Assembly: GCA_027574665.1 (NCBI GenBank)
Contig: CM050655.1
Location: forward strand, 992,001 to 1,056,000
Length of the DNA: 64,000 nucleotides
DNA from: Rhynochetos jubatus
Lineage: Eukaryota > Chordata > Aves > Eurypygiformes > Rhynochetidae
Direction of reading: 5' to 3'
Shown one piece after another: positions 1 to 64,000 of this stretch. The stretch's first letter is position 1; each line of letters begins with the position of its first letter. The notes under the pieces were generated by a model, which made no database searches, was not told the origin of the DNA, and saw only the letters and a list, made by a program, of their open reading frames with translations. Position numbers and translations under genes: made by a program.

Positions 1-455
1 GCGTCTGCCCGAACACGGACATCTGAAGCAGCACTGTAATGCGACCAAACAGAAAGAGTTAGGAGAGAATTTCTTGTCCCTTCTTGCTGCGCCTTTGCAG
101 AGCACTGCGTGCCAGAGCAGCCGGATCGCTGTGTTGCTTGCAATCTCCAGTTCCAACAGTGCCACAGTTCCTCGGCAACAGAAAGAGCTAGGAAGCAATT
201 GCTTGCGCTGATTTCTCTCGCTGTGCTCTAGCAGTTCGTTCCCTTTTCGGCAGAGCGCGGGACCGCTTGCAAAGCTTAGAAACAAACCTCTCCCTTTTCC
301 TCCAAAAGGGAAAGAGCTACGAGAGAATTTCTTAGGGAAACCTTGTTTGTTTTGGCAGAGCACTGCATGCCTCTTAAGACAGAGCTCTGTATCCCCGGGA
401 AAGTCGAAATCCAGGGGGACACCTTCTCTGTCCTAACAGGCTCGGAGAGGCTCGA
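1..455. repeat. Left-edge partial satellite monomer
   Basis: The window opens at monomer offset 18, counting from the ATGCGCGG landmark, so the first 17 bases of this unit lie outside. It has the CCCGGG form of the box at 393-409 and GGGACCGC at the position where some left-side units read GGGACAGC. The array therefore extends leftward beyond the window. Confidence 0.95.
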
Positions 456-524
456 ATGCGCGGCTCGTTGAAGCGTCTGCCCGAACACGGACATCTGAAG
501 CAGCACTGTAATGCGACCAAACAG

Positions 525-653
525 AAAGAGTTAGGAGAGAATTTCTTGTCCCTTCTTGCTGCGCCTTTGCAGAGCACTGCGTGCCAGAGCAGCCGGATCG
601 CTGTCTTGCTTGCAATCTCCAGTTCCAACAGTGCCACAGTTCCTCGGCAACAG
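525..653. repeat. Internal subrepeat copy 1 (129 bp)
   Basis: It starts with AAAGAGTTAGGAGAGAATTT and is followed exactly 129 bp later by a near copy (AAAGAGCTAGGAAGCAATTG). At offset 46 it has GCAGAGCACTGCGTGCC, which reappears as GCAGAGCACTGCATGCC exactly 258 bp (two 129-bp steps) later. The two shared segments sit at equal offsets in copies 1 and 3, which argues for common descent and not chance. Between the matching ends, similarity is low, so this layer is old. Confidence 0.65.
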
Positions 654-782
654 AAAGAGCTAGGAAGCAATTGCTTGCGCTGATTTCTCTCGCTGTGCTC
701 TAGCAGTTCGTTCCCTTTTCGGCAGAGCGCGGGACAGCTTGCAAAGCTTAGAAACAAACCTCTCCCTTTTCCTCCAAAAGGG
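654..782. repeat. Internal subrepeat copy 2 (129 bp)
   Basis: It starts with AAAGAGCTAGGAAGCAATTG, 129 bp after copy 1 and 129 bp before copy 3. The first 25 or so bases align to both other copies. The middle (a CTAGCAGTTCGTTCC stretch at offset 46) is only loosely similar to the GCAGAGCACTGC segment of copies 1 and 3, and an AGAGCGCGGG element follows. It ends in the hairpin arm that leads into copy 3. Confidence 0.6.
665..676. repeat. 12-bp perfect palindrome AAGCAATTGCTT
   Basis: This sequence equals its own reverse complement and lies at the start of subrepeat 2. About half of the monomers instead carry AAGGAATTGCTT, a single C-to-G change that breaks the symmetry. The site is therefore one of the most frequent polymorphic positions of the array. 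Confidence 0.85.
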
Positions 783-783
783 A
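763..783. repeat. Hairpin-forming inverted repeat (8-bp stem, 5-nt loop)
   Basis: TCCCTTTT pairs with AAAAGGGA around a CCTCC loop. It recurs in essentially every monomer at the same offset and is one of the least variable stretches. One unit (near 28597) has CCTCCTAAAGGG, losing a stem pair. There is no T-run after it, so it does not look like a bacterial terminator, and the context is non-coding satellite. Any role as a cruciform or replication-pausing element is unproven. Confidence 0.7.
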
Positions 784-871
784 AAGAGCTACGAGGGAAT
801 TTCTTAGGGAAACCTTGATTGTTTTGGCAGAGCACTGCATGCCTCTTAAGACAGAGCTCTGTATCCCCGGG
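783..871. repeat. Internal subrepeat copy 3, shortened
   Basis: It starts with AAAGAGCTACGAGGGAATTT and carries GCAGAGCACTGCATGCC at the same offset (46) as copy 1. Only about 89 bp separate it from the next AAAG-type start at 872, so it appears truncated relative to the 129-bp unit, or the following segment was inserted. Its 3' part is the palindrome cluster. Confidence 0.55.
837..871. repeat. Cluster of four adjacent perfect palindromes
   Basis: GCATGC (837-842), TCTTAAGA (844-851), ACAGAGCTCTGT (851-862) and CCCGGG (866-871) occupy 35 bp. The last overlaps the CENP-B-like site. Restriction enzymes with these recognition sites (SphI, AflII, SacI, SmaI) would mostly cut once per monomer and give a 472-bp ladder, except that the CCCGGG is missing in 49 of 135 copies. 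Three units (near 27727, 45193 and 48497) read CTTAAGAGAGAG, and one (near 62187) reads ACAGTGCTCTGG. Confidence 0.85.
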
Positions 872-881
872 AAAGTCGAAA
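865..881 (-). promoter_or_regulatory. CENP-B-box-like site, representative copy
   Basis: Read on the minus strand the 17 bases are TTTCGACTTTCCCGGGG. The essential pattern of the mammalian CENP-B box is NTTCGNNNNANNCGGGN. TTCG and CGGG are both intact with correct spacing; only the central A is T. That is 8 of the 9 defined bases. The same form is present once per monomer in 86 of 135 copies (first at 393-409, then every unit). A simple chance estimate for one or zero mismatches is about 0.1 per monomer, so a coincidence is possible. CENP-B binding is known for mammals; the species here is unknown, so function is inference only. Confidence 0.4.
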
Positions 882-996
882 TCCAGGGGGACACCTTCTC
901 TGTGCTAACTGGCTCGGAGAGGCTCGAATGCGCGGCTCGTTGAAGCGTCTGCCCGAACAGGGACATCTGAAGCAGCACTGTAATGCGACCAAACAG
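872..996. repeat. Tentative fourth subrepeat
   Basis: A GGGAAAG start like the one that begins copy 3 is found at 869-875, followed by TCGAAATCC and a CTTCTCTGT stretch that loosely resembles the CTCTCGCTGT of copy 2. It runs 125 bp to the next AAAGAG start at 997. Similarity to the other copies is weak and I would not insist on common origin. Confidence 0.3.
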
Positions 997-1399
997 AAAG
1001 AGTTAGGAGACAATTTCTTGTCCCTTCTTGCTGCGCCTTTGCAGAGCACTGCTTGCCAGAGCAGCCGGATCGCTGTCTTGCTTGCAATCTCCAGTTCCAA
1101 CAGTGCCACAGTTCCTCGGCAACAGAAAGAGCTAGGAAGCAATTGCTTGCGCTGATTTCTCTCGCTGTGCTCTAGCAGTTCGTTCCCTTTTCGGCAGAGC
1201 GCGGGACCGCTTGCAAAGCTTAGAAACAAACCTCTCCCTTTTCCTCCAAAAGGGAAAGAGCTACGAGAGAATTTCTTAGGGAAACCTCGTTTGTTTTGGC
1301 AGAGCAGTGCATGCCTCTTAAGACAGAGCTCTGTATCCCCGGGAAAGTCGAAATCCAGGGGGACACCTTCTCTGTGCTAACTGGCTCGGAGAGGCTCGA

Positions 1400-1868
1400 A
1401 TGCGCGGCTCGTTGAAGCGTCTGCCCGAACACGATCTAAAGCAGCACTGTAATGCGACCAAACAGAAAGAGTTAGGAGGGAATTTCTTGTCCCTTCTTGC
1501 TGCGCCTTTGCAGAGCACTGCGTGCCAGAGCAGCCGGATCGCTGTGTTGCTTGCAATCTCCAGTTCCAACAGTGCCACAGTTCCTCGGCAACAGAAAGAG
1601 CTAGGAAGGAATTGCTTGCGCTGATTTCTCTCGCTGTGCTCTAGCAGTTCGTTCCCTTTTCGGCAGAGCGCGGGACCGCTTGCAAAGCTTAGAAACAAAC
1701 CTCTCCCTTTTCCTCCAAAAGGGAAAGAGCTACGAGAGAATTTCTTAGGGAAACCTTGATTGTTTTGGCAGAGCACTGCATGCCTCTTAAGACAGAGCTC
1801 TGTATCCCCGGGAAAGTCGAAATCCAGGGGGACACCTTCTCTGTGCTAACAGGCTCGGAGAGGCTCGA
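1400..1868. repeat. 469-bp monomer with 3-bp deletion
   Basis: The stretch CACGGACATCT is CACGATCT here (near 1430), a 3-bp loss. The unit also has GAGGGAATTTC in subrepeat 1, a change that accompanies the deletion in eight of its nine carriers. It is the leftmost example. Confidence 0.9.
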
Positions 1869-3433
1869 ATGCGCGGCTCGTTGAAGCGTCTGCCCGAACA
1901 CGGACATCTGAAGCAGCACTGTAATGCGACCAAACAGAAAGAGTTAGGAGAGAATTTCTTGTCCCTTCTTGCTGCGCCTTTGCAGAGCACTGCGTGCCAG
2001 AGCAGCCGGATCGCTGTCTTGCTTGCAATCTCCAGTTCCAACAGTGCCACAGTTCCTCGGCAACAGAAAGAGCTAGGAAGCAATTGCTTGCGCTGATTTC
2101 TCTCGCTGTGCTCTAGCAGTTCGTTCCCTTTTCGGCAGAGCGCGGGACAGCTTGCAAAGCTTAGAAACAAACCTCTCCCTTTTCCTCCAAAAGGGAAAGA
2201 GCTACGAGGGAATTTCTTAGCGAAACCTTGTTTGTTTTGGCAGGGCACTGCATGCCTCTTAAGACAGAGCTCTGTATCCCCGGGAAAGTCGAAATCCAGG
2301 GGGACACCTTCTCTGTCCTAACAGGCTCGGAGAGGCTCGAATGCGCGGCTCGTTGAAGCGTCTGCCCGAACACGGACATCTGAAGCAGCACTGTAATGCG
2401 ACCAAACAGAAAGAGTTAGGAGAGAATTTCTTGTCCCTTCTTGCTGCGCCTTTGCAGAGCACTGCGTGCCAGAGCAGCCGGATCGCTGTGTTGCTTGCAA
2501 TCTCCAGTTCCAACAGTGCCACAGTTCCTCGGCAACAGAAAGAGCTAGGAAGCAATTGCTTGCGCTGATTTCTCTCGCTGTGCTCTAGCAGTTCGTTCCC
2601 TTTTCGGCAGAGCGCGGGACAGCTTGCAAAGCTTAGAAACAAACCTCTCCCTTTTCCTCCAAAAGGGAAAGAGCTACGAGGGAATTTCTTAGCGAAACCT
2701 TGTTTGTTTTGGCAGAGCACTGCATGCCTCTTAAGACAGAGCTCTGGATCAGTGGGCAAGTCGAAATCCAGGGGGACACCTTCTCTGTCCTAACTGGCTC
2801 GGAGAGGCTCGAATGCGCGGCTCGTTGAAGCGTCTGCCCGAACACGGACATCTAAAGCAGCACTGTAATGCGACCAAACAGGAAGAGTTAGGAGAGAATT
2901 TCTTGTCCCTCCTTGCTGCGCCTTTGCAGAGCACTGCGTGCCAGAGCAGCCGGATCGCTGTCTTGCTTGCAATCTCCAGTTCCAACAGTGCCACAGTTCC
3001 TCGGCAACAGAAAGAGCTAGGAAGCAATTGCTTGCGCTGTTTTCTCTCGCTGTGCTCTAGCAGTTCGTTCCCTTTTCGGCAGAGCGCGGGACCGCTTGCA
3101 AAGCTTAGAAACAAACCTCTCCCTTTTCCTCCAAAAGGGAAAGAGCTACGAGAGAATTTCTTAGGGAAACCTTGATTGTTTTGGCAGAGCACTGCATGCC
3201 TCTTAAGACAGAGCTCTGTATCCCCGGGAAAGTCGAAATCCAGGGGGACACCTTCTCTGTCCTAACAGGCTCGGAGAGGCTCGAATGCGCGGCTCGTTGA
3301 AGCGTCTGCCCGAACACGGACATCTGAAGCAGCACTGTAATGCGACCAAACAGAAAGAGTTAGGAGAGAATTTCTTGTCCCTTCTTGCTGCGCCTTTGCA
3401 GAGCACTGCGTGCCAGAGCAGCCGGATCGCTGT
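1852..3433. repeat. Copied block, 9-monomer offset, copy 1
   Basis: It matches 6094-7675 at an offset of 4,242 bp (nine monomers, two of them 469 bp). I found one difference in 1,582 bp: G at 2490 against C at 6732. Outside the limits, differences return at once (1851/6093 and 3434/7676). Confidence 0.85.
2750..2766 (-). other. Alternative box form (CENP-B-like site destroyed)
   Basis: Here the plus strand reads CAGTGGGCAAGTCGAAA where other units read CCCCGGGAAAGTCGAAA. Four changes fall inside the 17-bp site (three in the CCCG half, one at the centre) and a fifth lies 3 bp upstream (CTCTGG for CTCTGT). Only 5 of 9 essential CENP-B positions remain. The changes travel together as one haplotype in 49 of 135 copies, so this is a defined subfamily and not scattered decay. 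This is the first copy in the window. Confidence 0.8.
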
Positions 3434-4119
3434 CTTGCTTGCAATCTCCAGTTCCAACAGTGCCACAGTTCCTCGGCAACAGAAAGAGCTAGGAAGCAAT
3501 TGCTTGCGCTGATTTCTCTCGCTGTGCTCTAGCAGTTCGTTCCCTTTTCGGCAGAGCGCGGGACAGCTTGCAAAGCTTAGAAACAAACCTCTCCCTTTTC
3601 CTCCAAAAGGGAAAGAGCTACGAGGGAATTTCTTAGCGAAACCTTGTTTGTTTTGGCAGGGCACTGCATGCCTCTTAAGACAGAGCTCTGTATCCCCGGG
3701 AAAGTCGAAATCCAGGGGGACACCTTCTCTGTCCTAACTGGCTCGGAGAGGCTCGAATGCGCGGCTCGTTGAAGCGTCTGCCCGAACACGGACATCTAAA
3801 GCAGCACTGTAATGCGACCAAACAGGAAGAGTTAGGAGAGAATTTCTTGTCCCTCCTTGCTGCGCCTTTGCAGAGCACTGCGTGCCAGAGCAGCCGGATC
3901 GCTGTCTTGCTTGCAATCTCCAGTTCCAACAGTGCCACAGTTCCTCGGCAACAGAAAGAGCTAGGAAGGAATTGCTTGCGCTGATTTCTCTCGCTGTGCT
4001 CTAGCAGTTCGTTCCCTTTTCGGCAGAGCGCGGGACCGCTTGCAAAGCTTAGAAACAAACCTCTCCCTTTTCCTCCAAAAGGGAAAGAGCTACGAGAGAA
4101 TTTCTTAGGGAAACCTTGT

Positions 4120-6142
4120 TTGTTTTGGCAGAGCACTGCATGCCTCTTAAGACAGAGCTCTGGATCAGTGGGCAAGTCGAAATCCAGGGGGACACCTTCT
4201 CTGTCCTAACTGGCTCGGAGAGGCTCGAATGCGCGGCTCGTTGAAGCGTCTGCCCGAACACGGACATCTAAAGCAGCACTGTAATGCGACCAAACAGGAA
4301 GAGTTAGGAGAGAATTTCTTGTCCCTCCTTGCTGCGCCTTTGCAGAGCACTGCGTGCCAGAGCAGCCGGATCGCTGTGTTGCTTGCAATCTCCAGTTCCA
4401 ACAGTGCCACAGTTCCTCGGCAACAGAAAGAGCTAGGAAGGAATTGCTTGCGCTGATTTCTCTCGCTGTGCTCTAGCAGTTCGTTCCCTTTTCGGCAGAG
4501 CGCGGGACCGCTTGCAAAGCTTAGAAACAAACCTCTCCCTTTTCCTCCAAAAGGGAAAGAGCTACGAGGGAATTTCTTAGCGAAACCTTGTTTGTTTTGG
4601 CAGAGCACTGCATGCCTCTTAAGACAGAGCTCTGAATCCCCGGGAAAGTCGAAATCCAGCGGGACACCTTCTCTGTGCTAACAGGCTCGGAGAGGCTCGA
4701 ATGCGCGGCTCGTTGAAGCGTCTGCCCGAACACGATCTAAAGCAGCACTGTAATGCGACCAAACAGAAAGAGTTAGGAGGGAATTTCTTGTCCCTTCTTG
4801 CTGCGCCTTTGCAGAGCACTGCGTGCCAGAGCAGCCGGATCGCTGTGTTGCTTGCAATCTCCAGTTCCAACAGTGCCACAGTTCCTCGGCAACAGAAAGA
4901 GCTAGGAAGGAATTGCTTGCGCTGATTTCTCTCGCTGTGCTCTAGCAGTTCGTTCCCTTTTCGGCAGAGCGCGGGACCGCTTGCAAAGCTTAGAAACAAA
5001 CCTCTCCCTTTTCCTCCAAAAGGGAAAGAGCTACGAGGGAATTTCTTAGGGAAACCTTGATTGTTTTGGCAGAGCACTGCATGCCTCTTAAGACAGAGCT
5101 CTGTATCCCCGGGAAAGTCGAAATCCAGGGGGACACCTTCTCTGTGCTAACTGGCTCGGAGAGGCTCGAATGCGCGGCTCGTTGAAGCGTCTGCCCGAAC
5201 ACGATCTAAAGCAGCACTGTAATGCGACCAAACAGAAAGAGTTAGGAGGGAATTTCTTGTCCCTTCTTGCTGCGCCTTTGCAGAGCACTGCGTGCCAGAG
5301 CAGCCGGATCGCTGTGTTGCTTGCAATCTCCAGTTCCAACAGTGCCACAGTTCCTCGGCAACAGAAAGAGCTAGGAAGGAATTGCTTGCGCTGATTTCTC
5401 TCGCTGTGCTCTAGCAGTTCGTTCCCTTTTCGGCAGAGCGCGGGACCGCTTGCAAAGCTTAGAAACAAACCTCTCCCTTTTCCTCCAAAAGGGAAAGAGC
5501 TACGAGAGAATTTCTTAGCGAAATCTCGTTTGTTTTGGCAGAGCACTGCATGCCTCTTAAGACAGAGCTCTGTATCCCCGGGAAAGTCGAAATCCAGGGG
5601 GACACCTTCTCTGTCCTAACAGGCTCGGAGAGGCTCGAATGCGCGGCTCGTTGAAGCGTCTGCCCGAACACGGACATCTGAAGCAGCACTGTAATGCGAC
5701 CAAACAGAAAGAGTTAGGAGAGAATTTCTTGTCCCTTCTTGCTGCGCCTTTGCAGAGCACTGCGTGCCAGAGCAGCCGGATCGCTGTGTTGCTTGCAATC
5801 TCCAGTTCCAACAGTGCCACAGTTCCTCGGCAACAGAAAGAGCTAGGAAGCAATTGCTTGCGCTGTTTTCTCTCGCTGTGCTCTAGCAGTTCGTTCCCTT
5901 TTCGGCAGAGCGCGGGACCGCTTGCAAAGCTTAGAAACAAACCTCTCCCTTTTCCTCCAAAAGGGAAAGAGCTACGAGGGAATTTCTTAGGGAAACCTTG
6001 ATTGTTTTGGCAGAGCACTGCATGCCTCTTAAGACAGAGCTCTGTATCCCCGGGAAAGTCGAAATCCAGGGGGACACCTTCTCTGTCCTAACTGGCTCGG
6101 AGAGGCTCGAATGCGCGGCTCGTTGAAGCGTCTGCCCGAACA
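4120..6142. repeat. Copied block, 11-monomer offset, copy 1
   Basis: It matches 9306-11328 at an offset of 5,186 bp over 2,023 bp, with no difference that I could find. It includes the two adjacent 469-bp monomers. Limits are set by T/A at 4119/9305 and C/G at 6143/11329. Confidence 0.85.
4701..5638. repeat. Two adjacent 469-bp monomers
   Basis: Units at 4701 and 5170 both carry the 3-bp deletion (CACGATCTAAAG) and GAGGGAATTTC. Each is nearly the same as the other, so a local monomer duplication is likely. The pair recurs 5,186 bp to the right. Confidence 0.9.
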
Positions 6143-7675
6143 CGGACATCTGAAGCAGCACTGTAATGCGACCAAACAGAAAGAGTTAGGAGAGAATTTC
6201 TTGTCCCTTCTTGCTGCGCCTTTGCAGAGCACTGCGTGCCAGAGCAGCCGGATCGCTGTCTTGCTTGCAATCTCCAGTTCCAACAGTGCCACAGTTCCTC
6301 GGCAACAGAAAGAGCTAGGAAGCAATTGCTTGCGCTGATTTCTCTCGCTGTGCTCTAGCAGTTCGTTCCCTTTTCGGCAGAGCGCGGGACAGCTTGCAAA
6401 GCTTAGAAACAAACCTCTCCCTTTTCCTCCAAAAGGGAAAGAGCTACGAGGGAATTTCTTAGCGAAACCTTGTTTGTTTTGGCAGGGCACTGCATGCCTC
6501 TTAAGACAGAGCTCTGTATCCCCGGGAAAGTCGAAATCCAGGGGGACACCTTCTCTGTCCTAACAGGCTCGGAGAGGCTCGAATGCGCGGCTCGTTGAAG
6601 CGTCTGCCCGAACACGGACATCTGAAGCAGCACTGTAATGCGACCAAACAGAAAGAGTTAGGAGAGAATTTCTTGTCCCTTCTTGCTGCGCCTTTGCAGA
6701 GCACTGCGTGCCAGAGCAGCCGGATCGCTGTCTTGCTTGCAATCTCCAGTTCCAACAGTGCCACAGTTCCTCGGCAACAGAAAGAGCTAGGAAGCAATTG
6801 CTTGCGCTGATTTCTCTCGCTGTGCTCTAGCAGTTCGTTCCCTTTTCGGCAGAGCGCGGGACAGCTTGCAAAGCTTAGAAACAAACCTCTCCCTTTTCCT
6901 CCAAAAGGGAAAGAGCTACGAGGGAATTTCTTAGCGAAACCTTGTTTGTTTTGGCAGAGCACTGCATGCCTCTTAAGACAGAGCTCTGGATCAGTGGGCA
7001 AGTCGAAATCCAGGGGGACACCTTCTCTGTCCTAACTGGCTCGGAGAGGCTCGAATGCGCGGCTCGTTGAAGCGTCTGCCCGAACACGGACATCTAAAGC
7101 AGCACTGTAATGCGACCAAACAGGAAGAGTTAGGAGAGAATTTCTTGTCCCTCCTTGCTGCGCCTTTGCAGAGCACTGCGTGCCAGAGCAGCCGGATCGC
7201 TGTCTTGCTTGCAATCTCCAGTTCCAACAGTGCCACAGTTCCTCGGCAACAGAAAGAGCTAGGAAGCAATTGCTTGCGCTGTTTTCTCTCGCTGTGCTCT
7301 AGCAGTTCGTTCCCTTTTCGGCAGAGCGCGGGACCGCTTGCAAAGCTTAGAAACAAACCTCTCCCTTTTCCTCCAAAAGGGAAAGAGCTACGAGAGAATT
7401 TCTTAGGGAAACCTTGATTGTTTTGGCAGAGCACTGCATGCCTCTTAAGACAGAGCTCTGTATCCCCGGGAAAGTCGAAATCCAGGGGGACACCTTCTCT
7501 GTCCTAACAGGCTCGGAGAGGCTCGAATGCGCGGCTCGTTGAAGCGTCTGCCCGAACACGGACATCTGAAGCAGCACTGTAATGCGACCAAACAGAAAGA
7601 GTTAGGAGAGAATTTCTTGTCCCTTCTTGCTGCGCCTTTGCAGAGCACTGCGTGCCAGAGCAGCCGGATCGCTGT
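6094..7675. repeat. Copied block, 9-monomer offset, copy 2
   Basis: Partner of 1852-3433. Its left limit falls only about 50 bp inside the right end of another copied block (4120-6142), so breakpoints of separate events cluster around 6.1 kb. Confidence 0.85.
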
Positions 7676-9305
7676 GTTGCTTGCAATCTCCAGTTCCAAC
7701 AGTGCCACAGTTCCTCGGCAACAGAAAGAGCTAGGAAGCAATTGCTTGCGCTGATTTCTCTCGCTGTGCTCTAGCAGTTCGTTCCCTTTTCGGCAGAGCG
7801 CGGGACCGCTTGCAAAGCTTAGAAACAAACCTCTCCCTTTTCCTCCAAAAGGGAAAGAGCTACGAGAGAATTTCTTAGGGAAACCTTGTTTGTTTTGGCA
7901 GAGCACTGCATGCCTCTTAAGACAGAGCTCTGTATCCCCGGGAAAGTCGAAATCCAGGGGGACACCTTCTCTGTCCTAACAGGCTCGGAGAGGCTCGAAT
8001 GCGCGGCTCGTTGAAGCGTCTGCCCGAACACGGACATCTGAAGCAGCACTGTAATGCGACCAAACAGAAAGAGTTAGGAGAGAATTTCTTGTCCCTTCTT
8101 GCTGCGCCTTTGCAGAGCACTGCGTGCCAGAGCAGCCGGATCGCTGTCTTGCTTGCAATCTCCAGTTCCAACAGTGCCACAGTTCCTCGGCAACAGAAAG
8201 AGCTAGGAAGCAATTGCTTGCGCTGATTTCTCTCGCTGTGCTCTAGCAGTTCGTTCCCTTTTCGGCAGAGCGCGGGACAGCTTGCAAAGCTTAGAAACAA
8301 ACCTCTCCCTTTTCCTCCAAAAGGGAAAGAGCTACGAGGGAATTTCTTAGCGAAACCTTGTTTGTTTTGGCAGGGCACTGCATGCCTCTTAAGACAGAGC
8401 TCTGGATCAGTGGGCAAGTCGAAATCCAGGGGGACACCTTCTCTGTCCTAACTGGCTCGGAGAGGCTCGAATGCGCGGCTCGTTGAAGCGTCTGCCCGAA
8501 CACGGACATCTAAAGCAGCACTGTAATGCGACCAAACAGGAAGAGTTAGGAGAGAATTTCTTGTCCCTCCTTGCTGCGCCTTTGCAGAGCACTGCGTGCC
8601 AGAGCAGCCGGATCGCTGTCTTGCTTGCAATCTCCAGTTCCAACAGTGCCACAGTTCCTCGGCAACAGAAAGAGCTAGGAAGGAATTGCTTGCGCTGATT
8701 TCTCTCGCTGTGCTCTAGCAGTTCGTTCCCTTTTCGGCAGAGCGCGGGACCGCTTGCAAAGCTTAGAAACAAACCTCTCCCTTTTCCTCCAAAAGGGAAA
8801 GAGCTACGAGAGAATTTCTTAGGGAAACCTTGTTTGTTTTGGCAGAGCACTGCATGCCTCTTAAGACAGAGCTCTGTATCCCCGGGAAAGTCGAAATCCA
8901 GGGGGACACCTTCTCTGTCCTAACAGGCTCGGAGAGGCTCGAATGCGCGGCTCGTTGAAGCGTCTGCCCGAACACGGACATCTGAAGCAGCACTGTAATG
9001 CGACCAAACAGAAAGAGTTAGGAGAGAATTTCTTGTCCCTTCTTGCTGCGCCTTTGCAGAGCACTGCGTGCCAGAGCAGCCGGATCGCTGTCTTGCTTGC
9101 AATCTCCAGTTCCAACAGTGCCACAGTTCCTCGGCAACAGAAAGAGCTAGGAAGCAATTGCTTGCGCTGATTTCTCTCGCTGTGCTCTAGCAGTTCGTTC
9201 CCTTTTCGGCAGAGCGCGGGACAGCTTGCAAAGCTTAGAAACAAACCTCTCCCTTTTCCTCCAAAAGGGAAAGAGCTACGAGGGAATTTCTTAGGGAAAC
9301 CTTGA

Positions 9306-11328
9306 TTGTTTTGGCAGAGCACTGCATGCCTCTTAAGACAGAGCTCTGGATCAGTGGGCAAGTCGAAATCCAGGGGGACACCTTCTCTGTCCTAACTGGC
9401 TCGGAGAGGCTCGAATGCGCGGCTCGTTGAAGCGTCTGCCCGAACACGGACATCTAAAGCAGCACTGTAATGCGACCAAACAGGAAGAGTTAGGAGAGAA
9501 TTTCTTGTCCCTCCTTGCTGCGCCTTTGCAGAGCACTGCGTGCCAGAGCAGCCGGATCGCTGTGTTGCTTGCAATCTCCAGTTCCAACAGTGCCACAGTT
9601 CCTCGGCAACAGAAAGAGCTAGGAAGGAATTGCTTGCGCTGATTTCTCTCGCTGTGCTCTAGCAGTTCGTTCCCTTTTCGGCAGAGCGCGGGACCGCTTG
9701 CAAAGCTTAGAAACAAACCTCTCCCTTTTCCTCCAAAAGGGAAAGAGCTACGAGGGAATTTCTTAGCGAAACCTTGTTTGTTTTGGCAGAGCACTGCATG
9801 CCTCTTAAGACAGAGCTCTGAATCCCCGGGAAAGTCGAAATCCAGCGGGACACCTTCTCTGTGCTAACAGGCTCGGAGAGGCTCGAATGCGCGGCTCGTT
9901 GAAGCGTCTGCCCGAACACGATCTAAAGCAGCACTGTAATGCGACCAAACAGAAAGAGTTAGGAGGGAATTTCTTGTCCCTTCTTGCTGCGCCTTTGCAG
10001 AGCACTGCGTGCCAGAGCAGCCGGATCGCTGTGTTGCTTGCAATCTCCAGTTCCAACAGTGCCACAGTTCCTCGGCAACAGAAAGAGCTAGGAAGGAATT
10101 GCTTGCGCTGATTTCTCTCGCTGTGCTCTAGCAGTTCGTTCCCTTTTCGGCAGAGCGCGGGACCGCTTGCAAAGCTTAGAAACAAACCTCTCCCTTTTCC
10201 TCCAAAAGGGAAAGAGCTACGAGGGAATTTCTTAGGGAAACCTTGATTGTTTTGGCAGAGCACTGCATGCCTCTTAAGACAGAGCTCTGTATCCCCGGGA
10301 AAGTCGAAATCCAGGGGGACACCTTCTCTGTGCTAACTGGCTCGGAGAGGCTCGAATGCGCGGCTCGTTGAAGCGTCTGCCCGAACACGATCTAAAGCAG
10401 CACTGTAATGCGACCAAACAGAAAGAGTTAGGAGGGAATTTCTTGTCCCTTCTTGCTGCGCCTTTGCAGAGCACTGCGTGCCAGAGCAGCCGGATCGCTG
10501 TGTTGCTTGCAATCTCCAGTTCCAACAGTGCCACAGTTCCTCGGCAACAGAAAGAGCTAGGAAGGAATTGCTTGCGCTGATTTCTCTCGCTGTGCTCTAG
10601 CAGTTCGTTCCCTTTTCGGCAGAGCGCGGGACCGCTTGCAAAGCTTAGAAACAAACCTCTCCCTTTTCCTCCAAAAGGGAAAGAGCTACGAGAGAATTTC
10701 TTAGCGAAATCTCGTTTGTTTTGGCAGAGCACTGCATGCCTCTTAAGACAGAGCTCTGTATCCCCGGGAAAGTCGAAATCCAGGGGGACACCTTCTCTGT
10801 CCTAACAGGCTCGGAGAGGCTCGAATGCGCGGCTCGTTGAAGCGTCTGCCCGAACACGGACATCTGAAGCAGCACTGTAATGCGACCAAACAGAAAGAGT
10901 TAGGAGAGAATTTCTTGTCCCTTCTTGCTGCGCCTTTGCAGAGCACTGCGTGCCAGAGCAGCCGGATCGCTGTGTTGCTTGCAATCTCCAGTTCCAACAG
11001 TGCCACAGTTCCTCGGCAACAGAAAGAGCTAGGAAGCAATTGCTTGCGCTGTTTTCTCTCGCTGTGCTCTAGCAGTTCGTTCCCTTTTCGGCAGAGCGCG
11101 GGACCGCTTGCAAAGCTTAGAAACAAACCTCTCCCTTTTCCTCCAAAAGGGAAAGAGCTACGAGGGAATTTCTTAGGGAAACCTTGATTGTTTTGGCAGA
11201 GCACTGCATGCCTCTTAAGACAGAGCTCTGTATCCCCGGGAAAGTCGAAATCCAGGGGGACACCTTCTCTGTCCTAACTGGCTCGGAGAGGCTCGAATGC
11301 GCGGCTCGTTGAAGCGTCTGCCCGAACA
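9306..11328. repeat. Copied block, 11-monomer offset, copy 2
   Basis: Partner of 4120-6142. The apparent lack of differences suggests a recent event, either a large-scale unequal exchange or a gene-conversion tract. Confidence 0.85.
9887..10824. repeat. Two adjacent 469-bp monomers, second occurrence
   Basis: Units at 9887 and 10356 repeat the pair at 4701 and 5170 without a difference that I can see. They belong to the larger copied block 9306-11328. Confidence 0.9.
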
Positions 11329-12712
11329 GGGACATCTGAAGCAGCACTGTAATGCGACCAAACAGAAAGAGTTAGGAGACAATTTCTTGTCCCTTCTTGC
11401 TGCGCCTTTGCAGAGCACTGCGTGCCAGAGCAGCCGGATCGCTGTGTTGCTTGCAATCTCCAGTTCCAACAGTGCCACAGTTCCTCGGCAACAGAAAGAG
11501 CTAGGAAGGAATTGCTTGCGCTGATTTCTCTCGCTGTGCTCTAGCAGTTCGTTCCCTTTTCGGCAGAGCGCGGGACCGCTTGCAAAGCTTAGAAACAAAC
11601 CTCTCCCTTTTCCTCCAAAAGGGAAAGAGCTACGAGAGAATTTCTTAGGGAAACCTTGATTGTTTTGGCAGAGCACTGCATGCCTCTTAAGACAGAGCTC
11701 TGTATCCCCGGGAAAGTCGAAATCCAGGGGGACACCTTCTCTGTGCTAACAGGCTCGGAGAGGCTCGAATGCGCGGCTCGTTGAAGCGTCTGCCCGAACA
11801 CGGACATCTGAAGCAGCACTGTAATGCGACCAAACAGAAAGAGTTAGGAGAGAATTTCTTGTCCCTTCTTGCTGCGCCTTTGCAGAGCACTGTGTGCCAG
11901 AGCAGTCGGATCGCTGTGTTGCTTGCAATCTCCAGTTCCAACAGTGCCACAGTTCCTCGGCAACAGAAAGAGCTAGGAAGGAATTGCTTGCGCTGATTTC
12001 TCTCGCTGTGCTCTAGCAGTTCGTTCCCTTTTCGGCAGAGCGCGGGACCGCTTGCAAAGCTTAGAAACAAACCTCTCCCTTTTCCTCCAAAAGGGAAAGA
12101 GCTACGAGAGTATTTCTTAGCGAAATCTCGTTTGTTTTGGCAGAGCACTGCATGCCTCTTAAGACAGAGCTCTGGATCAGTGGGCAAGTCGAAATCCAGG
12201 GGGACACCTTCTCTGTCCTAACTGGCTCGGAGAGGCTCGAATGCGCGGCTCGTTGAAGCGTCTGCCCGAACACGGACATCTAAAGCAGCACTGTAATGCG
12301 ACCAAACAGGAAGAGTTAGGAGAGAATTTCTTGTCCCTCCTTGCTGCGCCTTTGCAGAGCACTGCGTGCCAGAGCAGCCGGATCGCTGTCTTGCTTGCAA
12401 TCTCCAGTTCCAACAGTGCCACAGTTCCTCGGCAACAGAAAGAGCTAGGAAGGAATTGCTTGCGCTGATTTCTCTCGCTGTGCTCTAGCAGTTCGTTCCC
12501 TTTTCGGCAGAGCGCGGGACCGCTTGCAAAGCTTAGAAACAAACCTCTCCCTTTTCCTCCAAAAGGGAAAGAGCTACGAGAGAATTTCTTAGCGAAACCT
12601 TGTTTGTTTTGGCAGAGCACTGCATGCCTCTTAAGACAGAGCTCTGAATCCCCGGGAAAGTCGAAATCCAGCGGGACACCTTCTCTGTGCTAACAGGCTC
12701 GGAGAGGCTCGA

Positions 12713-13181
12713 ATGCGCGGCTCGTTGAAGCGTCTGCCCGAACACGATCTAAAGCAGCACTGTAATGCGACCAAACAGAAAGAGTTAGGAGGGAATTTCT
12801 TGTCCCTTCTTGCTGCGCCTTTGCAGAGCACTGCGTGCCAGAGCAGCCGGATCGCTGTCTTGCTTGCAATCTCCAGTTCCCACAGTGCCACAGTTCCTCG
12901 GCAACAGAAAGAGCTAGGAAGCAATTGCTTGCGCTGTTTTCTCTCGCTGTGCTCTAGCAGTTCGTTCCCTTTTCGGCAGAGCGCGGGACCGCTTGCAAAG
13001 CTTAGAAACAAACCTCTCCCTTTTCCTCCAAAAGGGAAAGAGCTACGAGAGAATTTCTTAGGGAAACCTTGATTGTTTTGGCAGAGCACTGCATGCCTCT
13101 TAAGACAGAGCTCTGTATCCCCGGGAAAGTCGAAATCCAGGGGGACACCTTCTCTGTGCTAACAGGCTCGGAGAGGCTCGA
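12713..13181. repeat. 469-bp monomer with 3-bp deletion
   Basis: It has the CACGATCTAAAG deletion, plus CAGTTCCCACAG in place of CAGTTCCAACAG. The latter change is also found in units at 15542, 17424, 19784 and 24974. Confidence 0.9.
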
Positions 13182-13865
13182 ATGCGCGGCTCGTTGAAGC
13201 GTCTGCCCGAACACGGACATCTGAAGCAGCACTGTAATGCGACCAAACAGAAAGAGTTAGGAGAGAATTTCTTGTCCCTTCTTGCTGCGCCTTTGCAGAG
13301 CACTGCGTGCCAGAGCAGCCGGATCGCTGTCTTGCTTGCAATCTCCAGTTCCAACAGTGCCACAGTTCCTCGGCAACAGAAAGAGCTAGGAAGCAATTGC
13401 TTGCGCTCTTTTCTCTCGCTGTGCTCTAGCAGTTCGTTCCCTTTTCGGCAGAGCGCGGGACAGCTTGCAAAGCTTAGAAACAAACCTCTCCCTTTTCCTC
13501 CAAAAGGGAAAGAGCTACGAGGGAATTTCTTAGCGAAACCTTGTTTGTTTTGGCAGGGCACTGCATGCCTCTTAAGACAGAGCTCTGGATCAGTGGGCAA
13601 GTCGAAATCCAGGGGGACACCTTCTCTGTGCTAACTGGCTCGGAGAGGCTCGAATGCGCGGCTCGTTGAAGCGTCTGCCCGAACACGGACATCTAAAGCA
13701 GCACTGTAATGCGACCAAACAGGAAGAGTTAGGAGAGAATTTCTTGTCCCTCCTTGCTGCGCCTTTGCAGAGCACTGCGTGCCAGAGCAGCCGGATCGCT
13801 GTCTTGCTTGCAATCTCCAGTTCCAACAGTGCCACAGTTCCTCGGCAACAGAAAGAGCTAGGAAG
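13051..13865. repeat. Copied block, 6-monomer offset, copy 1
   Basis: It matches 15880-16694 at an offset of 2,829 bp, with differences only near 13624 and 13630. Both copies contain the rare GCGCTCTTTTC variant. Confidence 0.75.
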
Positions 13866-14102
13866 GAATTGCTTGCGCTGATTTCTCTCGCTGTGCTCTA
13901 GCAGTTCGTTCCCTTTTCGGCAGAGCGCGGGACCGCTTGCAAAGCTTAGAAACAAACCTCTCCCTTTTCCTCCAAAAGGGAAAGAGCTACGAGAGAATTT
14001 CTTAGGGAAACCTTGTTTGTTTTGGCAGAGCACTGCATGCCTCTTAAGACAGAGCTCTGTATCCCCGGGAAAGTCGAAATCCAGGGGGACACCTTCTCTG
14101 TC

Positions 14103-15409
14103 CTAACAGGCTCGGAGAGGCTCGAATGCGCGGCTCGTTGAAGCGTCTGCCCGAACACGGACATCTGAAGCAGCACTGTAATGCGACCAAACAGAAAGAG
14201 TTAGGAGACAATTTCTTGTCCCTTCTTGCTGCGCCTTTGCAGAGCACTGCGTGCCAGAGCAGCCGGATCGCTGTGTTGCTTGCAATCTCCAGTTCCAACA
14301 GTGCCACAGTTCCTCGGCAACAGAAAGAGCTAGGAAGGAATTGCTTGCGCTGATTTCTCTCGCTGTGCTCTAGCAGTTCGTTCCCTTTTCGGCAGAGCGC
14401 GGGACCGCTTGCAAAGCTTAGAAACAAACCTCTCCCTTTTCCTCCAAAAGGGAAAGAGCTACGAGAGAATTTCTTAGGGAAACCTTGTTTGTTTTGGCAG
14501 AGCACTGCATGCCTCTTAAGACAGAGCTCTGGATCAGTGGGCAAGTCGAAATCCAGGGGGACACCTTCTCTGTCCTAACTGGCTCGGAGAGGCTCGAATG
14601 CGCGCCTCGTTGAAGCGTCTGCCCGAACACGGACATCTGAAGCAGCACTGTAATGCGACCAAACAGAAAGAGTTAGGAGAGAATTTCTTGTCCCTTCTTG
14701 CTGCGCCTTTGCAGAGCACTGCGTGCCAGAGCAGCCGGATCGCTGTGTTGCTTGCAATCTCCAGTTCCAACAGTGCCACAGTTCCTCGGCAACAGAAAGA
14801 GCTAGGAAGGAATTGCTTGCGCTGATTTCTCTCGCTGTGCTCTAGCAGTTCGTTCCCTTTTCGGCAGAGCGCGGGACCGCTTGCAAAGCTTAGAAACAAA
14901 CCTCTCCCTTTTCCTCCAAAAGGGAAAGAGCTACGAGAGAATTTCTTAGGGAAACCTTGTTTGTTTTGGCAGAGCACTGCATGCCTCTTAAGACAGAGCT
15001 CTGGATCAGTGGGCAAGTCGAAATCCAGGGGGACACCTTCTCTGTCCTAACTGGCTCGGAGAGGCTCGAATGCGCGGCTCGTTGAAGCGTCTGCCCGAAC
15101 ACGGACATCTAAAGCAGCACTGTAATGCGACCAAACAGGAAGAGTTAGGAGAGAATTTCTTGTCCCTCCTTGCTGCGCCTTTGCAGAGCACTGCGTGCCA
15201 GAGCAGCCGGATCGCTGTGTTGCTTGCAATCTCCAGTTCCAACAGTGCCACAGTTCCTCGGCAACAGAAAGAGCTAGGAAGCAATTGCTTGCGCTGATTT
15301 CTCTCGCTGTGCTCTAGCAGTTCGTTCCCTTTTCGGCAGAGCGCGGGACCGCTTGCAAAGCTTAGAAACAAACCTCTCCCTTTTCCTCCAAAAGGGAAAG
15401 AGCTACGAG
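14103..15409. repeat. Copied block, 9-monomer offset, copy 1
   Basis: It matches 18345-19651 at an offset of 4,242 bp, with three differences (14605, 14810 and 15219). 14605 is a private CGCGCCTCG change. Confidence 0.75.
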
Positions 15410-15541
15410 GGAATTTCTTAGCGAAACCTTGTTTGTTTTGGCAGAGCACTGCATGCCTCTTAAGACAGAGCTCTGGATCCCCGGGAAAGTCGAAATCCAG
15501 CGGGACACCTTCTCTGTGCTAACAGGCTCGGAGAGGCTCGA

Positions 15542-16010
15542 ATGCGCGGCTCGTTGAAGCGTCTGCCCGAACACGATCTAAAGCAGCACTGTAATGCGAC
15601 CAAACAGAAAGAGTTAGGAGGGAATTTCTTGTCCCTTCTTGCTGCGCCTTTGCAGAGCACTGCGTGCCAGAGCAGCCGGATCGCTGTGTTGCTTGCAATC
15701 TCCAGTTCCCACAGTGCCACAGTTCCTCGGCAACAGAAAGAGCTAGGAAGCAATTGCTTGCGCTGTTTTCTCTCGCTGTGCTCTAGCAGTTCGTTCCCTT
15801 TTCGGCAGAGCGCGGGACCGCTTGCAAAGCTTAGAAACAAACCTCTCCCTTTTCCTCCAAAAGGGAAAGAGCTACGAGGGAATTTCTTAGGGAAACCTTG
15901 ATTGTTTTGGCAGAGCACTGCATGCCTCTTAAGACAGAGCTCTGTATCCCCGGGAAAGTCGAAATCCAGGGGGACACCTTCTCTGTGCTAACAGGCTCGG
16001 AGAGGCTCGA
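15542..16010. repeat. 469-bp monomer with 3-bp deletion
   Basis: Same deletion and same CAGTTCCCACAG variant as the unit at 12713, which lies 2,829 bp to the left. It differs in GTGTTGC for GTCTTGC and in GAGGGAATTTC near the third subrepeat. Confidence 0.9.
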
Positions 16011-16694
16011 ATGCGCGGCTCGTTGAAGCGTCTGCCCGAACACGGACATCTGAAGCAGCACTGTAATGCGACCAAACAGAAAGAGTTAGGAGAGAATTTC
16101 TTGTCCCTTCTTGCTGCGCCTTTGCAGAGCACTGCGTGCCAGAGCAGCCGGATCGCTGTCTTGCTTGCAATCTCCAGTTCCAACAGTGCCACAGTTCCTC
16201 GGCAACAGAAAGAGCTAGGAAGCAATTGCTTGCGCTCTTTTCTCTCGCTGTGCTCTAGCAGTTCGTTCCCTTTTCGGCAGAGCGCGGGACAGCTTGCAAA
16301 GCTTAGAAACAAACCTCTCCCTTTTCCTCCAAAAGGGAAAGAGCTACGAGGGAATTTCTTAGCGAAACCTTGTTTGTTTTGGCAGGGCACTGCATGCCTC
16401 TTAAGACAGAGCTCTGGATCAGTGGGCAAGTCGAAATCCAGGGGGACACCTTATCTGTCCTAACTGGCTCGGAGAGGCTCGAATGCGCGGCTCGTTGAAG
16501 CGTCTGCCCGAACACGGACATCTAAAGCAGCACTGTAATGCGACCAAACAGGAAGAGTTAGGAGAGAATTTCTTGTCCCTCCTTGCTGCGCCTTTGCAGA
16601 GCACTGCGTGCCAGAGCAGCCGGATCGCTGTCTTGCTTGCAATCTCCAGTTCCAACAGTGCCACAGTTCCTCGGCAACAGAAAGAGCTAGGAAG
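15880..16694. repeat. Copied block, 6-monomer offset, copy 2
   Basis: Partner of 13051-13865. It has a private CCTTATCTGT at 16453. The flanking monomers on both sides are related but more diverged, so the original copied tract may have been longer and later patched. Confidence 0.75.
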
Positions 16695-16954
16695 CAATTG
16701 CTTGCGCTGTTTTCTCTCGCTGTGCTCTAGCAGTTCGTTCCCTTTTCGGCAGAGCGCGGGACCGCTTGCAAAGCTTAGAAACAAACCTCTCCCTTTTCCT
16801 CCAAAAGGGAAAGAGCTACGAGAGAATTTCTTAGGGAAACCTTGTTTGTTTTGGCAGAGCACTGCATGCCTCTTAAGACAGAGCTCTGAATCCCCGGGAA
16901 AGTCGAAATCCAGCGGGACACCTTCTCTGTGCTAACAGGCTCGGAGAGGCTCGA

Positions 16955-17423
16955 ATGCGCGGCTCGTTGAAGCGTCTGCCCGAACACGATCTAAAGCAGC
17001 ACTGTAATGCGACCAAACAGAAAGAGTTAGGAGGGAATTTCTTGTCCCTTCTTGCTGCGCCTTTGCAGAGCACTGCGTGCCAGAGCAGCCGGATCGCTGT
17101 GTTGCTTGCAATCTCCAGTTCCAACAGTGCCACAGTTCCTCGGCAACAGAAAGAGCTAGGAAGCAATTGCTTGCGCTGTTTTCTCTCGCTGTGCTCTAGC
17201 AGTTCGTTCCCTTTTCGGCAGAGCGCGGGACCGCTTGCAAAGCTTAGAAACAAACCTCTCCCTTTTCCTCCAAAAGGGAAAGAGCTACGAGGGAATTTCT
17301 TAGGGAAACCTTGATTGTTTTGGCAGAGCACTGCATGCCTCTTAAGACAGAGCTCTGTATCCCCGGGAAAGTCGAAATCCAGGGGGACACCTTCTCTGTC
17401 CTAACAGGCTCGGAGAGGCTCGA
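16955..17423. repeat. 469-bp monomer with 3-bp deletion
   Basis: Carries the CACGATCTAAAG deletion and GAGGGAATTTC. It is preceded by the CCAGCGGGAC variant near 16911, as are the deletion units at 4701, 9887, 12713, 15542 and 24033, so deletion and flanking variant form an extended haplotype. Confidence 0.9.
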
Positions 17424-18344
17424 ATGCGCGGCTCGTTGAAGCGTCTGCCCGAACACGGACATCTGAAGCAGCACTGTAATGCGACCAAACAGAAAGAGTT
17501 AGGAGAGAATTTCTTGTCCCTTCTTGCTGCGCCTTTGCAGAGCACTGCGTGCCAGAGCAGCCGGATCGCTGTCTTGCTTGCAATCTCCAGTTCCCACAGT
17601 GCCACAGTTCCTCGGCAACAGAAAGAGCTAGGAAGCAATTGCTTGCGCTGTTTTCTCTCGCTGTGCTCTAGCAGTTCGTTCCCTTTTCGGCAGAGCGCGG
17701 GACAGCTTGCAAAGCTTAGAAACAAACCTCTCCCTTTTCCTCCAAAAGGGAAAGAGCTACGAGGGAATTTCTTAGGGAAACCTTGATTGTTTTGGCAGAG
17801 CACTGCATGCCTCTTAAGACAGAGCTCTGTATCCCCGGGAAAGTCGAAATCCAGGGGGACACCTTCTCTGTGCTAACTGGCTCGGAGAGGCTCGAATGCG
17901 CGGCTCGTTGAAGCGTCTGCCCGAACACGGACATCTAAAGCAGCACTGTAATGCGACCAAACAGGAAGAGTTAGGAGAGAATTTCTTGTCCCTCCTTGCT
18001 GCGCCTTTGCAGAGCACTGCGTGCCAGAGCAGCCGGATCGCTGTCTTGCTTGCAATCTCCAGTTCCAACAGTGCCACAGTTCCTCGGCAACAGAAAGAGC
18101 TAGGAAGCAATTGCTTGCGCTGATTTCTCTCGCTGTGCTCTAGCAGTTCGTTCCCTTTTCGGCAGAGCGCGGGACCGCTTGCAAAGCTTAGAAACAAACC
18201 TCTCCCTTTTCCTCCAAAAGGGAAAGAGCTACGAGAGAATTTCTTAGGGAAACCTTGTTTGTTTTGGCAGAGCACTGCATGCCTCTTAAGACAGAGCTCT
18301 GTATCCCCGGGAAAGTCGAAATCCAGGGGGACACCTTCTCTGTG

Positions 18345-19651
18345 CTAACAGGCTCGGAGAGGCTCGAATGCGCGGCTCGTTGAAGCGTCTGCCCGAACAC
18401 GGACATCTGAAGCAGCACTGTAATGCGACCAAACAGAAAGAGTTAGGAGACAATTTCTTGTCCCTTCTTGCTGCGCCTTTGCAGAGCACTGCGTGCCAGA
18501 GCAGCCGGATCGCTGTGTTGCTTGCAATCTCCAGTTCCAACAGTGCCACAGTTCCTCGGCAACAGAAAGAGCTAGGAAGGAATTGCTTGCGCTGATTTCT
18601 CTCGCTGTGCTCTAGCAGTTCGTTCCCTTTTCGGCAGAGCGCGGGACCGCTTGCAAAGCTTAGAAACAAACCTCTCCCTTTTCCTCCAAAAGGGAAAGAG
18701 CTACGAGAGAATTTCTTAGGGAAACCTTGTTTGTTTTGGCAGAGCACTGCATGCCTCTTAAGACAGAGCTCTGGATCAGTGGGCAAGTCGAAATCCAGGG
18801 GGACACCTTCTCTGTCCTAACTGGCTCGGAGAGGCTCGAATGCGCGGCTCGTTGAAGCGTCTGCCCGAACACGGACATCTGAAGCAGCACTGTAATGCGA
18901 CCAAACAGAAAGAGTTAGGAGAGAATTTCTTGTCCCTTCTTGCTGCGCCTTTGCAGAGCACTGCGTGCCAGAGCAGCCGGATCGCTGTGTTGCTTGCAAT
19001 CTCCAGTTCCAACAGTGCCACAGTTCCTCGGCAACAGAAAGAGCTAGGAAGCAATTGCTTGCGCTGATTTCTCTCGCTGTGCTCTAGCAGTTCGTTCCCT
19101 TTTCGGCAGAGCGCGGGACCGCTTGCAAAGCTTAGAAACAAACCTCTCCCTTTTCCTCCAAAAGGGAAAGAGCTACGAGAGAATTTCTTAGGGAAACCTT
19201 GTTTGTTTTGGCAGAGCACTGCATGCCTCTTAAGACAGAGCTCTGGATCAGTGGGCAAGTCGAAATCCAGGGGGACACCTTCTCTGTCCTAACTGGCTCG
19301 GAGAGGCTCGAATGCGCGGCTCGTTGAAGCGTCTGCCCGAACACGGACATCTAAAGCAGCACTGTAATGCGACCAAACAGGAAGAGTTAGGAGAGAATTT
19401 CTTGTCCCTCCTTGCTGCGCCTTTGCAGAGCACTGCGTGCCAGAGCAGCCGGATCGCTGTCTTGCTTGCAATCTCCAGTTCCAACAGTGCCACAGTTCCT
19501 CGGCAACAGAAAGAGCTAGGAAGCAATTGCTTGCGCTGATTTCTCTCGCTGTGCTCTAGCAGTTCGTTCCCTTTTCGGCAGAGCGCGGGACCGCTTGCAA
19601 AGCTTAGAAACAAACCTCTCCCTTTTCCTCCAAAAGGGAAAGAGCTACGAG
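18345..19651. repeat. Copied block, 9-monomer offset, copy 2
   Basis: Partner of 14103-15409. The offset of 4,242 bp is the same as that of the separate pair 1852-3433 and 6094-7675, so a nine-monomer spacing occurs twice in domain 1. Confidence 0.75.
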
Positions 19652-21770
19652 AGAATTTCTTAGGGAAACCTTGTTTGTTTTGGCAGAGCACTGCATGCCT
19701 CTTAAGACAGAGCTCTGTATCCCCGGGAAAGTCGAAATCCAGGGGGACACCTTCTCTGTCCTAACTGGCTCGGAGAGGCTCGAATGCGCGGCTCGTTGAA
19801 GCGTCTGCCCGAACACGGACATCTAAAGCAGCACTGTAATGCGACCAAACAGGAAGAGTTAGGAGAGAATTTCTTGTCCCTTCTTGCTGCGCCTTTGCAG
19901 AGCACTGCGTGCCAGAGCAGCCGGATCGCTGTGTTGCTTGCAATCTCCAGTTCCCACAGTGCCACAGTTCCTCGGCAACAGAAAGAGCTAGGAAGGAATT
20001 GCTTGCGCTGATTTCTCTCGCTGTGCTCTAGCAGTTCGTTCCCTTTTCGGCAGAGCGCGGGACCGCTTGCAAAGCTTAGAAACAAACCTCTCCCTTTTCC
20101 TCCAAAAGGGAAAGAGCTACGAGAGAATTTCTTAGGGAAACCTTGTTTGTTTTGGCAGAGCACTGCATGCCTCTTAAGACAGAGCTCTGTATCCCCGGGA
20201 AAGTCGAAATCCAGGGGGACACCTTCTCTGTGCCAACAGACTCGGAGAGGCTCGAATGCACGGCTCGTTGAAGCGTCTGCCCGAACACGGACATCTAAAG
20301 CAGCACTGTAATGCGACCAAACAGGAAGAGTTAGGAGAGAATTTCTTGTCCCTTCTTGCTGCGCCTTTGCAGAGCACTGCGTGCCAGAGCAGCCGGATCG
20401 CTGTGTTGCTTGCAATCTCCAGTTCCAACAGTGCCACAGTTCCTCGGCAACAGAAAGAGCTAGGAAGGAATTGCTTGTGCTGTTTTCTCTCGCTGTGCTC
20501 TAGCAGTTCGTTCCCTTTTCGGCAGAGGGCGGGACCGCTTGCAAAGCTTAGAAACAAACCTCTCCCTTTTCCTCCAAAAGGGAAAGAGCTACGAGAGAAT
20601 TTCTTAGGGAAACCTTGTTTGTTTTGGCAGAGCACTGCATGCCTCTTAAGACAGAGCTCTGGATCAGTGGGCAAGTCGAAATCCAGGGGGACACCTTCTC
20701 TGTGCTAAAAGGCTCGGAGAGGCTCGAATGCGCGGCTCGTTGAAGCGTCTGCCCGAACACGGACATCTAAAGCAGCACTGTAATGCGACCAAACAGAAAG
20801 AGTTAGGAGAGAATTTCTTGTCCCTTCTTGCTGCGCCTTTGCAGAGCACTGCGTGCCAGAGCAGCCGGATCGCTGTGTTGCTTGCAATCTCCAGTTCCAA
20901 CAGTGCCACAAGTTCCTCGGCAACAGAAAGAGCTAGGAAGCAATTGCTTGCGCTGATTTCTCTCGCTGTGCTCTAGCAGTTCGTTCCCTTTTCGGCAGAG
21001 CGCGGGACCGCTTGCAAAGCTTAGAAACAAACCTCTCCCTTTTCCTCCAAAAGGGAAAGAGCTACGAGAGAATTTCTTAGTGAAACCTTGTTTGTTTTGG
21101 CAGAGCACTGCATGCCTCTTAAGACAGAGCTCTGTATCCCCGGGAAAGTCGAAATCCAGAGCGACACCTTCTCTGTCCTAACTGGCTCGGAGAGGCTCGA
21201 ATGCGCGGCTCGTTGAAGCGTCTGCCCGAACACGGACATCTGAAGCAGCACTGTAATGCGACCAAACAGAAAGAGTTAGGAGAGAATTTCTTGTCCCTCC
21301 TTGCTGCGCCTTTGCAGAGCACTGCATGCCAGAGCAGCCGGATCGCTGTCTTGCTTGCAATCTCCAGTTCCAACAGTGCCACAGTTCCTCGGCAACAGAA
21401 AGAGCTAGGAAGCAATTGCTTACGCTAATTTCTCTCGCTGTGCTCTAGCAGTTCGTTCCCTTTTCGGCAGAGCGCGGGACCGCTTGCAAAGCTTAGAAAC
21501 AAACCTCTCCCTTTTCCTCCAAAAGGGAAAGAGCTACGAGAGAATTTCTTAGTGAAATCTCGTTTGTTTTGGCAGAGCACTGCATGCCTCTTAAGACAGA
21601 GCTCTGTATCCCCGGGAAAGTCGAAATCCAGGGGGACACCTTCTCTGTGCTAACAGGCTCGGAGAGGCTCGAATGCGCGGCTCGTTGAAGCGTCTGCCCG
21701 AACAAGGACATCTAAAGCAGCACTGTAATGCGACCAAACAGAAAGAGTTAGGAGAGAATTTCTTGTCCCT
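19053..21770. repeat. Copied block, 11-monomer offset, diverged, copy 1
   Basis: It matches 24243-26960 at an offset of 5,190 bp over 2,718 bp with about seven differences. Both copies share the rare GTGCCAACAGACTC and GTGCTAAAAGGC variants. Private changes in this copy include CGAATGCACGG (20260), TTGCTTGTGCTG (near 20477) and the inserted A near 20910. Confidence 0.8.
20728..21200. repeat. 473-bp monomer with single-base insertion
   Basis: GTGCCACAGTTCC reads GTGCCACAAGTTCC at about 20910, the only one-base indel that I found in the window. The otherwise related unit at 25918 lacks it, so the insertion arose after the block was copied, or is a sequencing or assembly error. Confidence 0.85.
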
Positions 21771-24032
21771 TCTTGCTGCGCCTTTGCAGAGCACTGCGTG
21801 CCAGAGCAGCCGGATCGCTGTGTTGCTTGCAATCTCCAGTTCCAACAGTGCCACAGTTCCTCGGCAACAGAAAGAGCTAGGAAGCAATTGCTTGCGCTGA
21901 TTTCTCTCGCTGTGCTCTAGCAGTTCGTTCCCTTTTCGGCAGGGGGCGGGACCGCTTGCAAAGCTTAGAAACAAACCTCTCCCTTTTCCTCCAAAAGGGA
22001 AAGAGCTACGAGAGAATTTCTTAGGGAAACCTTGTTTGTTTTGACAGAGCACTGCATGCCTCTTAAGACAGAGCTCTGTATCCCCGGGAAAGTCGAAATC
22101 CAGGGGGACACCTTCTCTGTGCTAACAGGCTCGGAGAGGCTCGAATGCGCGGCTCGTTGAAGCGTCTGCCCGAACACGGACATCTAAAGCAGCACTGTAA
22201 TGCGACCAAACAGAAAGAGTTAGGAGAGAATTTCTTGTCCCTTCTTGCTGCGCCTTTGCAGAGCACTGTGTGCCAGAGCAGCCGGATCGCTGTCTTGCTT
22301 GCAATCTCCAGTTCCAACAGTGCCACAGTTCCTCGGCAACAGAAAGAGCTAGGAAGCAATTGCTTACGCTAATTTCTCTCGCTGTGCTCTAGCAGTTCGT
22401 TCCCTTTTCGGCAGAGCGCGGGACCGCTTGCAAAGCTTAGAAACAAACCTCTCCCTTTTCCTCCAAAAGGGAAAGAGCTACGAGAGAATTTCTTAGGGAA
22501 ACCTTGTTTGTTTTGGCAGAGCACTGCATGCCTCTTAAGACAGAGCTCTGTATCCCCGGGAAAGTCGAAATCCAGGGGGACACCTTCTCTGTGCTAACAG
22601 GCTCGGAGCGGCTCGAATGCGCGGCTCGTTGAAGCGTCTGCCCGAACACGGACATCTAAAGCAGCACTGTAATGCGACCAAACAGAAAGAGTTAGGAGAG
22701 AATTTCTTGTCCCTCCTTGCTGCGCCTTTGCAGAGCACTGCGTGCCAGAGCAGCCGGATCGCTGTCTTGCTTGCAATCTCCAGTTCCAACAGTGCCACAG
22801 TTCCTCGGCAACAGAAAGAGCTAGGAAGCAATTGCTTGCGCTGATTTCTCTCGCTGTGCTCTAGCAGTTCGTTCCCTTTTCGGCAGAGCGCGGGACCGCT
22901 TGCAAAGCTTAGAAACAAACCTCTCCCTTTTCCTCCAAAAGGGAAAGAGCTACGAGAGAATTTCTTAGGGAAACCTTGTTTGTTTTGGCAGAGCACTGCA
23001 TGCCTCTTAAGACAGAGCTCTGGATCAGTGGGCAAGTCGAAATCCAGGGGGACACCTTCTCTGTCCTAACTGGCTCGGAGAGGCTCGAATGCGCGGCTCG
23101 TTGAAGCGTCTGCCCGAACACGGACATCTAAAGCAGCACTGTAATGCGACCAAACAGGAAGAGTTAGGAGAGAATTTCTTGTCCCTCCTTGCTGCGCCTT
23201 TGCAGAGCACTGCGTGCCAGAGCAGCCGGATCGCTGTCTTGCTTGCAATCTCCAGTTCCAACAGTGCCACAGTTCCTCGGCAACAGAAAGAGCTAGGAAG
23301 GAATTGCTTGCGCTGTTTTCTCTCGCTGTGCTCTAGCAGTTCGTTCCCTTTTCGGCAGAGCGCGGGACCGCTTGCAAAGCTTAGAAACAAACCTCTCCCT
23401 TTTCCTCCAAAAGGGAAAGAGCTACGAGGGAATTTCTTAGGGAAACCTTGATTGTTTTGGCAGAGCACTGCATGCCTCTTAAGACAGAGCTCTGTATCCC
23501 CGGGAAAGTCGAAATCCAGGGGGACACCTTCTCTGTCCTAACTGGCTCGGAGAGGCTCGAATGCGCGGCTCGTTGAAGCGTCTGCCCGAACAGGGACATC
23601 TGAAGCAGCACTGTAATGCGACCAAACAGAAAGAGTTAGGAGACAATTTCTTGTCCCTTCTTGCTGCGCCTTTGCAGAGCACTGCGTGCCAGAGCAGCCG
23701 GATCGCTGTGTTGCTTGCAATCTCCAGTTCCAACAGTGCCACAGTTCCTCGGCAACAGAAAGAGCTAGGAAGGAATTGCTTGCGCTGATTTCTCTCGCTG
23801 TGCTCTAGCAGTTCGTTCCCTTTTCGGCAGAGCGCGGGACCGCTTGCAAAGCTTAGAAACAAACCTCTCCCTTTTCCTCCAAAAGGGAAAGAGCTACGAG
23901 GGAATTTCTTAGCGAAACCTTGTTTGTTTTGGCAGAGCACTGCATGCCTCTTAAGACAGAGCTCTGAATCCCCGGGAAAGTCGAAATCCAGCGGGACACC
24001 TTCTCTGTGCTAACAGGCTCGGAGAGGCTCGA

Positions 24033-24501
24033 ATGCGCGGCTCGTTGAAGCGTCTGCCCGAACACGATCTAAAGCAGCACTGTAATGCGACCAAACAGAA
24101 AGAGTTAGGAGACAATTTCTTGTCCCTTCTTGCTGCGCCTTTGCAGAGCACTGCGTGCCAGAGCAGCCGGATCGCTGTGTTGCTTGCAATCTCCAGTTCC
24201 AACAGTGCCACAGTTCCTCGGCAACAGAAAGAGCTAGGAAGGAATTGCTTGCGCTGATTTCTCTCGCTGTGCTCTAGCAGTTCGTTCCCTTTTCGGCAGA
24301 GCGCGGGACCGCTTGCAAAGCTTAGAAACAAACCTCTCCCTTTTCCTCCAAAAGGGAAAGAGCTACGAGAGAATTTCTTAGGGAAACCTTGTTTGTTTTG
24401 GCAGAGCACTGCATGCCTCTTAAGACAGAGCTCTGGATCAGTGGGCAAGTCGAAATCCAGGGGGACACCTTCTCTGTCCTAACTGGCTCGGAGAGGCTCG
24501 A
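24033..24501. repeat. 469-bp monomer, rightmost, with recombined haplotype
   Basis: It has the 3-bp deletion but GAGACAATTTC where the other eight carriers have GAGGGAATTTC. This is the only 469-bp unit outside domain 1. A short conversion or exchange with a GAGACAATTTC unit explains it simply. Confidence 0.85.
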
Positions 24502-26960
24502 ATGCGCGGCTCGTTGAAGCGTCTGCCCGAACACGGACATCTAAAGCAGCACTGTAATGCGACCAAACAGGAAGAGTTAGGAGAGAATTTCTTGTCCCTC
24601 CTTGCTGCGCCTTTGCAGAGCACTGCGTGCCAGAGCAGCCGGATCGCTGTCTTGCTTGCAATCTCCAGTTCCAACAGTGCCACAGTTCCTCGGCAACAGA
24701 AAGAGCTAGGAAGCAATTGCTTGCGCTGATTTCTCTCGCTGTGCTCTAGCAGTTCGTTCCCTTTTCGGCAGAGCGCGGGACCGCTTGCAAAGCTTAGAAA
24801 CAAACCTCTCCCTTTTCCTCCAAAAGGGAAAGAGCTACGAGAGAATTTCTTAGGGAAACCTTGTTTGTTTTGGCAGAGCACTGCATGCCTCTTAAGACAG
24901 AGCTCTGTATCCCCGGGAAAGTCGAAATCCAGGGGGACACCTTCTCTGTCCTAACTGGCTCGGAGAGGCTCGAATGCGCGGCTCGTTGAAGCGTCTGCCC
25001 GAACACGGACATCTAAAGCAGCACTGTAATGCGACCAAACAGAAAGAGTTAGGAGGGAATTTCTTGTCCCTTCTTGCTGCGCCTTTGCAGAGCACTGCGT
25101 GCCAGAGCAGCCGGATCGCTGTGTTGCTTGCAATCTCCAGTTCCCACAGTGCCACAGTTCCTCGGCAACAGAAAGAGCTAGGAAGGAATTGCTTGCGCTG
25201 ATTTCTCTCGCTGTGCTCTAGCAGTTCGTTCCCTTTTCGGCAGAGCGCGGGACCGCTTGCAAAGCTTAGAAACAAACCTCTCCCTTTTCCTCCAAAAGGG
25301 AAAGAGCTACGAGAGAATTTCTTAGGGAAACCTTGTTTGTTTTGGCAGAGCACTGCATGCCTCTTAAGACAGAGCTCTGTATCCCCGGGAAAGTCGAAAT
25401 CCAGGGGGACACCTTCTCTGTGCCAACAGACTCGGAGAGGCTCGAATGCGCGGCTCGTTGAAGCGTCTGCCCGAACACGGACATCTAAAGCAGCACTGTA
25501 ATGCGACCAAACAGGAAGAGTTAGGAGAGAATTTCTTGTCCCTTCTTGCTGCGCCTTTGCAGAGCACTGCGTGCCAGAGCAGCCGGATCGCTGTGTTGCT
25601 TGCAATCTCCAGTTCCAACAGTGCCACAGTTCCTCGGCAACAGAAAGAGCTAGGAAGGAATTGCTTACGCTGTTTTCTCTCGCTGTGCTCTAGCAGTTCG
25701 TTCCCTTTTCGGCAGAGGGCGGGACCGCTTGCAAAGCTTAGAAACAAACCTCTCCCTTTTCCTCCAAAAGGGAAAGAGCTACGAGAGAATTTCTTAGGGA
25801 AACCTTGTTTGTTTTGGCAGAGCACTGCATGCCTCTTAAGACAGAGCTCTGGATCAGTGGGCAAGTCGAAATCCAGGGGGACACCTTCTCTGTGCTAAAA
25901 GGCTCGGAGAGGCTCGAATGCGCGGCTCGTTGAAGCGTCTGCCCGAACACGGACATCTAAAGCAGCACTGTAATGCGACCAAACAGAAAGAGTTAGGAGA
26001 CAATTTCTTGTCCCTTCTTGCTGCGCCTTTGCAGAGCACTGCGTGCCAGAGCAGCCGGATCGCTGTGTTGCTTGCAATCTCCAGTTCCAACAGTGCCACA
26101 GTTCCTCGGCAACAGAAAGAGCTAGGAAGCAATTGCTTGCGCTGATTTCTCTCGCTGTGCTCTAGCAGTTCGTTCCCTTTTCGGCAGAGCGCGGGACCGC
26201 TTGCAAAGCTTAGAAACAAACCTCTCCCTTTTCCTCCAAAAGGGAAAGAGCTACGAGAGAATTTCTTAGTGAAACCTTGTTTGTTTTGGCAGAGCACTGC
26301 ATGCCTCTTAAGACAGAGCTCTGTATCCCCGGGAAAGTCGAAATCCAGAGCGACACCTTCTCTGTCCTAACTGGCTCGGAGAGGCTCGAATGCGCGGCTC
26401 GTTGAAGCGTCTGCCCGAACACGGACATCTGAAGCAGCACTGTAATGCGACCAAACAGAAAGAGTTAGGAGAGAATTTCTTGTCCCTCCTTGCTGCGCCT
26501 TTGCAGAGCACTGCATGCCAGAGCAGCCGGATCGCTGTCTTGCTTGCAATCTCCAGTTCCAACAGTGCCACAGTTCCTCGGCAACAGAAAGAGCTAGGAA
26601 GCAATTGCTTACGCTAATTTCTCTCGCTGTGCTCTAGCAGTTCGTTCCCTTTTCGGCAGAGCGCGGGACCGCTTGCAAAGCTTAGAAACAAACCTCTCCC
26701 TTTTCCTCCAAAAGGGAAAGAGCTACGAGAGAATTTCTTAGTGAAATCTCGTTTGTTTTGGCAGAGCACTGCATGCCTCTTAAGACAGAGCTCTGTATCC
26801 CCGGGAAAGTCGAAATCCAGGGGGACACCTTCTCTGTGCTAACAGGCTCGGAGAGGCTCGAATGCGCGGCTCGTTGAAGCGTCTGCCCGAACAAGGACAT
26901 CTAAAGCAGCACTGTAATGCGACCAAACAGAAAGAGTTAGGAGAGAATTTCTTGTCCCTT
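24243..26960. repeat. Copied block, 11-monomer offset, diverged, copy 2
   Basis: Partner of 19053-21770. Private changes here include GAGGGAATTTC near 25056, TTGCTTACGCTG near 25666 and GAGACAATTTC near 26000. More differences per kilobase than the other pairs make this one of the older events. Confidence 0.8.
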
Positions 26961-27333
26961 CCTTCTGTGCCTTTGCAGAGCACTGCGTGCCAGAGCAGCC
27001 GGATCGCTGTGTTGCTTGCAATCTCCAGTTCCAACAGTGCCACAGTTCCTCGGCAACAGAAAGAGCTAGGAAGGAATTGCTTGCGCTGATTTCTCTCGCT
27101 GTGCTCTAGCAGTTCGTTCCCTTTTCGGCAGAGCGCGGGACCGCTTGCAAAGCTTAGAAACAAACCTCTCCCTTTTCCTCCAAAAGGGAAAGAGCTACGA
27201 GAGTATTTCTTAGCGAAATCTCGTTTGTTTTGGCAGAGCACTGCATGCCTCTTAAGACAGAGCTCTGTATCCCCGGGAAAGTCGAAATCCAGGGGGACAC
27301 CTTCTCTGTCCTAACAGGCTCGGAGAGGCTCGA
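26862..27333. repeat. Monomer with a tight cluster of private substitutions
   Basis: CCCTTCTTGCTGCGCC is CCCTTCCTTCTGTGCC at 26957-26972: three substitutions in seven bases that I saw in no other unit. It also has the ACAAGGACATC variant. The block copied from 19053-21770 stops exactly here (first difference at 26961). Confidence 0.8.
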
Positions 27334-30300
27334 ATGCGCGGCTCGTTGAAGCGTCTGCCCGAACACGGACATCTGAAGCAGCACTGTAATGCGACCAAAC
27401 AGAAAGAGTTAGGAGAGAATTTCTTGTCCCTTCTTGCTGCGCCTTTGCAGAGCACTGTGTGCCAGAGCAGTCGGATCGCTCTGTTGCTTGCAATCTCCAG
27501 TTCCAACAGTGCCACAGTTCCTCGGCAACAGAAAGAGCTAGGAAGGAATTGCTTGCGCTGTTTTCTCTCGCTGTGCTCTAGCAGTTCGTTCCCTTTTCGG
27601 CAGAGCGCGGGACCGCTTGCAAAGCTTAGAAACAAACCTCTCCCTTTTCCTCCAAAAGGGAAAGAGCTACGAGAGAATTTCTTAGGGAAACCTTGTTTGT
27701 TTTGGCAGAGCACTGCATGCCTCTTAAGAGAGAGCTCTGGATCAGTGGGCAAGTCGAAATCCAGAGCGACACCTTCTCTGTCCTAACAGGCTCGGAGAGG
27801 CTCGAATGCGCGGCTCGTTGAAGCGTCTGCCCGAACACGGACATCTGAAGCAGCACTGTAATGCGACCAAACAGAAAGAGTTAGGAGAGAATTTCTTGTC
27901 CCTTCTTGCTGCGCCTTTGCAGAGCACTGCGTGCCAGAGCAGCCGGATCGCTGTCTTGCTTGCAATCTCCAGTTCCAACAGTGCCACAGTTCCTCGGCAA
28001 CAGAAAGAGCTAGGAAGCAATTGCTTGCGCTGATTTCTCTCGCTGTGCTCTAGCAGTTCGTTCCCTTTTCGGCAGAGCGCGGGACCGCTTGCAAAGCTTA
28101 GAAACAAACCTCTCCCTTTTCCTCCAAAAGGGAAAGAGCTACGAGAGAATTTCTTAGGGAAACCTTGTTTGTTTTGACAGAGCACTGCATGCCTCTTAAG
28201 ACAGAGCTCTGTATCCCCGGGAAAGTCGAAATCCAGAGCGACACCTTCTCTGTCCTAACTGGCTCGGAGAGGCTCGAATGCGCGGCTCGTTGAAGCGTCT
28301 GCCCGAACAAGGACATCTAAAGCAGCACTGTAATGCGACCAAACAGAAAGAGTTAGGAGAGAATTTCTTGTCCCTTCTTGCTGCGCCTTTGCAGAGCACT
28401 GCGTGCCAGAGCAGCCGGATCGCTGTGTTGCTTGCAATCTCCAGTTCCAACAGTGCCACAGTTCCTCGGCAACAGAAAGAGCTAGGAAGCAATTGCTTGC
28501 GCTGATTTCTCTCGCTGTGCTCTAGCAGTTCGTTCCCTTTTCGGCAGAGCGCGGGACCGCTTGCAAAGCTTAGAAACAAACCTCTCCCTTTTCCTCCTAA
28601 AGGGAAAGAGCTACGAGAGAATTTCTTAGTGAAATCTCGTTTGTTTTGGCAGAGCACTGCATGCCTCTTAAGACAGAGCTCTGTATCCCCGGGAAAGTCG
28701 AAATCCAGGGGGACACCTTCTCTGTGCTAACAGGCTCGGAGAGGCTCGAATGCGCGGCTCGTTGAAGCGTCTGCCCGAACACGGACATCTGAAGCAGCAC
28801 TGTAATGCGACCAAACAGAAAGAGTTAGGAGAGAATTTCTTGTCCCTTCTTGCTGCGCCTTTGCAGAGCACTGCGTGCCAGAGCAGCCGGATCGCTGTCT
28901 TGCTTGCAATCTCCAGTTCCAACAGTGCCACAGTTCCTCGGCAACAGAAAGAGCTAGGAAGCAATTGCTTGCGCTGATTTCTCTCGCTGTGCTCTAGCAG
29001 TTCGTTCCCTTTTCGGCAGAGCGCGGGACAGCTTGCAAAGCTTAGAAACAAACCTCTCCCTTTTCCTCCAAAAGGGAAAGAGCTACGAGGGAATTTCTTA
29101 GCGAAACCTTGTTTGTTTTGGCAGGGCACTGCATGCCTCTTAAGACAGAGCTCTGGATCAGTGGGCAAGTCGAAATCCAGGGGGACACCTTCTCTGTCCT
29201 AACTGGCTCGGAGAGGCTCGAATGCGCGACTCGTTGAAGCGTCTGCCCGAACACGGACATCTAAAGCAGCACTGTAATGCGACCAAACAGGAAGAGTTAG
29301 GAGAGAATTTCTTGTCCCTCCTTGCTGCGCCTTTGCAGAGCACTGCGTGCCAGAGCAGCCGGATCGCTGTGTTGCTTGCAATCTCCAGTTCCAACAGTGC
29401 CACAGTTCCTCGGCAACAGAAAGAGCTAGGAAGCAATTGCTTGCGCTGATTTCTCTCGCTGTGCTCTAGCAGTTCGTTCCCTTTTCGGCAGAGCGCGGGA
29501 CCGCTTGCAAAGCTTAGAAACAAACCTCTCCCTTTTCCTCCAAAAGGGAAAGAGCTACGAGAGAATTTCTTAGTGAAACCTTGTTTGTTTTGACAGAGCA
29601 CTGCATGCCTCTTAAGACAGAGCTCTGTATCCCCGGGAAAGTCGAAATCCAGAGCGACACCTTCTCTGTCCTAACTGGCTCGGAGAGGCTCGAATGCGCG
29701 GCTCGTTGAAGCGTCTGCCCGAACAAGGACATCTAAAGCAGCACCGTAATGCGACCAAACAGAAAGAGTTAGGAGAGAATTTCTTGTCCCTTCTTGCTGC
29801 GCCTTTGCAGAGCACTGCGTGCCAGAGCAGCCGGATGGCTGTGTTGCTTGCAATCTCCAGTTCCAACAGTGCCACAGTTCCTCGGCAACAGAAAGAGCTA
29901 GGAAGCAATTGCTTGCGCTGATTTCTCTCGCTGTGCTCTAGCAGTTCGTTCCCTTTTCGGCAGAGCGCGGGACCGCTTGCAAAGCTTAGAAACAAACCTC
30001 TCCCTTTTCCTCCAAAAGGGAAAGAGCTACGAGAGAATTTCTTAGGGAAACCTTGTTTGTTTTGGCAGAGCACTGCATGCCTCTTAAGACAGAGCTCTGG
30101 ATCAGTGGGCAAGTCGAAATCCAGGGGGACACCTTCTCTGTCCTAACAGGCTCGGAGAGGCTCGAAGGCGCGGCTCGTTGAAGCGTCTGCCCGAACACGG
30201 ACATCTAAAGCAGCACTGTAATGCGACCAAACAGAAAGAGTTAGGAGGGAATTTCTTGTCCCTTCTTGCTGCGCCTTTGCAGAGCACTGCGTGCCAGAGC

Positions 30301-33300
30301 AGCCGGATCGCTGTGTTGCTTGCAATCTCCAGTTCCAACAGTGCCACAGTTCCTCGGCAACAGAAAGAGCTAGGAAGGAATTGCTTGCCCTGTTTTCTCT
30401 CGCTGTGCTCTAGCAGTTCGTTCCCTTTTCGGCAGAGCGCGGGACCGCTTGCAAAGCTTAGAAACAAACCTCTCCCTTTTCCTCCAAAAGGGAAAGAGCT
30501 ACGAGAGAATTTCTTAGTGAAATCTCGTTTGTTTTGGCAGAGCACTGCATGCCTCTTAAGACAGAGCTCTGTATCCCCGGGAAAGTCGAAATCCAGGGGG
30601 ACACCTTCTCTGTCCTAACAGGCTCGGAGAGGCTCGAATGCGCGGCTCGTTGAAGCGTCTGCCCGAACACGGACATCTGAAGCAGCACTGTAATGCGACC
30701 AAACAGAAAGAGTTAGGAGAGAATTTCTTGTCCCTTCTTGCTGCGCCTTTGCAGAGCACTGCGTGCCAGAGCAGCCGGATCGCTGTGTTGCTTGCAATCT
30801 CCAGTTCCAACAGTGCCACAGTTCCTCGGCAACAGAAAGAGCTAGGAAGCAATTGCTTGCGCTGATTTCTCTCGCTGTGCTCTAGCAGTTCGTTCCCTTT
30901 TCGGCAGAGCGCGGGACCGCTTGCAAAGCTTAGAAACAAACCTCTCCCTTTTCCTCCAAAAGGGAAAGAGCTACGAGAGAATTTCTTAGGGAAACCTTGT
31001 TTGTTTTGGCAGAGCACTGCATGCCTCTTAAGACAGAGCTCTGAATCCCCGGGAAAGTCGAAATCCAGCGGGACACCTTCTCTGTGCTAACAGGCTCGGA
31101 GAGGCTCGAATGCGCGGCTCGTTGAAGCGTCTGCCCGAACACGGACATCTAAAGCAGCACTGTAATGCGACCAAACAGAAAGAGTTAGGAGGGAATTTCT
31201 TGTCCCTTCTTGCTGCGCCTTTGCAGAGCACTGCGTGCCAGAGCAGCCGGATCGCTGTGTTGCTTGCAATCTCCAGTTCCAACAGTGCCACAGTTCCTCG
31301 GCAACAGAAAGAGCTAGGAAGGAATTGCTTGCGCTGTTTTCTCTCGCTGTGCTCTAGCAGTTCGTTCCCTTTTCGGCAGAGCGCGGGACCGCTTGCAAAG
31401 CTTAGAAACAAACCTCTCCCTTTTCCTCCAAAAGGGAAAGAGCTACGAGAGAATTTCTTAGGGAAACCTTGATTGTTTTGGCAGAGCACTGCATGCCTCT
31501 TAAGACAGAGCTCTGTATCCCCGGGAAAGTCGAAATCCAGGGGGACACCTTCTCTGTGCTAACTGGCTCGGAGAGGCTCGAATGCGCGGCTCGTTGAAGC
31601 GTCTGCCCGAACACGGACATCTGAAGCAGCACTGTAATGCGACCAAACAGAAAGAGTTAGGAGACAATTTCTTGTCCCTTCTTGCTGCGCCTTTGCAGAG
31701 CACTGCGTGCCAGAGCAGCCGGATCGCTGTGTTGCTTGCAATCTCCAGTTCCAACAGTGCCACAGTTCCTCGGCAACAGAAAGAGCTAGGAAGGAATTGC
31801 TTGCGCTGATTTCTCTCGCTGTGCTCTAGCAGTTCGTTCCCTTTTCGGCAGAGCGCGGGACCGCTTGCAAAGCTTAGAAACAAACCTCTCCCTTTTCCTC
31901 CAAAAGGGAAAGAGCTACGAGGGAATTTCTTAGGGAAACCTTGATTGTTTTGGCAGAGCACTGCATGCCTCTTAAGACAGAGCTCTGTATCCCCGGGAAA
32001 GTCGAAATCCAGGGGGACACCTTCTCTGTGCTAACTGGCTCGGAGAGGCTCGAATGCGCGGCTCGTTGAAGCGTCTGCCCGAACAGGGACATCTGAAGCA
32101 GCACTGTAATGCGACCAAACAGAAAGAGTTAGGAGAGAATTTCTTGTCCCTTCTTGCTGCGCCTTTGCAGAGCACTGCGTGCCAGAGCAGCCGGATCGCT
32201 GTGTTGCTTGCAATCTCCAGTTCCAACAGTGCCACAGTTCCTCGGCAACAGAAAGAGCTAGGAAGGAATTGCTTGTGCTGTTTTCTCTCGCTGTGCTCTA
32301 GCAGTTCGTTCCCTTTTCGGCAGAGCGCGGACCCGCTTGCAAAGCTTAGAAACAAACCTCTCCCTTTTCCTCCAAAAGGGAAAGAGCTACGAGAGAATTT
32401 CTTAGGGAAACCTTGTTTGTTTTGGCAGAGCACTGCATGCCTCTTAAGACAGAGCTCTGGATCCCCGGGAAAGTCGAAATCCAGAGCGACACCTTCTCTG
32501 TCCTAACTGGCTCGGAGAGGCTCGAATGCGCGGCTCGTTGAAGCGTCTGCCCGAACACGGACATCTGAAGCAGCACTGTAATGCGACCAAACAGAAAGAG
32601 TTAGGAGACAATTTCTTGTCCCTTCTTGCTGCGCCTTTGCAGAGCACTGCGTGCCAGAGCAGCCGGATCGCTGTCTTGCTTGCAATCTCCAGTTCCAACA
32701 GTGCCACAGTTCCTCGGCAACAGAAAGAGCTAGGAAGGAATTGCTTGCGCTGATTTCTCTCGCTGTGCTCTAGCAGTTCGTTTCCTTTTCGGCAGAGCGC
32801 GGGACCGCTTGCAAAGCTTAGAAACAAACCTCTCCCTTTTCCTCCAAAAGGGAAAGAGCTACGAGAGAATTTCTTAGTGAAACCTTGTTTGTTTTGACAG
32901 AGCACTGCATGCTTCTTAAGACAGAGCTCTGTATCCCCGGGAAAGTCGAAATCCAGAGCGACACCTTCTCTGTCCTAACTGGCTCGGAGAGGCTCGAATG
33001 CGCGGCTCGTTGAAGCGTCTGCCCGAACAAGGACATCTAAAGCAGCACTGTAATGCGACCAAACAGAAAGAGTTAGGAGAGAATTTCTTGTCCCTTCTTG
33101 CTGCGCCTTTGCAGAGCACTGCGTGCCAGAGCAGCCGGATCGCTGTCTTGCTTGCAATCTCCAGTTCCAACAGTGCCACAGTTCCTCGGCAACAGAAAGA
33201 GCTAGGAAGCAATTGCTTGCTCTGATTTCTCTCGCTGTGCTCTAGCAGTTCGTTCCCTTTTCGGCAGAGCGCGGGACCGCTTGCAAAGCTTAGAAACAAA

Positions 33301-36300
33301 CCTCTCCCTTTTCCTCCAAAAGGGAAAGAGCTACGAGGGAATTTCTTAGGGAAACCTTGATTGTTTTGGCAGAGCACTGCATGCCTCTTAAGACAGAGCT
33401 CTGGATCAGTGGGCAAGTCGAAATCCAGGGGGACACCTTCTCTGTCCTAACAGGCTCGGAGAGGCTCGAATGCGCGGCTCGTTGAAGCGTCTGCCCGAAC
33501 ACGGACATCTAAAGCAGCACTGTAATGCGACCAAACAGAAAGAGTTAGGAGACAATTTCTTGTCCCTTCTTGCTGCGCCTTTGCAGAGCACTGCGTGCCA
33601 GAGCAGCCGGATCGCTGTGTTGCTTGCAATCTCCAGTTCCAACAGTGCCACAGTTCCTCGGCAACAGAAAGAGCTAGGAAGGAATTGCTTGCGCTGTTTT
33701 CTCTCGCTGTGCTCTAGCAGTTCGTTCCCTTTTCGGCAGAGCGCGGGACCGCTTGCAAAGCTTAGAAACAAACCTCTCCCTTTTCCTCCAAAAGGGAAAG
33801 AGCTACGAGAGAATTTCTTAGGGAAACCTTGTTTGTTTTGGCAGAGCACTGCATGCCTCTTAAGACAGAGCTCTGTATCCCCGGGAAAGTCGAAATCCAG
33901 GGGGACACCTTCTCTGTGCTAACAGGCTCGGAGAGGCTCGAATGCGCGGCTCGTTGAAGCGTCTGCCCGAACACGGACATCTGAAGCAGCACTGTAATGC
34001 GACCAAACAGAAAGAGTTAGGAGACAATTTCTTGTCCCTTCTTGCTGCGCCTTTGCAGAGCACTGTGTGCCAGAGCAGTCGGATCGCTCTGTTGCTTGCA
34101 ATCTCCAGTTCCAACAGTGCCACAGTTCCTCGGCAACAGAAAGAGCTAGGAAGGAATTGCTTGCGCTGATTTCTCTCGCTGTGCTCTAGCAGTTCGTTCC
34201 CTTTTCGGCAGAGCGCGGGACCGCTTGCAAAGCTTAGAAACAAACCTCTCCCTTTTCCTCCAAAAGGGAAAGAGCTACGAGAGTATTTCTTAGCGAAATC
34301 TCGTTTGTTTTGGCAGAGCACTGCATGCCTCTTAAGACAGAGCTCTGTATCCCCGGGAAAGTCGAAATCCAGAGCGACACCTTCTCTGTCCTAACAGGCT
34401 CGGAGAGGCTCGAATGCGCGGCTCGTTGAAGCGTCTGCCCGAACACGGACATCTGAAGCAGCACTTTAATGCGACCAAACAGAAAGAGTTAGGAGAGAAT
34501 TTCTTGTCCCTTCTTGCTGCGCCTTTGCAGAGCACTGCGTGCCAGAGCAGCCGGATCGCTGTCTTGCTTGCAATCTCCAGTTCCAACAGTGCCACAGTTC
34601 CTCGGCAACAGAAAGAGCTAGGAAGCAATTGCTTGCGCTGATTTCTCTCGCTGTGCTCTAGCAGTTCGTTCCCTTTTCGGCAGAGCGCGGGACCGCTTGC
34701 AAAGCTTAGAAACAAACCTCTCCCTTTTCCTCCAAAAGGGAAAGAGCTACGAGGGAATTTCTTAGCGAAACCTTGTTTGTTTTGGCAGGGCACTGCATGC
34801 CTCTTAAGACAGAGCTCTGGATCAGTGGGCAAGTCGAAATCCAGGGGGACACCTTCTCTGTCCTAACTGGCTCGGAGAGGCTCGAATGCGCAGCTCGTTG
34901 AAGCGTCTGCCCGAACACGGACATCTAAAGCAGCACTGTAATGCGACCAAACAGAAAGAGTTAGGAGAGAATTTCTTGTCCCTCCTTGCTGCGCCTTTGC
35001 AGAGCACTGCGTGCCAGAGCAGCCGGATCGCTGTGTTGCTTGCAATCTCCAGTTCCAACAGTGCCACAGTTCCTCGGCAACAGAAAGAGCTAGGAAGCAA
35101 TTGCTTGCGCTGATTTCTCTCGCTGTGCTCTAGCAGTTCGTTCCCTTTTCGGCAGAGCGCGGGACCGCTTGCAAAGCTTAGAAACAAACCTCTCCCTTTT
35201 CCTCCAAAAGGGAAAGAGCTACGAGAGAATTTCTTAGGGAAACCTTGTTTGTTTTGGCAGAGCACTGCATGCCTCTTAAGACAGAGCTCTGTATCCCCGG
35301 GAAAGTCGAAATCCAGGGGGACACCTTCTCTGTGCTAACTGGCTCGGAGAGGCTCGAATGCGCGGCTCGTTGAAGCGTCTGCCCGAACACGGACATCTAA
35401 AGCAGCACTGTAATGCGACCAAACAGGAAGAGTTAGGAGAGAATTTCTTGTCCCTCCTTGCTGCGCCTTTGCAGAGCACTGCGTGCCAGAGCAGCCGGAT
35501 CGCTGTGTTGCTTGCAATCTCCAGTTCCAACAGTGCCACAGTTCCTCGGCAACAGAAAGAGCTAGGAAGGAATTGCTTGCGCTGATTTCTCTCGCTGTGC
35601 TCTAGCAGTTCGTTCCCTTTTCGGCAGAGCGCGGGACCGCTTGCAAAGCTTAGAAACAAACCTCTCCCTTTTCCTCCAAAAGGGAAAGAGCTACGAGGGA
35701 ATTTCTTAGCGAAACCTTGTTTGTTTTGGCAGGGCACTGCATGCCTCTTAAGACAGAGCTCTGGATCAGTGGGCAAGTCGAAATCCAGAGCGACACCTTC
35801 TCTGTCCTAACTGGCTCGGAGAGGCTCGAATGCGCGGCTCGTTGAAGCGTCTGCCCGAACACGGACATCTGAAGCAGCACTGTAATGCGACCAAACAGGA
35901 AGAGTTAGGAGAGAATTTCTTGTCCCTCCTTGCTGCGCCTTTGCAGAGCACTGCGTGCCAGAGCAGCCGGATCGCTGTCTTGCTTGCAATCTCCAGTTCC
36001 AACAGTGCCACAGTTCCTCGGCAACAGAAAGAGCTAGGAAGGAATTGCTTGCGCTGATTTCTCTCGCTGTGCTCTAGCAGTTCGTTCCCTTTTCGGCAGA
36101 GCGCGGGACCGCTTGCAAAGCTTAGAAACAAACCTCTCCCTTTTCCTCCAAAAGGGAAAGAGCTACGAGAGAATTTCTTAGGGAAACCTTGTTTGTTTTG
36201 GCAGAGCACTGCATGCCTCTTAAGACAGAGCTCTGTATCCCCGGGAAAGTCGAAATCCAGAGAGTCACCTTCTCTGTCCTAACAGACTCGGAGAGGCTCG

Positions 36301-37182
36301 AATGCGCGGCTCGTTGAAGCGTCTGCCCGAACACGGACATCTAAAGCAGCACTGTAATGCGACCAAACAGAAAGAGTTAGGAGAGAATTTCTTGTCCCTC
36401 CTTGCTGCGCCTTTGCAGAGCACTGTGTGCCAGAGCAGCCGGATCGCTGTGTTGCTTGCAATCTCCAGTTCCAACAGTGCCACAGTTCCTCGGCAACAGA
36501 AAGAGCTAGGAAGCAATTGCTTACGCTAATTTCTCTCGCTGTGCTCTAGCAGTTCGTTCCCTTTTCTGCAGAGGGTGGGACCGCTTGCAAAGCTTAGAAA
36601 CAAACCTCTCCCTTTTCCTCCAAAAGGGAAAGAGCTACGAGAGTATTTCTTAGCGAAATCTCGTTTGTTTTGGCAGAGCACTGCATGCCTCTTAAGACAG
36701 AGCTCTGTATCCCCGGGAAAGTCGAAATCCAGGGGGACACCTTCTCTGTCCTAACTGGCTCGGAGAGGCTCGAATGCGCGGCTCTTTGAAGCGTCTGCCC
36801 GAACACGGACATCTGAAGCAGCACTGTAATGCGACCAAACAGAAAGAGTTAGGAGAGAATTTCTTGTCCCTTCTTGCTGCGCCTTTGCAGAGCACTGCGT
36901 GCCAGAGCAGCCGGATCGCTGTGTTGCTTGCAATCTCCAGTTCCAACAGTGCCACAGTTCCTCGGCAACAGAAAGAGCTAGGAAGCAATTGCTTGCGCTG
37001 ATTTCTCTCGCTGTGCTCTAGCAGTTCGTTCCCTTTTCGGCAGAGCGCGGGACCGCTTGCAAAGCTTAGAAACAAACCTCTCCCTTTTCCTCCAAAAGGG
37101 AAAGAGCTACGAGAGAATTTCTTAGGGAAACCTTGTTTGTTTTGGCAGAGCACTGCATGCCTCTTAAGACAGAGCTCTGGAT

Positions 37183-40100
37183 CAGTGGGCAAGTCGAAAT
37201 CCAGAGCGACACCTTCTCTGTCCTAACTGGCTCGGAGAGGCTCGAATGCGCGGCTCGTTGAAGCGTCTGCCCGAACACGGACATCTAAAGCAGCACTGTA
37301 ATGCGACCAAACAGAAAGAGTTAGGAGACAATTTCTTGTCCCTTCTTGCTGCGCCTTTGCAGAGCACTGCGTGCCAGAGCAGCCGGATCGCTGTGTTGCT
37401 TGCAATCTCCAGTTCCAACAGTGCCACAGTTCCTCGGCAACAGAAAGAGCTAGGAAGGAATTGCTTGCGCTGATTTCTCTCGCTGTGCTCTAGCAGTTCG
37501 TTCCCTTTTCAGCAGAGCGCGGGACCGCTTGCAAAGCTTAGAAACAAACCTCTCCCTTTTCCTCCAAAAGGGAAAGAGCTACGAGGGAATTTCTTAGCGA
37601 AACCTTGTTTGTTTTGGCAGGGCACTGCATGCCTCTTAAGACAGAGCTCTGGATCAGTGGGCAAGTCGAAATCCAGGGGGACACCTTCTCTGTCCTAACT
37701 GGCTCGGAGAGGCTCGAATGCGCGGCTCGTTGAAGCGTCTGCCCGAACACGGACATCTGAAGCAGCACTGTAATGCGACCAAACAGAAAGAGTTAGGAGA
37801 GAATTTCTTGTCCCTTCTTGCTGCGCCTTTGCAGAGCACTGCGTGCCAGAGCAGCCGGATCGCTGTGTTGCTTGCAATCTCCAGTTCCAACAGTGCCACG
37901 GTTCCTCGGCAACAGAAAGAGCTAGGAAGGAATTGCTTGCGCTGATTTCTCTCGCTGTGCTCTAGCAGTTCGTTCCCTTTTCGGCAGAGCGCGGGACCGC
38001 TTGCAAAGCTTAGAAACAAACCTCTCCCTTTTCCTCCAAAAGGGAAAGAGCTACGAGGGAATTTCTTAGCGAAACCTTGTTTGTTTTGGCAGGGCACTGC
38101 ATGCCTCTTAAGACAGAGCTCTGGATCAGTGGGCAAGTCGAAATCCAGGGGGACACCTTCTCTGTCCTAACTGGCTCGGAGAGGCTCGAATGCGCGGCTC
38201 GTTGAAGCGTCTGCCCGAACACGGACATCTGAAGCAGCACTGTAATGCGACCAAACAGGAAGAGTTAGGAGAGAATTTCTTGTCCCTCCTTGCTGCGCCT
38301 TTGCAGAGCACTGCGTGCCAGAGCAGCCGGATCGCTGTGTTGCTTGCAATCTCCAGTTCCAACAGTGCCACAGTTCCTCGGCAACAGAGAGAGCGAGGAA
38401 GGAATTGCTTGCGCTGTTTTCTCTCGCTGTGCTCTAGCAGTTCGTTCCCTTTTCGGCAGAGCGCGGGACCGCTTGCAAAGCTTAGAAACAAACCTCTCCC
38501 TTTTCCTCCAAAAGGGAAAGAGCTACGAGAGAATTTCTTAGGGAAACCTTGTTTGTTTTGGCAGAGCACTGCATGCCTCTTAAGACAGAGCTCTGGATCA
38601 GTGGGCAAGTCGAAATCCAGAGCGACACCTTCTCTGTCCTAACAGGCTCGGAGAGGCTCGAATGCGCGGCTCGTTGAAGCGTCTGCCCGAACAGGGACAT
38701 CTAAAGCAGCACTGTAATGCGACCAAACAGAAAGAGTTAGGAGAGAATTTCTTGTCCCTTCTTGCTGCGCCTTTGCAGAGCACTGCGTGCCAGAGCAGCC
38801 GGATCGCTGTGTTGCTTGCAATCTCCAGTTCCAACAGTGCCACAGTTCCTCGGCAACAGAAAGAGCTAGGAAGGAATTGCTTGCGCTGTTTTCTCTCGCT
38901 GTGCTCTAGCAGTTCGTTCCCTTTTCAGCAGAGCGCGGGACCGCTTGCAAAGCTTAGAAACAAACCTCTCCCTTTTCCTCCAAAAGGGAAAGAGCTACGA
39001 GGGAATTTCTTAGTGAAATCTCGTTTGTTTTGGCAGAGCACTGCATGCCTCTTAAGACAGAGCTCTGTATCCCCGGGAAAGTCGAAATCCAGAGAGTCAC
39101 CTTCTCTGTCCTAACAGACTCGGAGAGGCTCGAATGCGCGGCTCGTTGAAGCGTCTGCCCGAACACGGACATCTAAAGCAGCACTGTAATGCGACCAAAC
39201 AGAAAGAGTTAGGAGAGAATTTCTTGTCCCTCCTTGCTGCGCCTTTGCAGAGCACTGTGTGCCAGAGCAGCCGGATCGCTGTGTTGCTTGCAATCTCCAG
39301 TTCCAACAGTGCCACAGTTCCTCGGCAACAGAAAGAGCTAGGAAGCAATTGCTTACGCTAATTTCTCTCGCTGTGCTCTAGCAGTTCGTTCCCTTTTCGG
39401 CAGAGCGCGGGACCGCTTGCAAAGCTTAGAAACAAACCTCTCCCTTTTCCTCCAAAAGGGAAAGAGCTACGAGAGAATTTCTTAGGGAAACCTTGTTTGT
39501 TTTGGCAGAGCACTGCATGCCTCTTAAGACAGAGCTCTGGATCAGTGGGCAAGTCGAAATCCAGAGCGACACCTTCTCTGTCCTAACAGGCTCGGAGAGG
39601 CTCGAATGCGCGGCTCGTTGAAGCGTCTGCCCGAACACGGACATCTGAAGCAGCACTGTAATGCGACCAAACAGAAAGAGTTAGGAGAGAATTTCTTGTC
39701 CCTTCTTGCTGCGCCTTTGCAGAGCACTGCGTGCCAGAGCAGCCGGATCGCTGTGTTGCTTGCAATCTCCAGTTCCAACAGTGCCACAGTTCCTCGGCAA
39801 CAGAAAGAGCTAGGAAGGAATTGCTTGCGCTGATTTCTCTCGCTGTGCTCTAGCAGTTCGTTCCCTTTTCGGCAGAGCGCGGGACCGCTTGCAAAGCTTA
39901 GAAACAAACCTCTCCCTTTTCCTCCAAAAGGGAAAGAGCTACGAGGGAATTTCTTAGCGAAACCTTGTTTGTTTTGGCAGGGCACTGCATGCCTCTTAAG
40001 ACAGAGCTCTGGATCAGTGGGCAAGTCGAAATCCAGGGGGACACCTTCTCTGTCCTAACTGGCTCGGAGAGGCTCGAATGCGCGGCTCGTTGAAGCGTCT

Positions 40101-40975
40101 GCCCGAACACGGACATCTGAAGCAGCACTGTAATGCGACCAAACAGAAAGAGTTAGGAGAGAATTTCTTGTCCCTTCTTGCTGCGCCTTTGCAGAGCACT
40201 GCGTGCCAGAGCAGCCGGATCGCTGTGTTGCTTGCAATCTCCAGTTCCAACAGTGCCACGGTTCCTCGGCAACAGAAAGAGCTAGGAAGGAATTGCTTGC
40301 GCTGATTTCTCTCGCTGTGCTCTAGCAGTTCGTTCCCTTTTCGGCAGAGCGCGGGACCGCTTGCAAAGCTTAGAAACAAACCTCTCCCTTTTCCTCCAAA
40401 AGGGAAAGAGCTATGAGGGAATTTCTTAGCGAAACCTTGTTTGTTTTGGCAGGGCACTGCATGCCTCTTAAGACAGAGCTCTGGATCAGTGGGCAAGTCG
40501 AAATCCAGAGCGACACCTTCTCTGTCCTAACTGGCTCGGAGAGGCTCGAATGCGCGGCTCGTTGAAGCGTCTGCCCGAACACGGACATCTGAAGCAGCAC
40601 TGTAATGCGACCAAACAGGAAGAGTTAGGAGAGAATTTCTTGTCCCTCCTTGCTGCGCCTTTGCAGAGCACTGCGTGCCAGAGCAGCCGGATCGCTGTGT
40701 TGCTTGCAATCTCCAGTTCCAACAGTGCCACAGTTCCTCGGCAACAGAGAGAGCGAGGAAGGAATTGCTTGCGCTGTTTTCTCTCGCTGTGCTCTAGCAG
40801 TTCGTTCCCTTTTCGGCAGAGCGCGGGACCGCTTGCAAAGCTTAGAAACAAACCTCTCCCTTTTCCTCCAAAAGGGAAAGAGCTACGAGAGAATTTCTTA
40901 GGGAAACCTTGTTTGTTTTGGCAGAGCACTGCATGCCTCTTAAGACAGAGCTCTGGATCAGTGGGCAAGTCGAAA
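37183..40975. repeat. Run of monomers lacking the CENP-B-like box
   Basis: Eight of nine successive box positions (37183, 37655, 38127, 38599, then 39543, 40015, 40487 and 40959) have the CAGTGGG haplotype; only the one at 39071 has CCCGGG. The pattern of four, one, four follows from the 5-monomer duplication here. It is the densest such run in the window. Confidence 0.75.
37512..38645. repeat. Copied block, 5-monomer offset, copy 1
   Basis: It matches 39872-41005 at an offset of 2,360 bp with three differences. Both copies carry two otherwise unseen signatures: GCCACGGTTCC (near 37900) and CAGAGAGAGCGAGG (near 38388). Confidence 0.8.
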
Positions 40976-41005
40976 TCCAGAGCGACACCTTCTCTGTCCT
41001 AACAG
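39872..41005. repeat. Copied block, 5-monomer offset, copy 2
   Basis: Partner of 37512-38645, with the same two rare signatures (near 40260 and 40748). Private changes are GCTATGAGGG near 40413 and CCAGAGCGAC near 40506. Confidence 0.8.
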
Positions 41006-41146
41006 ACTCGGAGAGGCTCGAATGCGCGGCTCGTTGAAGCGTCTGCCCGAACACGGACATCTAAAGCAGCACTGTAATGCGACCAAACAGAAAGAGTTAG
41101 GAGAGAATTTCTTGTCCCTCCTTGCTGCGCCTTTGCAGAGCACTGT

Positions 41147-43130
41147 GTGCCAGAGCAGCCGGATCGCTGTGTTGCTTGCAATCTCCAGTTCCAACAGTGC
41201 CACAGTTCCTCGGCAACAGAAAGAGCTAGGAAGCAATTGCTTACGCTAATTTCTCTCGCTGTGCTCTAGCAGTTCGTTCCCTTTTCTGCAGAGGGTGGGA
41301 CCGCTTGCAAAGCTTAGAAACAAACCTCTCCCTTTTCCTCCAAAAGGGAAAGAGCTACGAGAGTATTTCTTAGCGAAATCTCGTTTGTTTTGGCAGAGCA
41401 CTGCATGCCTCTTAAGACAGAGCTCTGTATCCCCGGGAAAGTCGAAATCCAGAGAGTCACCTTCTCTGTCCTAACAGACTCGGAGAGGCTCGAATGCGCG
41501 GCTCGTTGAAGCGTCTGCCCGAACACGGACATCTAAAGCAGCACTGTAATGCGACCAAACAGGAAGAGTTAGGAGAGAATTTCTTGTCCCTCCTTGCTGC
41601 GCCTTTGCAGAGCACTGCGTGCCAGAGCAGCCGGATCGCTGTGTTGCTTGCAATCTCCAGTTCCAACAGTGCCACAGTTCCTCGGCAACAGAAAGAGCTA
41701 GGAAGCAATTGCTTGCGCTGATTTCTCTCGCTGTGCTCTAGCAGTTCGTTCCCTTTTCGGCAGAGCGCGGGACCGCTTGCAAAGCTTAGAAACAAACCTC
41801 TCCCTTTTCCTCCAAAAGGGAAAGAGCTACGAGAGAATTTCTTAGGGAAACCTTGTTTGTTTTGGCAGAGCACTGCATGCCTCTTAAGACAGAGCTCTGG
41901 ATCCCCGGGAAAGTCGAAATCCAGAGGGACACCTTCTCTGTGCTAACAGGCTCGGAGAGGCTCGAATGCGCGGCTCGTTGAAGCGTCTGCCCGAACAGGG
42001 ACATCTAAAGCAGCACTGTAATGCGACCAAACAGAAAGAGTTAGGAGAGAATTTCTTGTCCCTTCTTGCTGCGCCTTTGCAGAGCACTGTGTGCCAGAGC
42101 AGCCGGATCGCTGTGTTGCTTGCAATCTCCAGTTCCAACAGTGCCACAGTTCCTCGGCAACAGAAAGAGCTAGGAAGCAATTGCTTGCGCTGATTTCTCT
42201 CGCTGTGCTCTAGCAGTTCGTTTCCTTTTCGGCAGAGCGCGGGACCGCTTGCAAAGCTTAGAAACAAACCTCTCCCTTTTCCTCCAAAAGGGAAAGAGCT
42301 ACGAGAGAATTTCTTAGGGAAACCTTGTTTGTTTTGGCAGAGCACTGCATGCCTCTTAAGACAGAGCTCTGTATCCCCGGGAAAGTCGAAATCCAGGGGG
42401 ACACCTTCTCTGTCCTAACAGACTCGGAGAGGCTCGAATGCGCGGCTCGTTGAAGCGTCTGCCCGAACACGGACATCTGAAGCAGCACTGTAATGCGACC
42501 AAACAGAAAGAGTTAGGAGAGAATTTCTTGTCCCTTCTTGCTGCGCCTTTGCAGAGCACTGCGTGCCAGAGCAGCCGGATCGCTGTGTTGCTTGCAATCT
42601 CCAGTTCCAACAGTGCCACAGTTCCTCGGCAACAGAAAGAGCTAGGAAGGAATTGCTTGCGCTGATTTCTCTCGCTGTGCTCTAGCAGTTCGTTCCCTTT
42701 TCGGCAGAGCGCGGGACCGCTTGCAAAGCTTAGAAACAAACCTCTCCCTTTTCCTCCAAAAGGGAAAGAGCTACGAGAGAATTTCTTAGGGAAACCTTGT
42801 TTGTTTTGGCAGAGCACTGCATGCCTCTTAAGACAGAGCTCTGGATCAGTGGGCAAGTCGAAATCCAGGGGGACACCTTCTCTGTCCTAACTGGCTCGGA
42901 GAGGCTCGAATGCGCGGCTCGTTGAAGCGTCTGCCCGAACACGGACATCTAAAGCAGCACTGTAATGCGACCAAACAGGAAGAGTTAGGAGAGAATTTCT
43001 TGTCCCTCCTTGCTGCGCCTTTGCAGAGCACTGCGTGCCAGAGCAGCCGGATCGCTGTGTTGCTTGCAATCTCCAGTTCCAACAGTGCCACAGTTCCTCG
43101 GCAACAGAAAGAGCTAGGAAGCAATTGCTT
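41147..43130. repeat. Tandem duplication of a 4-monomer unit, copy 1
   Basis: It matches 43035-45018 at an offset of 1,888 bp (four monomers). One difference in 1,984 bp: G at 42587 against C at 44475. The copies abut and overlap by about 96 bp, so this is a direct tandem duplication. Confidence 0.85.
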
Positions 43131-45018
43131 ACGCTAATTTCTCTCGCTGTGCTCTAGCAGTTCGTTCCCTTTTCTGCAGAGGGTGGGACCGCTTGCAAAG
43201 CTTAGAAACAAACCTCTCCCTTTTCCTCCAAAAGGGAAAGAGCTACGAGAGTATTTCTTAGCGAAATCTCGTTTGTTTTGGCAGAGCACTGCATGCCTCT
43301 TAAGACAGAGCTCTGTATCCCCGGGAAAGTCGAAATCCAGAGAGTCACCTTCTCTGTCCTAACAGACTCGGAGAGGCTCGAATGCGCGGCTCGTTGAAGC
43401 GTCTGCCCGAACACGGACATCTAAAGCAGCACTGTAATGCGACCAAACAGGAAGAGTTAGGAGAGAATTTCTTGTCCCTCCTTGCTGCGCCTTTGCAGAG
43501 CACTGCGTGCCAGAGCAGCCGGATCGCTGTGTTGCTTGCAATCTCCAGTTCCAACAGTGCCACAGTTCCTCGGCAACAGAAAGAGCTAGGAAGCAATTGC
43601 TTGCGCTGATTTCTCTCGCTGTGCTCTAGCAGTTCGTTCCCTTTTCGGCAGAGCGCGGGACCGCTTGCAAAGCTTAGAAACAAACCTCTCCCTTTTCCTC
43701 CAAAAGGGAAAGAGCTACGAGAGAATTTCTTAGGGAAACCTTGTTTGTTTTGGCAGAGCACTGCATGCCTCTTAAGACAGAGCTCTGGATCCCCGGGAAA
43801 GTCGAAATCCAGAGGGACACCTTCTCTGTGCTAACAGGCTCGGAGAGGCTCGAATGCGCGGCTCGTTGAAGCGTCTGCCCGAACAGGGACATCTAAAGCA
43901 GCACTGTAATGCGACCAAACAGAAAGAGTTAGGAGAGAATTTCTTGTCCCTTCTTGCTGCGCCTTTGCAGAGCACTGTGTGCCAGAGCAGCCGGATCGCT
44001 GTGTTGCTTGCAATCTCCAGTTCCAACAGTGCCACAGTTCCTCGGCAACAGAAAGAGCTAGGAAGCAATTGCTTGCGCTGATTTCTCTCGCTGTGCTCTA
44101 GCAGTTCGTTTCCTTTTCGGCAGAGCGCGGGACCGCTTGCAAAGCTTAGAAACAAACCTCTCCCTTTTCCTCCAAAAGGGAAAGAGCTACGAGAGAATTT
44201 CTTAGGGAAACCTTGTTTGTTTTGGCAGAGCACTGCATGCCTCTTAAGACAGAGCTCTGTATCCCCGGGAAAGTCGAAATCCAGGGGGACACCTTCTCTG
44301 TCCTAACAGACTCGGAGAGGCTCGAATGCGCGGCTCGTTGAAGCGTCTGCCCGAACACGGACATCTGAAGCAGCACTGTAATGCGACCAAACAGAAAGAG
44401 TTAGGAGAGAATTTCTTGTCCCTTCTTGCTGCGCCTTTGCAGAGCACTGCGTGCCAGAGCAGCCGGATCGCTGTCTTGCTTGCAATCTCCAGTTCCAACA
44501 GTGCCACAGTTCCTCGGCAACAGAAAGAGCTAGGAAGGAATTGCTTGCGCTGATTTCTCTCGCTGTGCTCTAGCAGTTCGTTCCCTTTTCGGCAGAGCGC
44601 GGGACCGCTTGCAAAGCTTAGAAACAAACCTCTCCCTTTTCCTCCAAAAGGGAAAGAGCTACGAGAGAATTTCTTAGGGAAACCTTGTTTGTTTTGGCAG
44701 AGCACTGCATGCCTCTTAAGACAGAGCTCTGGATCAGTGGGCAAGTCGAAATCCAGGGGGACACCTTCTCTGTCCTAACTGGCTCGGAGAGGCTCGAATG
44801 CGCGGCTCGTTGAAGCGTCTGCCCGAACACGGACATCTAAAGCAGCACTGTAATGCGACCAAACAGGAAGAGTTAGGAGAGAATTTCTTGTCCCTCCTTG
44901 CTGCGCCTTTGCAGAGCACTGCGTGCCAGAGCAGCCGGATCGCTGTGTTGCTTGCAATCTCCAGTTCCAACAGTGCCACAGTTCCTCGGCAACAGAAAGA
45001 GCTAGGAAGCAATTGCTT
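43035..45018. repeat. Tandem duplication of a 4-monomer unit, copy 2
   Basis: Partner of 41147-43130. Both include the combination TGCAGAGGGTGGG, GAGTATTTC, CCAGAGAGTCACC and the ACAGGGACATC unit in the same order. Confidence 0.85.
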
Positions 45019-45968
45019 GCGCTGATTTCTCTCGCTGTGCTCTAGCAGTTCGTTCCCTTTTCGGCAGAGCGCGGGACCGCTTGCAAAGCTTAGAAACAAA
45101 CCTCTCCCTTTTCCTCCAAAAGGGAAAGAGCTACGAGAGAATTTCTTAGGGAAACCTTGTTTGTTTTGGCAGAGCACTGCATGCCTCTTAAGAGAGAGCT
45201 CTGGATCAGTGGGCAAGTCGAAATCCAGAGAGTCACCTTCTCTGTCCTAACAGACTCGGAGAGGCTCGAATGCGCGGCTCGTTGAAGCGTCTGCCCGAAC
45301 ACGGACATCTAAAGCAGCACTGTAATGCGACCAAACAGAAAGAGTTAGGAGAGAATTTCTTGTCCCTCCTTGCTGCGCCTTTGCAGAGCACTGTGTGCCA
45401 GAGCAGCCGGATCGCTGTGTTGCTTGCAATCTCCAGTTCCAACAGTGCCACAGTTCCTCGGCAACAGAAAGAGCTAGGAAGCAATTGCTTACGCTAATTT
45501 CTCTCGCTGTGCTCTAGCAGTTCGTTCCCTTTTCGGCAGAGGGTGGGACCGCTTGCAAAGCTTAGAAACAAACCTCTCCCTTTTCCTCCAAAAGGGAAAG
45601 AGCTACGAGAGTATTTCTTAGCGAAATCTCGTTTGTTTTGGCAGAGCACTGCATGCCTCTTAAGACAGAGCTCTGGATCAGTGGGCAAGTCGAAATCCAG
45701 AGCGACACCTTCTCTGTCCTAACAGGCTCGGAGAGGCTCGAATGCGCGGCTCGTTGAAGCGTCTGCCCGAACACGGACATCTAAAGCAGCACTGTAATGC
45801 GACCAAACAGAAAGAGTTAGGAGACAATTTCTTGTCCCTTCTTGCTGCGCCTTTGCAGAGCACTGCGTGCCAGAGCAGCCGGATCGCTGTGTTGCTTGCA
45901 ATCTCCAGTTCCAACAGTGCCACAGTTCCTCGGCAACAGAAAGAGCTAGGAAGCAATTGCTTGCGCTG

Positions 45969-47091
45969 ATTTCTCTCGCTGTGCTCTAGCAGTTCGTTCC
46001 CTTTTCGGCAGAGCGCGGGACCGCTTGCAAAGCTTAGAAACAAACCTCTCCCTTTTCCTCCAAAAGGGAAAGAGCTACGAGAGAATTTCTTAGGGAAACC
46101 TTGTTTGTTTTGGCAGAGCACTGCATGCCTCTTAAGACAGAGCTCTGGATCAGTGGGCAAGTCGAAATCCAGAGCGACACCTTCTCTGTCCTAACTGGCT
46201 CGGAGAGGCTCGAATGCGCGGCTCGTTGAAGCGTCTGCCCGAACACGGACATCTGAAGCAGCACTGTAATGCGACCAAACAGAAAGAGTTAGGAGACAAT
46301 TTCTTGTCCCTTCTTGCTGCGCCTTTGCAGAGCACTGCGTGCCAGAGCAGCCGGATCGCTGTCTTGCTTGCAATCTCCAGTTCCAACAGTGCCACAGTTC
46401 CTCGGCAACAGAAAGAGCTAGGAAGGAATTGCTTGCGCTGTTTTCTCTCGCTGTGCTCTAGCAGTTCGTTCCCTTTTCGGCAGAGCGCGGGACCGCTTGC
46501 AAAGCTTAGAAACAAACCTCTCCCTTTTCCTCCAAAAGGGAAAGAGCTACGAGGGAATTTCTTAGTGAAATCTCGTTTGTTTTGGCAGAGCACTGCATGC
46601 CTCTTAAGACAGAGCTCTGTATCCCCGGGAAAGTCGAAATCCACAGGGTCACCTTCTCTGTGCTAACAGGCTCGGAGAGGCTCGAATGCGCGGCTCGTTG
46701 AAGCGTCTGCCCGAACACGGACATCTAAAGCAGCACTGTAATGCGACCAAACAGAAAGAGTTAGGAGAGAATTTCTTGTCCCTCCTTGCTGCGCCTTTGC
46801 AGAGCACTGTGTGCCAGAGCAGCCGGATCGCTGTGTTGCTTGCAATCTCCAGTTCCAACAGTGCCACAGTTCCTCGGCAACAGAAAGAGCTAGGAAGCAA
46901 TTGCTTACGCTAATTTCTCTCGCTGTGCTCTAGCAGTTCGTTCCCTTTTCTGCAGAGGGTGGGACCGCTTGCAAAGCTTAGAAACAAACCTCTCCCTTTT
47001 CCTCCAAAAGGGAAAGAGCTACGAGAGTATTTCTTAGCGAAATCTCGTTTGTTTTGGCAGAGCACTGCATGCCTCTTAAGACAGAGCTCTG
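45969..47091. repeat. Copied block, 6-monomer offset, copy 1
   Basis: It matches 48801-49923 at an offset of 2,832 bp over 1,123 bp with no difference that I could find. Both copies contain the only two CCACAGGGTCACC variants of the window (near 46642 and 49474). The match ends exactly where the box haplotype switches (47092/49924). Confidence 0.85.
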
Positions 47092-48800
47092 TATCCCCGG
47101 GAAAGTCGAAATCCAGGGGGACACCTTCTCTGTCCTAACTGGCTCGGAGAGGCTCGAATGCGCGGCTCGTTGAAGCGTCTGCCCGAACACGGACATCTGA
47201 AGCAGCACTGTAATGCGACCAAACAGAAAGAGTTAGGAGACAATTTCTTGTCCCTTCTTGCTGCGCCTTTGCAGAGCACTGCGTGCCAGAGCAGCCGGAT
47301 CGCTGTGTTGCTTGCAATCTCCAGTTCCAACAGTGCCACAGTTCCTCGGCAACAGAAAGAGCTAGGAAGGAATTGCTTGCGCTGATTTCTCTCGCTGTGC
47401 TCTAGCAGTTCGTTCCCTTTTCGGCAGAGCGCGGGACCGCTTGCAAAGCTTAGAAACAAACCTCTCCCTTTTCCTCCAAAAGGGAAAGAGCTACGAGAGA
47501 ATTTCTTAGGGAAACCTTGTTTGTTTTGGCAGAGCACTGCATGCCTCTTAAGACAGAGCTCTGGATCAGTGGGCAAGTCGAAATCCAGGGGGACACCTTC
47601 TCTGTCCTAACTGGCTCGGAGAGGCTCGAATGCGCGGCTCGTTGAAGCGTCTGCCCGAACAGGGACATCTAAAGCAGCACTGTAATGCGACCAAACAGAA
47701 AGAGTTAGGAGAGAATTTCTTGTCCCTTCTTGCTGCGCCTTTGCAGAGCACTGTGTGCCAGAGCAGCCGGATCGCTGTGTTGCTTGCAATCTCCAGTTCC
47801 AACAGTGCCACAGTTCCTCGGCAACAGAAAGAGCTAGGAAGCAATTGCTTGCGCTGATTTCTCTCGCTGTGCTCTAGCAGTTCGTTCCCTTTTCGGCAGA
47901 GCGCGGGACCGCTTGCAAAGCTTAGAAACAAACCTCTCCCTTTTCCTCCAAAAGGGAAAGAGCTACGAGAGAATTTCTTAGGGAAACCTTGTTTGTTTTG
48001 GCAGAGCACTGCATGCCTCTTAAGACAGAGCTCTGTATCCCCGGGAAAGTCGAAATCCAGAGCGACACCTTCTCTGTCCTAACTGGCTCGGAGAGGCTCG
48101 AATGCGCGGCTCGTTGAAGCGTCTGCCCGAACACGGACATCTAAAGCAGCACTGTAATGCGACCAAACAGGAAGAGTTAGGAGAGAATTTCTTGTCCCTC
48201 CTTGCTGCGCCTTTGCAGAGCACTGCGTGCCAGAGCAGCCGGATCGCTGTGTTGCTTGCAATCTCCAGTTCCAACAGTGCCACAGTTCCTCGGCAACAGA
48301 AAGAGCTAGGAAGCAATTGCTTGCGCTGATTTCTCTCGCTGTGCTCTAGCAGTTCGTTCCCTTTTCGGCAGAGCGCGGGACCGCTTGCAAAGCTTAGAAA
48401 CAAACCTCTCCCTTTTCCTCCAAAAGGGAAAGAGCTACGAGAGAATTTCTTAGGGAAACCTTGTTTGTTTTGGCAGAGCACTGCATGCCTCTTAAGAGAG
48501 AGCTCTGGATCAGTGGGCAAGTCGAAATCCAGAGAGTCACCTTCTCTGTCCTAACAGACTCGGAGAGGCTCGAATGCGCGGCTCGTTGAAGCGTCTGCCC
48601 GAACACGGACATCTAAAGCAGCACTGTAATGCGACCAAACAGAAAGAGTTAGGAGACAATTTCTTGTCCCTCCTTGCTGCGCCTTTGCAGAGCACTGTGT
48701 GCCAGAGCAGCCGGATCGCTGTGTTGCTTGCAATCTCCAGTTCCAACAGTGCCACAGTTCCTCGGCAACAGAAAGAGCTAGGAAGCAATTGCTTACGCTA

Positions 48801-49923
48801 ATTTCTCTCGCTGTGCTCTAGCAGTTCGTTCCCTTTTCGGCAGAGCGCGGGACCGCTTGCAAAGCTTAGAAACAAACCTCTCCCTTTTCCTCCAAAAGGG
48901 AAAGAGCTACGAGAGAATTTCTTAGGGAAACCTTGTTTGTTTTGGCAGAGCACTGCATGCCTCTTAAGACAGAGCTCTGGATCAGTGGGCAAGTCGAAAT
49001 CCAGAGCGACACCTTCTCTGTCCTAACTGGCTCGGAGAGGCTCGAATGCGCGGCTCGTTGAAGCGTCTGCCCGAACACGGACATCTGAAGCAGCACTGTA
49101 ATGCGACCAAACAGAAAGAGTTAGGAGACAATTTCTTGTCCCTTCTTGCTGCGCCTTTGCAGAGCACTGCGTGCCAGAGCAGCCGGATCGCTGTCTTGCT
49201 TGCAATCTCCAGTTCCAACAGTGCCACAGTTCCTCGGCAACAGAAAGAGCTAGGAAGGAATTGCTTGCGCTGTTTTCTCTCGCTGTGCTCTAGCAGTTCG
49301 TTCCCTTTTCGGCAGAGCGCGGGACCGCTTGCAAAGCTTAGAAACAAACCTCTCCCTTTTCCTCCAAAAGGGAAAGAGCTACGAGGGAATTTCTTAGTGA
49401 AATCTCGTTTGTTTTGGCAGAGCACTGCATGCCTCTTAAGACAGAGCTCTGTATCCCCGGGAAAGTCGAAATCCACAGGGTCACCTTCTCTGTGCTAACA
49501 GGCTCGGAGAGGCTCGAATGCGCGGCTCGTTGAAGCGTCTGCCCGAACACGGACATCTAAAGCAGCACTGTAATGCGACCAAACAGAAAGAGTTAGGAGA
49601 GAATTTCTTGTCCCTCCTTGCTGCGCCTTTGCAGAGCACTGTGTGCCAGAGCAGCCGGATCGCTGTGTTGCTTGCAATCTCCAGTTCCAACAGTGCCACA
49701 GTTCCTCGGCAACAGAAAGAGCTAGGAAGCAATTGCTTACGCTAATTTCTCTCGCTGTGCTCTAGCAGTTCGTTCCCTTTTCTGCAGAGGGTGGGACCGC
49801 TTGCAAAGCTTAGAAACAAACCTCTCCCTTTTCCTCCAAAAGGGAAAGAGCTACGAGAGTATTTCTTAGCGAAATCTCGTTTGTTTTGGCAGAGCACTGC
49901 ATGCCTCTTAAGACAGAGCTCTG
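48801..49923. repeat. Copied block, 6-monomer offset, copy 2
   Basis: Partner of 45969-47091. It is followed by the box-less haplotype, while copy 1 is followed by CCCGGG, so a breakpoint lies at the box. Confidence 0.85.
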
Positions 49924-52804
49924 GATCAGTGGGCAAGTCGAAATCCAGGGGGACACCTTCTCTGTCCTAACTGGCTCGGAGAGGCTCGAATGCGCGGCTC
50001 GTTGAAGCGTCTGCCCGAACACGGACATCTAAAGCAGCACTGTAATGCGACCAAACAGAAAGAGTTAGGAGAGAATTTCTTGTCCCTCCTTGCTGCGCCT
50101 TTGCAGAGCACTGCGTGCCAGAGCAGCCGGATCGCTGTCTTGCTTGCAATCTCCAGTTCCAACAGTGCCACAGTTCCTCGGCAACAGAAAGAGCTAGGAA
50201 GGAATTGCTTGCGCTGATTTCTCTCGCTGTGCTCTAGCAGTTCGTTCCCTTTTCGGCAGAGCGCGGGACCGCTTGCAAAGCTTAGAAACAAACCTCTCCC
50301 TTTTCCTCCAAAAGGGAAAGAGCTACGAGAGAATTTCTTAGGGAAACCTTGTTTGTTTTGGCAGAGCACTGCATGCCTCTTAAGACAGAGCTCTGTATCC
50401 CCGGGAAAGTCGAAATCCAGAGCGACACCTTCTCTGTCCTAACTGGCTCGGAGAGGCTCGAATGCGCGGCTCGTTGAAGCGTCTGCCCGAACACGGACAT
50501 CTGAAGCAGCACTGTAATGCGACCAAACAGAAAGAGTTAGGAGACAATTTCTTGTCCCTTCTTGCTGCGCCTTTGCAGAGCACTGCGTGCCAGAGCAGCC
50601 GGATCGCTGTCTTGCTTGCAATCTCCAGTTCCAACAGTGCCACAGTTCCTCGGCAACAGAAAGAGCTAGGAAGGAATTGCTTGCGCTGTTTTCTCTCGCT
50701 GTGCTCTAGCAGTTCGTTCCCTTTTCGGCAGAGCGCGGGACCGCTTGCAAAGCTTAGAAACAAACCTCTCCCTTTTCCTCCAAAAGGGAAAGAGCTACGA
50801 GGGAATTTCTTAGTGAAATCTCGTTTGTTTTGGCAGAGCACTGCATGCCTCTTAAGACAGAGCTCTGTATCCCCGGGAAAGTCGAAATCCAGAGAGTCAC
50901 CTTCTCTGTCCTAACAGACTCGGAGAGGCTCGAATGCGCGGCTCGTTGAAGCGTCTGCCCGAACACGGACATCTAAAGCAGCACTGTAATGCGACCAAAC
51001 AGAAAGAGTTAGGAGAGAATTTCTTGTCCCTCCTTGCTGCGCCTTTGCAGAGCACTGTGTGCCAGAGCAGCCGGATCGCTGTGTTGCTTGCAATCTCCAG
51101 TTCCAACAGTGCCACAGTTCCTCGGCAACAGAAAGAGCTAGGAAGCAATTGCTTACGCTAATTTCTCTCGCTGTGCTCTAGCAGTTCGTTCCCTTTTCGG
51201 CAGAGCGCGGGACCGCTTGCAAAGCTTAGAAACAAACCTCTCCCTTTTCCTCCAAAAGGGAAAGAGCTACGAGAGTATTTCTTAGCGAAATCTCGTTTGT
51301 TTTGGCAGAGCACTGCATGCCTCTTAAGACAGAGCTCTGTATCCCCGGGAAAGTCGAAATCCAGCGGGACACCTTCTCTGTCCTAACTGGCTCGGAGAGG
51401 CTCGAATGCGCGGCTCGTTGAAGCGTCTGCCCGAACACGGACATCTGAAGCAGCACTGTAATGCGACCAAACAGAAAGAGTTAGGAGAGAATTTCTTGTC
51501 CCTTCTTGCTGCGCCTTTGCAGAGCACTGCGTGCCAGAGCAGCCGGATCGCTGTGTTGCTTGCAATCTCCAGTTCCAACAGTGCCACAGTTCCTCGGCAA
51601 CAGAAAGAGCTAGGAAGGAATTGCTTGCGCTGATTTCTCTCGCTGTGCTCTAGCAGTTCGTTCCCTTTTCGGCAGAGCGCGGGACCGCTTGCAAAGCTTA
51701 GAAACAAACCTCTCCCTTTTCCTCCAAAAGGGAAAGAGCTACGAGAGAATTTCTTAGGGAAACCTTGTTTGTTTTGGCAGAGCACTGCATGCCTCTTAAG
51801 ACAGAGCTCTGGATCAGTGGGCAAGTCGAAATCCAGGGGGACACCTTCTCTGTCCTAACTGGCTCGGAGAGGCTCGAATGCGCGGCTCGTTGAAGCGTCT
51901 GCCCGAACACGGACATCTAAAGCAGCACTGTAATGCGACCAAACAGGAAGAGTTAGGAGAGAATTTCTTGTCCCTCCTTGCTGCGCCTTTGCAGAGCACT
52001 GCGTGCCAGAGCAGCCGGATCGCTGTCTTGCTTGCAATCTCCAGTTCCAACAGTGCCACAGTTCCTCGGCAACAGAAAGAGCTAGGAAGGAATTGCTTGC
52101 GCTGATTTCTCTCGCTGTGCTCTAGCAGTTCGTTCCCTTTTCGGCAGAGCGCGGGACCGCTTGCAAAGCTTAGAAACAAACCTCTCCCTTTTCCTCCAAA
52201 AGGGAAAGAGCTACGAGAGAATTTCTTAGGGAAACCTTGTTTGTTTTGGCAGAGCACTGCATGCCTCTTAAGACAGAGCTCTGTATCCCCGGGAAAGTCG
52301 AAATCCAGAGGGACACCTTCTCTGTGCTAACAGGCTCGGAGAGGCTCGAATGCGCGGCTCGTTGAAGCGTCTGCCCGAACAGGGACATCTAAAGCAGCAC
52401 TGTAATGCGACCAAACAGAAAGAGTTAGGAGAGAATTTCTTGTCCCTTCTTGCTGCGCCTTTGCAGAGCACTGTGTGCCAGAGCAGCCGGATCGCTGTGT
52501 TGCTTGCAATCTCCAGTTCCAACAGTGCCACAGTTCCTCGGCAACAGAAAGAGCTAGGAAGCAATTGCTTGCGCTGATTTCTCTCGCTGTGCTCTAGCAG
52601 TTCGTTCCCTTTTCGGCAGAGCGCGGGACCGCTTGCAAAGCTTAGAAACAAACCTCTCCCTTTTCCTCCAAAAGGGAAAGAGCTACGAGAGAATTTCTTA
52701 GGGAAACCTTGTTTGTTTTGGCAGAGCACTGCATGCCTCTTAAGACAGAGCTCTGGATCAGTGGGCAAGTCGAAATCCAGAGCGACACCTTCTCTGTCCT
52801 AACA

Positions 52805-55800
52805 GGCTCGGAGAGGCTCGAATGCGCGGCTCGTTGAAGCGTCTGCCCGAACACGGACATCTGAAGCAGCACTGTAATGCGACCAAACAGAAAGAGTTAG
52901 GAGAGAATTTCTTGTCCCTTCTTGCTGCGCCTTTGCAGAGCACTGCGTGCCAGAGCAGCCGGATCGCTGTGTTGCTTGCAATCTCCAGTTCCAACAGTGC
53001 CACAGTTCCTCGGCAACAGAAAGAGCTAGGAAGCAATTGCTTGCGCTGATTTCTCTCGCTGTGCTCTAGCAGTTCGTTCCCTTTTCGGCAGAGCGCGGGA
53101 CCGCTTGCAAAGCTTAGAAACAAACCTCTCCCTTTTCCTCCAAAAGGGAAAGAGCTACGAGGGAATTTCTTAGCGAAACCTTGTTTGTTTTGGCAGGGCA
53201 CTGCATGCCTCTTAAGACAGAGCTCTGGATCAGTGGGCAAGTCGAAATCCAGGGGGACACCTTCTCTGTCCTAACTGGCTCGGAGAGGCTCGAATGCGCG
53301 GCTCGTTGAAGCGTCTGCCCGAACACGGACATCTAAAGCAGCACTGTAATGCGACCAAACAGAAAGAGTTAGGAGAGAATTTCTTGTCCCTCCTTGCTGC
53401 GCCTTTGCAGAGCACTGCGTGCCAGAGCAGCCGGATCGCTGTCTTGCTTGCAATCTCCAGTTCCAACAGTGCCACAGTTCCTCGGCAACAGAAAGAGCTA
53501 GGAAGGAATTGCTTGCGCTGATTTCTCTCGCTGTGCTCTAGCAGTTCGTTCCCTTTTCGGCAGAGCGCGGGACCGCTTGCAAAGCTTAGAAACAAACCTC
53601 TCCCTTTTCCTCCAAAAGGGAAAGAGCTACGAGAGAATTTCTTAGGGAAACCTTGTTTGTTTTGGCAGAGCACTGCATGCCTCTTAAGACAGAGCTCTGT
53701 ATCCCCGGGAAAGTCGAAATCCAGAGAGTCACCTTCTCTGTCCTAACAGACTCGGAGAGGCTCGAATGCGCGGCTCGTTGAAGCGTCTGCCCGAACACGG
53801 ACATCTAAAGCAGCACTGTAATGCGACCAAACAGAAAGAGTTAGGAGAGAATTTCTTGTCCCTCCTTGCTGCGCCTTTGCAGAGCACTGTGTGCCAGAGC
53901 AGCCGGATCGCTGTGTTGCTTGCAATCTCCAGTTCCAACAGTGCCACAGTTCCTCGGCAACAGAAAGAGCTAGGAAGCAATTGCTTACGCTAATTTCTCT
54001 CGCTGTGCTCTAGCAGTTCGTTCCCTTTTCTGCAGAGGGTGGGACCGCTTGCAAAGCTTAGAAACAAACCTCTCCCTTTTCCTCCAAAAGGGAAAGAGCT
54101 ACGAGAGTATTTCTTAGCGAAATCTCGTTTGTTTTGGCAGAGCACTGCATGCCTCTTAAGACAGAGCTCTGGATCAGTGGGCAAGTCGAAATCCAGAGCG
54201 ACACCTTCTCTGTCCTAACAGGCTCGGAGAGGCTCGAATGCGCGGCTCGTTGAAGCGTCTGCCCGAACACGGACATCTAAAGCAGCACTGTAATGCGACC
54301 AAACAGAAAGAGTTAGGAGACAATTTCTTGTCCCTTCTTGCTGCGCCTTTGCAGAGCACTGCGTGCCAGAGCAGCCGGATCGCTGTCTTGCTTGCAATCT
54401 CCAGTTCCAACAGTGCCACAGTTCCTCGGCAACAGAAAGAGCTAGGAAGCAATTGCTTGCGCTGATTTCTCTCGCTGTGCTCTAGCAGTTCGTTCCCTTT
54501 TCGGCAGAGCGCGGGACCGCTTGCAAAGCTTAGAAACAAACCTCTCCCTTTTCCTCCAAAAGGGAAAGAGCTACGAGAGAATTTCTTAGGGAAACCTTGT
54601 TTGTTTTGGCAGAGCACTGCATGCCTCTTAAGACAGAGCTCTGTATCCCCGGGAAAGTCGAAATCCAGGGGGACACCTTCTCTGTCCTAACTGGCTCGGA
54701 GAGGCTCGAATGCGCGTCTCGTTGAAGCGTCTGCCCGAACACGGACATCTGAAGCAGCACTGTAATGCGACCAAACAGAAAGAGTTAGGAGACAATTTCT
54801 TGTCCCTTCTTGCTGCGCCTTTGCAGAGCACTGCGTGCCAGAGCAGCCGGATCGCTGTCTTGCTTGCAATCTCCAGTTCCAACAGTGCCACAGTTCCTCG
54901 GCAACAGAAAGAGCTAGGAAGGAATTGCTTGCGCTGTTTTCTCTCGCTGTGCTCTAGCAGTTCGTTCCCTTTTCGGCAGAGCGCGGGACCGCTTGCAAAG
55001 CTTAGAAACAAACCTCTCCCTTTTCCTCCAAAAGGGAAAGAGCTACGAGAGAATTTCTTAGTGAAATCTCGTTTGTTTTGGCAGAGCACTGCATGCCTCT
55101 TAAGACAGAGCTCTGTATCCCCGGGAAAGTCGAAATCCAGAGAGTCACCTTCTCTGTCCTAACAGACTCGGAGAGGCTCGAATGCGCGGCTCGTTGAAGC
55201 GTCTGCCCGAACACGGACATCTAAAGCAGCACTGTAATGCGACCAAACAGAAAGAGTTAGGAGAGAATTTCTTGTCCCTCCTTGCTGCGCCTTTGCAGAG
55301 CACTGTGTGCCAGAGCAGCCGGATCGCTGTGTTGCTTGCAATCTCCAGTTCCAACAGTGCCACAGTTCCTCGGCAACAGAAAGAGCTAGGAAGCAATTGC
55401 TTACGCTAATTTCTCTCGCTGTGCTCTAGCAGTTCGTTCCCTTTTCTGCAGAGGGTGGGACCGCTTGCAAAGCTTAGAAACAAACCTCTCCCTTTTCCTC
55501 CAAAAGGGAAAGAGCTACGAGAGTATTTCTTAGCGAAATCTCGTTTGTTTTGGCAGAGCACTGCATGCCTCTTAAGACAGAGCTCTGTATCCCCGGGAAA
55601 GTCGAAATCCAGGGGGACACCTTCTCTGTCCTAACTGGCTCGGAGAGGCTCGAATGCGCGGCTCGTTGAAGCGTCTGCCCGAACACGGACATCTGAAGCA
55701 GCACTGTAATGCGACCAAACAGAAAGAGTTAGGAGAGAATTTCTTGTCCCTTCTTGCTGCGCCTTTGCAGAGCACTGCGTGCCAGAGCAGCCGGATCGCT

Positions 55801-55865
55801 GTGTTGCTTGCAATCTCCAGTTCCAACAGTGCCACAGTTCCTCGGCAACAGAAAGAGCTAGGAAG
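52805..55865. repeat. 6-monomer higher-order repeat, copy 1
   Basis: It matches 55637-58697 at an offset of 2,832 bp over 3,061 bp with no difference that I could find. The six units (A to F, starting at 52822, 53294, 53766, 54238, 54710 and 55182) are clearly distinct from each other: for example C and F have TTACGCTAATTT, E has CGCGTCTCG and D has GAGACAATTTC with the box-less end of C before it. So the identity is between HOR copies, not between neighbouring monomers. The copies overlap by 229 bp. Confidence 0.9.
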
Positions 55866-58697
55866 CAATTGCTTGCGCTGATTTCTCTCGCTGTGCTCTA
55901 GCAGTTCGTTCCCTTTTCGGCAGAGCGCGGGACCGCTTGCAAAGCTTAGAAACAAACCTCTCCCTTTTCCTCCAAAAGGGAAAGAGCTACGAGGGAATTT
56001 CTTAGCGAAACCTTGTTTGTTTTGGCAGGGCACTGCATGCCTCTTAAGACAGAGCTCTGGATCAGTGGGCAAGTCGAAATCCAGGGGGACACCTTCTCTG
56101 TCCTAACTGGCTCGGAGAGGCTCGAATGCGCGGCTCGTTGAAGCGTCTGCCCGAACACGGACATCTAAAGCAGCACTGTAATGCGACCAAACAGAAAGAG
56201 TTAGGAGAGAATTTCTTGTCCCTCCTTGCTGCGCCTTTGCAGAGCACTGCGTGCCAGAGCAGCCGGATCGCTGTCTTGCTTGCAATCTCCAGTTCCAACA
56301 GTGCCACAGTTCCTCGGCAACAGAAAGAGCTAGGAAGGAATTGCTTGCGCTGATTTCTCTCGCTGTGCTCTAGCAGTTCGTTCCCTTTTCGGCAGAGCGC
56401 GGGACCGCTTGCAAAGCTTAGAAACAAACCTCTCCCTTTTCCTCCAAAAGGGAAAGAGCTACGAGAGAATTTCTTAGGGAAACCTTGTTTGTTTTGGCAG
56501 AGCACTGCATGCCTCTTAAGACAGAGCTCTGTATCCCCGGGAAAGTCGAAATCCAGAGAGTCACCTTCTCTGTCCTAACAGACTCGGAGAGGCTCGAATG
56601 CGCGGCTCGTTGAAGCGTCTGCCCGAACACGGACATCTAAAGCAGCACTGTAATGCGACCAAACAGAAAGAGTTAGGAGAGAATTTCTTGTCCCTCCTTG
56701 CTGCGCCTTTGCAGAGCACTGTGTGCCAGAGCAGCCGGATCGCTGTGTTGCTTGCAATCTCCAGTTCCAACAGTGCCACAGTTCCTCGGCAACAGAAAGA
56801 GCTAGGAAGCAATTGCTTACGCTAATTTCTCTCGCTGTGCTCTAGCAGTTCGTTCCCTTTTCTGCAGAGGGTGGGACCGCTTGCAAAGCTTAGAAACAAA
56901 CCTCTCCCTTTTCCTCCAAAAGGGAAAGAGCTACGAGAGTATTTCTTAGCGAAATCTCGTTTGTTTTGGCAGAGCACTGCATGCCTCTTAAGACAGAGCT
57001 CTGGATCAGTGGGCAAGTCGAAATCCAGAGCGACACCTTCTCTGTCCTAACAGGCTCGGAGAGGCTCGAATGCGCGGCTCGTTGAAGCGTCTGCCCGAAC
57101 ACGGACATCTAAAGCAGCACTGTAATGCGACCAAACAGAAAGAGTTAGGAGACAATTTCTTGTCCCTTCTTGCTGCGCCTTTGCAGAGCACTGCGTGCCA
57201 GAGCAGCCGGATCGCTGTCTTGCTTGCAATCTCCAGTTCCAACAGTGCCACAGTTCCTCGGCAACAGAAAGAGCTAGGAAGCAATTGCTTGCGCTGATTT
57301 CTCTCGCTGTGCTCTAGCAGTTCGTTCCCTTTTCGGCAGAGCGCGGGACCGCTTGCAAAGCTTAGAAACAAACCTCTCCCTTTTCCTCCAAAAGGGAAAG
57401 AGCTACGAGAGAATTTCTTAGGGAAACCTTGTTTGTTTTGGCAGAGCACTGCATGCCTCTTAAGACAGAGCTCTGTATCCCCGGGAAAGTCGAAATCCAG
57501 GGGGACACCTTCTCTGTCCTAACTGGCTCGGAGAGGCTCGAATGCGCGTCTCGTTGAAGCGTCTGCCCGAACACGGACATCTGAAGCAGCACTGTAATGC
57601 GACCAAACAGAAAGAGTTAGGAGACAATTTCTTGTCCCTTCTTGCTGCGCCTTTGCAGAGCACTGCGTGCCAGAGCAGCCGGATCGCTGTCTTGCTTGCA
57701 ATCTCCAGTTCCAACAGTGCCACAGTTCCTCGGCAACAGAAAGAGCTAGGAAGGAATTGCTTGCGCTGTTTTCTCTCGCTGTGCTCTAGCAGTTCGTTCC
57801 CTTTTCGGCAGAGCGCGGGACCGCTTGCAAAGCTTAGAAACAAACCTCTCCCTTTTCCTCCAAAAGGGAAAGAGCTACGAGAGAATTTCTTAGTGAAATC
57901 TCGTTTGTTTTGGCAGAGCACTGCATGCCTCTTAAGACAGAGCTCTGTATCCCCGGGAAAGTCGAAATCCAGAGAGTCACCTTCTCTGTCCTAACAGACT
58001 CGGAGAGGCTCGAATGCGCGGCTCGTTGAAGCGTCTGCCCGAACACGGACATCTAAAGCAGCACTGTAATGCGACCAAACAGAAAGAGTTAGGAGAGAAT
58101 TTCTTGTCCCTCCTTGCTGCGCCTTTGCAGAGCACTGTGTGCCAGAGCAGCCGGATCGCTGTGTTGCTTGCAATCTCCAGTTCCAACAGTGCCACAGTTC
58201 CTCGGCAACAGAAAGAGCTAGGAAGCAATTGCTTACGCTAATTTCTCTCGCTGTGCTCTAGCAGTTCGTTCCCTTTTCTGCAGAGGGTGGGACCGCTTGC
58301 AAAGCTTAGAAACAAACCTCTCCCTTTTCCTCCAAAAGGGAAAGAGCTACGAGAGTATTTCTTAGCGAAATCTCGTTTGTTTTGGCAGAGCACTGCATGC
58401 CTCTTAAGACAGAGCTCTGTATCCCCGGGAAAGTCGAAATCCAGGGGGACACCTTCTCTGTCCTAACTGGCTCGGAGAGGCTCGAATGCGCGGCTCGTTG
58501 AAGCGTCTGCCCGAACACGGACATCTGAAGCAGCACTGTAATGCGACCAAACAGAAAGAGTTAGGAGAGAATTTCTTGTCCCTTCTTGCTGCGCCTTTGC
58601 AGAGCACTGCGTGCCAGAGCAGCCGGATCGCTGTGTTGCTTGCAATCTCCAGTTCCAACAGTGCCACAGTTCCTCGGCAACAGAAAGAGCTAGGAAG
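55637..58697. repeat. 6-monomer higher-order repeat, copy 2
   Basis: Partner of 52805-55865, with units at 55654, 56126, 56598, 57070, 57542 and 58014. A partial third series follows at 59430-61789 with units like A, B, C and D and then an E/F chimera. Confidence 0.9.
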
Positions 58698-59429
58698 GAA
58701 TTGCTTGCGCTCTTTTCTCTCGCTGTGCTCTAGCAGTTCGTTCCCTTTTCGGCAGAGCGCGGGACCGCTTGCAAAGCTTAGAAACAAACCTCTCCCTTTT
58801 CCTCCAAAAGGGAAAGAGCTACGAGAGAATTTCTTAGGGAAACCTTGTTTGTTTTGGCAGAGCACTGCATGCCTCTTAAGACAGAGCTCTGTATCCCCGG
58901 GAAAGTCGAAATCCAGAGGGACACCTTCTCTGTGCTAACAGGCTCGGAGAGGCTCGAATGCGCGGCTCGTTGAAGCGTCTGCCCGAACAGGGACATCTAA
59001 AGCAGCACTGTAATGCGACCAAACAGAAAGAGTTAGGAGAGAATTTCTTGTCCCTCCTTGCTGCGCCTTTGCAGAGCACTGCGTGCCAGAGCAGCCGGAT
59101 CGCTGTGTTGCTTGCAATCTCCAGTTCCAACAGTGCCACAGTTCCTCGGCAACAGAAAGAGCTAGGAAGCAATTGCTTGCGCTGATTTCTCTCGCTGTGC
59201 TCTAGCAGTTCGTTCCCTTTTCGGCAGAGCGCGGGACCGCTTGCAAAGCTTAGAAACAAACCTCTCCCTTTTCCTCCAAAAGGGAAAGAGCTACGAGAGA
59301 ATTTCTTAGGGAAACCTTGTTTGTTTTGGCAGAGCACTGCATGCCTCTTAAGACAGAGCTCTGTATCCCCGGGAAAGTCGAAATCCAGAGCGACACCTTC
59401 TCTGTCCTAACAGGCTCGGAGAGGCTCGA

Positions 59430-61789
59430 ATGCGCGGCTCGTTGAAGCGTCTGCCCGAACACGGACATCTGAAGCAGCACTGTAATGCGACCAAACAGAA
59501 AGAGTTAGGAGAGAATTTCTTGTCCCTTCTTGCTGCGCCTTTGCAGAGCACTGCGTGCCAGAGCAGCCGGATCGCTGTGTTGCTTGCAATCTCCAGTTCC
59601 AACAGTGCCACAGTTCCTCGGCAACAGAAAGAGCTAGGAAGGAATTGCTTGCGCTGATTTCTCTCGCTGTGCTCTAGCAGTTCGTTCCCTTTTCGGCAGA
59701 GCGCGGGACCGCTTGCAAAGCTTAGAAACAAACCTCTCCCTTTTCCTCCAAAAGGGAAAGAGCTACGAGGGAATTTCTTAGCGAAACCTTGTTTGTTTTG
59801 GCAGGGCACTGCATGCCTCTTAAGACAGAGCTCTGGATCAGTGGGCAAGTCGAAATCCAGGGGGACACCTTCTCTGTCCTAACTGGCTCGGAGAGGCTCG
59901 AATGCGCGGCTCGTTGAAGCGTCTGCCCGAACACGGACATCTAAAGCAGCACTGTAATGCGACCAAACAGAAAGAGTTAGGAGAGAATTTCTTGTCCCTT
60001 CTTGCTGCGCCTTTGCAGAGCACTGCGTGCCAGAGCAGCCGGATCGCTGTCTTGCTTGCAATCTCCAGTTCCAACAGTGCCACAGTTCCTCGGCAACAGA
60101 AAGAGCTAGGAAGGAATTGCTTGCGCTCTTTTCTCTCGCTGTGCTCTAGCAGTTCGTTCCCTTTTCGGCAGAGCGCGGGACCGCTTGCAAAGCTTAGAAA
60201 CAAACCTCTCCCTTTTCCTCCAAAAGGGAAAGAGCTACGAGAGAATTTCTTAGGGAAACCTTGTTTGTTTTGGCAGAGCACTGCATGCCTCTTAAGACAG
60301 AGCTCTGTATCCCCGGGAAAGTCGAAATCCAGAGCGACACCTTCTCTGTCCTAACAGACTCGGAGAGGCTCGAATGCGCGGCTCGTTGAAGCGTCTGCCC
60401 GAACACGGACATCTAAAGCAGCACTGTAATGCGACCAAACAGAAAGAGTTAGGAGAGAATTTCTTGTCCCTCCTTGCTGCGCCTTTGCAGAGCACTGTGT
60501 GCCAGAGCAGCCGGATCGCTGTGTTGCTTGCAATCTCCAGTTCCAACAGTGCCACAGTTCCTCGGCAACAGAAAGAGCTAGGAAGCAATTGCTTACGCTA
60601 ATTTCTCTCGCTGTGCTCTAGCAGTTCGTTCCCTTTTCTGCAGAGGGTGGGACCGCTTGCAAAGCTTAGAAACAAACCTCTCCCTTTTCCTCCAAAAGGG
60701 AAAGAGCTACGAGAGTATTTCTTAGCGAAACCTTGTTTGTTTTGGCAGGGCACTGCATGCCTCTTAAGACAGAGCTCTGGATCAGTGGGCAAGTCGAAAT
60801 CCAGAGCGACACCTTCTCTGTCCTAACAGGCTCGGAGAGGCTCGAATGCGCGGCTCGTTGAAGCGTCTGCCCGAACACGGACATCTAAAGCAGCACTGTA
60901 ATGCGACCAAACAGAAAGAGTTAGGAGACAATTTCTTGTCCCTTCTTGCTGCGCCTTTGCAGAGCACTGCATGCCAGAGCAGCCGGATCGCTGTGTTGCT
61001 TGCAATCTCCAGTTCCAACAGTGCCACAGTTCCTCGGCAACAGAAAGAGCTAGGAAGCAATTGCTTGCGCTGATTTCTCTCGCTGTGCTCTAGCAGTTCG
61101 TTCCCTTTTCGGCAGAGCGCGGGACCGCTTGCAAAGCTTAGAAACAAACCTCTCCCTTTTCCTCCAAAAGGGAAAGAGCTACGAGAGAATTTCTTAGGGA
61201 AACCTTGTTTGTTTTGGCAGAGCACTGCATGCCTCTTAAGACAGAGCTCTGTATCCCCGGGAAAGTCGAAATCCAGGGGGACACCTTCTCTGTCCTAACT
61301 GGCTCGGAGAGGCTCGAATGCGCGTCTCGTTGAAGCGTCTGCCCGAACACGGACATCTGAAGCAGCACTGTAATGCGACCAAACAGAAAGAGTTAGGAGA
61401 CAATTTCTTGTCCCTTCTTGCTGCGCCTTTGCAGAGCACTGTGTGCCAGAGCAGCCGGATCGCTGTGTTGCTTGCAATCTCCAGTTCCAACAGTGCCACA
61501 GTTCCTCGGCAACAGAAAGAGCTAGGAAGCAATTGCTTACGCTAATTTCTCTCGCTGTGCTCTAGCAGTTCGTTCCCTTTTCTGCAGAGGGTGGGACCGC
61601 TTGCAAAGCTTAGAAACAAACCTCTCCCTTTTCCTCCAAAAGGGAAAGAGCTACGAGAGTATTTCTTAGCGAAATCTCGTTTGTTTTGGCAGAGCACTGC
61701 ATGCCTCTTAAGACAGAGCTCTGTATCCCCGGGAAAGTCGAAATCCAGGGGGACACCTTCTCTGTCCTAACTGGCTCGGAGAGGCTCGA
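59430..61789. repeat. Degenerate third copy of the 6-monomer unit (5 monomers)
   Basis: Units at 59430, 59902, 60374, 60846 and 61318 follow the A-B-C-D order of 52822-54709 and then end in one monomer that begins as E and ends as F. Differences include GCGCTCTTTTC in B and GCGAAACCTTG with GCAGGGCAC in C. Two further monomers (58486 and 58958) separate it from copy 2. Confidence 0.65.
61318..61789. repeat. Chimeric monomer (recombinant of two neighbouring types)
   Basis: The left part has CGCGTCTCG, ATCTGAAG, GAGACAATTTC and TCCCTTCTTG, as in the units at 54710 and 57542. The right part has ACTGTGTGCC, TTACGCTAATTT, TGCAGAGGGTGGG, GAGTATTTC and GCGAAATCTCG, as in the next units at 55182 and 58014. 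The switch lies between 61416 and 61442. Joining unit E to unit F this way removes one monomer, which turns a six-monomer series into a five-monomer one. This is what unequal crossing-over predicts. Confidence 0.8.
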
Positions 61790-63677
61790 ATGCGCGGCTC
61801 GTTGAAGCGTCTGCCCGAACACGGACATCTGAAGCAGCACTGTAATGCGACCAAACAGAAAGAGTTAGGAGAGAATTTCTTGTCCCTTCTTGCTGCGCCT
61901 TTGCAGAGCACTGCGTGCCAGAGCAGCCGGATCGCTGTGTTGCTTGCAATCTCCAGTTCCAACAGTGCCACAGTTCCTCGGCAACAGAAAGAGCTAGGAA
62001 GGAATTGCTTGCGCTGATTTCTCTCGCTGTGCTCTAGCAGTTCGTTCCCTTTTCGGCAGAGCGCGGGACCGCTTGCAAAGCTTAGAAACAAACCTCTCCC
62101 TTTTCCTCCAAAAGGGAAAGAGCTACGAGAGAATTTCTTAGGGAAACCTTGTTTGTTTTGGCCGAGCACTGCATGCCTCTTAAGACAGTGCTCTGGATCA
62201 GTGGGCAAGTCGAAATCCAGGGGGACACCTTCTCTGTCCTAACTGGCTCGGAGAGGCTCGAATGCGCGGCTCGTTGAAGCGTCTGCCCGAACACGGACAT
62301 CTGAAGCAGCACTGTAATGCGACCAAACAGAAAGAGTTAGGAGAGAATTTCTTGTCCCTTCTTGCTGCGCCTTTGCAGAGCACTGCGTGCCAGAGCAGCC
62401 GGATCGCTGTGTTGCTTGCAATCTCCAGTTCCAACAGTGCCACAGTTCCTCGGCAACAGAAAGAGCTAGGAAGGAATTGCTTGCGCTGTTTTCTCTCGCT
62501 GTGCTCTAGCAGTTCGTTCCCTTTTCGGCAGAGCGCGGGACCGCTTGCAAAGCTTAGAAACAAACCTCTCCCTTTTCCTCCAAAAGGGAAAGAGCTACGA
62601 GGGAATTTCTTAGGGAAACCTTGATTGTTTTGGCAGAGCACTGCATGCCTCTTAAGACAGAGCTCTGGATCCCCGGGAAAGTCGAAATCCAGAGCGACAC
62701 CTTCTCTGTCCTAACTGGCTCGGAGAGGCTCGAATGCGCGGCTCGTTGAAGCGTCTGCCCGAACACGGACATCTGAAGCAGCACTGTAATGCGACCAAAC
62801 AGAAAGAGTTAGGAGAGAATTTCTTGTCCCTTCTTGCTGCGCCTTTGCAGAGCACTGCGTGCCAGAGCAGCCGGATCGCTGTCTTGCTTGCAATCTCCAG
62901 TTCCAACAGTGCCACAGTTCCTCGGCAACAGAAAGAGCTAGGAAGGAATTGCTTACGCTGATTTCTCTCGCTGTGCTCTAGCAGTTCGTTCCCTTTTCGG
63001 TAGAGCGCGGGACCGCTTGCAAAGCTTAGAAACAAACCTCTCCCTTTTCCTCCAAAAGGGAAAGAGCTACGAGAGAATTTCTTAGGGAAACCTTGTTTGT
63101 TTTGGCAGAGCACTGCATGCCTCTTAAGACAGAGCTCTGGATCAGTGGGCAAGTCGAAATCCAGAGCGACACCTTCTCTGTCCTAACTGGCTCGGAGAGG
63201 CTCGAATGCGCGGCTCGTTGAAGCGTCTGCCCGAACACGGACATCTGAAGCAGCACTGTAATGCGACCAAACAGAAAGAGTTAGGAGACAATTTCTTGTC
63301 CCTTCTTGCTGCGCCTTTGCAGAGCACTGCGTGCCAGAGCAGCCGGATCGCTGTGTTGCTTGCAATCTCCAGTTCCAACAGTGCCACAGTTCCTCGGCAA
63401 CAGAAAGAGCTAGGAAGGAATTGCTTGCGCTGTTTTCTCTCGCTGTGCTCTAGCAGTTCGTTCCCTTTTCGGCAGAGCGCGGGACCGCTTGCAAAGCTTA
63501 GAAACAAACCTCTCCCTTTTCCTCCAAAAGGGAAAGAGCTACGAGAGAATTTCTTAGGGAAACCTTGTTTGTTTTGGCAGAGCACTGCATGCCTCTTAAG
63601 ACAGAGCTCTGGATCCCCGGGAAAGTCGAAATCCAGAGAGTCACCTTCTCTGTCCTAACAGACTCGGAGAGGCTCGA

Positions 63678-64000
63678 ATGCGCGGCTCGTTGAAGCGTCT
63701 GCCCGAACACGGACATCTGAAGCAGCACTGTAATGCGACCAAACAGAAAGAGTTAGGAGAGAATTTCTTGTCCCTTCTTGCTGCGCCTTTGCAGAGCACT
63801 GCGTGCCAGAGCAGCCGGATCGCTGTGTTGCTTGCAATCTCCAGTTCCAACAGTGCCACAGTTCCTCGGCAACAGAAAGAGCTAGGAAGCAATTGCTTGC
63901 GCTGATTTCTCTCGCTGTGCTCTAGCAGTTCGTTCCCTTTTCGGCAGAGCGCGGGACCGCTTGCAAAGCTTAGAAACAAACCTCTCCCTTTTCCTCCAAA
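63678..64000. repeat. Right-edge partial satellite monomer
   Basis: This is the first 323 bp of a unit, cut by the window end inside the hairpin. Its variants (ATCTGAAG, GAGAGAATTTC, GTGTTGC, AAGCAATTGC, GCGCTGATTT) are common ones. The array continues to the right. Confidence 0.95.

Follow-up and report, generated by a model that had tools for sequence, protein, structure and literature searches.

The tandem array analysed here carries, once per repeat unit, a short site that resembles the CENP-B box, the binding motif of a centromere protein, and that occurs in two forms at the same place. This raises the question of whether the site is a functional box with a non-binding companion, as known from alpha satellite, or whether ordinary satellite evolution has multiplied a coincidental likeness.

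The array and its monomer

The window, by which we mean the whole 64,000-nucleotide stretch that was analysed, is a single tandem array of a 472-bp satellite monomer, with about 135.6 copies and 97% matches according to Tandem Repeats Finder. The array fills the whole 64 kb, and neither end of the window showed unique or flanking sequence.

1..64000, no strand assigned: tandem array of the 472-bp satellite monomer (Tandem Repeats Finder and monomer cutting)

Cutting at a fixed anchor delimited 135 complete monomers, most of them 472 bp long (124/135) and the remainder 469 bp (nine), 470 bp (one) or 473 bp (one). With the site excluded, identity between monomers averages 97.6%. The G+C content of the array is 52%, and the form A consensus has CpG at 0.75 of the expected frequency, which is not a strong depletion. 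As a long head-to-tail array of near-identical units, the window is satellite DNA, a form that points to a eukaryotic source.

Exact pattern scans of viral and genome contigs (viruses, plasmids, bacteria and archaea) yielded no relative of the array, and neither did blastn of positions 1–1000 against plasmids and phages; a eukaryotic relative would be improbable in either collection. One contig picked by a degenerate pattern (L001, from a Syntrophorhabdaceae metagenome-assembled genome) was discarded as a chance hit, its likeness being confined to one 30-bp stretch; the rest of its 8,000 bases gave no match below E 3.2. Among the literature matches listed for a 472-bp satellite, judged by title and the start of the abstract, none was fitting, and a literature search for four sequence words from the array returned no match. 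An Rfam scan of positions 1 to 1500 gave three matches at E 1.2–2.1, far under the gathering scores, which we regard as noise.

Two forms at one monomer offset

The pattern TTCGNNNNTNNCGGG (TTCG-N4-T-N2-CGGG) matches the window 86 times, on the minus strand only, with the first match at 394–408 and the last at 63616–63630, and every match reads TTCGACTTTCCCGGG. This bears out the sequence-only reading, which had noticed eight of the nine essential CENP-B-box bases at a fixed monomer offset on this strand. We refer to this sequence as form A (plus strand CCCCGGGAAAGTCGAA); it is present in 86 of the 135 complete monomers, and form B (plus strand CAGTGGGCAAGTCGAA) is present in 49.

393..409, minus strand: 17-bp site, first copy, form A; 8/9 CENP-B-box core bases, with T in place of the central A; 86 copies in the window
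2750..2766, minus strand: form B, first copy, at the same monomer offset as form A; 5/9 core bases (counted by eye); 49 copies in the window
63615..63631, minus strand: 17-bp site, last copy, form A (pattern match)

As had also been proposed from the sequence, the second form differs by four substitutions within the 17 bp, located at alignment columns 396, 397, 398 and 402, and these lower its match to 5/9. The four columns show a mutual r2 of 1. Column 392 lies just beyond the 17 bp and is linked to the form with an r2 of 0.69: all 49 copies of form B have G there, and the form A copies carry T (74), A (6) or G (6). Across 24 columns, form B is uniform and form A varies at column 392 only.

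All four substitutions fall on the nine columns described as essential in the CENP-B box (P 0.053 for a random draw of four among 17). Overall, five variant columns lie within 11 bp at the site, a clustering reached by 9% of random placements. Polymorphic columns make up 4/9 of the core compared to 33/464 in the rest of the monomer, and this excess probably goes back to a single event. Private variants, defined as alleles in fewer than six copies, are absent from the site in all 135 copies. The same is true of 25% of the overlapping 17-bp intervals of the monomer, because private variants are rare overall (81 in the alignment). The interval scored for the site began one column before the 17-mer, whose last column is also free of variants according to the haplotype list.

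Self-comparison divides the 472 bp of the monomer into three diverged sub-repeats, each about 129 bp long and 58–65% identical to one another, and one poorly aligning segment. Monomer positions 50–276 and 179–405 are 58% identical over 228 aligned positions.

519..647 (bounds approximate), plus strand: sub-repeat 1 of the second monomer, about 129 bp; homologous place without a box
649..775 (bounds approximate), plus strand: sub-repeat 2 of the second monomer; homologous place without a box
777..885, plus strand: sub-repeat 3 of the second monomer; 65% identity with sub-repeat 1 (110 aligned positions); contains the site at 865–881

Since the homologous places in sub-repeats 1 and 2 carry no box, the motif was not recognisably inherited from the sub-repeat ancestor. 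At the diagnostic columns, compared by eye, both sub-repeats share the form A base at 397 and 402 and the form B base at 398, and they match neither form at 396, so neither form is assignable as the older one. A search within the monomer for a donor of form B found one 7-base match elsewhere only.

Likeness to the CENP-B box and the role of chance

The canonical 17-bp motif YTTCGTTGGAARCGGGA was taken from PMC11230421, where the part available to us gives nine bases as essential for CENP-B binding. This nine-base core, NTTCGNNNNANNCGGGN, has no exact match on either strand of the window and is complete in none of the 135 copies. The central core base is T or G in every copy and never A, so the lack of the central A, already remarked upon earlier, applies throughout. 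Form A matches 8/9 core bases and agrees with the canonical 17-mer at 9/17 positions, including just one of the eight non-core positions; form B agrees at 6/17. Neither form thus resembles the box over its whole length.

At least eight of the nine core bases were found in 7.2% of 3,000 dinucleotide-preserving shuffled monomers, a rate that is not fully independent of the core-column figure of 0.053 and that concerns a motif chosen after the site had been seen. The expected number of such matches on either strand is 0.10–0.11 per monomer, close to the rough rate of 0.1 estimated before. Shuffles of the whole window never reached 86 matches; this is the wrong control, however, because all 86 copies derive from one sequence by copying and are not independent observations, and the chance test was therefore made per 472-bp monomer.

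A CENP-B or pogo-derived homologue that tolerates the central T might nevertheless bind form A, and form B might then be a non-binding companion comparable to the A monomers of alpha satellite. In favour of this reading, the 8/9 match is kept in 86 of the 135 copies, all of which are free of private changes there, and the four substitutions of form B all fall on core columns. Published likenesses can also be poorer in core bases: the accessible parts of the sources describe CENP-B-box-like motifs with 4–5/9 core bases and 10–12/17 overall in six sequences of Meloidogyne satellites (PMC3694981), and with 5/9 core bases and 59% overall in SATCHO1 of the two-toed sloth (PMC7644632). Like the site studied here, these are partial matches to the 17-bp box, with no binding shown in the parts of the papers available. 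Our site has more core bases than they do but fewer of the 17, and its whole-box agreement falls below both. Evidently, CENP-B-box-like likenesses are easy to come by.

Real boxes, too, are often incomplete. In gorilla plasmid inserts, all nine core bases are present in just 44 of 89 box monomers, as far as the accessible part of PMC4585704 documents, which tempers any argument from an incomplete core. Yet about half of the gorilla boxes are complete, compared to 0/135 here. Counting further against a functional box are the chance rate of 7–10% per monomer, the description of all nine bases as essential, and the presence of CENP-B boxes in only some clades among mammals, as stated in the accessible part of PMC8997354. 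Taken together, we consider a functional variant box unlikely. Judged by sequence comparison, the CENP-B reading of the site appears weak and the likeness of form A to the box is most likely coincidental; we infer that CENP-B does not bind there.

Comparison with alpha satellite

Like this array, human and great-ape alpha satellite has two short motifs that replace each other at a fixed place in the monomer, and it too has a higher-order repeat. According to the accessible parts of PMC8997354 and PMC4585704, its A monomers carry the pJ-alpha motif where B monomers have the CENP-B box. At the site studied here, forms A and B each match pJ-alpha at 9/17 positions, while 13/17 is reached elsewhere in the monomer, and form B hence does not stand out as a pJ-alpha motif. 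The pJ-alpha motif is given in PMC4585704.

Further differences concern the monomer (171 bp in alpha satellite, 472 bp here), the CENP-B boxes, which alpha satellite has and of which this array lacks any complete core, and the order of the forms, whose alternation is weak here, unlike the A/B layout of alpha satellite. Moreover, the A and B monomers of alpha satellite are distinct throughout their length, whereas in this array the form shows only weak linkage to columns beyond 392–402 (largest r2 0.13). Of the proposed parallel, the two-form layout at a fixed offset therefore stands, and the correspondence of the motifs themselves does not.

Linkage and order of the forms along the array

Across the monomer, linkage between variant columns falls with distance: mean r2 is 0.45–0.48 at 1–7 bp, 0.15 at 8–15 bp, 0.07–0.10 at 16–120 bp and 0.03 beyond 120 bp. 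Column pairs outside the site also start at raised values (r2 0.28 and 0.23). The linkage at the site is complete, exceeds that of other pairs at like distance and is the strongest multi-substitution case in the monomer. Further short groups of linked columns were found at 19–21, 343/346, 251/258/260, 207/212 and 417/419. The sequence-only reading was thus right to place the main haplotype cluster on the site, with an r2 of 1 across four columns, but this cluster is accompanied by others. Given these groups and the decay over tens of bases, a short haplotype block lies within the normal variation of the array.

When each monomer is paired with the copy nearest to it by remainder, the two share the form in 79% of cases, compared to 54% expected, so the linkage of the form to the remainder is not wholly dissolved. 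Among pairs whose remainders are at most one base apart, 19/80 differ in form.

Monomers 3, 6, 9 or 12 units apart are more alike, also when columns 388–412 are excluded, and none of 2,000 permuted orders reached this likeness. Because the signal persists without these columns, the trimer order belongs to the array itself, not to the site: the array has a decayed higher-order repeat of three monomers, or about 1.4 kb. Lags 11, 14 and 15 also stand out in monomer likeness, and a six-monomer block starting at monomer 112 (0-based) recurs six monomers later, each monomer showing no more than two differences.

The forms keep roughly to the order A-A-B over the first third of the array, with agreement of 0.69, 0.69 and 0.81 at lags 3, 6 and 9. 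This agreement is weaker or absent in the second third (0.62, 0.54 and 0.47) and the last third (0.48, 0.62 and 0.64). Compared to permuted orders, agreement over the whole array is significant at lag 9 (P 0.007) and not at lag 3 (P 0.07). The forms alternate slightly more often than at random (73 runs, 63.4 expected, P 0.04 uncorrected); this slight excess can be explained without a binding protein.

Alternative explanations of the two forms

The site could also be the centre of a hairpin or cruciform kept for its structure, with the two forms as alternative pairings; dyads of this kind are discussed for centromeres without CENP-B boxes in the accessible part of PMC8997354.

841..913, no strand assigned: imperfect inverted repeat, about 73 bp long and enclosing the site, weak hairpin (self-comparison, 68% over 74 aligned positions; folding)

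Both forms fold into a hairpin, with mean energies of −11.05 and −11.44 kcal/mol, and the form A segment beats most of its shuffles (9/200 as good, z −1.79). The form B segment, offset by three bases, is however unremarkable (83/200 shuffles as good, z −0.23), and the energy did not worsen significantly when 5′ halves were paired with 3′ halves of other copies across the 135 (P 0.11, 300 permutations), which leaves no clear covariation. A structural role is thus very unlikely. On the opposite arm of the weak hairpin, near the box, columns 417 and 419 are three-allele sites that show no clear covariation with the forms.

More far-reaching would be an independently evolved satellite in which binding and non-binding versions of a box with an altered central base, recognised by a pogo-derived CENP-B-like protein, compete within the array; we regard this as highly improbable. 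If form A did bind such a protein, the array would offer a natural setting for testing the gain and loss of a centromere box. An artefact of assembly or consensus building as the source of the two forms is barely conceivable, as nothing beyond the general risk for satellite arrays points to it, whereas the forms are interleaved throughout the array, each is nearly or entirely uniform across the 24 columns, and near-identical remainders occur with both.

A probable origin by ordinary satellite turnover

Our verdict is that of an ordinary satellite carrying a suggestive but unsupported motif, and its probable history combines a sub-repeat origin, trimer amplification, one multi-base change and spread of the resulting forms by exchange, with the CENP-B likeness arising by coincidence. 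The monomer may have formed from about three diverged units, each about 129 bp long, and a further segment, and would then have been amplified with a higher-order repeat of three monomers, now partly decayed. The two short haplotypes could have arisen by one multi-base change at one place, whether by conversion, template switch or multi-nucleotide mutation, and in either direction. Unequal exchange and conversion would have spread both forms, and recombination between copies may have removed most of the linkage between the form and the remainder of the monomer.

Ordinary turnover can give such a two-form layout, because linkage falls with distance, other linked groups exist and the decayed trimer lies outside the site as well. 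With ordinary eukaryotic satellites that have higher-order repeats, the array shares its head-to-tail arrangement, its 97.6% identity, the trimer periodicity, the diverged sub-repeats and the distance-decaying linkage, and we found no feature that distinguishes it from them. Against this explanation, we count the position of all substitutions on core columns, the clustering of variants, the complete linkage at the site, the over-alternation and the 79% sharing of form; that incomplete boxes are common in a real system, the gorilla (PMC4585704, accessible part), also weighs on this side. The case illustrates how one 8/9 likeness, multiplied by tandem copying, can appear stronger than it is.

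Apart from the site, two sets of linked variants mark subsets of the copies. At columns 19–21 (e.g. near window position 1431), nine copies have a 3-bp deletion in common, which is in linkage with a column 67 variant (r2 0.62). A second linked set comprises columns 207, 212, 251, 258, 260 and 328, with each variant in 12–22 copies, and perhaps represents a distinct monomer subtype.
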